Origin: Akkermansia sp.
GTDB taxonomy: Bacteria > Verrucomicrobiota > Verrucomicrobiia > Verrucomicrobiales > Akkermansiaceae
Length of the DNA: 45,533 nucleotides
Assembly (NCBI GenBank): GCA_017521405.1
Contig: JAFXCP010000010.1
Location: 1-45,533, forward strand
Reading direction: 5' to 3'
Notes under the pieces: generated by a model
Database searches by the model: none
What the model saw: the letters and a program-made list of their open reading frames with translations, nothing else
Told to the model about the DNA's origin: nothing
Shown here: one piece after another, positions 1-45,533 of the stretch
How positions within the stretch are numbered: the stretch's first letter is position 1
How the letters are laid out: each line of letters opens with the position of its first letter
Translations under genes and position numbers: made by a program

Positions 1-113
1 TGCTGAGTCACCTACCTTTTGTTACCGGGCAGGTTCAGATTGAATATCGAAACGGAGTTCCATGGTCCGTTGTAATGGAAACCGATAACTACATACGTAT
101 CAGCCAGACGTAA
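1..113 (+). CDS. 3' end of an unrecognised CDS (partial)
   Basis: An open frame enters from the left edge (first full codon at base 3) and stops with TAA at 111-113, giving the last 36 residues of a protein. The residues (ending ETDNYIRISQT) match no family I know. It lies on the same strand as the following mobile-element genes and probably belongs to the same element. The 223 bases between it and the next gene contain no convincing gene; a short minus-strand frame there looks like chance. Confidence 0.4.
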   Translation, partial: LSHLPFVTGQVQIEYRNGVPWSVVMETDNYIRISQT

Positions 114-336
114 CTCGATTTCTTTGGCGCACATGCGCCACTTACAGCATCTTTTGTCTAACGAAGACTAACACAATTCGGCAGCCAAGCTGAGCACCTA
201 AAAGGGCAGGCCGCTGAGGATTGCAGTTCATCTGCGTCCTTGGCGGCTATTTTTGTGCCTACCCGTCTCAGCTGACTGCCGTCCTCATTTTTGACTTCGC
301 CCATGATGGAGCTTGAGCTGCCCCTCAATCTCCACC

Positions 337-909
337 ATGAAAACACACATACAACACATTGATATTGATGCCATTTATGGCATTCACCGCCACGCATTGG
401 AACAGTCAGCTCGTGCTGCTACTAAGGTATTCCTTGATGACGAGAACATCAAAGATAAATGGAATAGCGATGACTTCTACAACGACATGTTGATGGAAGG
501 CACTCACTATATTATCGACCGCGACCTGATTGGCATGGATGAGGAAGAGCTGAAAAAGCTCCTTTTCACTCACTTTATGTTCAGCCTCAAGTCGCACCGC
601 CGAAAAGAAGGGCATCGCGAACAGCTGATGCAGGAAGCTCTTAAACTCGTGGGCTGGTACAATGCTGCGGCGATTCAGGAAGTCTCAGGGGCTCGCTACG
701 AAGCGGCATTACACCTGCGCTCGGCTGTTGCAGCGCTGCTGGAAACAGCTCCTCCAGAACTCGGTCTTATCTGCAAGGCTTTTATGTTGCAGGAAAAGAA
801 AGCTGTATCAAAGACAGCCGTCTGCCGTGAGCTGGGTCTTACGCTTTATGAGTTGGAGAAAAAGATGAGTGAAATCGAAAAAATCCTGAAAAACATTTTG
901 GATTTTTGA
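337..909 (+). CDS. Unrecognised mobile-element protein, possible C-terminal HTH
   Basis: This encodes a 190-residue soluble protein without signal peptide or membrane segment. I chose the ATG at 337; the frame could extend to a TTG at 313, but ATG is preferred and the context (CCACC before ATG) resembles other starts here. The middle is helical and charged. The last 40 residues (VSKTAVCRELGLTLYELEKK) look like a short helix-turn-helix followed by an amphipathic helix, so DNA binding is possible. It lies 33 bases upstream of the helicase gene and is probably co-transcribed with it. I recognise no family, and the function is unknown. A role in regulating or loading the helicase-nuclease module would be inference from position only. 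Confidence 0.6.
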   Translation: MKTHIQHIDIDAIYGIHRHALEQSARAATKVFLDDENIKDKWNSDDFYNDMLMEGTHYIIDRDLIGMDEEELKKLLFTHFMFSLKSHRRKEGHREQLMQEALKLVGWYNAAAIQEVSGARYEAALHLRSAVAALLETAPPELGLICKAFMLQEKKAVSKTAVCRELGLTLYELEKKMSEIEKILKNILDF

Positions 910-942
910 TTCTCGCAGCTCTTGGTTGGTTGAACACCGACC

Positions 943-2280
943 ATGACATCATTACTTCCATTCCAGATAACTCACACCGATAGGCTGGAGACATCACTTC
1001 GCCTGTACCGGGTCGCCATTGATATGAGTGAGCCCGGTACAGGCAAAACATACTGTGGCTCAGCGCTTTGTGCTAGAATGAGCTGTCCGGTAGTTGTTGT
1101 AACAACGAAAGCTACCGTACCAAGCTGGCGCATGGTGTTGGAGAAGTTCGGAGTAAAACCCCTACTTGTCACCAACTACGAGCAACTTACCAGAGGTAAG
1201 CAAGCGGTCTGTCGGAAGCACGGTACTTATTTTGAGTGGCTTCTTCCGGCCGATGCGCTAATTGTATTCGATGAGTGCCAGAAATGCAAAGGGCTCAAGT
1301 CACTCAATTCCGGCTTGCTGATTGCAGCCCGACGACATCATTTCCGCATCCTGCTGTGCTCAGCTACAGCCGCCAGCAACCCTCTTGAGATGAAAGCTCT
1401 GGGCTTTGCTCTGGGGCTCCATGCTCTTTGCGACTTCTATACCTGGGCGCGTAGGCATGGCGTAGTGGATGGATTCTTTGGCTTGCAATTCAATGGGGAG
1501 CCGGATGCACTCAAGCGCATTCACGAATCGATTTTCCCTCACAAGGGGAGTCGGATGACCATTGCCAATATCCCCAGCTTCCCGGCCACCATGATTGAGG
1601 CTACTCCCATTGAAACAGGGAAAGCCAAATCCATCCAGCGAGTCTATGACAACCTCAAGCGTCAGATGAAAGAAGCTCAGCGTCATGATGACCGGGACAC
1701 ACTCCATTCGTTGGCTCACAATCTGAACGCCCGCAGCGTAACCGCCCTTACCATTCAACTTCGCGCCCGACAGGAGATTGAGCTGCTCAAGGCTGATGCT
1801 ATGGTGGCTATGGCAAAGGATGCCGTGGAGGAGGGCATGAGCGTGGTCTTGCTCGTGAACTTTGATGCAACCATTGAACATCTGGCGGCTGCACTTAACG
1901 CTCATGATTCCATTCTGCGCGGTGGCCAGAGCCCGACTGAACGTCAGCGGGTCATTGACCGTTTCCAAGCCAATGAATGCCCTGTGGTCATAGCCAACAT
2001 GCAAGCAGGAGGTGTGGGCGTTTCCTTACACGACCCGAAAGGAATACGCCCCAGGCTGTCGCTCATTTCGCCCAGCTTCTCCGCGCAGGATCTGCGTCAG
2101 GCACTCGGCAGGGTCCACCGCGCAGGTGGTGCTGCTTCGGTACAGAAAATCCTTTTTGCCGCTGATACCGTTGAAGAGTACACCGCCGATATCTGCGCCA
2201 CCAAACTTGCCAACATCGACCTGCTCAACGATGGCGACCTGACTTCCTCCATTTTCACCCCTAACAAGAAATCAAGATGA
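943..2280 (+). CDS. Compact SNF2-type (SF2) DNA helicase/translocase
   Basis: This is a 445-residue ATP-dependent DNA translocase of the SNF2 branch of superfamily 2, in the short form common in phages and integrative elements. Visible motifs are Walker A SEPGTGKT (residues 29-36), motif II DECQ (110-113), motif III SAT (140-142) and motif VI QALGRVHRAGG (from 386), preceded by a segment (NMQAGGVGVSL) typical of motif V. Both RecA-like lobes are present with no extra domain. Its stop overlaps the start of the nuclease gene by four bases (ATGA), which points to translational coupling and joint action on DNA. In phages such helicases sit in replication/recombination modules; here no DNA polymerase is visible, though it may lie to the left of the window. 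The ATP-dependent DNA activity is a family inference. Confidence 0.85.
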   Translation: MTSLLPFQITHTDRLETSLRLYRVAIDMSEPGTGKTYCGSALCARMSCPVVVVTTKATVPSWRMVLEKFGVKPLLVTNYEQLTRGKQAVCRKHGTYFEWLLPADALIVFDECQKCKGLKSLNSGLLIAARRHHFRILLCSATAASNPLEMKALGFALGLHALCDFYTWARRHGVVDGFFGLQFNGEPDALKRIHESIFPHKGSRMTIANIPSFPATMIEATPIETGKAKSIQRVYDNLKRQMKEAQRHDDRDTLHSLAHNLNARSVTALTIQLRARQEIELLKADAMVAMAKDAVEEGMSVVLLVNFDATIEHLAAALNAHDSILRGGQSPTERQRVIDRFQANECPVVIANMQAGGVGVSLHDPKGIRPRLSLISPSFSAQDLRQALGRVHRAGGAASVQKILFAADTVEEYTADICATKLANIDLLNDGDLTSSIFTPNKKSR

Positions 2281-3335
2281 AAACGAAACACGCTAAGCAT
2301 TCCCCCTCCAGCCTGGGCTACAAAGAAATATGCCCGGCATTCCGTGGCCGCTCCGGCACAAATCCCGCAGCCGAAGAAGGTACGCTCATGCACGAGGCTC
2401 TGGAAAAGGACGATTATTCCAAGCTCAACGAAGAACAGGCATTCCTGTGCGGACTTTGCCGCGACTATCGCGATGGCGAGCTGGCAAGGCTCTCCAATCC
2501 GACTCTGTACCGCGAGCTTAAACTCACCATTGCAGATGGACTAACCTTTGGCACGGCCGACTTTGTGGCCATTGCCGGAAAAAGCGGTCTGCTGATGGAC
2601 TGGAAGTTCGGTCGAGGTGCAGTTGACCATGCTGACTCCAATGCCCAGGGCTGCGCTTACGCACTTGGTGTATTTGAGATGTTCCCCGAGTTGGAAGAAC
2701 TGACCGTTCACTTCGTTCAGCCTCGCCGCCAGTTCATCAGCAAGCACACCTACACCCGCAAAGACACCGAGCGCATGCGACTGAGAATCCACACCATCAT
2801 TCGCCGTGCCAACGCTCGCAACCGCGAGGAGCATCCCGGCATCCATTGTTGCTACTGCTCCAAACAAGCCACCTGTGCCAAGCTCCGCAGCCTTGCGCTA
2901 CCGCTGGCCAGTCGCTACGCTGAGCTGAGTATCCCTGAGGAACTCCACCCCTCGCGCATCGTCTCGCCCGAACAGATGGCCCATTGCCTCGACTGCGCCA
3001 AGGTTCTGAAAGAATGGATTGAATCGGTCAGCTTCCATGCCATCGACATGGCAACGAACGGTGTGAATATCCCCGGCTACAAGTTGGTGAACCGAGCCGC
3101 GCGTAAGACCATTTCCGATGCCCTGGCTGCCTATGGGGCAGTTAAGGACAACGTGAGCTTTGAATCGTTCCTTGCCTGTTGCGGCAATGTGAAGATTGAG
3201 GCTCTTTGTGACCAGATTTCCGTTTCTGCTCCCCGTGGGCAGAAACAGAAAGCCAAGGATGCCCTCATCGCGAAACTCGTGGAGGATGGCATCATCACCC
3301 AGGGCGCTTCGAGCAAGTTCCTCAAGCGCATCTGA
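2277..3335 (+). CDS. PD-(D/E)XK nuclease with probable Fe-S cluster (DUF2800/Cas4-like)
   Basis: This is a 352-residue RecB/Cas4-type nuclease. Motifs in order are a conserved early Cys (C19, in EICPAF), His39-Glu40 in GTLMHEALE, Asp95 in TADF, and the D108-W109-K110 triplet that forms the PD-(D/E)XK core. A cysteine group follows (C191/C192, C194, C200). With C19 these four-cysteine ligands match the iron-sulfur arrangement of Cas4 and AddB nucleases. Length and order fit the phage DUF2800 family. The C-terminal third (after about residue 230) is helical and less conserved. It is coupled to the SNF2 helicase by a four-base overlap, so a helicase-nuclease pair processing DNA ends is the likely role. 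No Cas1 or Cas2 and no CRISPR array are in the window, so this is not a CRISPR adaptation gene. Confidence 0.8.
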   Translation: MKTKHAKHSPSSLGYKEICPAFRGRSGTNPAAEEGTLMHEALEKDDYSKLNEEQAFLCGLCRDYRDGELARLSNPTLYRELKLTIADGLTFGTADFVAIAGKSGLLMDWKFGRGAVDHADSNAQGCAYALGVFEMFPELEELTVHFVQPRRQFISKHTYTRKDTERMRLRIHTIIRRANARNREEHPGIHCCYCSKQATCAKLRSLALPLASRYAELSIPEELHPSRIVSPEQMAHCLDCAKVLKEWIESVSFHAIDMATNGVNIPGYKLVNRAARKTISDALAAYGAVKDNVSFESFLACCGNVKIEALCDQISVSAPRGQKQKAKDALIAKLVEDGIITQGASSKFLKRI

Positions 3336-3375
3336 TTCAACGACAAAGAACTAAAACAACATAAAACCAATAAAA

Positions 3376-4080
3376 ATGGGAAAAATCAAAGCATACGAGA
3401 TAAGTGCCGAGGCAACTCCGGCAACCGCTCCGACCGCAACCACTACCGCCATTTCTCCGGCTGCTCCGCTCATGGGCTCCGTGGTCGGCGATATTGATGC
3501 GTCAGACATCACCATCCCCCGCCTCAACCTCGTGCAGGGCGTAGGGAATCTGGCAGAGCTGTTCACGCCCGGTCAGATTGTACTGAATCAGGAAACCGTG
3601 CTGAGCAACGGCTCCACCCCGGTCGAAATCACCGTCCTTTCTGCCCGCAAGCAGTTTATCGAGAATCTTGGATTCGATGAAGATGCTCGCCCCAAGGTGT
3701 TTGATACTCTGGACGAGGTGCATGCTGCTGGTGGCACGATTAACTGGATAGGCGATACTCGCCCTACCTACGTTCCGGTGCTGCATGCCAACATCATCGT
3801 AAAGGCTCCGGCTGGTGTAGAGGGGGCTTTCCCTCTCTCCTACAATGGTGAGGACTACGCCCTTGCGGTCTGGAGTCTGCGTGGTGTGGCTTATGGCAAA
3901 GCTGGCAAGAACATTCTTACCGCAGCCAAGTTTGGTCTGCGTGATGGCTTGTTCAACGGCAAGTGGATGCTGACCACCAAGCGTGAGAAGATTAACCGCA
4001 ACAGCGTCTTTGTGCCTGTACTGCGGAACATCGGACGTCACGATGCGGACTTTGTGAAGTTCGTGACCTCCATCGGTTAA
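3376..4080 (+). CDS. Putative phage-type ssDNA-binding/recombination protein
   Basis: This is a 234-residue soluble protein. The N-terminus is a low-complexity Ala/Thr/Pro stretch (residues 10-35), followed by a strand-rich core starting at ITIPRLNLVQG. Phage proteins that follow Cas4-like nucleases often begin with a similar 'IPRLxLVQ' segment and a statement-like GQIVLNQ motif, and several of these are suspected single-stranded DNA binders. I cannot assign a named family. It lies 40 bases after the nuclease gene on the same strand, so the order helicase, nuclease, SSB-like protein suggests a DNA-processing unit. The SSB role is inference from position and fold impression, not from a diagnostic motif. 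Confidence 0.45.
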   Translation: MGKIKAYEISAEATPATAPTATTTAISPAAPLMGSVVGDIDASDITIPRLNLVQGVGNLAELFTPGQIVLNQETVLSNGSTPVEITVLSARKQFIENLGFDEDARPKVFDTLDEVHAAGGTINWIGDTRPTYVPVLHANIIVKAPAGVEGAFPLSYNGEDYALAVWSLRGVAYGKAGKNILTAAKFGLRDGLFNGKWMLTTKREKINRNSVFVPVLRNIGRHDADFVKFVTSIG

Positions 4081-4146
4081 TTGCGGTATAAACCCGAGCC
4101 GGGGGTGAGTACGCATCATCCCCGGCTCTCTCCTCATTTTTCAAAG

Positions 4147-4296
4147 ATGAAGAAGAAAATTGACATGGCGCCAGTCGGACGCTCCAAACAATATGAGGTC
4201 TTGGCGAAAGCGCTTGCCCCCATCCTCAGGCGCATGTTGGCAAACCCGAATATCGTGTTTGTTCGGCCAAGTGCCGTGAGAGCTGTAAAGCGTTAA
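4147..4296 (+). CDS. Small basic protein, copy A of a tandem pair
   Basis: A 49-residue basic protein starts at ATG 4147. Its core (YEVLAKALAPILRRMLANP) closely matches the 58-residue product encoded at 4392-4568: over about 35 aligned residues some 18 are identical, including the API, RML, NP and VF pairs. Matching protein sequence in two neighbouring short frames is strong evidence that both are real genes. An amphipathic helix followed by a short strand is likely. I do not recognise the family. It follows the SSB-like gene by 66 bases and ends before a promoter for copy B. Confidence 0.65.
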   Translation: MKKKIDMAPVGRSKQYEVLAKALAPILRRMLANPNIVFVRPSAVRAVKR

Positions 4297-4324
4297 TTTT
4301 TATGCAGTTAAATTAAAAATATTC

Positions 4325-4353
4325 TGGACTCGTTTTCTTAATTGTGCTACATT
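4325..4353 (+). promoter_or_regulatory. Probable promoter for copy B and the DUF2924-recombinase genes
   Basis: TGGACT and TACATT are separated by 17 bases in an AT-rich gap. The start site would be near 4360, about 30 bases before ATG 4392. The leader carries the direct repeat ACTTAACACTTAACCCTTAA, which could be a binding site. Confidence 0.5.
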
Positions 4354-4391
4354 ATAGGGTAAACTTAACACTTAACCCTTAATAGGTAACA

Positions 4392-4568
4392 ATGGTTAGA
4401 GTACGCAGAAAACGCATCCCGATAAAACCCGACAAGCGGTCACAGACATACGACAAGCTGGCCAGACGCATTGCTCCGATTATCAAACGCATGCTAGACA
4501 ATCCGAGGTTTGTATTCACTCGTTCGCTATGCCTCCGGGCTCAGGATAAGCAAGGTAACAATTTTTAA
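4392..4568 (+). CDS. Small basic protein, copy B of a tandem pair
   Basis: A 58-residue, strongly basic protein. The first 18 residues are Arg/Lys-rich; the core YDKLARRIAPIIKRMLDNP aligns with copy A at 4147-4296, followed by FVFTR where copy A has IVFVR. It differs from copy A at both ends, so the duplication is old or the termini evolve fast. It has its own likely promoter at 4325-4353 and is followed after 11 bases by the DUF2924 gene, so it is probably the first gene of the recombinase operon. Nucleic-acid binding would fit the charge but is inference. Confidence 0.65.
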   Translation: MVRVRRKRIPIKPDKRSQTYDKLARRIAPIIKRMLDNPRFVFTRSLCLRAQDKQGNNF

Positions 4569-4579
4569 CAGTCACTAAT

Positions 4580-5125
4580 ATGAAGAAAAACGAAACAACA
4601 AAACCCAGCTTGACGTTCACGCCGGAGGAAGCAGAAGCGCGAATCGCTGCATTACAGGAGAAATCCGTGAAAGAACTCAGAAGAGAGTGGATTCTCCTCT
4701 TTGGCAATATGCCATACGCTACTCGGAATCGGCAATTCCTGATTAAACGCCTTACTTGGCGTATCAATACCATCATCAACGGAGGTATATCAGAACGAGC
4801 CATGAGAAGAGCCAGAGACATTGCCGACGAGACTCTTATCCGACTTCGACCCAAGAAGTTCAATGTAAAGCCGATGGAAATTATTGACACTTCATTCCCC
4901 GAGGAGAACACCGCTAATAGTCCCGCATGCAATCTTCCGGTAGGCACGGTAATCCGGCGGAACTTTAAAGGTAAAGTCCACGAGGTGACAGTAATCGGTA
5001 AGAACATGTTTGCCTATGAGGGCGTGAAATACGACAACCTGACTTCCATCGCATGGAAGATTTGCGGCTACCGCAAGAGTGGAAACTATTTCTTTAATCT
5101 ACCAACAACACCAAGACATGACTGA
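4580..5125 (+). CDS. DUF2924 domain protein with RAMA-like C-terminal module
   Basis: This 181-residue protein matches the layout of DUF2924. A helical N-terminal half carries the family signature (ELRREWILLFG around residues 32-42, then a basic segment RNRQFLIKRLTWRI). A strand-rich C-terminal module follows (residues 118-178) with PVGT, FKGKVHEVTV, FAYEGVKYDNLTSIAWK and a final YFFNLP. That module resembles the RAMA-type fold seen in DNA-modification-linked proteins. The same module ends the convergent gene at 6901-7929. The stop overlaps the recombinase start by eight bases, so the two are translationally coupled. From what I recall, DUF2924 genes often sit beside serine recombinases in prophage-like elements; a partner or directionality role is inference. 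Confidence 0.8.
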   Translation: MKKNETTKPSLTFTPEEAEARIAALQEKSVKELRREWILLFGNMPYATRNRQFLIKRLTWRINTIINGGISERAMRRARDIADETLIRLRPKKFNVKPMEIIDTSFPEENTANSPACNLPVGTVIRRNFKGKVHEVTVIGKNMFAYEGVKYDNLTSIAWKICGYRKSGNYFFNLPTTPRHD

Positions 5126-6395
5126 AACAACTAAAACAATACGTTGCGCTATCTACACCCGCAAATCGATTGCAAAGGGGCTTGACCAAGAATATAACTC
5201 GCTTGATGCTCAGCTAGATATGTGTCTGGAGTGCATCAAGCGTCACGAGAATGACGGATGGGTATTCGTAGGCTCATTTGTGGATGCTGCCGTAAGTGGA
5301 ACAACAGTAGACCGAGCCCAGCTCAACATGCTTCGCCAGCAGGTGAGAGCCGGAGCCATTGATTGCGTGGTGGTATACAAGCTGGACCGTCTTAGCCGAG
5401 ATCTGGGCGATTTTACCACGCTCATGAAGGAGTTTAATGAGCACAACGTGGCATTCATAAGCGCAACCCAGTCAATCGAAACACATACGCCCGAGGGTAA
5501 GCTTTCCATGAACATGATGGCCGTGGTTGCAGACTACGAAGCTGCCATTATCCGGGCACGTCTCAAAGATAAAATCAATGCAGCTAAATCACAGGGCAGA
5601 TGGGTCGGTGGTAAAGCGCCCTTTGGCTATGTCTGGCAGGATAAGAAACTGGTGATTGAGCCCAAAGCCGCAGCTACGGTGCGCTACATCTTTGAGATGT
5701 ATATGCAGGACATCGGGCCAGTTCGCATAGCTCGCAAACTAAATGACGAAAAACGCCCCTACATCAAGAATGCGAAAACAGGGGAGGATGTGCCGTGGAA
5801 TAGCCAGACGGTGAAGCGCATCGTCTCGCATTTCGTATACGCCGGATACATTAAAACAGAGAATGGCCTGATACCGGGGATTCACGAGGCAATTATTGAC
5901 CAGAACGCCTTTGAACAAGTCAATCAACGCAATGAAGAAGCACGCCAGCTCCGCAACGGTAAAAGCAGACAGGAGAAGAAAGTTCATTATGCCCTGAAGG
6001 GGATTCTCAAATGCGGGAAGTGTGGCCGCGAGTATGTAGGAACATACACCGTGAAAAACGGACTGCTGCGCCGATACTACAGTTGCGTGGCCAATAAACG
6101 CACCTATCTGAACGGATGTCCGAGTCCGCATTTCGGAGCAAATCAGATTGAGGATTTGCTCAAACAGTATATCGTCAACTTCCGGGACAATCCTCAGCTA
6201 CTCGCTTCACTCGTACGAGAAATGCCGGAGCATGATGCCGGGATTCTCGCAGATGCCCTGTATAGCATCAACACGGCCTTGGCAGACTCAACCCCGGAAG
6301 AGCTCGGGCGGGTATTTCAGGCTATGTTCGAAAGCATAGTAGTGAATGACAACGGAGAGCAGCTCGATGTAACGCTCAAGAAAGGACTCGAATAA
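5118..6395 (+). CDS. Large serine recombinase (site-specific integrase/excisionase)
   Basis: A 425-residue recombinase starting at ATG 5118, overlapping the DUF2924 gene by eight bases; the frame is open upstream but those residues overlap DUF2924 fully. The resolvase domain begins with AIYTRKS, placing the catalytic Ser at residue 17, and carries the DRLSRD motif near residue 95. The Recombinase domain follows (GKAPFGY, around residue 165-270), then a zinc ribbon with CGKCGREY and a later YSC and GC pair. This is the large-serine-recombinase layout used by phages, ICEs and some transposons for integration and excision. The C-terminal coiled-coil region is short, which fits a compact enzyme. 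It most likely moves the element that fills the left part of the window. Confidence 0.93.
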   Translation: MTETTKTIRCAIYTRKSIAKGLDQEYNSLDAQLDMCLECIKRHENDGWVFVGSFVDAAVSGTTVDRAQLNMLRQQVRAGAIDCVVVYKLDRLSRDLGDFTTLMKEFNEHNVAFISATQSIETHTPEGKLSMNMMAVVADYEAAIIRARLKDKINAAKSQGRWVGGKAPFGYVWQDKKLVIEPKAAATVRYIFEMYMQDIGPVRIARKLNDEKRPYIKNAKTGEDVPWNSQTVKRIVSHFVYAGYIKTENGLIPGIHEAIIDQNAFEQVNQRNEEARQLRNGKSRQEKKVHYALKGILKCGKCGREYVGTYTVKNGLLRRYYSCVANKRTYLNGCPSPHFGANQIEDLLKQYIVNFRDNPQLLASLVREMPEHDAGILADALYSINTALADSTPEELGRVFQAMFESIVVNDNGEQLDVTLKKGLE

Positions 6396-6399
6396 CACA

Positions 6400-6840
6400 A
6401 TGAAGAAATCAAAAGCTCACTTTTCGATAAAGCTCAATCCAGAGGGGAAAGCCAAGAAGCAGATTGACCCACCATCGGAAATATTGTTGCCGGATCCTGC
6501 CGACAATGAATTACCGGGGACTGTGGCGTATAATGCGCATTGTGATTTTTCCATCCCCATTTTATTTGAGCGTAATGACGAGAATGTTCGCATCGTGAGG
6601 ATGCGGACAAAGTTGGACGACATCGTGGCTCAACGTAAACAGATGGGAGTGCCGACAAACAGGGCAATCAAGATGGCAAATGCGTTGATTCTTGAAGAAT
6701 ATCTCACCAGCGGGCAATATGGCTCAACAAGTCAATTCGCAAAGCAAATAGGGGTCTCGCATACCCACATGAACAGGTTGCTCAATATGCTCAATCTGCC
6801 ACCCGATGAGATTGAGCGGATTCTCTTTGAAACTCATTAG
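6400..6840 (+). CDS. HTH protein downstream of the recombinase (KorB/ParB-like HTH)
   Basis: A 146-residue protein that starts four bases after the recombinase stop. The N-terminal half is basic and probably disordered; the C-terminal half holds a clear helix-turn-helix (TSQFAKQIGVSHTHMNRLLN), followed by a helix LPPDEIERIL. This resembles the HTH of KorB/ParB-type DNA-binding proteins without the ParB nuclease-like domain. Its tight linkage to the recombinase suggests a regulator or accessory factor for recombination. The terminator at 6863-6898 closes the operon. Confidence 0.7.
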   Translation: MKKSKAHFSIKLNPEGKAKKQIDPPSEILLPDPADNELPGTVAYNAHCDFSIPILFERNDENVRIVRMRTKLDDIVAQRKQMGVPTNRAIKMANALILEEYLTSGQYGSTSQFAKQIGVSHTHMNRLLNMLNLPPDEIERILFETH

Positions 6841-6862
6841 CGGGCAAATATCCCGCAGCAAG

Positions 6863-6898
6863 GAGAAGCCCCGGCATCTTCGCTGGGGTTCTCGTTTT
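6863..6898 (+). terminator. Rho-independent terminator of the recombinase operon
   Basis: GAGAAGCCCC pairs with GGGGTTCTC, with GC and TTC in the loop region, followed by CGTTTT. It sits between two convergent genes and may serve both. Confidence 0.7.
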
Positions 6899-6900
6899 GG

Positions 6901-7929
6901 TTAAGCCTTTTTGCGAGGCTTGCTGGGTAGCCCGAAGAATGTGTTACCGCCTATCTGGTAGCCAGCGGCTTTCCAGCTGATGTGGGTCAGGGTCGGGTAC
7001 ACGGTGCCTTGCCATTCGTATCCATCGGCTTGTACGTTCACCTCAATCAGTATGCCTTTGTAGATTCTCAGGAGCTGGTCGCCGGGTTCCAGTTGGATGT
7101 TCTTGTTATCGGCGTTTATGGCCATCGGGGCTTGTCCGGCCTTTTTCACGTTGTATGTGGCGAGCTTGATTTCTACTATATCCGTTGTTTTCGCCTCAGC
7201 GGGCTGAGCGTCCGATTCCTGTGCCGGGGCTTCGGTGGGCGGCTCCACGTCCGTCACGGGCTCGTTCAATGTGCTCTCACCGTTCAGTACGTCCAGAGCC
7301 TCGTCTGTGTCCTGAACTTCCATGAAACGCTCCTGTTCGCGGGCTTCCTCAATCTCCTGCCAGAGGGCGGCTTCTACTTCTTCATTGATTTCTGCTGCCA
7401 CCATCTCTTCCGACTGGGGAGTTTCCTCAATCGCTTCGGATTGTTGTTCCTCCGGCTCAACCTGCTTAACTTTCTTATTCTGTTTTTTGGACTTGCGCTT
7501 TGCTTTGGAACGCTTGTCCTTTTTGCCGAAATACTTATTGTAGGTATTCTGTGAATCCTCGTCCTCAATGGTGAATACGCCCTCGGCCACCAGCTCAGGC
7601 AGCGGCTGGTTGTAGATTTCATGAGCTATCCATTTACCCTTTAAGTTGTAGCAGACGCTTACGCCCAGCGGGTCGAACTTAATGCGGATTGTCTTGCCCT
7701 CGCCATTGACGGCCTTGAGGATGCTAGTGTCGTTTGCTGAGGTATCGTTGGATTTGGTCTTAGCCATAGTCTTGTTGTGTGTTGTAGGGGTGTTAATGAT
7801 ATTGTTGATGTAGTTGAGAACCGCCTGTGCGCCTTTTCTGTAAACAGTCACGCTCAGTAGCTCCCCCTCGTTCCAAATCGCCCAGTAGCGGGTCTTCTGG
7901 TAGCGGGTTATCCGGAGTCTTGTTTGCAT
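6901..7929 (-). CDS. Mobile-element protein with RAMA-like C-terminus and acidic linker
   Basis: This is a 342-residue protein on the minus strand, convergent with the recombinase operon. Residues 1-45 form a small domain (RYWAIWNEGELLSVTVYRKG). A segment at 55-115 follows, then a long Lys-rich stretch (about 130-150) and an acidic Glu-rich linker (about 150-260), which should be disordered. Residues 280-342 align with the C-terminal module of the DUF2924 protein at 4580: about 25 of 63 positions are identical, including the PG, YKG, WK, AGY/CGY, GN and FFGLP/FFNLP positions. A second in-frame ATG at 7767 has an A/C-rich upstream context like other starts here, so a shorter product lacking the first 54 residues is possible. 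No enzymatic motif is visible. Confidence 0.7.
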   Translation of the reverse strand: MQTRLRITRYQKTRYWAIWNEGELLSVTVYRKGAQAVLNYINNIINTPTTHNKTMAKTKSNDTSANDTSILKAVNGEGKTIRIKFDPLGVSVCYNLKGKWIAHEIYNQPLPELVAEGVFTIEDEDSQNTYNKYFGKKDKRSKAKRKSKKQNKKVKQVEPEEQQSEAIEETPQSEEMVAAEINEEVEAALWQEIEEAREQERFMEVQDTDEALDVLNGESTLNEPVTDVEPPTEAPAQESDAQPAEAKTTDIVEIKLATYNVKKAGQAPMAINADNKNIQLEPGDQLLRIYKGILIEVNVQADGYEWQGTVYPTLTHISWKAAGYQIGGNTFFGLPSKPRKKA

Positions 7930-7969
7930 GGTTTAATTGTTTGGCTATTAAGGCTTTATCTCGTTGTAG

Positions 7970-7997
7970 AGTATAGCAAACTCACGATAAATGTCCA
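7970..7997 (-). promoter_or_regulatory. Promoter for the minus-strand RAMA-like gene
   Basis: On the minus strand, TGGACA and TATACT are separated by 16 bases. The -10 box lies 40 bases before ATG 7929, giving a leader of about 33 bases. The -35 box resembles that of the promoter at 4325. Confidence 0.6.
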
Positions 7998-8418
7998 GCA
8001 CTTTTTTTACTTTTTCTTCATTTATTTTCAATCACTTACAGGATGATTTAAGAAGCGATTTCAGGTCAATCTGAGCCCCTACAGTCCTCCCGGAATTTGA
8101 GGTTGATTTAGCACAGAGCAGGACGATTTTGGGCTGAAAAATGGCAGGGTAGTATACGCTCTGGTTAAATTATTGTCGCTAAGCGTTTACAATCAATATA
8201 TATGAATTACAAGAAGAGAAAACTGCCATAATTTTCATAAGACGCTGAATCTATGCAGATTATGCCTGATAATGGAGGTGAGGGGTATCCTGTACCCCTA
8301 GTCCTTTGCAGTCCCGGGAACATCCCGGAGCTTAAAAAACGGCTGTTTGAATCGTCCTTGGTTCTTTTATGTTGTAATATCAGGACTCAGTAAGCCGTTA
8401 AATATAGGGCGATAAACT
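7998..8418. other. AT-rich stretch without genes at the element boundary
   Basis: No open frame of credible length occurs. Two small hairpins are visible: GGGGTA-TCCTG-TACCCC at about 8282-8298 and CCGGGA-ACA-TCCCGG at about 8314-8328. The base composition is lower in GC than the genes on both sides. An attachment site of the element could lie here, but its partner copy would be outside the window. Confidence 0.4.
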
Positions 8419-8457
8419 AAAAAAGCCTGCTTTCCAAGTTGTGTCGGAAAGCAGGCT
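8419..8457 (-). terminator. Rho-independent terminator downstream of tRNA-Val
   Basis: A perfect 12-base stem (AGCCTGCTTTCC with GGAAAGCAGGCT, ten-base loop) is followed on the minus strand by six T residues. It lies eight bases beyond the 3' end of tRNA-Val. Confidence 0.9.
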
Positions 8458-8464
8458 CGGTGAG

Positions 8465-8536
8465 TACACGGGAAGAGATTCGAACTCCTGACCAACTGTG
8501 TGTAAGACAGCCGCTCTACCACTGAGCTACCCGTGC
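8465..8536 (-). tRNA. tRNA-Val (anticodon TAC)
   Basis: The minus strand folds into a complete 72-base cloverleaf. The acceptor stem is GCACGGG with CCCGTGT, the D-arm GCTC/GAGC, the anticodon stem GCTGT/ACAGT with loop CTTACAC (anticodon TAC, valine), and the T-loop TTCGAAT. The discriminator base is A and the CCA end is not encoded. The first acceptor pair is G1-U72, which is unusual. Its 3' end faces the mobile element, a position where elements often insert. Confidence 0.93.
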
Positions 8537-8546
8537 GTGTGGCGGC

Positions 8547-8575
8547 AGTGTAGCAGAGATTTTCCGGAATGGCAA
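8547..8575 (-). promoter_or_regulatory. Promoter of tRNA-Val
   Basis: On the minus strand TTGCCA and TACACT are separated by exactly 17 bases; the -10 box ends 10 bases before the mature tRNA 5' end. Confidence 0.7.
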
Positions 8576-8637
8576 GAGTAAAATTGAATGAAAGTGATTT
8601 TTTTTAGTTTTATGACACCGCCTTCGGAACTTTCCGT

Positions 8638-8667
8638 TTGCGGGAGGGGGCGTATCTATGGTAGGAT
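8638..8667 (+). promoter_or_regulatory. Promoter of the cytochrome gene, six bases before its start codon
   Basis: TTGCGG and TAGGAT are separated by 18 bases. Only six G residues lie between the -10 box and GTG 8674, so the transcript should be leaderless or nearly so. Confidence 0.55.
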
Positions 8668-8673
8668 GGGGGG

Positions 8674-10656
8674 GTGAAATGTAGTCATCTTAGCAGTATT
8701 CTGCTTGCTCTGCCCCTGCTTGGGGCGGGGGAGGAATTGCCTTCCGGGTACGAGCAGCATTGGGATGCCAAGGCCACGCCTATTTCCCTGCGGTGCGGGC
8801 GTTGCCATGCCAAGGAGTACCGGGAATGGGCGGGTAGCGACCACGCCTGGGCATGGAGACCCGTGTCTGAAAAGCTCGATGCATCCGCCTTTCAGGGGCA
8901 AGAGGTGGAGGCTCACGGGCATAGACTGCAAATGCTGAGGGATAAGGCGGGAGCGTTCATTATACGGGAAGCGAATACCGGCGAGACTTTCCCGGTACAG
9001 GCGGCGATTGGGCGGCGCCCATTAGTGCAGTACACGATTCCGTGGAAGGATGGGGGCATGCAGGTGCCCAGTGCGGCATGGGATTCCCGGAAGGGTGAGT
9101 GGTTCGATGTGTTCCGGGATGATGCTAGGCAGCAGGCCAACGGGACAGCAGAGCGCTGCAAGGGGGATTGGGGGCATTGGCAAGGACGCGGGATGAATTG
9201 GGATGCCCAGTGTGCATGGTGCCATATGAGTGGTTTCCACAAGAATTATCAAGTGGAGGCAGATCGTTTTCAGGCTACATGGAAGGAGCCCGGTGTTACG
9301 TGTATCCAATGCCACAGAGCAGAGGATACCCCGGCGAAGGATGGCTGCCTAGTGGCACCAGAGCACCGCAAGCCGACCGCCGGGCTGCAGGATGACAACT
9401 GTGCATCCTGCCATGCCCGCCGTGAGGAGCTGACAGATAATTTTTCCATAGGGCAGCGTTTTGATGACCATTTCCGCTTGGAGCTACCGCTGCTGCCGGG
9501 GATTTTTCACCCGAATGGGCAACAACTGGAGGAGGATTACTGCGAGACGAGTTTCCGGCTCAGTCGCATGGGGCGCACCGGAGTAACTTGTTACGATTGC
9601 CATAACCCGCATACGGGCGGGCTTACGGAAAGCATGGAGAATGACCAGCTCTGCCTGCAGTGCCATGCTACGAACAAAGTAGTCAACGGGGTACTGGCAC
9701 CGCAGGTAAAGCGAAGCCGTCTTTGCGGGCCTAATACGCCCAACCGCTGTGTGGATTGCCACATGCCGGAGGATACTTACATGGGGCGCGACCCCCGCCG
9801 GGACCATTCCCTGCATTGGCCGGATCCTCTACTGAGCAAGGAAATAGGCTTGCCCAACACTTGCCAAAATTGCCACAAGGATAAGGATCACGATTGGGCG
9901 ATTGCATACTTGGCTAAGCGCTATGGTGCCAAAATGGAAAAATACCGTCCCCGCTTCCGCGCCGTGCATGCCGCCATGAATGGTAAGGGAAATGTGCCGC
10001 AACTGCTGGAGGTTTACGACAAAGAGGAAATCCCCGCATGGCGAGCCACCATATTAGGGCTGCTGGCTCGTATGCCCATTACGCCGGAGGTGCAATTGCG
10101 GGCCATTGCTGCCACACAGGATGCGGATGCACTCGTGCGGGCTGCAGCAGTGCAATTGCTCGGTGGGGAGCATGCCCAAAAAGCACTGGGTGATGATACG
10201 CGTGTGGTACGCCAAGCCGCCGGGTGGAGCCTTTTCCCGAACTTACCGACCGGCCACCCTGTGCTTGGAGAGATGGAAGCCACCGCCCGCCTCCAGGGAG
10301 ACCAGCCCGGCGGAGCCATGCAGCTGGCTATGCTGGCCTCTGCCAAGGGGGATTCTGCCGAGGCTGAGCTACAATACAAACGAGCTATTGAACGGGACCC
10401 GGCTACCCCCGTAGCGCGTATGGATTACGCTGTATTCTTAGCCCGGCAAAATCGTCTGCTGGAAGCCCTCCGGCAGATGCTCGCCTGCACTGCCGCGCAC
10501 CCGGAAAACGCAGAGGCACAGTACCGCCTCGCGCTCATTCTGCTGGAAACCGGCTACCACCCCGCTGCCCAAAAAGCAGCAGAAAAAGCACTCCGGCTGG
10601 AGCCAAATCACCAAGGCGCACAGCAAATACTACAATACCTCCGCCGAAGGCGTTAA
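8674..10656 (+). CDS. Secreted octaheme cytochrome c with C-terminal TPR repeats
   Basis: This 660-residue protein starts at GTG 8674; the signal peptide (LSSILLALPLLGAGE) begins right after it, and no better start lies upstream. It contains eight CXXCH haem-binding motifs: CGRCH (41-45), CAWCH, CIQCH, CASCH, CYDCH, CLQCH, CVDCH and CQNCH. These occupy residues 41 to about 405, a cytochrome c554-like multihaem layout. The part after about residue 420 looks HEAT-like, and residues 565-655 form TPR repeats ending in PNHQGAQQIL. It should act outside the inner membrane as an electron carrier or reductase, with the TPRs as a docking surface. The substrate cannot be read from the sequence. A membrane protein and a histidine kinase follow within 30 and 15 bases, suggesting one operon. 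Confidence 0.88.
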   Translation: MKCSHLSSILLALPLLGAGEELPSGYEQHWDAKATPISLRCGRCHAKEYREWAGSDHAWAWRPVSEKLDASAFQGQEVEAHGHRLQMLRDKAGAFIIREANTGETFPVQAAIGRRPLVQYTIPWKDGGMQVPSAAWDSRKGEWFDVFRDDARQQANGTAERCKGDWGHWQGRGMNWDAQCAWCHMSGFHKNYQVEADRFQATWKEPGVTCIQCHRAEDTPAKDGCLVAPEHRKPTAGLQDDNCASCHARREELTDNFSIGQRFDDHFRLELPLLPGIFHPNGQQLEEDYCETSFRLSRMGRTGVTCYDCHNPHTGGLTESMENDQLCLQCHATNKVVNGVLAPQVKRSRLCGPNTPNRCVDCHMPEDTYMGRDPRRDHSLHWPDPLLSKEIGLPNTCQNCHKDKDHDWAIAYLAKRYGAKMEKYRPRFRAVHAAMNGKGNVPQLLEVYDKEEIPAWRATILGLLARMPITPEVQLRAIAATQDADALVRAAAVQLLGGEHAQKALGDDTRVVRQAAGWSLFPNLPTGHPVLGEMEATARLQGDQPGGAMQLAMLASAKGDSAEAELQYKRAIERDPATPVARMDYAVFLARQNRLLEALRQMLACTAAHPENAEAQYRLALILLETGYHPAAQKAAEKALRLEPNHQGAQQILQYLRRRR

Positions 10657-10686
10657 CTCCCCCCCTTCCCCATTTATCTCAAACGT

Positions 10687-11472
10687 ATGGATACTTCCGA
10701 TATTCTTCTGACAGTACTGGGCGTCCTCATTGCCGCCATCATCATTTTTGCCATCTTTAAGGGGATTATTAAAATGATTCTGCTGGCTGCCACCGTCATC
10801 AGTGCCGTGGCGGCGTGGATATTTCTGCAAAAAAATGGTTTTACCTATCTGGCATTCATCACGGACACCCCTGCTCCATGGATGGTGCAAGCATTGGCAT
10901 GGGGGGCAGCCATCCTCATTTTTGTCGTATTTTTCCATGGCATGGTATGGTTTTCCCAGCTATTCTCCTTCCGCAAGAGGGTGGGGGCGTGGGGACTGCT
11001 CACCACAGTACTCATGAGTGCCCTCATGCTCTGGACGGCCACGGTGGGCATATGCTACTATGGAGATGTTTGCCGCATCCGCTATTACCACGAACTGGCA
11101 GAATCCCAGCAAAAAGGCACCCCGCAACCTGCTATGCCTTGGTTCACGAAGGTGAAGGAAACCCTACGAAAATCCCCATACACCGGCTGGCTCGCCTCCA
11201 TCGACCCCATGGAAAACCCGGCCCAGACCAATCTGGCCTGTTTAGTCGCCTTCGGATGTACACTGGATGAGCCCACCTTCACCCAATTTTACAACACCCA
11301 CCTCACCACACGCGGCATTCCCCAGCCCACGAGGCTCCTCGCTCTTTTCCGGGATCCCGGCTTACGCACCCTCGTTAAAGAAGGTCACTTCGTTACCCTG
11401 CTGGAAAACGAACACCTTAACACTGTACTCCGTTATAAAGATACGGAGGAAAAAATGCGTTACATCCTCTAG
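10687..11472 (+). CDS. Integral membrane protein, CvpA-like in layout
   Basis: A 261-residue protein with about four hydrophobic segments: residues 6-25, 28-48, 63-87 and 99-120. The rest is a soluble C-terminal domain of about 135 residues. The N-terminal half, with Gly after the first membrane helix and two tight hairpins, resembles CvpA-family proteins, but I see no decisive motif. It lies between the cytochrome gene (30 bases upstream) and the histidine kinase gene (15 bases downstream). Function unknown; it could be the membrane partner of either neighbour. Confidence 0.6.
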   Translation: MDTSDILLTVLGVLIAAIIIFAIFKGIIKMILLAATVISAVAAWIFLQKNGFTYLAFITDTPAPWMVQALAWGAAILIFVVFFHGMVWFSQLFSFRKRVGAWGLLTTVLMSALMLWTATVGICYYGDVCRIRYYHELAESQQKGTPQPAMPWFTKVKETLRKSPYTGWLASIDPMENPAQTNLACLVAFGCTLDEPTFTQFYNTHLTTRGIPQPTRLLALFRDPGLRTLVKEGHFVTLLENEHLNTVLRYKDTEEKMRYIL

Positions 11473-11487
11473 CCCTGCACCACCGCC

Positions 11488-12687
11488 ATGGTCTCTTGGG
11501 ACATTGTCATTGGTCTGATGATTATCAGCTTTACGCTGCCCTTCATCTTCCTGAGAACCCAGATGCGCAGCACCAGACTCCGCATCCGCAACACCTCCAC
11601 AGAGCTGCAGCACACCCAAAGCATGCTGCACGAATTGGAACACCATTTACAGAAAGACAAATCCCTCTTTTTAGAAGCTCTGGGAGTCCCCTTTTTACTG
11701 CTTCGTCCCTCCGGGCGCATCGTCATGGCCAACACCCATGCCGGCCAACTGCTCCATGTGGATAGCAGCTACCAGATGAACCTCATCCGCATGCTCCCGG
11801 AATCCCCGCTCCGCCGTTTCATTACACGAGCTGCCGCCACCGAGGAGCAAATGACGGAAACGCTCCGTGTTCCCCACTACTCCAACGGAGAAAGTGTCTA
11901 CATGGCCACCGCCACCCCCTTAGGCAACAAAGACCGCCACATCGGCATCGTCTTTCTGGATGTGACAGAAGAGCACAAAACCCAAATCATCCGCAGGGAC
12001 TTTGTCGCAAACGCATCCCACGAACTCCGCACCCCCCTTACCCTCATCCAAGGCTACTTGGAAACACTGTTGGAAGATCCGGAAACGGCAGCCTCCCCCG
12101 ACCAGCGGGAACGTGCCCTCCAAATCATGAAAAAGCATGCCGACCGCATGACTCGGCTCGTGGCAGACATGCTCACCCTCTCCAAAGTGGATGCCTCCAC
12201 CGCCTATCTCAGGGAAGAGAACTTTGACCTCTGCCAACTTGTGGAGGAAGTACGCCTACATCTGGACAGCCTCCTCCGCAACCAAGAGGCCACCCTCACC
12301 ATCCAACTCTCCACCACGCCCTTCCCCATGCGTGGGGACCGCTTTTACTGGTCGCAAATCCTCTTCAATCTACTGGAAAACGCGCTGAAAAATAACCCCG
12401 ACCCGGGGCTGCACATCCTGCTGAGTGCCGAATCCGCAGAGGATAACGGCCAGCTCCGCCTTACCGTGGAGGACAATGGCGTAGGCATCCCCCGGGAAGC
12501 CCTCCCCTTCATCTTCAACCGCTTTTACCGGGCAGATACAAGCGGAAAAATTAAAGGCACCGGGCTTGGTCTCGCCATCGTGCGCCACGCAGTAGAAGCT
12601 CACCATGGCACCATCACCGCCGCAAGCATCCCGGGACTCCGCACCGCTTTTACCATCACCCTGCCCGCACCTCAGACCGAAGCCTGA
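11488..12687 (+). CDS. PhoR-type sensor histidine kinase without adjacent regulator
   Basis: A 399-residue kinase. One N-terminal membrane helix (residues 5-22) is followed by a coiled-coil segment and a PAS domain (about 58-160; LEALGVPFLLLRPSGRIVMA). The HisKA domain carries the phospho-acceptor His178 in ASHELRTPL. The ATPase domain shows the N box (LLENALKNN), the G1 box VEDNGVGIP, the F box (FIFNRFYR) and the G2 box GTGLGLA. The layout matches PhoR-like kinases with an intracellular PAS sensor and no periplasmic domain. No response regulator is adjacent; the partner must be elsewhere. Its place behind a multihaem cytochrome suggests that it may sense redox or energy state, which is inference. 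Confidence 0.9.
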   Translation: MVSWDIVIGLMIISFTLPFIFLRTQMRSTRLRIRNTSTELQHTQSMLHELEHHLQKDKSLFLEALGVPFLLLRPSGRIVMANTHAGQLLHVDSSYQMNLIRMLPESPLRRFITRAAATEEQMTETLRVPHYSNGESVYMATATPLGNKDRHIGIVFLDVTEEHKTQIIRRDFVANASHELRTPLTLIQGYLETLLEDPETAASPDQRERALQIMKKHADRMTRLVADMLTLSKVDASTAYLREENFDLCQLVEEVRLHLDSLLRNQEATLTIQLSTTPFPMRGDRFYWSQILFNLLENALKNNPDPGLHILLSAESAEDNGQLRLTVEDNGVGIPREALPFIFNRFYRADTSGKIKGTGLGLAIVRHAVEAHHGTITAASIPGLRTAFTITLPAPQTEA

Positions 12688-12797
12688 GGCTCCCGCCCGT
12701 GTCCGCCGCCATCCCCCGCGCGGAAAGGAATGGGATGCCGCAACCGCAAAAATGCAGAAACGCAGGGAAAATTTACCATTTGCCAGAGTCTCCCAAT

Positions 12798-12843
12798 ATG
12801 CAGGCTATAACAAACGATTGAAAAATTGCGTAATGGCCTGCAT
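12798..12843. repeat. Inverted repeat upstream of the pgk promoter
   Basis: ATGCAGGC (12798-12805) and its exact complement GCCTGCAT (12836-12843) are 30 bases apart and end six bases before the -35 box. This could be an operator or a long hairpin at the end of the preceding transcript; no T-tract follows. Confidence 0.35.
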
Positions 12844-12849
12844 TTAGCC

Positions 12850-12877
12850 TTGAAATGCACGGCATTTTCGCTAAAAT
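12850..12877 (+). promoter_or_regulatory. Promoter of pgk
   Basis: TTGAAA and TAAAAT are separated by 16 bases. The start site would be near 12884, giving a leader of about 63 bases that is rich in A and C and has no Shine-Dalgarno sequence. Confidence 0.65.
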
Positions 12878-12946
12878 ACTCCCGGATGGGTGTGGCAAAC
12901 ACACCAAACAATTCTCCTAAACACAACAACATTAGAATTAGACATT

Positions 12947-14146
12947 ATGGCTAAGCTCACTGTACGCGATTTGGATGTCGCCGGTAAGGAAGTGCTGATG
13001 CGCGTTGATTTCAACGTGCCCATGAAAGATGGTGCAATTACGAACGATGCCCGCATCGTGGCTGCTCTGCCCACCATCAAGTACCTGCTGGACAATGGCG
13101 CCCGCCTTGTTCTCTGCTCCCATCTGGGACGCCCCGAGGGAACCGGTTATCAGGCAGAATTCTCCCTGAAGGCCGCAGCCGAATGCCTGAGCCAGCACCT
13201 TGGCAAGCCGGTGGCCTTTGTGCCGGAGACGATTGGCGAGGCTGCCACGGCTGCCCGCAAGGCTCTGAAGGATGGCGATGTACTCCTGCTGGACAATGTG
13301 CGTTTCGATAAGAAGGAGAAGAAGAATGACCCCGAGTTTGCTAAGGCTCTGCTGGGTGATGCGACTCTGTATGTGAATGATGCTTTCGGTTCCGCCCACC
13401 GCGCCCACGCCTCCACGGAGGGTGTGACGCACTTTGCAGAGAAGTCCGCCATGGGCTTCCTCATCGAGCGTGAGTTGGAGTATCTCGAGGGTAAGCTGAA
13501 TGCTCCGGAGCAGCCTTTCGTGGTCATTATGGGCGGTGCTAAGGTTTCCGATAAGATTCAGGTGCTTTCCAAGCTCATGGAGAAGAGCCAGACCTTCATC
13601 ATCGGCGGTGCTATGGCCAACACTTTCTTGGCTGCACAGGGGCACGATGTGGGCAATTCCAAGATTGAGGCCGATAAGCTGGATTTGGCCAATGAGATTC
13701 TTGCCACGGCTAAGGCTAAAGGGGTGAAGTTCGTGCTGCCCGCAGATACGCGCTATTCCTTCAAGTTCGAGGAAGGTGCCGAGACCTTCTGCACGGCTCC
13801 CTGGGCCGAGGGTGGTTCCGTACCCGCCGAGGGCATGGGCATCGATATTGGCGATAAGGCTATTGAGGAGTTCTGCAGCATCCTGAAGGGTGCCAAGACT
13901 GTGCTTTGGAACGGCCCGCTGGGCGTGTTCGAGCTGGATTCCTTCGCTGCCGGCACGAAGGCTATTGCAGAGTGCCTTGCCGAATGTGGTTGCACGTCCA
14001 TTGTGGGCGGTGGCGATTCCGTGACGGCTGCTAAGAAGTTCAAGGTGGCGGATAAGCTCTCCTTCTGCTCCACGGGTGGCGGTGCTTCTCTGGAGCTGTT
14101 GGAAGGCAAGATTCTGCCCGGCATCGGTTCTCTTTCCGAGAAGTAA
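12947..14146 (+). CDS. pgk: Phosphoglycerate kinase
   Basis: The 399-residue product is a full-length phosphoglycerate kinase, which transfers phosphate from 1,3-bisphosphoglycerate to ADP in cytosolic glycolysis. It shows the substrate-binding signature VLMRVDFNVPMKDG near residues 14-28, the motif SHLGRPEG, the segment AFGSAHRAHAS, and the nucleotide-binding region GGGDSVTAA and STGGGASLELL at the C-terminus. I chose ATG 12947 because conserved residues start immediately after it; upstream codons are not conserved. It has its own promoter at 12850 and a terminator at 14176, so it is a single-gene unit. Confidence 0.98.
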   Translation: MAKLTVRDLDVAGKEVLMRVDFNVPMKDGAITNDARIVAALPTIKYLLDNGARLVLCSHLGRPEGTGYQAEFSLKAAAECLSQHLGKPVAFVPETIGEAATAARKALKDGDVLLLDNVRFDKKEKKNDPEFAKALLGDATLYVNDAFGSAHRAHASTEGVTHFAEKSAMGFLIERELEYLEGKLNAPEQPFVVIMGGAKVSDKIQVLSKLMEKSQTFIIGGAMANTFLAAQGHDVGNSKIEADKLDLANEILATAKAKGVKFVLPADTRYSFKFEEGAETFCTAPWAEGGSVPAEGMGIDIGDKAIEEFCSILKGAKTVLWNGPLGVFELDSFAAGTKAIAECLAECGCTSIVGGGDSVTAAKKFKVADKLSFCSTGGGASLELLEGKILPGIGSLSEK

Positions 14147-14175
14147 GATTTCATCGCCATTGAGGCGAAATCAAC

Positions 14176-14213
14176 ATCGGCACCCGGGAATCCCCGGGTG
14201 CCGATTTATTTTG
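14176..14213 (+). terminator. Rho-independent terminator of pgk
   Basis: A 13-base perfect stem (ATCGGCACCCGGG and its complement, four-base loop) is followed by TTATTTT. Confidence 0.9.
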
Positions 14214-14244
14214 CGTTATCCCCCGCCCTGCGGAGAAGCCGGGC

Positions 14245-16140
14245 TCAAGGCTGCAAGTGAAAATCCACCCGGAGGATGGCGGTGTTTTCATGCACGCTGT
14301 ATGCGCCCTGCACATCCTTGAGTGTCCCTTTCAGAGTACGCCAAAAGGCAGCGTATTGAGCGTTCTCCTGTGCGGTAGGCTCAGAGGCTTGCATGAAGCT
14401 CTCCGCCAGAAGCAGCGGATTCACACGAAACACGATTCCCGGGATGGCGGGTGCCGGCGATGGCTGCACAAGGCGGGCATTAAATGCCGCATCCGAACCC
14501 ACCGCCACCGCAGTATCCGCCACTGTGACAAGAGGAGCCCCCACACCTTCTCCAAGGGTGTATACAGAGATGCCATCCGGACCGGAGGTCTTGCCATGGA
14601 TTTTCATTTCCACACGCTGGCACAGCTCCTCGAAAGACGCCTCAAAGGCGGCTTTATCCGCCACAGGGAATACCAACGCTTCCGGGATGGACTCGCCATG
14701 CCGAGCCCAGACCAAGGACGCGCTTTTACCTATGGTGCCGTACATGTGATTCAATGCCGATAAAACACCCTTTACCTTGCCCCATTCCGCGCGGCAAGAT
14801 GCGGCATCCTCGGGCGTTTTCCTCTGTGCGGCGACACCTTCGACCACGGCATCAAATGGATCAAGCAGTTCTTTCAGCGTGGGTAAGTTATCATTAGACA
14901 TCGTCGGCACGCCCATGTAGAACATAGAATCCGATGCAGCGAAATAAGACCAGCAAGGCAGCGGAGCCGCCTCCATCCGTAAACCGAGAGCATCTGTTTC
15001 ACTCAGGAGCTGCACGGTATCCCCCTTACGCAGCACGAAGCACCATTCCGGCTGCTCTACGGGCGGCAGCATTTTTCCCAGCATTTCCTGCAAGCGGGTG
15101 ATGGCCTCCGCTGCCTGAAGCAGCGGTTCCGCCGGGGCTGCCTCCTCTGCGGAGCTGCGGAAGGTTCCCTTCATGTATTCCGCCAAAATCCGGCAACATT
15201 CCAGAAATGAATGGCGCTGTATTCCCATGAGGGCTGCAGAACTACGAGCCGCCACATACACGCGTTTCTCTGCATAGGCGTCCAAACGCGCGACCACGGG
15301 AGATGCGAGCACGGAAGCAGACGCATCCACCGGGATGGAAAGCTCCTCCGGATGACTGCATAAAGCCACCACCAACTTGGTACCCACCGCTTTTACCAGA
15401 AAATACACCCGCGCATCCTGAAGGTTTTTCCGCAGGCGGGCTTCCTCTTCCGGGGGAAGTTCCAAATCCCCCAGAGAAAGGCGGTTGGCATGCAGTACAA
15501 ACCCGCGCCAAGAATCCTTCAATACTAATTCAAGAGGCGATGCCGGCTCCAAGGGCACCATAAATGGGAAGCCGGAAAGCTGGTGCATTAACAACTCCGA
15601 ACCGGCTTTCCCACTAAGCACCAAATACACGGGTGCCAAATGAAAGTTTTCCGTGCTTTCCAGCATTTTTTTCAAAATCTCCTGATTGAGCTTTCTTTGC
15701 TGCCCAACCATTTTACGCTGCACCACAGGTGAGGCCTGCGCCGCCCACGCATTTTGCAAGGAAGCCACAGCCTCAGCCCCGCGAATGCAAGAACCCAGCA
15801 TACTTAAACGCTGCAAATCCTCCGTAGCACCGGGGGAAGTCCCCATTGCAACGGAATCGAAAAGACCGGCGTAAGTCAACATCTCCCCTGCACCTCCGGC
15901 CTTTACCAGTAGAGGGAGCAACCAATCCTCCACATGGGACAAGACAAAAAAAGAATCCGTATTCTCCGGCAAGGCTGCCAGTGCGGAATAAGCTGCAGCG
16001 CGCCGAGCCGGGGACTGTCCCTCCGTAGCCTGAGCGGGTGCGGCTATAAGCGCCTGCACCCCGGCGGGTACTTCCTGCTGAGCCATACTGGGCACGGATA
16101 ATAACGCTGCGCCAAGAATCGTAAGAAAGCCTTTCTTCAT
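14245..16140 (-). CDS. Large secreted protein of unknown function
   Basis: This 631-residue protein begins with a clear signal peptide (KKGFLTILGAALLSVPSMAQ, cleavage near residue 20) and has no later membrane segment. The mature part is mixed alpha/beta with several hydrophobic stretches. I recognise no domain, catalytic motif or repeat; it has no PEP-CTERM tail or lipobox. It probably works in the periplasm or outside the cell. It stands alone, convergent with pgk and divergent from gcvT, with its own near-leaderless promoter. Confidence 0.75.
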   Translation of the reverse strand: MKKGFLTILGAALLSVPSMAQQEVPAGVQALIAAPAQATEGQSPARRAAAYSALAALPENTDSFFVLSHVEDWLLPLLVKAGGAGEMLTYAGLFDSVAMGTSPGATEDLQRLSMLGSCIRGAEAVASLQNAWAAQASPVVQRKMVGQQRKLNQEILKKMLESTENFHLAPVYLVLSGKAGSELLMHQLSGFPFMVPLEPASPLELVLKDSWRGFVLHANRLSLGDLELPPEEEARLRKNLQDARVYFLVKAVGTKLVVALCSHPEELSIPVDASASVLASPVVARLDAYAEKRVYVAARSSAALMGIQRHSFLECCRILAEYMKGTFRSSAEEAAPAEPLLQAAEAITRLQEMLGKMLPPVEQPEWCFVLRKGDTVQLLSETDALGLRMEAAPLPCWSYFAASDSMFYMGVPTMSNDNLPTLKELLDPFDAVVEGVAAQRKTPEDAASCRAEWGKVKGVLSALNHMYGTIGKSASLVWARHGESIPEALVFPVADKAAFEASFEELCQRVEMKIHGKTSGPDGISVYTLGEGVGAPLVTVADTAVAVGSDAAFNARLVQPSPAPAIPGIVFRVNPLLLAESFMQASEPTAQENAQYAAFWRTLKGTLKDVQGAYSVHENTAILRVDFHLQP

Positions 16141-16149
16141 ACGCTATGT

Positions 16150-16179
16150 ATTCTATTCTTTTTGCATGTTAAAAGGCAA
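16150..16179 (-). promoter_or_regulatory. Promoter of the 631-residue secreted protein gene
   Basis: On the minus strand TTGCCT and TAGAAT are separated by 18 bases; nine bases separate the -10 box from ATG 16140, so the leader would be only a few bases. Confidence 0.5.
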
Positions 16180-16430
16180 GACCAAATGCAACAATAATTT
16201 ACTTTTCCTATCAAAGCACAGAGTCTGCTTAAATGAAAACCCTCGGCCTATATCATTGGCTCGCAGTTCTCCGTAAGAACGAGAGAAAGCTGCTTTCCCC
16301 TCCGGCTCCAACAGGAAAATCCGTTTTCCTAAACCTCGCCTTTATACTCAATCCGGCGTCCTGTTGAGATTTTTCCGGCAGCGCATTTAATTTGAGAACT
16401 CACATGGCAAAAATCTGCCCGTATACGAGC
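16180..16430. other. Divergent intergenic stretch upstream of gcvT, no riboswitch seen
   Basis: The gap between the two divergent genes is 327 bases (16141-16467). I looked for the tandem glycine riboswitch that often precedes gcv operons and found neither its conserved core nor a terminator-like hairpin. No small gene is evident. Confidence 0.5.
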
Positions 16431-16459
16431 TTGACGCGCGAGAGAAAAGGGAGTAAAAT
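16431..16459 (+). promoter_or_regulatory. Promoter of the gcvT-gcvH(-gcvP) operon, leaderless type
   Basis: TTGACG and TAAAAT are separated by exactly 17 bases. Only eight bases lie between the -10 box and ATG 16468, so transcription should start at or within two bases of the start codon. Confidence 0.75.
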
Positions 16460-16467
16460 GCCGCCGC

Positions 16468-17550
16468 ATGAATGCCGAATCTATCAAATGTACGCCACTG
16501 TGCGATAAGCATGTGGCTCTTGGAGCCAAGATGGTACCCTTTGCCGGGTGGAACATGCCCGTTCAATACACGGGCATCATCGATGAGCACAACACAGTTC
16601 GCACAGCCTGCGGCGTGTTCGATATTTCCCACATGGGGCAGTTTCTGGTAAACGGAGCCGGTTCCACGGAGTGGCTCAATTCTATGTTTACCAACAACCT
16701 TAACAAGTTGGTAGACGGCATGGGGCAGTACTCCATGATGCTGAATGAGAAAGGCGGCGTGATTGATGACCTGATTATCTACCGCCTCGGGGAGGATGAT
16801 TATTTCGTGGTGGTGAATGCCTCCATGATTGATGAGGATTACGCTTGGCTCTCCGCGCATAAACCGGAGGGCATCAATTTGGTGAACAAGAGTGCGGATT
16901 ATGTAGGTTTGGCTGTTCAGGGTCCCGCATGTGAGGATGTGTTTGCCAAGATTTGCCCCGGTGTGGAGTTGCCGGTGCGCAATGGTATTCTGATGTTTAA
17001 TGCCGATGGTGATGATGTGGTGGTTTGCCGCACGGGTTACACCGGCGAAAACGGTTACGAGTTTTTCTGCCCTGCCGCCAAGGGTGTGCAGTGGTTCGAG
17101 AAGGTAATGGAAAGTGGTGCAAAGCCCTGCGGGCTCGGCGCTCGCGATAGCCTGCGTCTGGAAATGTGCTATTCTCTGAATGGCTCCGATCTTTCCCCGG
17201 AAAAAACCCCGCTGGAAGCCGGTCTTTCCTGGTGCTGCGATTTGAGCAAGGACTTCATCGGCGTGGAGGTTCTGCGCCAGCAGAAGGCAGAGGGGCGCCC
17301 CTCTGCCTTGGTGGCGATTGAGTACACGGGCAAGGGAGCACCGCCCCGCCATGGTTATGCGGTACAACTGCCGGATGGCACGCCCTTGGGTGAGCTGTGC
17401 AGCGGTGTGCTCTCTCCCAGCTTAGGCAAGGGTATTGGCATGGCCTATGTGCCCACGGCTCTTGGCAAAGTCGGCACGGAGGTCAACATCGTTGTCCGCA
17501 ACAAGGCAATTCCCGCCATTATCGTTAAAAAACCCTTCCTTAAGAAGTAA
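16468..17550 (+). CDS. gcvT: Glycine cleavage system T protein (aminomethyltransferase)
   Basis: The 360-residue product transfers the methylene group from the aminomethyl-lipoyl arm of GcvH to tetrahydrofolate and releases ammonia. Visible signatures are the N-terminal PFAGWNMPVQY, the segment GVFDISHMG, the catalytic Asp in GGVIDDLIIY, and the folate-site segment TGYTGENGYE. The C-terminal barrel (GELCSGVLSPSLGKGIGMAY) is complete. It is the first gene of the gcv operon; gcvH follows after 36 bases. Confidence 0.97.
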   Translation: MNAESIKCTPLCDKHVALGAKMVPFAGWNMPVQYTGIIDEHNTVRTACGVFDISHMGQFLVNGAGSTEWLNSMFTNNLNKLVDGMGQYSMMLNEKGGVIDDLIIYRLGEDDYFVVVNASMIDEDYAWLSAHKPEGINLVNKSADYVGLAVQGPACEDVFAKICPGVELPVRNGILMFNADGDDVVVCRTGYTGENGYEFFCPAAKGVQWFEKVMESGAKPCGLGARDSLRLEMCYSLNGSDLSPEKTPLEAGLSWCCDLSKDFIGVEVLRQQKAEGRPSALVAIEYTGKGAPPRHGYAVQLPDGTPLGELCSGVLSPSLGKGIGMAYVPTALGKVGTEVNIVVRNKAIPAIIVKKPFLKK

Positions 17551-17586
17551 ATCTTTCTATTCACACCTATACCCCAACCTACAACA

Positions 17587-17970
17587 ATGAGCAAAAACCC
17601 CGCAGATTATAAGTATTCTCAGGAGCATGAGTGGATTAGCCCCGCCGTGGACGGCGTAGTGACCCTCGGTATCACTGATCACGCCCAGAGCGAACTGGGC
17701 GATGTGGTCTATGTAGACCTTCCCGTGGTGGGCGATTCCTTCGCTAAAGAGGATAGCATTGCCGTGGTTGAGTCCGTGAAGGCTGCCTCCGATGTATACA
17801 CGCCCGTATCCGGCGAAGTAATCGAGGTGAACGAGCTGCTGGACTCCGAACCCGGCACCGTGAATACCGATGCTACCGGCAATGGCTGGATTTGCAAGAT
17901 TCGCCTGAGCGACCCCTCCGAGCTGGATGAGCTGATGGACGCCGCTGCTTACGAGGAGTTCTGCAAGTAA
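17587..17970 (+). CDS. gcvH: Glycine cleavage system H protein (lipoyl carrier)
   Basis: A 127-residue lipoyl carrier of normal length. Lys65 in VVESVKAAS is the lipoylation site; EHEWI near the N-terminus and the family's downstream segment GWICKI are present. It shuttles the aminomethyl group between GcvP and GcvT. The upstream context (ACCTACAACA before ATG) has no Shine-Dalgarno sequence. A strong terminator hairpin at 17980-18021 separates it from gcvP. Confidence 0.97.
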   Translation: MSKNPADYKYSQEHEWISPAVDGVVTLGITDHAQSELGDVVYVDLPVVGDSFAKEDSIAVVESVKAASDVYTPVSGEVIEVNELLDSEPGTVNTDATGNGWICKIRLSDPSELDELMDAAAYEEFCK

Positions 17971-17979
17971 TTCTTCCGG

Positions 17980-18021
17980 CGGCCGCATCCCCCGGCATAT
18001 GGGGGATGCGGCCGTTTTTTT
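17980..18021 (+). terminator. Strong terminator hairpin between gcvH and gcvP
   Basis: A 14-base perfect stem (CGGCCGCATCCCCC and its complement, seven-base loop) is followed by seven T residues. It lies inside the gcv gene cluster, 26 bases before gcvP. Confidence 0.9.
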
Positions 18022-18047
18022 CATTTACCCCCTTTTTCTACTAAATC

Positions 18048-20894
<2,847 letters not shown>

Positions 20895-20921
20895 GAAATC
20901 AGCCCGAAAAGTTGGATTTCG

Positions 20922-20955
20922 CCCCACGCAGGTTCTGCCTGCGTGGGGATTTTTG
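20922..20955 (+). terminator. Rho-independent terminator of gcvP
   Basis: CCCCACGCAGG pairs with CCTGCGTGGGG, loop TTCTG, followed by ATTTTTG. Confidence 0.88.
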
Positions 20956-20979
20956 TGGGTGTTATGACTCCGCAAAACC

Positions 20980-21008
20980 TTGTTCCACCCGGGGGAAGAT
21001 GCTAGACT
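20980..21008 (+). promoter_or_regulatory. Promoter of the FKBP gene, leaderless type
   Basis: TTGTTC and TAGACT are separated by exactly 17 bases, and only six bases lie between the -10 box and ATG 21015. Confidence 0.65.
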
Positions 21009-21014
21009 GACGCC

Positions 21015-21653
21015 ATGTCCGACAAAGAACAAATGCTTAAAATGATGTCTTACCTCATCGGGTACCGCGTAGGCAGCCAAGTAATGCCCCAAATGCTGCC
21101 CGGGCTTAGCCCGGAGGATGTGGTGGCAGAAATGCTCGGCAAAGGCTTTTCCGATGGGCTCGCCGGGGATATGGATATGAGCCTCATTTCCCCCGAGGTG
21201 GACCGCTACCAACAAGAATTCATCGCTATGCTTCAAGAGCGAGGCAATGCCAAAGCCAAGGCTAACCTGGAGCTTGGACAAAAATACATGGAAGAAAACG
21301 GCAAGCGCCCGGAGGTAACCACCACAGCCAGCGGCCTGCAATACGAAGTGCTCACAGCCGGCGGCAACGAGAAATATAACGAAGCCCTCCACGGCGATGC
21401 TCCCACCGCAGAAGTAATGTACAAAGGCACGCTGATAGATGGCACAGTGTTCGACCAGAGCAAAGCACCGGTCAAGTTCAACATTCGCCAAGTCATTCCC
21501 GGATTTACGGAAGCTCTGAAACTGATGCCTGTGGGAGCCAAATGGCGTGTAACCATTCCTGCCAATCTGGCCTACGGAGCTAATGGTCCCGGCAGTATCG
21601 GACCGAACAGCACTCTCATTTTTGAAATGGAGTTGCTGGGGCTCACCAAATAA
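21015..21653 (+). CDS. FKBP-type peptidyl-prolyl cis-trans isomerase
   Basis: A 212-residue isomerase that catalyses proline cis-trans isomerisation in folding proteins. Residues 1-95 form the helical dimerisation domain of the FklB/Mip type. The FKBP domain follows, with SGLQYEVL near residue 105, VMYKGTLIDGTVFDQS, the segment VIPGFTEALKLMPVGAKW, the LAYGANGPG loop and the final LIFEMELLG. There is no signal peptide, so it works in the cytosol. A 65-residue membrane protein follows 16 bases later. Confidence 0.95.
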   Translation: MSDKEQMLKMMSYLIGYRVGSQVMPQMLPGLSPEDVVAEMLGKGFSDGLAGDMDMSLISPEVDRYQQEFIAMLQERGNAKAKANLELGQKYMEENGKRPEVTTTASGLQYEVLTAGGNEKYNEALHGDAPTAEVMYKGTLIDGTVFDQSKAPVKFNIRQVIPGFTEALKLMPVGAKWRVTIPANLAYGANGPGSIGPNSTLIFEMELLGLTK

Positions 21654-21669
21654 CATCCTTCCTCCCGCT

Positions 21670-21867
21670 ATGGCCTGTAACTACAACTCGCGCAAGGCAA
21701 TCATTATCCGTAGTCTTGTTTTCCTGCTTTTGGGAGTGGTTCTACTACTCGTGGGAATGACTCAGGAACCCGGCAGTACTGCCCGTAAAGGGCACATGTT
21801 CATTGCGGTATTCGATTTCCTGTATGCCGGGTTCATCTCCCGGCCATTGTGGTGGAAGCGCAAATAA
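21670..21867 (+). CDS. Small membrane protein of unknown function
   Basis: A 65-residue protein starting at ATG 21670, chosen because it lies just after the FKBP stop. It has one strong membrane helix (RSLVFLLLGVVLLLVGM) and a second weaker hydrophobic segment near residues 42-60, ending with a basic tail. It is probably co-transcribed with the FKBP gene. I recognise no family. Confidence 0.6.
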   Translation: MACNYNSRKAIIIRSLVFLLLGVVLLLVGMTQEPGSTARKGHMFIAVFDFLYAGFISRPLWWKRK

Positions 21868-21892
21868 TTTCCACAGTATACCCACATATTCG

Positions 21893-21928
21893 CACCCGCC
21901 CGGAATACTCTGTGGCGGGTGTTTTATT
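21893..21928 (+). terminator. Terminator after the small membrane protein gene
   Basis: CACCCGCC pairs with GGCGGGTG across a 13-base loop, followed by TTTTATT. Its T-tract overlaps the stop codon of the convergent rsmI gene. Confidence 0.7.
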
Positions 21929-22631
21929 GTTCCATCTCAACCTGCGGGCGTGGCGCATTCACACCGCCGATAAGAAGAACCATTTCCCCCTTGGGCGGGT
22001 GCGCTGTAAATTCTGCCAACAGCTCCGCCGCAGTGCCGCGGTGGTATGTTTCGAACACTTTAGTAAGCTCCCGCGCCACGCAAATGGGCACTTGCGAATC
22101 TAATGCAGCCAGTGCTGCCACCGTTTTAACGATTCGGAAGGGAGACTCGTAAAAAATACTTGTGTGCGAGGCCTGAAGTGCCGCCTGAAGCACGGCTCCC
22201 TTGCGCCCGGATTTTACCGGCAAGAAGCCGCCGAAGAAGAATGCATCGCTCGGCAGGCCGGAACCCACCAATGCCGTTACCACGGCAGAAGGACCGGGAA
22301 GCACCGTGAAGGAGACTTGCCGGGCTTTCAGCTCCTGAATGAGGCGGTACCCGGGGTCGCTCACGCCGGGCATGCCGGCATCCGTCACCACGGCAAACTT
22401 TTCCCCGGCCAAGGCACGGGAGGCCACCTCCGGAGCCCTCTGCCCCTCATTATGCTCATGCAAACTCAGCAAAGGCTTGCGTATACCATAGTGAGAAAGC
22501 AGCATCCCTGTATTCCGCGTATCCTCGCAGCAAATACAGTCCACGGATTCGAGCACGGCCAATGCCCGCCGGGTAATATCCTCCCGGTTACCTATGGGCA
22601 AGCCTACAAAACTTACCGGATACTCAATCAT
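21924..22631 (-). CDS. rsmI: 16S rRNA (cytidine-1402 2'-O) methyltransferase
   Basis: A 235-residue SAM-dependent methyltransferase of the tetrapyrrole-methylase fold that modifies C1402 in the decoding centre of 16S rRNA. Signatures are FVGLPIGNREDIT at the N-terminus, ESVDCICCEDTRNTG, VVTDAGMPGVSDPGYRL and TVLPGPSA, then FESP/YESPFR and the ARELTK segment. It is slightly shorter than E. coli RsmI at the C-terminus. Its start overlaps the end of the lptE-like gene by four bases, so it is the last gene of that operon. Confidence 0.95.
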   Translation of the reverse strand: MIEYPVSFVGLPIGNREDITRRALAVLESVDCICCEDTRNTGMLLSHYGIRKPLLSLHEHNEGQRAPEVASRALAGEKFAVVTDAGMPGVSDPGYRLIQELKARQVSFTVLPGPSAVVTALVGSGLPSDAFFFGGFLPVKSGRKGAVLQAALQASHTSIFYESPFRIVKTVAALAALDSQVPICVARELTKVFETYHRGTAAELLAEFTAHPPKGEMVLLIGGVNAPRPQVEMEQ

Positions 22632-23137
22632 AGAGTGGTTAGCGTCAGTACAATATCATCCGCAGCTTGGCGGGCTGCATAGGAAAGTGCACTCTCGATA
22701 GCCGTCTGCACATTTCCCACTTGGTTGAAGTAACTGCCGGAGCCATGAGCCGTAGCCTGCCACAGGGTTTCACCCGTATGGCGGTCAATCACCTTATAGC
22801 GCACCCGAATGGTAAGCTCTATTTCCGTACTCAGGTAAGAATCCTCCGGGTCTGTACGCAAAGAATTACGGCTAATGGAAGCCACCTCTCCCGTTACGAC
22901 AAAATCGGCAGATGAAGCCGGGGCCATGCGATATGTACCATCGCGCTGCATGGCATCTGCCACAGCATTGGTTACCTGCATGGCCACGCCCGGCTGAGTG
23001 GTATAATTCCCGAACATCCGGACGCAGAAGGTCTCTAACTTCTCCATGCGCTCGGGTTTCAAACCACCAAGATGATACCCACAGGAGCTAAGCAGCAGCC
23101 CCACCGCCAAAGTAATACAGGAGAGAAGCCTATTCAT
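22628..23137 (-). CDS. lptE: LptE-like LPS-assembly lipoprotein
   Basis: A 169-residue lipoprotein with signal peptide and lipobox LLSSCGYHLGG (Cys19). The segment GYHLGG after the lipid-modified Cys and the ADFVVTGEV strand pattern are typical of LptE, which plugs the LptD barrel and helps insert lipopolysaccharide into the outer membrane. Overlap with rsmI (four bases) and the closeness of an LptG-type permease and a BamD-like gene in the same run support an envelope role. Confidence 0.82.
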   Translation of the reverse strand: MNRLLSCITLAVGLLLSSCGYHLGGLKPERMEKLETFCVRMFGNYTTQPGVAMQVTNAVADAMQRDGTYRMAPASSADFVVTGEVASISRNSLRTDPEDSYLSTEIELTIRVRYKVIDRHTGETLWQATAHGSGSYFNQVGNVQTAIESALSYAARQAADDIVLTLTTL

Positions 23138-23164
23138 CGTAGTATGGATGTATGTGTTGCAACA

Positions 23165-24124
23165 TTAGGATTGCCGAGCAGCAGCCTCGCGAGCCTTTGC
23201 AAGAAGAGTTTCCGCTTCGGCTGCAGCCTCGGGATTCACCTTCTTTTGGCGGATTACGCTTTCAAAACAGAAAATGGCCGAGGTATACTCCCGGGAGCGC
23301 TCCAAATAATAACGCCCCACTTCCAATTCCTGCTGCACCAGCAGACGTTTCATATTGGAAGCCTCCGCCAAAGCCTTACCGGCATCCTTATGGTTCGGGA
23401 AACGCAGGGTAAACTCCTCGTACGCCTCGCGGGCATTGCTCAGGTTCACCAAATTTTGGTCTCCTCGCGTATGGCTGCCGGCCCAAAGCTGGGCAACCAT
23501 CAGTTGGGCATCCGGGGCATACTTGCTATCCGGATATTTTTCCACCAGCTTGCTGTACTCCGCACGCGCATCCTCGTAACGTTCCAAATCAACCAGATAT
23601 TTACCCAAAATGGAGGAGGCCGTAGCGGCCATATCATTATACGGAGCCTTGGTCACAATCTCACGCAGCCAACTAATCACCACGCTGGATTCCATCTCCG
23701 TTTCCCAAGCACCCCACAGTACAGGCACCTTCATCTTTCCCTCTGCGGCATCCATAGCCATTGCCAGCTGGCGGTTCAGGGCATCCGTGTACAATGGGCT
23801 CTGAGGGTAACGATCTATCAACTTGCTATACTCTTTAAACGCATCCCGGTATTCTTGGCGGGATTCGTATGCTTTGCCCAAGAGGAAGCGCCCCTCTGCT
23901 GCGTTGGGAGCTAATTCGTGGTTCAACACCAGCTTTTTCAGAGTACGAATCTCCTTGCGAGTACTTCCCTCCGCATGGTAGCCCTTTGCCTCCGCCATGA
24001 GAGTATTAGCTACCGGGTCCACAGCTTTCACGCTCCCTACGCCGGGAGGCCCATCGTACGAATCGCACATGGAAAGCAGCAGTGCCGATGCGGCAAATAA
24101 ACGCAGAAAAACACTCTTTCTCAT
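23165..24124 (-). CDS. bamD: BamD-like TPR protein of outer-membrane assembly
   Basis: A 319-residue protein with several TPR-like repeats: FLLGKAYESRQEYRDAFKEY, then DRYPQSPLYTDAL, EKYPDSKYAPDAQL and a last repeat with EVGRYYLERSREYTSAIFCF. This order, the YPxSxYxxDA motif and the length fit BamD, the essential lipoprotein of the barrel-assembly machine. I chose ATG 24124, where a signal peptide starts. Cys20 follows LLLSM, and Met at the -1 position is atypical for lipid modification, so attachment is less certain than for the lptE product. It has its own near-leaderless promoter. Confidence 0.78.
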   Translation of the reverse strand: MRKSVFLRLFAASALLLSMCDSYDGPPGVGSVKAVDPVANTLMAEAKGYHAEGSTRKEIRTLKKLVLNHELAPNAAEGRFLLGKAYESRQEYRDAFKEYSKLIDRYPQSPLYTDALNRQLAMAMDAAEGKMKVPVLWGAWETEMESSVVISWLREIVTKAPYNDMAATASSILGKYLVDLERYEDARAEYSKLVEKYPDSKYAPDAQLMVAQLWAGSHTRGDQNLVNLSNAREAYEEFTLRFPNHKDAGKALAEASNMKRLLVQQELEVGRYYLERSREYTSAIFCFESVIRQKKVNPEAAAEAETLLAKAREAAARQS

Positions 24125-24133
24125 ACCTCGCCA

Positions 24134-24163
24134 AGCATACCACGTTTCCCCCGGGCATGGCAA
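24134..24163 (-). promoter_or_regulatory. Promoter of the bamD-like gene
   Basis: On the minus strand TTGCCA and TATGCT are separated by 18 bases, with nine bases between the -10 box and ATG 24124. Confidence 0.55.
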
Positions 24164-24195
24164 GAGCAAAAGGTGCTGCAATGTGTCTTATAACA

Positions 24196-24852
24196 CTAAC
24201 AAGAGCGCACCAAAGTCTCCCGCAAAGAATGGAGGGAAGACTCTCGCCATGCTGCGCGGGAAAAATCGCTCTGTTCCGTCATCCTATTCGGGATAGCCAC
24301 ACATGGGATGCCGGCATTCCATGCCGCCAAGGTACCATTTTCCGAATCTTCCACCACCAAGCAATCCTCCGCAGAAAGCCCTAGGCAAAGCTGAGCAGCC
24401 CGAAACAAATCCGGAGCAGGCTTCACCGGGTATCCATCGGTACGGGTAAACACCCCGAAAAAGCGGGATTCTATCCCCAGTTTTTCCAGCCAGCCGGCTA
24501 CCCAGCGGCGGGATGAGGACGAGGCTACCGCCATGCCAATTCCCTGCCCGGTAGCCCATTCCAGCAATTCCAAGGCTCCGGGCATAAGCCCTTCCCGCTG
24601 CAGCTCCGCCTCCAGCCATGCCTGCCGCTGCGCCGTTTCCGCAGCCCAGTCATAGTGTTTTCCCGTAAGGCTCTCCAAATGGGCAGCGGGATCCCAATGG
24701 GAATAACCTGCACCCAGACACGGAGCATAAGTGGCGATGGAAATCTCCTGCCCCTCCCGGGCATAAAGCTGCACCCAAGATTGGTAAATAACCCACTCGG
24801 TGTCCACCAGAACACCGTCGAAATCAAAGATAATCCCCTGAGGTCGTCTCAT
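24196..24852 (-). CDS. HAD-superfamily phosphatase (beta-phosphoglucomutase-like)
   Basis: A 218-residue hydrolase starting at ATG 24852. The catalytic motif DFDGVLVDTEW lies near the N-terminus with the nucleophile Asp at position 9; a helical cap domain follows, then the Ser motif ASSSS, the Lys motif KPAPD and the acidic motif VVEDSENG. This is subclass I, most like beta-phosphoglucomutase and 2-deoxyglucose-6-phosphatase relatives. The substrate is probably a small sugar phosphate but cannot be read. Its ATG overlaps the stop of the LptG-like gene (ATGA), so the two are translationally coupled. Confidence 0.9.
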   Translation of the reverse strand: MRRPQGIIFDFDGVLVDTEWVIYQSWVQLYAREGQEISIATYAPCLGAGYSHWDPAAHLESLTGKHYDWAAETAQRQAWLEAELQREGLMPGALELLEWATGQGIGMAVASSSSRRWVAGWLEKLGIESRFFGVFTRTDGYPVKPAPDLFRAAQLCLGLSAEDCLVVEDSENGTLAAWNAGIPCVAIPNRMTEQSDFSRAAWRESSLHSLRETLVRSC

Positions 24853-26210
24853 TCCTCTCCGCGCATACGTGCTTGCAGCCACTCCTTGAAGGAGCGATGA
24901 GCCAAATTAACCCGGAACAGGTAAATAGCGATGAATAAATACCCGAAATTAGGAATCCATGCACTTATCCATGCCTGAATCAACCCGGATTCCCCCAATG
25001 CCGGGAATACTCGATAGAAGAAAAGCATAAGTGCGGCCAACAGCACCGCAATACCTATCCCCTTCATCGTGCCTCGGCGCTGGAATGTGACGGAGCTGGG
25101 TATCGCCATAAGCACTAATACCATGCAGGTAAAAATGCGTGCGATGCGAACATGCCACTCCGTACGTTTTTTCCAGCGGTCCTCACGGGAGCCGGCACCG
25201 GAGGCAATAAACTCGTACAGAGCAGCCGTGCCGATAGCATCGATGCGGTTGCTCTGGCTAGGGCTAATAATCTGGTAGGGTTTCTCTTCGAAATCGAGGG
25301 TGATGCTTTCCTCGAACGTATCATCCGTGGGGTATTCTCCGGCCTCTGCCAAATGGCGGGTATATACCCGGTGTAGCGTCCACGTGGCATCTGCTTTATT
25401 CCATGTGGCAGAGGCAGCCGTATACTGCTTCACCAGCTTACCGCGGCGCTCTGGGTCAAACTGCTCGATGATGAGATCCCGCATCGGTTCCCCCGGGTTA
25501 TCTATAAAAGGAGGTTTCTCCACACGCCAAATACGGGAGGTGGCATCGCTGCGGTACACCAAGGGCTTAGCAGAACCATCCGCCTGGCGGCTGGATTTCA
25601 GGATAATCTGGCGGTACAAGGAACCGCTGGGAGCCCAGTGGAACCCAAAGATTCCATATGCCACAGCAGCTAAGGCGGAGAAGATGAATATAGGGCGGCA
25701 TATCCGCAGCAAGGAACGCCCGGATTGCAGCATACCCGTCAGCTCGCAAGTGCCGGAAAGTTTGCTGAGGCACCAGAGGGTACCCATCATCAGCGTGTAA
25801 GGCAATATCTGGTACAGGAACATGGGTAGCTGGGTACCATAAAACTTGAGAGCCTCCAGCACCGGGGAATCAAAACGAGAGCGGAAACGCTCCATATTGT
25901 CCGTAAAATCCGCCAGTATGTAGATGAGGAGTAAAATCATCGTACACATGAGGAAATAGGTCAGGAAATTCCGGCTCATGTAGCGGTCCATTGTGTTCAT
26001 GCAGGCATACATTAACGCGCCGATGAATGGCAAATAGCACAGCAAGCCTAAAAAGACAGGACGGCACATCTGCTCCACCGGGTAGCTTTCCGGCATGCCG
26101 GGCACCTCCCAGCGCATCTGCTCCAGCTCCCCCGGCACCAAATACCACGCCAGTAAGGAACCCAAGGCCAGACAAATGACTGCAGGTAATAAATTCCTAA
26201 AAAATCCCAT
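24849..26210 (-). CDS. LptF/LptG-family permease with extra N-terminal segment
   Basis: A 453-residue inner-membrane protein of the YjgP/YjgQ family, which with LptB lifts lipopolysaccharide from the inner membrane. The usual start of the family (TMDRYMSRNFLTYFLMC) only appears near residue 72. Before it lie two additional hydrophobic segments (about residues 6-26 and 50-70), so this protein should have eight rather than six membrane helices. The periplasmic domain (about residues 200-330) and the C-terminal helices are present. The next gene is a HAD phosphatase with a four-base overlap. Confidence 0.85.
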   Translation of the reverse strand: MGFFRNLLPAVICLALGSLLAWYLVPGELEQMRWEVPGMPESYPVEQMCRPVFLGLLCYLPFIGALMYACMNTMDRYMSRNFLTYFLMCTMILLLIYILADFTDNMERFRSRFDSPVLEALKFYGTQLPMFLYQILPYTLMMGTLWCLSKLSGTCELTGMLQSGRSLLRICRPIFIFSALAAVAYGIFGFHWAPSGSLYRQIILKSSRQADGSAKPLVYRSDATSRIWRVEKPPFIDNPGEPMRDLIIEQFDPERRGKLVKQYTAASATWNKADATWTLHRVYTRHLAEAGEYPTDDTFEESITLDFEEKPYQIISPSQSNRIDAIGTAALYEFIASGAGSREDRWKKRTEWHVRIARIFTCMVLVLMAIPSSVTFQRRGTMKGIGIAVLLAALMLFFYRVFPALGESGLIQAWISAWIPNFGYLFIAIYLFRVNLAHRSFKEWLQARMRGEE

Positions 26211-26230
26211 ACTTATTTAATTCTGAATGC

Positions 26231-26992
26231 TCACATTCCCTTTTCCAAACGCTCTGCCAGATACTCCGGCAAGCCCACAGATAAAATGGCCTGCTGGGCT
26301 CCTGTCACATCGTACTCCACGCGCTTAAAAAGCACCGTCTGGGCGTCCGAATCGTATATAGCATAACATGCCCGGGGGTCCCCATCTCTCGGTTGCCCCA
26401 CAGAACCCACGTTGATAAAATGCTTTACGGAGGGCGTGAGCGGCACCTCCACCACGCCATTCTCATCCAGCCCCTCCAACAGGTAGGAATAATCCACCGC
26501 CCGATGCCCATCCCACACAAACACCTTGGGCGCATGCGTGTGCCCATGGAAACAGAGCATGGAAAACTGTTTCTGGAAACTGCCCGTGGCATCGTTCGCA
26601 TTAAAAATATAATTCCAAGCCTTCGGCTGGTCCAGCCCGGAATGTACCATCGTAAACTGGGAACGCACAATGCGCTGGTACTGCAAGCGGGAAAGCCACG
26701 TCAAATCCTCATCCGAAAGCTGGGCTCGAGTCCACTCCATCGCTTGGCGAGCCACAGGATTCATACGAGTATAATGCTCCTCGTGCAAAACCTCCTCATC
26801 GTGGTTACCCTTTACCACAGGGCAATTCAAACTGCGGATATAATCCAAGCATTCTCGGGGATACGCATTATAGCCCACCACATCCCCCAAGCACACAATA
26901 TCGGTACACTGCTCCGCCTGCACATCCTCAATCACAGCACTGAGGGCGTGCAGATTGGCATGAATATCACTGATAACCGCTGTTCTCGGCAT
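26231..26992 (-). CDS. Calcineurin-like metallophosphoesterase
   Basis: A 253-residue enzyme with the full set of metal ligands: SDIHANLHAL near residue 8, GDVVGYN, GNHDEE, and the late CFHGHTHAP motif. The order and spacing match the YfcE/MJ0936-like branch of small two-metal phosphodiesterases. It is cytosolic. The substrate is not known; one may expect a cyclic nucleotide or phosphodiester by family. It precedes the LptG-like gene by 20 bases, and follows a promoter at 27006-27034. Confidence 0.9.
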   Translation of the reverse strand: MPRTAVISDIHANLHALSAVIEDVQAEQCTDIVCLGDVVGYNAYPRECLDYIRSLNCPVVKGNHDEEVLHEEHYTRMNPVARQAMEWTRAQLSDEDLTWLSRLQYQRIVRSQFTMVHSGLDQPKAWNYIFNANDATGSFQKQFSMLCFHGHTHAPKVFVWDGHRAVDYSYLLEGLDENGVVEVPLTPSVKHFINVGSVGQPRDGDPRACYAIYDSDAQTVLFKRVEYDVTGAQQAILSVGLPEYLAERLEKGM

Positions 26993-27005
26993 AAACTACC
27001 TTCTT

Positions 27006-27034
27006 GGTATAGCACATCTTTCCCTGCGGAGCAA
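27006..27034 (-). promoter_or_regulatory. Promoter of the metallophosphoesterase-lptG unit
   Basis: On the minus strand TTGCTC and TATACC are separated by 17 bases; the -10 box lies 13 bases before ATG 26992. The short leader contains GAAGG, one of the few Shine-Dalgarno-like strings in the window. Confidence 0.6.
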
Positions 27035-27050
27035 GAAATAAACGCTTAAT

Positions 27051-27608
27051 CTAGCTCCGCAAAGCAAAGAAATCTTTAGCAGCCGCATATACGCAGTCTG
27101 CCGCGCCATGAACATCCAGATGTGTGGAAGGCAAAGCTAAGTTAGCCGTTTCTGCGTACAAGGGGCGCCGTTCCGCCTCCAAACGCTCCAACACCTCCTG
27201 CCGATCCGGGCGATTGAGCAGCGGGCGAGTCGTACTGCGAGCCAAGCGAGCAAGCAATGCGGGGACCTCCACATCCAGCCACACTGTAAATCCCAGACGA
27301 TGCAGCAGTTTGCGATTCTCCGCCCGCACCACAATCCCGCCACCGGTCGAAATAATAGCCGGAGTAGGATGCTGCTTCAGGTAGCGAAGCAGCGCCGTCT
27401 CCATCGAGCGGAAGTGGGCCTCCCCGAAACACTGAAAAATATCCGAGATACTCCGCCCGCTATGCTCCTCAATAATGGCATCCGTATCCAGCAAAGGCAT
27501 ACCGGTAAGCACACTCAGAGCCTTCCCCACCGTCGTTTTTCCGCAGCCCATTAGGCCTATCAGAATGATGGGATGCCCATAAGTTTCCAATCGTTCAGGT
27601 GCTTGCAT
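27051..27608 (-). CDS. aroK: Shikimate kinase
   Basis: A 185-residue kinase that phosphorylates shikimate in aromatic amino-acid synthesis. The Walker A motif GLMGCGKTTVGK lies near residue 18, followed by the substrate site LLDTDAIIEEHSGRSISDIF, the ISTGGGIVV loop and the lid Arg in TTRPLLN. Length and order are standard. It sits 20 bases after the shortened DapF-like gene and is probably expressed with it. Confidence 0.96.
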   Translation of the reverse strand: MQAPERLETYGHPIILIGLMGCGKTTVGKALSVLTGMPLLDTDAIIEEHSGRSISDIFQCFGEAHFRSMETALLRYLKQHPTPAIISTGGGIVVRAENRKLLHRLGFTVWLDVEVPALLARLARSTTRPLLNRPDRQEVLERLEAERRPLYAETANLALPSTHLDVHGAADCVYAAAKDFFALRS

Positions 27609-27628
27609 AACGAAAATAATTCAAAGCA

Positions 27629-28219
27629 TCAGCATTCCTCCTCCGAGTATAGGATAAGCTCCCCCCGGAAAACAACCAGTACATTCCCCGTCAGAGTCAC
27701 ATCTCCCGAAGAGCCGTCAGGCTGCCGCTCATAAGCCATATGAAGGACCTCCCCACCGGAAAGCTCCAAAGAAATGGGTGACTCTTTCCCCGCATATTCC
27801 GGAAGCGTAGGCGCACCACCAAGCAGTATACTCATACGCTCCCCCAGTGGCGCAGAGCACAATACGGACACACTATCATCCTCATTCAAGCATCCCACCG
27901 GCACCTCTTCCCCTATTTCGAAAGGAATCTGCGGCAGTTCCCCCTCCAACAGCAAATCCGCAAAAGCCGCGAAGCTGAGAGCCGCACTGCCACACACAGG
28001 CTGCTCCTCCCCGGCGGAATTGTACAAACGCATCCGCAAAGCCCCGGCGGCACATGGCTGCTCTGCTACAATCAAACCATCTGCCCCCACACCAAAACGC
28101 CGGTTGCAAATATCGGCAATGTTATCGTGAGTCAGCACCGCGGTCAAAGATAAATCGCGGTTATCCACCATCACGAAATCATTTCCCGCACCCATCATCT
28201 TGTAGAAAGGCAGCATCAT
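27629..28219 (-). CDS. Shortened DapF-like protein lacking the second catalytic region
   Basis: A 196-residue protein, where diaminopimelate epimerases have about 270. The N-terminal domain is clearly DapF: YKMMGAGNDFVMVDNRD, RRFGVGADGLI and RLYNSAGEE, with the first cysteine in VCGSAALSFA where the family has CGNG. After about residue 130 it jumps to the family's last strands (LELSGGEVLHM, DVTLTGNVLVVFRGEL). The middle part, which holds the GNPH segment and the second catalytic cysteine (ACGTGA), is missing. The frame is intact with its own promoter and two genes downstream, so this is not simple decay. Epimerase activity is unlikely; the real function is unknown. A full DapF may be encoded elsewhere. 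Confidence 0.75.
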   Translation of the reverse strand: MMLPFYKMMGAGNDFVMVDNRDLSLTAVLTHDNIADICNRRFGVGADGLIVAEQPCAAGALRMRLYNSAGEEQPVCGSAALSFAAFADLLLEGELPQIPFEIGEEVPVGCLNEDDSVSVLCSAPLGERMSILLGGAPTLPEYAGKESPISLELSGGEVLHMAYERQPDGSSGDVTLTGNVLVVFRGELILYSEEEC

Positions 28220-28228
28220 AGCACCGCC

Positions 28229-28257
28229 ATTCTACCAAAGATACACACACAGGGAAA
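28229..28257 (-). promoter_or_regulatory. Promoter of the DapF-like gene and aroK
   Basis: On the minus strand TTTCCC and TAGAAT are separated by 17 bases, with nine bases between the -10 box and ATG 28219. Confidence 0.55.
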
Positions 28258-28279
28258 GCCCAAACTCGGCAATTCAGCC

Positions 28280-29188
28280 TCAGAAACGAAAATCCACACC
28301 CGCAGCCACATAGAACCCCGGGTGGAAATGGTGCCCCTCCACACGCTCATTATCGCGAGTAAAACGGCAATAATCCAATGTTGTAGCCACTGTACTCCCC
28401 AGCTCCGCCATCAGAATACGCTTCGTCTGCCCCGGGCAGGAAAAATCGTACTCCAGCGCCACCCCCATCGCGAGCGTGCGGATACGCATCAAACGCTCCC
28501 CGCCCTCCGTATGCACGGACCAATAGCCCCCCATACCGCTTGCAAATACTCCGACACTGAGCCCCTCCACTCCCATCTGCCGCATCACACGCAAATCATA
28601 CCCCACCCAATTCACCACCCAATCCTCCGCCGGCTTCCAATGGACACTAAAAGCAGGAATAATTCCATACTGCATCAAACGCGGGGAAAAAGCCGCCCCC
28701 ACAGAATAGCTCAACGTATCACTCAACTCCACCGCATAATTCACATACCCCCCCACATCGAAACAATGCGGGTCCCACGTCCCATCCCCCGTCACAGTCG
28801 GTGCCAGTGCCATAATCAAACGCCGCCCGCCACGCATCGGATGAATCAACGAAACCGGCAACCGCATCATATGCAACATCTCCTGCGGCACCTCCAATGC
28901 CCCACTCGCCTGCACGTGCGTCAACTTCACATCTAATGCCGCATTCACATACCAATCCCCACACCCCGTCCGCCGGGGATCCGCAAAAGGCACCGTCAGC
29001 TCATACTGCTGCCACCCCATCGAAGAACCGCCATGGCGCTCCCCCATATTACTCACATAGCGCACAAAAAAAGCACTGGGCAGCAGCCCTGTCTCCGGCA
29101 GATGGTATTCCCACTCCGATTCAGCATCCTGAGCCATCACCACTGATAAAGTGCTTACAAGCAAAACGCTGTACTTAAAACCTCTCAT
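28280..29188 (-). CDS. Predicted outer-membrane beta-barrel protein (DUF6268-like)
   Basis: A 302-residue protein with a signal peptide (KYSVLLVSTLSVVMAQ) and alternating hydrophobic strands with frequent Gly, Trp and Tyr, ending in the aromatic DFRF typical of barrel proteins inserted by BamA. The strand and motif order resembles the DUF6268 family. It likely sits in the outer membrane; a transport or structural role is unproved. It is transcribed alone from a near-leaderless promoter, divergent from the gene at 29403. Confidence 0.65.
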   Translation of the reverse strand: MRGFKYSVLLVSTLSVVMAQDAESEWEYHLPETGLLPSAFFVRYVSNMGERHGGSSMGWQQYELTVPFADPRRTGCGDWYVNAALDVKLTHVQASGALEVPQEMLHMMRLPVSLIHPMRGGRRLIMALAPTVTGDGTWDPHCFDVGGYVNYAVELSDTLSYSVGAAFSPRLMQYGIIPAFSVHWKPAEDWVVNWVGYDLRVMRQMGVEGLSVGVFASGMGGYWSVHTEGGERLMRIRTLAMGVALEYDFSCPGQTKRILMAELGSTVATTLDYCRFTRDNERVEGHHFHPGFYVAAGVDFRF

Positions 29189-29197
29189 GTGCCACTC

Positions 29198-29226
29198 ATC
29201 TTACCAAAAAACACTTCCATCGGCAA
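29198..29226 (-). promoter_or_regulatory. Promoter of the beta-barrel gene
   Basis: On the minus strand TTGCCG and TAAGAT are separated by 17 bases; nine bases lie between the -10 box and ATG 29188. Confidence 0.6.
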
Positions 29227-29367
29227 GCGTTTTGTTGAAAAGTTCACCTATTTTTTTCTTTCCACACCATCTTCTGGAATATCGGCACTCCCTATCCGAA
29301 CAAATATTCCTGATATTTCCGCATTTACAGACGAACAGTCTGCCTCCTTTACTGGCATAAAACAGCC

Positions 29368-29396
29368 TTGTTCCCCAGCGGAGAATACGCTACCAT
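29368..29396 (+). promoter_or_regulatory. Promoter of the putative peptidase gene, leaderless type
   Basis: TTGTTC and TACCAT are separated by exactly 17 bases; six bases lie between the -10 box and ATG 29403. Confidence 0.55.
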
Positions 29397-29402
29397 GTCG
29401 GC

Positions 29403-30227
29403 ATGCTGCGCCATCTGCTTGCCATATTCCTCCTGCTTTTAACCAATCAGGCGGAAGCCGCTCCCCGGCTTATCCCCCGGGTAAGCGGCAGTGTAGCCCC
29501 GCACCCGAGAGCAAACACCACCCCATGGTGGCGCAGCTTACAGCACGCTATCCTCTCCATCCAACGCAGCGGCCCCGGAGGGTACAGCACGGAAGACTAC
29601 GCAAAAGAAGCTCTGGTAAACTCCTTCCAATGGGATGAACAAACTCACCGCCCCCGGTTTAGCCCCGGCACAGCCCGCCCCTCTTTTTGCTCTGCCGCAG
29701 TATATGCCGCTCTGCTCTCTGCCTTGCTCCACTGGGAAGAAAGCAACCAACGCCGCTACATCTCCGCAAAAGCCTGGCAAGCACTCCTGCCACGTCTTGT
29801 CAAGGATGGCATAGGCCCATGGGGCTACGCCAACGCAAACGGCCCGGGATTTGCCCTCCTTGTTCACCAACTCGGAGCCGGCATCAACTTTACCGATTGG
29901 GAAAAAGCCCGCCCCTCCGACATCGCTAAAATCTGGTGGAATGACCACATCGGCGCCGATGAACGGGGACACCTCGTCATCCTAGTACAAGACGATGGTG
30001 CCAACATTCGTTTTTGGTCAGCCAATCAAGCACGCGACAACAGTCCGGGCGGCTACGGCATCCGCAGCGTACCCAAAAGCGCCATTCGCCGCATCCTTTT
30101 CACCCGCATCACCCATCCGGCAGCCTTCAACCGCGCCTCTGCCCTACCGGACAGTCCATGGCTCACCACACTTATGCAGAGCAACACCACATGGGAAGAA
30201 TGCATCCGCCGCTGTGGCATCCGATAA
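29403..30227 (+). CDS. Secreted protein, possible papain-like (NlpC/P60-type) cysteine peptidase
   Basis: A 274-residue protein with a signal peptide (LLAIFLLLLTNQAEA, cleavage near residue 19). A Cys at the start of a helix (PSFCSAAVYAALLSAL, around residue 96) is followed some 90 residues later by a His in a strand (ERGHLVILV) and then a polar position in FWSANQ. That Cys-His-polar order matches NlpC/P60-like amidases. Overall similarity to known families is weak. If the reading is right it would act on cell-wall or host-derived peptides outside the inner membrane. Confidence 0.5.
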   Translation: MLRHLLAIFLLLLTNQAEAAPRLIPRVSGSVAPHPRANTTPWWRSLQHAILSIQRSGPGGYSTEDYAKEALVNSFQWDEQTHRPRFSPGTARPSFCSAAVYAALLSALLHWEESNQRRYISAKAWQALLPRLVKDGIGPWGYANANGPGFALLVHQLGAGINFTDWEKARPSDIAKIWWNDHIGADERGHLVILVQDDGANIRFWSANQARDNSPGGYGIRSVPKSAIRRILFTRITHPAAFNRASALPDSPWLTTLMQSNTTWEECIRRCGIR

Positions 30228-30253
30228 AACTACGGCATATTTTTTCTTTTCAC

Positions 30254-30282
30254 TTGACTTATTCCTGTTTTTCCTGTTAAAT
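30254..30282 (+). promoter_or_regulatory. Promoter of tRNA-Leu
   Basis: TTGACT and TTAAAT are separated by 17 bases, 23 bases before the tRNA 5' end. Confidence 0.65.
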
Positions 30283-30305
30283 GCCCTCGCATTCAGCCGA
30301 TGCAT

Positions 30306-30385
30306 GCCAGCTTGGCGGAATTGGTAGACGCGCTCGACTCAAAATCGAGTTCTACGGAGTGTGGGTTCGAGTCCCACAGCTGGTA
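30306..30385 (+). tRNA. tRNA-Leu (anticodon CAA)
   Basis: The sequence folds into a cloverleaf with acceptor GCCAGCT/AGCTGGT, anticodon stem CTCGA/TCGAG and loop CTCAAAA (anticodon CAA, leucine), an extended variable region, and T-arm GTGGG/CCCAC with TTCGAGT. Discriminator A, no encoded CCA. As in tRNA-Val, the first acceptor pair is G1-U72. The variable arm is short for a leucine tRNA. Confidence 0.93.
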
Positions 30386-30404
30386 TTAAGAATCCCGTTG
30401 AAAC

Positions 30405-30439
30405 GAGCGGCAGTTTTATGACTGCCGCTCATTGTTTTT
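30405..30439 (+). terminator. Rho-independent terminator of tRNA-Leu
   Basis: GAGCGGCAGT pairs with ACTGCCGCTC, six-base loop, followed by ATTGTTTTT. Confidence 0.88.
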
Positions 30440-30525
30440 CTGCGCCTTACGAATAAATTTCCGCATCGTATCTTCCTTCTTGCCGGGCAGATTCCACAAT
30501 TATTGCAGAAGAAGCCGGAAGAGGC

Positions 30526-30554
30526 TTGCGCGGGGAAAAGGAGCGGGGTATACT
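30526..30554 (+). promoter_or_regulatory. Promoter of folP, leaderless type
   Basis: TTGCGC and TATACT are separated by exactly 17 bases; six bases lie between the -10 box and ATG 30561. Confidence 0.7.
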
Positions 30555-30560
30555 GTGGGT

Positions 30561-31403
30561 ATGGAGATGCGTTGGCAGCTGGCGAGGGAGTGCTGGGAAA
30601 TTCCCCGGGAGGGAGCAATCATGGGGATTCTGAATGTGACACCGGATTCTTTTTCGGATGGTGGGCGATTCTGCACTGTGGAGAAGGCGGTGCAGCATGC
30701 GGAGCTTCTGCTTCGGGAGGGGGCGGATGTCATCGACATCGGTGGGGAAAGCACCCGCCCGGGAGCAAGCCCCGTTTCCACGGAGGATGAGCAAAAAAGG
30801 GTACTGCCCGTTGTACGCGCTTTGCGGGAATGTTACCCGAGAATACGTCTTTCTATCGATACGCGCCATGCAGAAACCGCCCGGGCAGCTCTCTTGGCGG
30901 GAGCGGATATTATTAATGATATTACCGGATTGCAATCGCCGGCCATGCAGCAGGTGTGTGCAGAAATTCCCTGCGGTATTGTCCTGATGCATATGCAGGG
31001 CACACCTGCAACGATGCAGCAGATGCCGCACTATGAGGACGTGGTGGGGGAAATTCGCCGCTTTTTCCGGCAGCAGATGGCCATAGCGGAGGGGCTGGGT
31101 ATTGAAAGGAGGCGCATCTGTCTGGACCCCGGAATTGGTTTTGGCAAGACAACCGAGCACAATGCGGAAATTATCCGTAGGCTGGCGGAGCTTTGTATGG
31201 AGGAGTGCCCGATGATGATGGCTCTTTCCCGCAAGCGGTTCCTGGGTGAACTGTTGGGGGATGCTGCTGCCGGGAAGGCGGATGCACTCCCCACAGTAGT
31301 GATGAGTTTACTGGCTGCCGACAGAGGAGCCGCCATTCACCGGGTCCACGATGTGGCGGCTCTTAAAAAGGCACTGCGGCTGCGCCATGCGCTCACTTGC
31401 TAA
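30561..31403 (+). CDS. folP: Dihydropteroate synthase
   Basis: The 280-residue enzyme joins para-aminobenzoate to the pterin pyrophosphate in folate synthesis and is the target of sulfonamides. Signatures: GILNVTPDSFSDGGRF near residue 22, DIGGESTRPGA, SIDTRHAETA, NDITGL, DPGIGFGKTTEHN and SRKRFLGEL. ATG 30561 is chosen because the promoter at 30526 leaves no room for an upstream start. No other folate gene is adjacent, so it is a single-gene unit. No terminator is seen after it. Confidence 0.97.
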   Translation: MEMRWQLARECWEIPREGAIMGILNVTPDSFSDGGRFCTVEKAVQHAELLLREGADVIDIGGESTRPGASPVSTEDEQKRVLPVVRALRECYPRIRLSIDTRHAETARAALLAGADIINDITGLQSPAMQQVCAEIPCGIVLMHMQGTPATMQQMPHYEDVVGEIRRFFRQQMAIAEGLGIERRRICLDPGIGFGKTTEHNAEIIRRLAELCMEECPMMMALSRKRFLGELLGDAAAGKADALPTVVMSLLAADRGAAIHRVHDVAALKKALRLRHALTC

Positions 31404-31882
31404 ATAGTTCTGATGCTGTGCTGCGAATAAGAGCGCGAGCTTTCTATACGTCTTTCTCGAGGGAGAATAGGGACATTGACCATGCAGGTTTCAACAGCAT
31501 ACCGGGAATTCCGGCACATTTCCTCCGCACCCGGCAAGCATGAGTATCGGTATCTCCCTGCTCTGTGAGTTCTTTTCCTCTTCCGGCTCCAATGTTGTTT
31601 CTGCACCTCTCCGGCAAAAGCAATGCGCCCAATCATACTTTCTAATATCAAAGCAATAATTAAAGCGGGAAAATTGGTTCCGAATCCCCCATTTTAACCG
31701 TATCATAGAATAATACAGATGTATTACGAGACAGAAAATACATTGTATCAAAAAAATACAAATCCGAGAATGGGTAGCATCGAAAAGCTATTTTTCGGAA
31801 GTGTAGGAATTATCGGCACTTGCGTTGCTCCGTAAAAACATTGGGGTACACATGCAGGCTTTGCCATAATTCTGTTTTGTGA
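31404..31882. other. Long AT-rich gap with two palindromic TACA/TGTA boxes
   Basis: This 479-base gap has no gene I can support; an 83-codon frame on the minus strand has no recognisable content. Two palindromes stand out: AATACAGATGTATT (31712-31725) and ATACATTGTAT (31738-31748), about 24 bases centre to centre, which look like operator sites. A decayed gene may have filled the left half. Confidence 0.4.
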
Positions 31883-31911
31883 TTGACAAAGGATAACAAA
31901 GGCGATAGACT
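31883..31911 (+). promoter_or_regulatory. Promoter of the RHH gene with overlapping direct repeat
   Basis: A perfect TTGACA and TAGACT are separated by 17 bases, with seven bases before ATG 31919. Within the promoter, ACAAAGG occurs twice (31886-31892 and 31896-31902), ten bases apart, a one-turn spacing suited to a ribbon-helix-helix repressor. Confidence 0.75.
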
Positions 31912-31918
31912 AAACTTC

Positions 31919-32179
31919 ATGGGAACAAAAGCTATTTCATTTCGAATCCCCCCCGAGCTATTAAAATATGTAGATGCCGCAGCAGCGCACTATAAGCGCA
32001 GCCGCAGCACGGTGCTGATTGCAGCATTGCGCTTGCTTTCCCGGCAGCTTCAGGAACAGGGGGGAGAATATATCCGCGTAGAACTTCCGGCTGATGCATT
32101 GGAGGAAAAGGCCCTCTTCCCCTACCCGGAGAATCGTGGAGGTCGTCCACGCAAAAACAAAGCTGCGGTGAAGGCATAA
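31919..32179 (+). CDS. Ribbon-helix-helix (CopG/Arc-type) DNA-binding protein
   Basis: An 86-residue regulator. The short strand KAISFRIPP is followed by two helices (LLKYVDAAAAHYKRS and RSTVLIAALRLLSRQLQ), the ribbon-helix-helix layout in which the strand reads the DNA major groove. A tail ends in GGRPRKNKAAVKA, basic and probably DNA-contacting. ATG 31919 is chosen because it lies just after a strong promoter; the frame extends upstream only through the promoter. No toxin gene follows: the terminator at 32216 closes the unit, so it is probably a stand-alone, autoregulated repressor. Confidence 0.82.
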   Translation: MGTKAISFRIPPELLKYVDAAAAHYKRSRSTVLIAALRLLSRQLQEQGGEYIRVELPADALEEKALFPYPENRGGRPRKNKAAVKA

Positions 32180-32215
32180 CACAGCCTCGCCGAATTACAC
32201 AGCAGAACCAGTTGA

Positions 32216-32243
32216 GCAAGCCGCGTTTTCGCGGCTTGCCTTT
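32216..32243 (+). terminator. Terminator of the RHH gene
   Basis: GCAAGCCGCG pairs with CGCGGCTTGC around a TTTT loop, followed by CTTT. Confidence 0.75.
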
Positions 32244-32301
32244 GGTGTTTTACCTCAAACGAGCAATCAAAAAAAACAATATCGTGGTGCTGTTTTACTG
32301 C

Positions 32302-32330
32302 TTGCCAAGGCGGAAATAATTTGCTAGGAT
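32302..32330 (+). promoter_or_regulatory. Promoter of the FHA-fucosidase-two-component operon
   Basis: TTGCCA and TAGGAT are separated by exactly 17 bases. The start site would be near 32337, about 30 bases before ATG 32367. A GTG directly after the -10 box cannot be the start. Confidence 0.7.
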
Positions 32331-32366
32331 GTGGAATCGCGGTCGAACACAAGCGGCCATTCCCTT

Positions 32367-33020
32367 ATGGAAGATTCAATGCAAGCCCATTCCGATGCTT
32401 TGAGCGAAACAGAATCCGCCCCTCCCATATCGGAAGGGCAACTGCGGGTTTCACCATCGCCGGCGTGGGATTCACCGCTTCCCATTTCCCCGCCTCCGTT
32501 TTCTCCGGAGCATACGGAGCAAGCCTCCGGAGCGGGCTCTGCTGAGCAAACACTCATCTACCTGCAACATCTCCAGCCCTTCCACCAGCTGCGCCGGAAG
32601 TGGCACTTGAGAAGCGGCGTAGAAATAGGCTTGTATCAGGAGCAGACTCCGCCCTGCTCCGACACAGCGGAGCAAGCCACCCTGCTGCGCCTTTTCGGCT
32701 TACTCCCCAACGGAGAAGCATGGGAAGCCCATGTACCCATGGCAGACATTATCCGAAATGGGGGGATTTCGATGGGGAGAGACAGCGAAAGCAACACTCT
32801 TTGCATACCGGATCCCAGTGTTTCCCGCATACATGCCGTATTGGAAGTTACGGAAAAGGGTCTCGTTATTTCAGACACCAATTCCACTAATGGCACGGCC
32901 TTAAACAACATACCTCTCTCTCCTCACGAGCCACAAACACCCATACAGGATGGTGATACTCTCAGCCTTGGGCACGTTGTGCTTCAGGTGGAATTTTTAC
33001 AAAACACTTACATCTCATGA
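32367..33020 (+). CDS. FHA-domain protein
   Basis: A 217-residue cytosolic protein starting at ATG 32367. The first 75 residues are Ser/Pro/Glu-rich and likely disordered; a middle region (about 75-130) has no known motif. The C-terminal FHA domain carries the usual residues: GR in SMGRDSE, SRIHA, and NG in NSTNGTALN, then GDTLSLGHV. FHA domains bind phosphothreonine, so a Ser/Thr kinase partner is expected, none being in the window. Its stop overlaps the start of the fucosidase gene (ATGA), an odd coupling between a cytosolic signalling protein and a secreted enzyme. Confidence 0.85.
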   Translation: MEDSMQAHSDALSETESAPPISEGQLRVSPSPAWDSPLPISPPPFSPEHTEQASGAGSAEQTLIYLQHLQPFHQLRRKWHLRSGVEIGLYQEQTPPCSDTAEQATLLRLFGLLPNGEAWEAHVPMADIIRNGGISMGRDSESNTLCIPDPSVSRIHAVLEVTEKGLVISDTNSTNGTALNNIPLSPHEPQTPIQDGDTLSLGHVVLQVEFLQNTYIS

Positions 33021-35533
33021 TATTTCACATCACTCGGACTCGCTCCTTGAGCCTCATACTCGCCGCACTTTGCCTTACTAACGTTCAGGCGGAGGGTGAG
33101 GACTTCCCCACATCCTGCTGTCTTTGGTACAAACAACCCGCCCTTATCAATGAGGCGGAGTTGCCATGGGCAGGCACAGGTGCCACCTTCAGAAACCTGC
33201 CGGGAAAAACCAACAAAGACCCATGGGAATCCCAAACACTCCCGGTGGGTAATGGGCGCATTGGCGGCACTGTTTTTGGTGGAGATTGCCTGGACCGGGT
33301 TAACCTCAACGAGGTAAGTTTATGGTCAGGAGGGCCAAACCTCCCCGGAAACGGCTCTGGCTATGCCTATGGCCCCAAAGCCACTCAAACCCAATTTGGT
33401 TCATACCAGCCCTTTGGCAACCTCTATGTGCAGCTGGATTTGAAAGGCAGCACCAAGGATTACACCCGTTCTCTGAATTTGCAGGAAGGCATCGTACGCA
33501 GCAGATTCAGCAATGGGGGTAACAAATACGAGCGCGAATGCTTTGTAAGCGAGCCGGACGATGTGCTGGTTTACCACATAAACAGCAACAATAGCGAAGG
33601 AGTTAATGCCAAAATCGGTATAACGCCATACCACGATGTATCCTATGCTGTGGAAAAAGGCTGCATTGTGATGAAAGGCACCTTAGCCAATGGGGAAGAG
33701 TTCGAAGGACGCCTCATGGTTAGAGTTAACAAAGGTGCCAAGCGCAGCATTCGCGGGAAAAGTACCAACATTACCGTAGATTACAATAAGAAAGCGATAG
33801 AAATATCTCCGCCCATCTTCTCAGCCAGAGGAATCCCCTATTTCCAAATTAAAGATGCCGAAAGCGTTACCGTATTAGTTTTTATGGCTACCGATTACGC
33901 CATGGATTACAAGAAAAATTGGAAAGGGACTCCCCCCGATGTAAAAAACCGAAAAACTTTGGCACGCCTAGCCAAAAAGAAAGTAGAAGACATTCGGGAA
34001 GACCATCTGGCGCATTACAAAAAACTCTACAATAGGATGGATATACATCTGGGGAAGACCGCCCCGGACATCGCAGCCCTCCCCACGGATGAACGTTTAG
34101 CAGCCTACCGCAGCGCATCCTCCCCCAGCGATCCGGAGCTGGAAGCCACCGTGTACCAATACGGTCGCTATGTTCTCATCTCCGGTTCCCGCCCGGGTAA
34201 CCTCCCGGTCAACCTCCAAGGCATATGGAACAACAAAGTTCACGCACGATGGGCATGCGACTATCACAATAACATTAACCTTCAGATGTGCTACTGGGGC
34301 GCAGAGGTGGCAAACCTGAGCGAAAGCCACATTCCCTTTTTCGACTTCATGGCCGCCATGGAAGAGCCCCTCACTGAGATGACGCGTAAGCAATTTGGAG
34401 AACACGTGGCAGGTTGGACTACACGCATTTCCCAAAACCCATGGGGTGGAGGCGGCTGGACCATGTGGAACCCCCCTGTCAATGCCTGGTATGCCTTACA
34501 CCTTTGGGACCACTACCAGTTTACACAAGATAAAGAATACCTGCGAAAGGTAGCTTGGCCACTACTCAAAAACATCGGGCGCTTCTGGGAAACACACCTG
34601 AAAGAAATCGGGGAAAACGGGGAAGGTCTCTTGTCCGAAAGAAAACCTCTTTCCGTTGCAAAACACCCGGAATTAAAAGAAATTAAACCCGGTTCTCTGG
34701 TAGCACCCAACGGATGGTCACACGAATGGGGTCCAAACGAAGACGGCGTAATGCACGACCAACAGCTAGTGGACGAGCTATTTGGCATCATCAACCAAGC
34801 ATCGGACATCCTCGGAGTGGAGGCAGCGTGGTCCAAGAAGCTCAAAGCTATGCGTAAACGCCTTGTGCCGAACCGCATTGGCTCCGGCGGCTATCTTCAG
34901 GAATGGATAGTGGACCGCCCCGACATGGTTTCCGGGCAGCGCCACACCTCCCACCTCATCGCCGTATTCCCCGGTTCCACCATCACCATGGAGCAAACGC
35001 CGAATTTGGCTAAAGCAGCGCGTAAAAGCTTGGAGCTTCGTGGGCTTAGCGGCGATAATCGCCGCAGCTGGACCTGGCCTTGGCGTACCGCGCTCTGGGC
35101 GCGATTCAAGGATGCACGTCAAGCTCATTACATGGTGCAAAATTATTTACAGCACAACTGTCTGGACAACCTCTTCGGCAACCACCCGCCCATGCAAATG
35201 GACGGAACATTCGGCATGACCGGCGGAATGAGCGAAATTTTGGTGCAAAGTCATGCCGGACAAATCGAGCTTCTCCCCGCCCTGCCCGAAGTCTGGAAAA
35301 ACGGCTATGTAAAGGGTATCAAGGCGCGTGGAAACATTACCATCGATATGGCATGGAAAAATGGTAAAGTGACCAAATATAAACTCACCACCACCAGCCC
35401 GGAGCCAAAAGCCGTCACCGTTGTGGTGAACGGAGACACAAAGAAAGTCAAACCCGCATTGGCCGGAGGAAAGAAGAAAACGGAAAAGGACGATAAGCCC
35501 AAAAAGAAAAAACGCCGCAAGCGCAAAGCATAA
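33017..35533 (+). CDS. Secreted glycoside hydrolase family 95 (alpha-L-fucosidase)
   Basis: An 838-residue GH95 enzyme with a signal peptide (LSLILAALCLTNVQA). Family landmarks are LWYKQPA and LPVGNGRIGGTVFGG near the N-terminus, NEVSLWSGGP, the catalytic pair Asn419 and Asn421 in HNNINLQ, Glu570 in SHEWGPNEDG and Asp729 in MDGTFGMTGG. These align with the Asn, Glu and Asp residues known from the Bifidobacterium GH95 enzyme. It would remove alpha-1,2-fucose from mucin or milk glycans in the periplasm or outside. The last 30 residues are almost all Lys and Arg (KPKKKKRRKRKA), which the family does not have. It lies between an FHA gene and a two-component system. Confidence 0.93.
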   Translation: MIFHITRTRSLSLILAALCLTNVQAEGEDFPTSCCLWYKQPALINEAELPWAGTGATFRNLPGKTNKDPWESQTLPVGNGRIGGTVFGGDCLDRVNLNEVSLWSGGPNLPGNGSGYAYGPKATQTQFGSYQPFGNLYVQLDLKGSTKDYTRSLNLQEGIVRSRFSNGGNKYERECFVSEPDDVLVYHINSNNSEGVNAKIGITPYHDVSYAVEKGCIVMKGTLANGEEFEGRLMVRVNKGAKRSIRGKSTNITVDYNKKAIEISPPIFSARGIPYFQIKDAESVTVLVFMATDYAMDYKKNWKGTPPDVKNRKTLARLAKKKVEDIREDHLAHYKKLYNRMDIHLGKTAPDIAALPTDERLAAYRSASSPSDPELEATVYQYGRYVLISGSRPGNLPVNLQGIWNNKVHARWACDYHNNINLQMCYWGAEVANLSESHIPFFDFMAAMEEPLTEMTRKQFGEHVAGWTTRISQNPWGGGGWTMWNPPVNAWYALHLWDHYQFTQDKEYLRKVAWPLLKNIGRFWETHLKEIGENGEGLLSERKPLSVAKHPELKEIKPGSLVAPNGWSHEWGPNEDGVMHDQQLVDELFGIINQASDILGVEAAWSKKLKAMRKRLVPNRIGSGGYLQEWIVDRPDMVSGQRHTSHLIAVFPGSTITMEQTPNLAKAARKSLELRGLSGDNRRSWTWPWRTALWARFKDARQAHYMVQNYLQHNCLDNLFGNHPPMQMDGTFGMTGGMSEILVQSHAGQIELLPALPEVWKNGYVKGIKARGNITIDMAWKNGKVTKYKLTTTSPEPKAVTVVVNGDTKKVKPALAGGKKKTEKDDKPKKKKRRKRKA

Positions 35534-35553
35534 TTACGGCGGAAAAATTCCCT

Positions 35554-36273
35554 ATGGAAAAAGGCGAGGAAAAGAGAACCATATTAGTGGCAGAAGATGA
35601 TTCCGCCATCTGTGGTATTCTGGCGGACACACTGCAAAATGCAGGATATGCCGTACTCACCGCTCCGGATGGAAAGGCAGCATTGGAGCTGCTACTCTCC
35701 CGTCCTATCGACCTTGCGCTGCTGGATATCAACATGCCGGAAATCAACGGATTCCGGCTTCTGAAAATCATGGGGAAGGAATGCCCCGGCATCCCCAGCA
35801 TCATCCTGACCGCCCATGGCGAGGAGCAGGAGCGAGTTAAAGGATTGCAACTAGGGGCAGATGATTATGTGGTAAAACCCTTTAGCATTGCGGAGCTGCA
35901 AGCTCGCATCGCCGCAGTATTGAGGCGCAGCCCGGGCAGGCAACTGGCCGTAGCCCAGCAACTTCCCTTTCCCGGCGGCATTCTGGATGGAGAGAACCGC
36001 ACTGCCACCCAATCGGATGGCACCCCCATTCCCCTTACAGAAAAGGAATTTGAACTCTTCCGCTATTTTCTCACCCATCCCGGTCGTATCCTTTCGCAGG
36101 AGGAACTGTTACTACGAGTATGGGGTTCACGCCTCGGCCTCGGAAAAACCCGCACCGTAGCCGTCACACTGGCAAGATTAAAGGAAAAGCTGGGAGCGGA
36201 GACGGCCTCGGCCTTCGAGACCATACGCGGACAAGGATACCGCTGGCAACCCACCCAGAACACGAGCGCATGA
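35554..36273 (+). CDS. OmpR-family response regulator
   Basis: A 239-residue regulator. The receiver domain shows the acidic pair EDD near residue 15, the phospho-acceptor Asp58 in LLDINMP, Thr in LTAHG and Lys108 in VVKPF. A winged-helix DNA-binding domain follows (LTEKEFELFRYFLTHPGRIL, GQGYRW at the end). It starts 20 bases after the fucosidase gene and overlaps the sensor kinase gene by four bases (ATGA). The likely role is control of genes for mucin-sugar use or envelope stress, judged only by position. Confidence 0.95.
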   Translation: MEKGEEKRTILVAEDDSAICGILADTLQNAGYAVLTAPDGKAALELLLSRPIDLALLDINMPEINGFRLLKIMGKECPGIPSIILTAHGEEQERVKGLQLGADDYVVKPFSIAELQARIAAVLRRSPGRQLAVAQQLPFPGGILDGENRTATQSDGTPIPLTEKEFELFRYFLTHPGRILSQEELLLRVWGSRLGLGKTRTVAVTLARLKEKLGAETASAFETIRGQGYRWQPTQNTSA

Positions 36274-37838
36274 AGAAGAAACCCATCATCATCCTGCTCT
36301 GTTTTGCCCTGCTTACCCTCCTTGCAGCCGGATGGCAAATATACGAGGCCGCTAATTTAGAAAGCAGGCTCAAAGCCATAGACCAACAAGCGCAACTCAC
36401 ACGCCTGCTGGAACTTTCCCTTCCTCGTGTACAGGAAAAACTGCAGGCTCTCATCAATGCAGAACGTGCCAAACTGGGGTTTGCCCCCCCCGTGGAAGCA
36501 GCCGTGTACCCCATGCCGGAGGGAGGCATGGCCGATTTTAACTGCGGATTTTTCTTAGTGGGACCCTCCGGTGTGCAAGTTCCTCCCGGGCAGGAGGGGT
36601 TTGCCACGCTCCTGAACAGCGCAACAGCCGTTATCGATACCATTCGCCGTAAGGCCTACAACCCCTCTGCCCCCATTTACGACCCGGCAAAACCCACCGG
36701 CTACGACCCCCGCACCCAGCTTCCCATCTTCGGAGTATACGAGGCCATGGACCCGGATTTTACCCAAGCACTGCAACTCAAGGGCAATCCGGGACCCTTT
36801 TTTGCATGGCACTATGGGGATAACCTCGTGTACATGCGCAGCGTACCCACCACCCACGGTTCTGCGGCAGAGGGCTTCATTATCGATGCAAAAAAACTTT
36901 CCGCGCATCTTCTGCCGTTGGTAGAAACGGCACTCAAAAAGCCGGAAATCACATTTCCTCGCAAAGGGGAAGCAGCCAATCTTTCCCCCCTGCCCCTTGT
37001 ACTCCGCCCCGGTTCGGAAGTGGAACTACCCGACACCGCCACACGAGCAAAAGCCCTTAGCAGCTCCGTCTCCAGCATCTGGTTTGTCTCCCTGCTCACC
37101 ATCAGCATTTTATTCGCCCTGCTAGCCTTCTACACTCGCATCGAACGCCGCCGCGCCGACTTTGTTTCCGCAGTAACCCACGAGCTTCGCACCCCCCTCA
37201 CCAGCTTCAGCCTCATCACGGAAATGCTGCACCAAAACAAAGTGCCGGCCGAAAAAGTGGACGAATACCACGAAACGCTCTACCAAGAAAGCCGCCGCTT
37301 GGGGCATCTTGTGGAAAACGTACTGGCCTTTGCCCGCCTTACCCGTGGCAAAATACGCGGGAGGCAGGATGCCGGGCCCTGCATTCAGATGCTGGCCGGA
37401 GTTATCGACAAGATTACCCCGCGCCTGAAAAGTGCCGGATTCCAAGTAACCTTTGTGCCGGATAAACGCGCCGAGCTGCTCACCCTACATACGGATCTCC
37501 TTTCTCTCGAGCAGATTCTGACAAACCTGGCGGATAACGCCATTAAATATGCAGCCACGGCAGCAGCCCCCGCTATCGCCATTCACGTTGTACGCGGGCA
37601 CGATACACTTTCCCTGCGTTTTACGGACAACGGTCCCGGCATTCCCGCCAATTTACAAAGACAGCTTTTCCGCCCCTTCTCCCGCTCCGCGCAAGCCACC
37701 GCCGGCCGCAAACCGGGCATAGGCTTGGGCCTTGCCCTCTCCCGGGATATTGCCCGCAGCATCGGAGGAGAACTCAGTCTGGAAAAAGCGGACTCCGATG
37801 GCACTACATTCCTCCTGCAACTTCCCCTTACCAAATAA
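36270..37838 (+). CDS. Sensor histidine kinase with periplasmic domain
   Basis: A 522-residue kinase starting at ATG 36270. The first membrane helix is at residues 6-21 and the second at about 269-291, enclosing a periplasmic domain of some 245 residues that I do not recognise. HisKA follows with His304 in THELRTPLTS, then the ATPase domain with the N box NLADNAIKYA, the G1 box TDNGPGIP and the G2 box GIGLGLALS. There is no HAMP or PAS domain between the second helix and HisKA. It pairs with the overlapping response regulator gene. Confidence 0.93.
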   Translation: MKKKPIIILLCFALLTLLAAGWQIYEAANLESRLKAIDQQAQLTRLLELSLPRVQEKLQALINAERAKLGFAPPVEAAVYPMPEGGMADFNCGFFLVGPSGVQVPPGQEGFATLLNSATAVIDTIRRKAYNPSAPIYDPAKPTGYDPRTQLPIFGVYEAMDPDFTQALQLKGNPGPFFAWHYGDNLVYMRSVPTTHGSAAEGFIIDAKKLSAHLLPLVETALKKPEITFPRKGEAANLSPLPLVLRPGSEVELPDTATRAKALSSSVSSIWFVSLLTISILFALLAFYTRIERRRADFVSAVTHELRTPLTSFSLITEMLHQNKVPAEKVDEYHETLYQESRRLGHLVENVLAFARLTRGKIRGRQDAGPCIQMLAGVIDKITPRLKSAGFQVTFVPDKRAELLTLHTDLLSLEQILTNLADNAIKYAATAAAPAIAIHVVRGHDTLSLRFTDNGPGIPANLQRQLFRPFSRSAQATAGRKPGIGLGLALSRDIARSIGGELSLEKADSDGTTFLLQLPLTK

Positions 37839-37866
37839 ATAAAGATTCTAACCCAACAACAATACC

Positions 37867-38802
37867 ATGAAAAAAAACATCATCCTTGCCACAGCGCTCG
37901 CCTCTGCCGGTTTGTATAGCTCCTGCACATGGCAGCCCCTTACCTGCCACCTTACGGAAGCAGCACTCTCCACAGATGCCGCCGTACCCGTAGCGGTCTC
38001 CACCACCGCGGATACCCCCAACTACATTTACCAAAAAGGCACGCAGTTCTACCAGCCCGTCACCGTGCAATACGCCAAGGACAACGGCCGCGACATCATA
38101 CGCCGTTCCGACCACCCCACCCCCAACCTCCAGACTGCGGAAGAAAAAGCAGCACGCTTCATCCTGTCCGATACGGATGAAAAAGCAGTCTACTACTTCC
38201 CGCTGACCCCCGCAGAAGTAAAACAACGTGTGGGCGATAAGGAAGTGGGGAAAATTACCTATATGGGGCGCATCCCCGTACCTGCGGAAAACTTCGAGCA
38301 GGACGAAACCATCAAACAGCTGGAAAGTCTCACCGCAGAACTGCCTGCCAGCTGCCAGGCAGAACTCCCGGGAGATACCGCACCCTGCCGCCTTCTCTCC
38401 CTGAAAACACACGGTGAGGAACCGAGTGCCGGCGCCAAATTGTTGGCCGTTCCCGCCACATTGGTTGATCTCGGCGTGAACGCTACAGCCTTTGCCGTGG
38501 AAGGCACCGCCATGCTCGCATGCAGTCTGGTCTATGTTCCGTACACGATGATTACCGGCCAAGAGCAAGCGCAGCCTGAGCCGGCCGCCACCCCTGCTCC
38601 CACCCCTGCTCCCGAGGCTAAGAGCATTCCCGCCCCGGAAGCAACACAGCCGGCACTGCCCGCAGAACTCCAGAAACCGGCCATCCCTGCCACACCGGCA
38701 CCGGAGCCCGAGCCGGCTCCTGCCCCGGCACCCGCCGGTTCCCCCTTCCTTATGCCGGTGGCACAGCCGCAACCCGGCGTAGAGGTACCCACCAAGCTGT
38801 GA
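37867..38802 (+). CDS. Lipoprotein with Pro/Ala-rich tail, function unknown
   Basis: A 311-residue lipoprotein; the signal peptide ends in LYSSCTWQPL (Cys20). The central part (about residues 40-220) is mixed alpha/beta without a known motif and has four further Cys residues. After about residue 230 comes a Pro/Ala/Glu-rich linker (TPAPTPAPEAKSIPAPEA, EPEPAPAPAPAG) that could span the periplasm. It follows the sensor kinase by 28 bases and may be part of that operon. I cannot name a family. Confidence 0.65.
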   Translation: MKKNIILATALASAGLYSSCTWQPLTCHLTEAALSTDAAVPVAVSTTADTPNYIYQKGTQFYQPVTVQYAKDNGRDIIRRSDHPTPNLQTAEEKAARFILSDTDEKAVYYFPLTPAEVKQRVGDKEVGKITYMGRIPVPAENFEQDETIKQLESLTAELPASCQAELPGDTAPCRLLSLKTHGEEPSAGAKLLAVPATLVDLGVNATAFAVEGTAMLACSLVYVPYTMITGQEQAQPEPAATPAPTPAPEAKSIPAPEATQPALPAELQKPAIPATPAPEPEPAPAPAPAGSPFLMPVAQPQPGVEVPTKL

Positions 38803-38808
38803 ATTTCA

Positions 38809-38837
38809 TTGACAAACGATAGCATCTTTAATAGAAT
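38809..38837 (+). promoter_or_regulatory. Promoter of yggL, near-leaderless type
   Basis: A perfect TTGACA and TAGAAT are separated by exactly 17 bases; nine bases lie between the -10 box and ATG 38847. Confidence 0.75.
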
Positions 38838-38846
38838 CCTGCCACC

Positions 38847-39170
38847 ATGAAGAAACGACTTCGCAAAAAATACCGCGTGGGAGAGTTCCGTGAGCTTTGC
38901 TTCGGATTCACGTTCGACTATAAGGGCGATATTGAATCCACCGAGTGCGAGCAATTCCTGCACGCCTTCGTTGAGGATTGCATCGAAGCCAACGGCTTGG
39001 ACTGCGAGGGCAACATGACCGACGATGGCTGCAACATTACAGCCAAAGCCGTGGACCCCACCCAGACCAGCGAAGCCCAACGCCTCGCCGTAAAGAGCTG
39101 GCTGGAAGCCCGCTCCGACGTGGAGGTGAAGAGCTTTACCGAGCTGCAGGATGCCTGGTACGGCATCTAA
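38847..39170 (+). CDS. yggL: YggL/DUF469 family ribosome-associated protein
   Basis: A 107-residue protein similar to E. coli YggL, a 50S-subunit-associated protein: the basic start KKRLRKKYRVGEFREL, the FTFDYKG strand, the region DFC/EDCIEANGL and the final helix SFTELQDAWYG. No signal peptide; cytosolic. Its role in ribosome assembly or stability is known only in outline for the family. Confidence 0.88.
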   Translation: MKKRLRKKYRVGEFRELCFGFTFDYKGDIESTECEQFLHAFVEDCIEANGLDCEGNMTDDGCNITAKAVDPTQTSEAQRLAVKSWLEARSDVEVKSFTELQDAWYGI

Positions 39171-39256
39171 GTTCCTTTTGCCCTTTATCATCAGCCCCCG
39201 GCAGGCGGGCTGTAAAATAGTCTGCCACCTTTTTCTTCGCGAGATTTTCCCAGACC

Positions 39257-40396
39257 ATGAACGACAGCCAGCAGCCCAAAGCCATCTTTGCCAAAGGACT
39301 CAAAGGCGTTATTGCCAACGAGACAGGACTGAGCGACGTACGCGGTGAGGAGGGGCGCCTCCTCTACTGCGGGTACGACATTGAAGATTTGGTAGACCTT
39401 TGCAGTTTTACGGAAATCATCTACCTGCTCCTCAATAAACGCCTGCCCAACCGCGAAGAACTCACCGGGCTGGAACAGCGCCTGCGCAACGACCGCGAAC
39501 TGCCCCAACCCATTTTGGACTTCTTCAAGACCGCCACAAAAACGGCGCGTCCCATGAGTGCCCTTCGCACAGCCGTCTCCATGCTCGGCATGTACGATGA
39601 CCGCACCAAGGACCCCACGCAGATGAAGGAAATCGGGCTCTCCCTCATTGCCAAGATACCTGTCATGGCCGCCTATTATTACCGCATATGTCAGGGCTTG
39701 GAGTTGCCCCCCATCCGCACGGATTTGGACGAAGCCGCCCACTTCCTCTGGCTGCTCAAAGGAGAGGAGCCGGACCCCGGCGAAGCCCAGATTCTGGATG
39801 TCGCTTATATTCTGCATGCGGACCACGGCATGAACGCTTCCACCTTCTCCGCCAGAGTAACCGCATCCACACTGTCGGACATGTACTCGGCCATCACCTC
39901 GGCCATCGGCTCCCTCAAAGGTCCCCTACATGGCGGCGCCAACGAAGCCGTTATCGAAATGCTCAAAGAAATTGGCGAGGAAGAAAACGTGGAGGAATAC
40001 ATTAACCGCAAACTGGCCAACAAAGAAAAAATCTTCGGCATGGGGCACCGCGTATACCGCACGCTGGATCCGCGTGCACCCCTCCTGCGCCGCATTGCCA
40101 TCCGCCTTACCCGCACCATGGGTGAGCCTAAGTGGATTCGCATGAGCGACCGCATCGCAAAAATTATGCGTGCTCGTAAGAACCTGAATGCCAACGTGGA
40201 CTTTTATTCCGCCACGGTATACTACAGCTTGGGCATTCCCACACGCATGTTCACCGTACTCTTCGCTATTGCTCGTTCTGCTGGCTGGGTGGCGCAGATT
40301 CTTGAGCAACTGGAGGACAATACCCTGTACCGGCCACTCTCCGCTTACAAAGGGCCGGACGACCCCCTGCTGGTACCCATGCTGGATATGCGCTGA
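39257..40396 (+). CDS. gltA: Citrate synthase
   Basis: A 379-residue citrate synthase of the short (type I-like) form. Catalytic histidines lie in GPLHGGANE and GMGHRVY, and the catalytic Asp in NVDFYSATVYY; the segment ADHGMNASTF is also typical. It condenses oxaloacetate and acetyl-CoA in the citrate cycle. It could also work as a 2-methylcitrate synthase; sequence alone does not separate these. It is a single-gene unit with a terminator at 40426. Confidence 0.95.
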   Translation: MNDSQQPKAIFAKGLKGVIANETGLSDVRGEEGRLLYCGYDIEDLVDLCSFTEIIYLLLNKRLPNREELTGLEQRLRNDRELPQPILDFFKTATKTARPMSALRTAVSMLGMYDDRTKDPTQMKEIGLSLIAKIPVMAAYYYRICQGLELPPIRTDLDEAAHFLWLLKGEEPDPGEAQILDVAYILHADHGMNASTFSARVTASTLSDMYSAITSAIGSLKGPLHGGANEAVIEMLKEIGEEENVEEYINRKLANKEKIFGMGHRVYRTLDPRAPLLRRIAIRLTRTMGEPKWIRMSDRIAKIMRARKNLNANVDFYSATVYYSLGIPTRMFTVLFAIARSAGWVAQILEQLEDNTLYRPLSAYKGPDDPLLVPMLDMR

Positions 40397-40425
40397 AGCG
40401 CCGTTTTTCCCCCTTAATTTCTTCG

Positions 40426-40462
40426 GAACGAGCTCGCCCCTTTGGCGGGCTCGTTCCCTTTT
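40426..40462 (+). terminator. Rho-independent terminator of citrate synthase
   Basis: GAACGAGCTCGCC pairs with GGCGGGCTCGTTC (one mismatch), followed by CCTTTTCC. Confidence 0.82.
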
Positions 40463-40469
40463 CCGGTGC

Positions 40470-40501
40470 AAAAAAAACGCATGCCCGGAGAGGGGCATGC
40501 G
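40470..40501 (-). terminator. Rho-independent terminator of the glycine-zipper lipoprotein gene
   Basis: On the minus strand GCATGCCC pairs with GGGCATGC, followed by a run of eight T residues. Confidence 0.85.
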
Positions 40502-40530
40502 GAAAATCTTCTGCTAAAGCACACAAATCT

Positions 40531-41019
40531 TTAGAAATTGCCATCGGGCTCGAAGCGGGAATTACCACCCAGATAGAACATACCATGGGTACCCACGGGA
40601 ATGTAACCCGTCTGTTTGGAAACCGGCTGAGTCACCGTATAGGTCGTATTCTTGGTACCATCAATCAGCACCGTCAGTGTCTGCCCGGCCGTGTTACCGG
40701 CGGCATCCGTCATGTAGCGACCGGCCAAGGCACCCAGCACACCGAAACCCACGGTGGAGGCAATACGCCCGGAGCCGCCGCCCAGCAGCTGGCCGGCACC
40801 GGCACCCACGGCAGCACCCACGCCCGTACCAATGTTACGAGCCGTGCCGGTGGTTTCAATAGTCACATTCTTGGCAGAAATCACCGTAGCGGGGAGAGCT
40901 TGGGATGCCACGCCCACCTGATTGGCACGCACTGTGTTACCATCCACCATGGAGGTGCAGGAGGCAAGCATGAATGCACCTGCTGCAAGAGCCGTCATTA
41001 CGAAATGAGTCTTCATCAT
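40531..41019 (-). CDS. Glycine-zipper outer-membrane lipoprotein (SlyB/17-kDa-like)
   Basis: A 162-residue lipoprotein (MLASCTSM, Cys21) with a Gly-rich zipper of two hairpin-forming stretches (GTGVGAAVGAGAGQLLGG and FGVLGALAGRYM), a feature of the SlyB/Pal-17kDa proteins that span or lie flat against the outer membrane. A C-terminal domain with a Thr-rich strand region follows. A second ATG directly precedes the chosen one (MM at the start), so the start is uncertain by one codon. Confidence 0.78.
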   Translation of the reverse strand: MMKTHFVMTALAAGAFMLASCTSMVDGNTVRANQVGVASQALPATVISAKNVTIETTGTARNIGTGVGAAVGAGAGQLLGGGSGRIASTVGFGVLGALAGRYMTDAAGNTAGQTLTVLIDGTKNTTYTVTQPVSKQTGYIPVGTHGMFYLGGNSRFEPDGNF

Positions 41020-41200
41020 ATACTTAGTTTGGGGGTTGTAAGATTACCGGGCTTTCTGCTCTTATACGCCCAGAGAAGCTACCATATGGTAATCCTCCCC
41101 GGTGGCGGCGTCAAGCGAAAAACGCGCCCGCTTTCTACTAGAATAGCGCACCGGCACGCACTTTTGTTTCATTCTGTCAAAAAAAAGACAGAAATTTGGC

Positions 41201-41229
41201 TTGCAAATACCAAAAGATTGCTGTATAAG
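41201..41229 (+). promoter_or_regulatory. Promoter of the small basic protein gene
   Basis: TTGCAA and TATAAG are separated by exactly 17 bases. The start would be near 41236, giving a leader of about 50 bases with the hairpin TCCGCA-GCGAT-TGCGGA (41243-41259). Confidence 0.65.
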
Positions 41230-41286
41230 AAGCGACCACCTTTCCGCAGCGATTGCGGAGCTAACCTTTACCAAACACAGATTCAT

Positions 41287-41442
41287 ATGTCCAAGCACTC
41301 CACACTCAAGGCTACTGGTACCGTCGGCGGCAAGCGTTCCGTTCTCAAGCGTTTCGAGCGCGTTAAGCTCATGAAGGAGCGCGGCCAGTGGAAGGAAGGT
41401 CAGAGCCCCATCGGCCTGCCCAAGACCAAGTTCGAGTCCTAA
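41287..41442 (+). CDS. Chlamydiae/Verrucomicrobia-type small basic ribosome-linked protein
   Basis: A 51-residue, very basic protein (MSKHSTLKATGTVGGKRSV at the start, then FERVKLMKERG and GLPKTKFES at the end). The pattern matches the short basic family recorded for Chlamydiae and Verrucomicrobia and thought to be linked to the ribosome (TIGR04137 type). It supports the taxonomic placement of this contig. It has a strong promoter and a structured leader, fitting a highly expressed ribosomal-type gene. Confidence 0.8.
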   Translation: MSKHSTLKATGTVGGKRSVLKRFERVKLMKERGQWKEGQSPIGLPKTKFES

Positions 41443-41543
41443 GTCTGTTACCCGGCAAAAGGGTACCCCGAATTTTCTGGAGCCTCCCGGTTGTTTCCGC
41501 GACCGCGAGGCTTTCTTGCATCCACTCCGAGTATTTTTTCTCC

Positions 41544-42941
41544 ATGTCCGAAGATAATGGATATCCCGCTGCCCCGGAAGGCAGCATCCGCTTAAATAAG
41601 TTTTTAGCCTCCTGCGGGTACGAATCCCGCCGTGCGGCTGATCGTCTCATTGCCGAAGGGCGCGTCGAAGTCAACGGCAAAGCTGTCGATACCCCGGGGC
41701 TGCGCGTTATGCCCACGGACTTTGTACGCGTGGATGGTCGCCATGCCACGCCCAAGGAAGAAGTGGTCATTCTGCTGAACAAGCCGCGCGGTTATGTATG
41801 CAGCAGAGAGCCGCAAGGCGCCATTGGCACCGTGTACGACCTCCTCCCTGCCAAATACCGCTACGCTAACTATGTAGGGCGTTTGGACGCAGACAGCGAG
41901 GGACTCCTCCTCTTTACCAATAACGGCAGCATCAGCCAAAGCATTGCCCACCCTAAAGGCGGCATCGAAAAGGAATACTGGGTCACGCTCGACCAAGCAT
42001 TCGATAGCAGCGTACTGCTGCAACTGCTCAAAGGCGTACGCATCCCGGAGGGGCAAGCCAAGGCCAAGTACGTTTCCCGCCTCTCTGCCCGCCGTGCCTG
42101 CGTGGTACTGGAGCAAGGGCTGAAACGCCAAGTACGCCAAATGTTTGCCTGCCTTGGTCTCCGAGTCAAGAAACTGGTACGCGTCCGCATCGGCTCCATG
42201 TGGGGCGGAGATTTGGAACCCGGGCATTGCGAACTGCTTAGCCCGGAACGCATCGCCGAAGCCACCACCAATCCGCGCCGCCGCAAGGGTCTCATGGGAG
42301 CCAAGCAGGTATTCAAGCCTCGCCGCGTCTCCATCTCCCCGGATAAGGAGGAAGAGGAGGAAGCCGGATACATCTTTAACCCTGCCGATTTTGAAACGGA
42401 GGAGGAAGCCCTCGGCATCTCCACCAAGTTTACCGATGGGGAAGCCTTCGAGCCGGAGCGCGAGGATTCCCGCCGCCCCTTTGGTCGCGCCCCCCGCAAG
42501 CGCCGCGAGTGGGATGATGCCCCCCCGCGTGAACGCCGCTCCTTTGGCGACCGCGAGCGCAACCCCTTCGGGGAACGCCGCTCCTTTGGCGACCGCGAGC
42601 GCAAACCCTTCGGAGAGCGCCGCTCTTTTGGCGACCGCGAGCGCAAACCCTTCGGAGAGCGCCGCTCTTTTGGTGACCGCGAGCGCAAACCCTTCGGGGA
42701 ACGCCGTTCCTTCGGTGACCGCGAGCGCAAACCCTTCGGGGAACGCCGTTCCTTCGGCGACCGCGAGCGCAAACCCTTCGGGGAACGCCGCTCCTTTGGC
42801 GACCGCGAGCGCAAATCCTCCTTCGGGGAACGCCGCTCCTTCGGCGACCGCGAGCGCAAACCCTTCGGGGAACGCCGTTCCTTTGGCGACCGCAAAACCT
42901 TTGGCGGACCGCGTTCCTTCGGCAAGCGCCGCGGAGAGTAA
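41544..42941 (+). CDS. RluB/RsuA-type pseudouridine synthase with repetitive basic tail
   Basis: A 465-residue protein starting at ATG 41544. An S4 RNA-binding domain comes first (IRLNKFLASCGYESRRAADR), then the pseudouridine synthase core with the catalytic Asp in VGRLDADSEGLLLFTN and the RQVRQMFACLG segment. It isomerises uridine in rRNA; RluB (23S 2605) is the most likely target type. After about residue 260 a charged stretch leads to a tail of eight full copies of a 14-residue unit (ERRSFGDRERKPFG; residues 330-442), which should be disordered and RNA-binding. The tail makes up about a quarter of the protein. Confidence 0.93.
   Translation: MSEDNGYPAAPEGSIRLNKFLASCGYESRRAADRLIAEGRVEVNGKAVDTPGLRVMPTDFVRVDGRHATPKEEVVILLNKPRGYVCSREPQGAIGTVYDLLPAKYRYANYVGRLDADSEGLLLFTNNGSISQSIAHPKGGIEKEYWVTLDQAFDSSVLLQLLKGVRIPEGQAKAKYVSRLSARRACVVLEQGLKRQVRQMFACLGLRVKKLVRVRIGSMWGGDLEPGHCELLSPERIAEATTNPRRRKGLMGAKQVFKPRRVSISPDKEEEEEAGYIFNPADFETEEEALGISTKFTDGEAFEPEREDSRRPFGRAPRKRREWDDAPPRERRSFGDRERNPFGERRSFGDRERKPFGERRSFGDRERKPFGERRSFGDRERKPFGERRSFGDRERKPFGERRSFGDRERKPFGERRSFGDRERKSSFGERRSFGDRERKPFGERRSFGDRKTFGGPRSFGKRRGE
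42531..42893 (+). repeat. In-frame tandem repeat, 42-base unit, eight copies plus part
   Basis: Eight units (one of 45 bases) lie at 42531-42869, and a partial ninth to 42893. Copies differ mainly at third codon positions, such as CGCTCC or CGTTCC and TTTGGC or TTCGGC, while the encoded residues stay the same. One unit has Asn for Lys and one has an extra Ser. Confidence 0.93.
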
Positions 42942-42961
42942 GCTCCATCCATTCATTCCTC

Positions 42962-43005
42962 ATGCGGTGCCGTGGGATTCCTTATCCCGGCACCGCATTT
43001 TCTTT
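42962..43005 (+). terminator. Terminator of the pseudouridine synthase gene
   Basis: ATGCGGTGCCG pairs with CGGCACCGCAT, with an inner GGGAT/ATCCC pairing, followed by TTTTC TTTC. Confidence 0.85.
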
Positions 43006-43045
43006 CAACAAAAGGAGCATGTTATCATTCTCACCCCTAAGCACC

Positions 43046-44404
43046 ATGAAAAAGAATCTTTTTCTCCTCTTCTGCCTTCTTCTTCCGGCTCTCGCAGAGC
43101 AGCCGCAGAACAGCAGCCCTGCCGCGCCTGATACCGCTACGGAGGAACGCCTGGCGGGGCTCAAAGAAGCAGCTACACAGGGAGATGCCTATTCCCAGCG
43201 GCAGCTATACCTGCGCTACGCCATCCAGGGGCACCAAGAACAAGCCCGACACTGGGCGGATACCCTGCTCCAAAACCTCAACGCCAAGGCCGAAAACGGG
43301 GACCTAACCGCCATGTGGACACTGGCACGCCTCTTCATGGCAGGGGATGAATACATCCCCACCGATAACGAAAAAACCCTCTTCTGGCTCAATCGGCTCT
43401 CCGCCCGGAACGACCCCTCTGCCGCCTTTCTTCTGGGCGAACTTTACAACAAACAAGGAAACCCGGAAGCCGCAAAATCCGCCTATGCCAAAGCCTATAC
43501 CATCTACACGCAAGAAGCCGCAGCAGGCAGGCAGGAATCCCTCTATTGGCAAGGCTATATGGAATTAAATGCGCTGGGTACGGAACTCAACGCGCAGGAG
43601 GGACTCGCACACATGGAGCAAGCCGCAGAGGCCGGTGTGGTCGGTGCCTCCTACCAGCTCTTCAAAGCTTACACCTCAGGGCTGGGTACGGAAAAATCCC
43701 CAGCCAAAGCGCTGCACCATGCACGCCGACTGGCGGACCACACACAAGACGGACAAATGGCCTACATCGTGGCCGATGCCTATCTGAATGCCAAAGGCGT
43801 GAACAAGGACGAAACTCTGGGGCAGCGCTATTTGGAACAAGCCGTACAGGCTCGCATTCCGGCAGCTCTGTACCACAAGGGCTGGCTCTTGCAGCAGGAA
43901 AACAAAGCCTCCGAAGCCCTGCCACTCTACCGGGAAGCCGCAGCGCAAGGGCATGCGGATGCCGCCGTGAAAGCCGGCACCATGATGCTCCGTGGCGAAG
44001 GCACCGAAAAGGACGCCGCAGAAGGGCTTAAATACCTGCACTACGCCGATACGGATTTGCAATCCCCCTTTGCCCCGTACGAACTCGCCCTCTACTACGA
44101 TGCCGCCGGGGAGCCGGAACTGGCCAACAGTTACTATGTGAGCGCCAGTAACCGCGGCTATCCGGCGGCATATGCCCGCCGCGGACTGCTGCACCTCAAC
44201 CCTCTGACAGAAGTCGATTGGAGCCCTACTGCCGCCTACCACTGGTGGAAATTGGGCAGCGATGCCGGGGATAGTGCCAGCACACTGTACCTGCGCCTTT
44301 ACATGTTTGGCTTTGTACCCCTGCTCCTCATCCTCATCTTCGGGCTTCCCTTGTACTGGGTACACCGCCTTAGTAAAAAAGCCCATCAGGAAACGGCGGA
44401 ATAA
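43046..44404 (+). CDS. Secreted or membrane-anchored Sel1-repeat protein
   Basis: A 452-residue protein starting at ATG 43046, where a signal peptide begins (KKNLFLLFCLLLPALAEQ); earlier in-frame ATGs overlap the preceding terminator. The body is a row of Sel1-like repeats of about 36 residues (A..GD..A...L...Y pattern, e.g. GLGTEKSPAKALHHARRLAD). A single membrane helix lies near the C-terminus (MFGFVPLLLILIFGLPLYW), followed by a short basic tail, so the repeats face the periplasm. Sel1 proteins are scaffolds; a partner is not known. Confidence 0.85.
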   Translation: MKKNLFLLFCLLLPALAEQPQNSSPAAPDTATEERLAGLKEAATQGDAYSQRQLYLRYAIQGHQEQARHWADTLLQNLNAKAENGDLTAMWTLARLFMAGDEYIPTDNEKTLFWLNRLSARNDPSAAFLLGELYNKQGNPEAAKSAYAKAYTIYTQEAAAGRQESLYWQGYMELNALGTELNAQEGLAHMEQAAEAGVVGASYQLFKAYTSGLGTEKSPAKALHHARRLADHTQDGQMAYIVADAYLNAKGVNKDETLGQRYLEQAVQARIPAALYHKGWLLQQENKASEALPLYREAAAQGHADAAVKAGTMMLRGEGTEKDAAEGLKYLHYADTDLQSPFAPYELALYYDAAGEPELANSYYVSASNRGYPAAYARRGLLHLNPLTEVDWSPTAAYHWWKLGSDAGDSASTLYLRLYMFGFVPLLLILIFGLPLYWVHRLSKKAHQETAE

Positions 44405-44443
44405 TAGCCTCAGGAGCCATTCAGGCCGATCACCAAGAGCAAA

Positions 44444-44473
44444 GCGGTGCAGGGTTCTTCACCCCTGCACCGC
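44444..44473. terminator. Hairpin between convergent Sel1 and hisIE genes
   Basis: GCGGTGCAGGG pairs with CCCTGCACCGC. The T-tract is weak on both strands, so it is probably a shared but imperfect terminator. Confidence 0.5.
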
Positions 44474-44500
44474 TTGCACATTCTTCAGCAAAAAGAAAAA

Positions 44501-45115
44501 TCAGTGTTTCTTCCAACCCGGCTTATGGCGGGAAGCCAGCTCCTCCACCACCTGCTCAATCCGCAGCCCCTTGGAGGTCAGCAGCACAATCAGATGGTAA
44601 AACATATCGGATGCCTCGTAAATCAGGCGTTCATCGCTGCCGTTGCAGGCTTCAATGCAAGCCTCCAGAGCCTCCTCGCCCACCTTCTGCGCCATGCGGT
44701 TCACCCCATCGCGGAAAAGAGAGGTTGTATACGAGCCTTCCGGCATCTCCTCGTGCCGCTTGTTAATGAAATCCTGCAACTCCGTCAGGAAAAGCAGCGG
44801 GCTTGCCGCATTCTCCTCCCCCCAGCAGGTATCCGTCCCCGTATGGCATACGGGGCCATGCGGCACCGCCTGAATCAAAAGCGTATCTTGGTCGCAATCC
44901 GCCTTTATGCTCACCACATCCAAGTAATGGCCGCTCGTCTCCCCCTTAGTCCACAAGCACTTGCGGCTACGGCTGTAAAAACACACACGGCCCGTCTCCT
45001 GAGTCCGGGCATAGGATTCTTCATTCATATAGCCAAGCATCAGCACCTTCCCCGTGCTTGCATCCTGAATGATGGCCGGAACAAGGCCCCCGCTCTTCTC
45101 AAAATCAATGCTCAT
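44501..45115 (-). CDS. hisIE: Bifunctional phosphoribosyl-AMP cyclohydrolase / phosphoribosyl-ATP pyrophosphatase
   Basis: A 204-residue fusion that carries out steps two and three of histidine synthesis. The N-terminal HisI domain has GKVLMLGYMN, the metal and active-site segment SRSRKCLWTKGETSGHY, DCDQD and the CHTGTDTCWG zinc site. The C-terminal HisE domain shows the helical EEALEACIEACNG and the metal-binding YEASDMFYHLIVLL. ATG 45115 is chosen from conservation of MSIDFEKSGGLVPA. No other his gene is adjacent. Confidence 0.95.
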   Translation of the reverse strand: MSIDFEKSGGLVPAIIQDASTGKVLMLGYMNEESYARTQETGRVCFYSRSRKCLWTKGETSGHYLDVVSIKADCDQDTLLIQAVPHGPVCHTGTDTCWGEENAASPLLFLTELQDFINKRHEEMPEGSYTTSLFRDGVNRMAQKVGEEALEACIEACNGSDERLIYEASDMFYHLIVLLTSKGLRIEQVVEELASRHKPGWKKH

Positions 45116-45213
45116 AGACAATTTCTCAGCTTCGTGCCCCCAGTATAGCACAATCTCCCCATGTTTCCACTCCTTTCTCAGTCACCCTCAGAACTTATCC
45201 CATTTTTTGAGAT

Positions 45214-45256
45214 AAAAAAACCGTCCCCGCCCTGTATAGCACAGAACGGGGAACGG
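45214..45256 (-). terminator. Rho-independent terminator of the PEP-CTERM gene
   Basis: On the minus strand CCGTTCCCCG and CGGGGACGG pair around a CTGT/ACAG inner stem, followed by seven T residues. Confidence 0.82.
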
Positions 45257-45307
45257 CGGGCAAAGCCCGGTTGGGTCTTATGACTCAGGGCTCCGAAATT
45301 GTAGCTC

Positions 45308-45533
45308 TCAGCCCCGGCGGCGGCGGGAAGCCAGAGCCGCCAGCGCCAGCAGACTCAACGTCGCCGTGGAAGGCTCAGGAATCGTCGGCAGTGTAAAGCC
45401 CGCCACATTCCCCTCCGTGCCCTTATAGGTGGCACCGGCCATGCTCAGCGTCAGATTGCTGTAATCCTCATCCGCATCGCTGCCGAAATCGAACTCCACG
45501 CCCGTGTACCCGGCGGCCACCAAAGCCTCCGTA
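45308..45533 (-). CDS. PEP-CTERM surface protein (partial, C-terminal end)
   Basis: The frame runs off the right edge; the last 74 residues lie inside the window and the stop is at 45308-45310. The tail shows the full sorting signal: PEP in TLPTIPEPSTA, a hydrophobic helix (LSLLALAALAS) and the basic end RRRRG. Such proteins are recognised by an exosortase at the inner membrane and released or anchored outside. The visible part before the signal is beta-rich. The rest of the protein is unknown. Confidence 0.85.
   Translation of the reverse strand, partial: TEALVAAGYTGVEFDFGSDADEDYSNLTLSMAGATYKGTEGNVAGFTLPTIPEPSTATLSLLALAALASRRRRG

Follow-up and report, generated by a model that had tools for sequence, protein, structure and literature searches.

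Our results indicate that, in this Akkermansia genome, many genes other than operon-internal ones have housekeeping (sigma70-type) promoters that directly abut the coding sequence, so that their mRNAs would be leaderless or near-leaderless, a reading to which we assign a probability of roughly 0.9. The evidence consists of the geometry of the promoters, their enrichment near start codons, their conservation at the orthologs tested and the fact that non-internal genes show no Shine-Dalgarno peak. Akkermansia is a widely studied gut symbiont, and start-site predictions for it can now be given gene by gene.

In the proposed mechanism, RNA polymerase would bind a -35 box (TTGAC/TTGC) and a -10 box (TAnnnT) and initiate about 7-8 bases past the latter. 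With 6-7 bases between the -10 box and the start codon, the first transcribed base would be the A of ATG and the mRNA leaderless, while a distance of 9-10 bases would give a leader of about 3 nt. A leader so short would leave no room for a Shine-Dalgarno site, and ribosomes would presumably recognise the 5'-proximal AUG directly, the mechanism proposed for other leaderless mRNAs. Where transcription starts, how long the leaders are and how the ribosome enters are predicted here from the DNA sequence.

Promoters next to start codons in the window

The window, the whole 45,533-nt stretch of DNA that was analysed, carries eleven candidate promoters that end close to a start codon (Table 1). From their geometry, the cytochrome (8674) and FKBP mRNAs are predicted to have leaders of 0 nt, and the yggL mRNA a leader of about 3 nt (ACC).

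Table 1. Candidate promoters abutting coding sequences in the window (positions are those of the window; distance is the number of bases between the -10 box and the start codon)
Gene	Span	Strand	-35 box	-10 box	Spacer	Distance	Start codon
Multihaem cytochrome/TPR gene	8638..8674	+	TTGCGG 8638-8643	TAGGAT 8662-8667	18	6	GTG 8674
16140 gene	16140..16179	-	TTGCCT 16174-16179	TAGAAT 16150-16155	18	9	ATG
gcvT	16431..16468	+	TTGACG 16431-16436	TAAAAT 16454-16459	17	8	ATG
FKBP-type isomerase	20980..21015	+	TTGTTC 20980-20985	TAGACT 21003-21008	17	6	ATG
24124 gene, TPR/YfiO-like	24124..24163	-	TTGCCA 24158-24163	TATGCT 24134-24139	18	9	ATG
28219 gene, dapF-like	28219..28257	-	TTTCCC 28252-28257 (weak)	TAGAAT 28229-28234	17	9	ATG
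29188 gene	29188..29226	-	TTGCCG 29221-29226	TAAGAT 29198-29203	17	9	ATG
29403 gene	29368..29403	+	TTGTTC 29368-29373	TACCAT 29391-29396	17	6	ATG
folP	30526..30561	+	TTGCGC 30526-30531	TATACT 30549-30554	17	6	ATG 30561
31919 gene (86 aa, "RHH")	31883..31919	+	TTGACA 31883-31888	TAGACT 31906-31911	17	7	ATG
yggL	38809..38847	+	TTGACA 38809-38814	TAGAAT 38832-38837	17	9	ATG

The full arrangement (TTGnnn, a spacer of 16-18, TAnnnT and 6-9 bases to the start) was found at 10 of the 41 gene starts in the window, a list compiled by hand, whereas 1000 dinucleotide shuffles gave a mean of 0.12 starts and never more than 2. The starts of the 16140, 24124, 29188 and 30561 genes on this list are the most upstream ATG, the gene finder itself having chosen a later codon, and the 31919 gene, which was without a gene-finder call, was included because a preliminary description of the window had named it.

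That description had given distances between the -10 box and the start for genes on both strands, and all of these proved exact. It spoke of ten genes while listing eleven, and the 18-base spacer that it gave for the 24124 gene occurs there and also at the 8674 and 16140 genes. The -35 boxes it had called TTGnnn-type or near are TTGnnn at ten of the eleven genes; the eleventh, 28219, falls short of this pattern. It had also set pgk apart as a gene with a normal leader. A TAGAAT box does lie 8 bases before the pgk ATG, yet the statement stands because orthologs do not keep this box (3 of 28 rows with the window's own counted; these rows served as our conservation control).

Pfam searches matched the 8674 product to multihaem cytochrome/TPR, the 24124 product to TPR/YfiO-like, the folP product to Pterin_bind and the yggL product to YggL_50S_bp, and returned no family for the products of 29403, 16140 and 29188. 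The N-termini of the 29403 and 29188 products resemble signal peptides. For the 31919 product there was a sub-threshold match to the aCcr1 family alone (17.5 bits, cut-off 60).

Genome-wide position of the -10 box and conservation across the genus

The distribution of -10 boxes relative to gene starts, a check that the preliminary description had proposed, was computed for a 763-kb sample of the window's own genome, with genes divided into operon-internal (241) and not operon-internal (294). Starts were predicted by a simple dicodon gene finder, mostly with the most upstream ATG. TAnnnT lay 6-11 bases upstream of the start at 92 of the 294 non-internal genes and at 18-31 in each of seven other equal bins; the remaining 202 non-internal genes were without TAnnnT at this position. 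The excess is about 65 of the 294 non-internal genes, or about 12% of all genes, and "widespread", as the arrangement had been called, is a fair word for it. For a 392-kb sample the count was 51 of 158 genes, whereas 200 shuffles gave 12.7 on average and 26 at most. No clear TAnnnT peak was seen at operon-internal genes of the same genome, where counts at distances 6-11 were 3, 3, 6, 4, 2 and 3 on a background of 2.2.

The boundary of the signal is abrupt, with counts of 2 at distance 5 and 24 at distance 6 in the own genome. Among 100 own-genome sites at distances 5-11, a -35 TTG was present at a spacer of 17 in 43, of 18 in 11 and of 16 in 6, and at the remaining spacers within 12-23 in 0-5 each. 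TAnnnT is a loose motif, and its occurrence near starts could be thought merely to reflect A+T-rich intergenic DNA; this is practically ruled out by the edge between distances 5 and 6, the coupled TTG at spacer 17, the dinucleotide shuffles and the conservation at orthologs with varying spacers described below.

Non-internal genes of the own genome had no Shine-Dalgarno (SD4) peak. Operon-internal genes had a Shine-Dalgarno rise that was slight in the window's genome and clear in sample G004, where the motif stands at distance 8 in 10 of 114 genes; Shine-Dalgarno use is thus not absent from the genus. The 3' end of the 16S rRNA was not found in the window's genome. Beyond the family, the -10 peak near starts was weak or absent in samples from the order's other families. 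One sample of 217 genes had TAnnnT at 6-11 bases in 18 of them, with 6-18 in the other bins, and two further samples had it at 5 of 55 (other bins 0-4) and 14 of 107 (other bins 4-8). A sample of E. coli K-12 yielded only 18 or 23 non-internal genes, too few for use.

Conservation was scored as TAnnnT 6-11 bases before the start at ortholog loci, the window's own locus being counted as one row; the window genes so footprinted are those of Table 1 other than 8674, 16140, 29188, 29403 and 31919. The arrangement was found in 30 of 30 loci for yggL (distance 9 in 28), for the 24124 gene (distance 9 in 25) and for valS, and in 28 of 29 for lepA. For gcvT it was 66 of 73 loci (at least 66% GcvT identity, some of them duplicates of one species), and for FKBP 24 of 30, at distance 6 in 18, 7 in 5 and 8 in 1. 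For the dapF-like 28219 gene TAnnnT was present at 17 of 30 loci, a count that takes in the window's own and duplicate rows, and for folP at 12 of 30, part of them probably by chance; the folP promoter would therefore be lineage-specific. The boxes are kept across the genus while the spacers vary. Judged by these alignments, the arrangement is conserved for yggL, 24124, valS, lepA, gcvT and FKBP, and in part for the dapF-like gene and folP, which indicates that the genus Akkermansia, and not just one mapped strain, has leaderless and near-leaderless starts as a conserved trait.

A quite improbable alternative is that the promoters are genuine but the true starts lie further downstream, which would give normal leaders with hidden ribosome sites. 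The start codons are indeed predicted, and the gene finder preferred a later codon at 4 of the 11 genes, but ortholog proteins align up to the region of these starts. In the rows for yggL, lepA and valS, and in most of those for the 24124 gene and gcvT, the closest start codon has offset 0, and in a number of FKBP rows it has offset 3; as this rule takes the start nearest the aligned end, it is supportive rather than proof. Several N-termini resemble signal peptides from codon 1 when inspected by eye, and published A. muciniphila start sites fall on annotated starts (PMC4782308). Geometry, the lack of a Shine-Dalgarno peak and ortholog conservation together support the earlier prediction that these mRNAs begin at or near the start codon. 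The base at -1 was a pyrimidine in 65 of 69 promoter clusters at distances 6 and 7 (C in 54) and in 69 of 93 far promoters, as would be expected if transcription of the former began on the A of ATG, at a pyrimidine-purine step.

Two possible preferred distances

The distances suggest two modes, one at 6-7 and the other at 9-10, separated by a dip at 8; the modes would correspond to leaders of 0 and about 3 nt. Our initial analysis of these modes, with uncorrected starts, was biased against distances 7 and 10: a -10 box of the form TAnnATG contains an in-frame ATG, and choosing the most upstream ATG as the start then conceals these distances. After start correction both modes remain, but are broader. 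In the own genome, corrected counts at distances 6-10 were 21, 12, 5, 24 and 16 (Poisson P = 0.0003 for the trough at 8), and 261 pooled clusters gave 41.6, 23.6, 16.6, 38.6 and 18.7; in 98% of bootstraps the value at distance 8 was lower than the mean of each flanking pair.

One tentative explanation is that a single polymerase geometry yields two discrete classes, with leaders of 0 and about 3 nt, and that leaders of 1-2 nt are selected against; we speculate that the ribosome tolerates an empty or a full E-site codon before the AUG, but not a partial one. The -1 base differs by class (C54/T11 at distances 6-7, C22/T31 at 9-10), and valS orthologs alternate between distances 9 and 10, yet all 30 rows, inspected by eye, keep a G 3 bases ahead of the ATG. 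At a threshold of 8, the own genome gave 22, 12, 7, 25 and 17 at distances 6-10, and Deinococcus deserti a single mode (12, 3, 3, 4, 3), in a small sample compared at this threshold because a threshold of 10 leaves too few sites. However, the trough was not significant in G004 alone (8, 4, 3, 6, 4; P 0.20), the unweighted gcvT-neighbourhood loci have their minimum at 7 rather than 8 (32, 17, 23, 29, 12), and distance 8 was below distance 7 in only 88% of bootstraps. With model-chosen starts (392 kb, 283 genes) the second mode was weak (16, 9, 5, 9, 10 and 14 at 6-11). The 9-10 class had no excess of purines at -3 (46 of 64, against 65 of 93 for far promoters), lepA is better matched by a 2-nt leader and gcvT ranges from 6 to 11.

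FKBP (6-7), yggL and the 24124 gene (9) retain their class across the genus, while gcvT and lepA shift. The 9-base class holds five aminoacyl-tRNA synthetase genes, serS, valS, glnS, metG and lysS, named by eye from their N-terminal sequence. We had considered that distance-9 genes might start on the A of ATG, based on a -1 pyrimidine in 93% with uncorrected starts, and dropped this; with corrected starts the -1 pyrimidine at 9-10 was 53 of 64, against 69 of 93 for far promoters, and T was commoner than C. The mRNAs of genes at distances 9 and 10 would begin about 3 nt before the start codon, and "near-leaderless" is the right word there.

It is somewhat doubtful, though worth stating, that Akkermansia uses an initiation mode with a one-codon leader of about 3 nt beside the leaderless one, 1-2 nt being disfavoured, in a genus that would retain the anti-Shine-Dalgarno sequence and make little use of it outside operons. 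The two preferred leader lengths are possibly the new part here, since leaderless transcription in Akkermansia has already been published. No title on 3-nt leaders in Akkermansia was among the matches listed in our literature searches, and the portions of PMC4633059 and PMC9031893 considered here contain nothing bearing on them. If true, a rule of 0 or 3 nt would bear on the way in which ribosomes tolerate leaders of a few bases. Leaderless and near-leaderless starts should be considered when Akkermansia expression constructs are designed and start codons annotated.

Comparison with known systems

Deinococcus deserti is known for leaderless mRNAs and, as in Akkermansia, a set of its genes has a -10 box at distance 6 from the start codon. 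In D. deserti, however, 6 is the only mode and the genes taken together have a strong Shine-Dalgarno peak; in our Akkermansia samples there are modes at both 6 and 9, and non-internal genes lack a Shine-Dalgarno peak.

A computational survey of 953 bacterial genomes, the main text of which is without the words Akkermansia and Verrucomicrobi, described TANNNT about 12 bp before the translation start as the mark of leaderless (TA-led) genes (PMC3160421). In our analysis TANNNT occurs about 10-12 bases upstream above shuffle expectation and is accompanied by a -35 box at spacer 16-18, and the own genome's non-internal genes lack a Shine-Dalgarno peak. A. muciniphila is listed in PMC10783764 as Shine-Dalgarno-scarce with CCUCC kept.

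The closest system is A. muciniphila as mapped by Cappable-seq, where 10% of 886 high-confidence start sites were at annotated gene starts, against 0.4% in E. coli (PMC4782308). These data are from another species, and the portions of the paper considered here count sites at the start and do not discuss leaders of 1-5 nt or gene names. Leaderless transcription is thus published for Akkermansia, and the present case is an instance of a known phenomenon: the genus is the same, the sites fall at gene starts and -35 and -10 boxes lie upstream of the mapped sites, while the 10% of sites is of the order of the approximately 12% gene excess found here, sites and genes being different denominators (PMC4782308).

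Promoters close to the start codon

The preliminary description proposed that many genes here are transcribed from a -10 box (TAnnnT) ending only 6-9 bases before the start codon, and reading the promoters back from the sequence reproduced exactly the -10-to-start distance at all eleven genes it listed. The accompanying TTG-type -35 box stood at 10 of the 11, which have TTGnnn with a spacer of 17-18, and was missing at the dapF-like gene, which has only TTTCCC. Among 41 window starts, a hand list in which gene-finder and most-upstream-ATG starts are mixed and which contains 31919 because that description names it, the arrangement TTGnnn/16-18/TAnnnT/6-9 was found at 10, and dinucleotide shuffles (n = 1000) averaged 0.12, with 2 as the highest count. 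Five bins farther upstream of the window starts gave 0, 0, 0, 1 and 0 matches to the TTGnnn/16-18/TAnnnT rule. The S4/pseudouridine synthase gene has TATTTT 6 bases upstream of its start, without a TTG -35, and its end holds ~8.6 copies of a 42-base repeat encoding a charged tail. What looks like an integrated mobile element adjoins tRNA-Val in the window; it encodes a large serine recombinase, a helicase-like protein, a DUF2800 protein and a pair of DUF2924 proteins.

Coordinates of features in the window and of starts in other stretches (L numbers)
Feature	Location	Strand
Putative mobile element	window 337-8000	
Large serine recombinase	window 5079-6395	
tRNA-Val	window 8464-8536	
dapF-like gene	window 27629-28219	-
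S4/pseudouridine synthase gene, start	window 41544	
S4/pseudouridine synthase gene, repeat at end	window 42531-42893	
lepA and five aminoacyl-tRNA synthetase genes, starts	L137 527, L145 13352, L137 14111, L130 15300, L135 9697, L122 16869	

The window is contig 36 in a 1.985 Mb assembly, and a simple dicodon gene finder run on it and 40 stretches (763 kb) called 562 genes with 535 usable starts, 241 of them operon-internal (≤50 bases from a same-strand upstream gene) and 294 non-internal. The genome-wide distribution of -10 boxes, suggested earlier as a check, agreed with the proposal: at these predicted starts TAnnnT lies 6-11 bases upstream of 92 of the 294 non-internal genes, and seven bins of equal width hold 18-31. 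By single distance, the non-internal counts were 6, 4, 3, 3, 3 and 2 at 0-5 and 24, 11, 9, 27, 10 and 17 at 6-11 (background 4.6), those at 11 and 14 being partly shadows from TAnnnTAnnnT; operon-internal genes gave 3, 3, 6, 4, 2 and 3 at 6-11 (background 2.2). The excess amounts to ~65 genes, or 22% of non-internal genes and 12% of usable starts, and 43 of 100 own-genome TAnnnT sites at distances 5-11 have TTG at spacer 17. A second Akkermansia species (G004, 400 kb) has the box at 6-11 in 38/168 genes (other bins 3-18), and samples from the order's other families are lower, with 18/217 (other bins 6-18), 5/55 (0-4) and 14/107 (4-8).

Conservation at orthologous starts

Ortholog footprints covered six of the listed genes together with lepA, valS and the control pgk, each row being scored for TAnnnT 6-11 bases upstream of the start and the window's own copy counting as one row. 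The box was present in every row for yggL, the 24124 gene and valS (30/30 each), in 28/29 for lepA (one of 30 loci had no usable row), in 66/73 for gcvT, duplicate copies from some species included, and in 24/30 for FKBP, where identity is below 55% at four of the six loci lacking it. It was found in 17/30 rows for the dapF-like gene, with duplicates among them, in 12/30 for folP, and in 3/28 for pgk, two rows being left out at contig ends.

The closest named GcvT records come from Akkermansia sp. assemblies made from the guts of ruminants and other animals, from 91% identity downwards, and A. muciniphila isolate records share 67-68% with the window's copy. Across gcvT loci the -35 TTGAC and the -10 are retained, the spacer and the bases before the start vary, and the distance shifts within 6-11. 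By eye, remoter loci (46-64% identity) often retain TTGACA with a weaker -10; in L083-L105 (59-64%), some of which bear the name A. muciniphila, TTGACA often lies ~30 bases upstream of a GTG start and the -10 is closer to CAGnnT than to TAnnnT.

The dapF-like gene encodes just 196 aa, matching the N-terminal part of DapF with a TIGR00652 score under the cut-off. Many relatives have open frames of ~280-300 aa, in which the C-terminal part often gives a further match of its own, and four genomes (G005, G011, G027 and G047) have a short copy alongside a long one; the gene looks like an internally shortened paralog.

Possible distance classes and predicted transcription starts

With start-codon bias removed, counts at distances 6-10 were 21, 12, 5, 24 and 16 in the window's genome (the dip at distance 8 has a Poisson P of 0.0003) and 8, 4, 3, 6 and 4 in G004 (P 0.20). 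Pooled clusters (n = 261) gave 41.6, 23.6, 16.6, 38.6 and 18.7, and in bootstraps distance 8 was lower than both flanking pairs in 98%, than 9 in >99% and than 7 in only 88%. Unweighted gcvT-neighbourhood loci gave 32, 17, 23, 29 and 12, where the minimum within 6-9 falls at 7, which slightly weakens the case for two classes. Two distance classes in Akkermansia are suggested and not proven, with a probability of about one in three. At lepA and the synthetase genes in the table, the latter identified by eye from their N-termini, the box stands at distance 9, a hint that translation genes may share this class.

RNA polymerase usually starts ~7-8 bases downstream of the -10 box, so a distance of 6-7 would place the first transcribed base on the A of ATG, and a distance of 9-10 would place it ~3 bases upstream. 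Of 69 clusters at distance 6-7, 54 have C and 11 have T at -1, consistent with a start on that A. At valS the box alternates between 9 and 10 and, by eye, G at -3 is constant (30/30 rows), which fits a putative 3-nt leader. A purine at position 7 from the -10 occurs in 11/11 distance-9 and 0/18 distance-10 valS rows, and in distance-9 rows of yggL (28/28) and the 24124 gene (22/25); at lepA it occurs in 0/21 rows, and a 2-nt leader would fit better. Purines at -3 are not commoner at distances 9-10 (46/64 clusters) than at far promoters (65/93). That Akkermansia has two preferred leader lengths, 0 and ~3 nt, with 1-2 nt disfavoured, is a doubtful reading.

Ribosome binding signals and known systems

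No Shine-Dalgarno tetramer peak was seen upstream of non-internal genes in the window's genome or G004. Operon-internal genes showed a slight rise in the former (distances 7-9: 9, 6 and 9) and a clear peak in the latter (L146-L165, n = 114; 4, 6, 10, 5 and 4 at 6-10), which argues that the signal is weak or absent near close promoters and not lost genus-wide; in G004, initiation modes may be split by operon position. Of 21 genus genomes, each represented by one to three contigs, 3 yielded a pattern ending CCTCC; the window's own genome did not. PMC10783764 counts A. muciniphila as an organism in which Shine-Dalgarno pairing is rare, though CCUCC is retained.

At threshold 8, ATG starts on Deinococcus deserti plasmids gave 12, 3, 3, 4 and 3 at distances 6-10, a single mode at 6, whereas the window's genome gave 22, 12, 7, 25 and 17, with highs at 6 and 9, and G004 gave 10, 5, 5, 10 and 9. 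The TANNNT rule itself comes from PMC3160421. Cappable-seq of mouse cecum (PMC4782308) gave 886 high-confidence start sites for A. muciniphila, 10% of which lie at annotated starts, the figure for E. coli being 0.4%. The leaderless starts predicted here are a further instance in a genus already measured for leaderless transcription.
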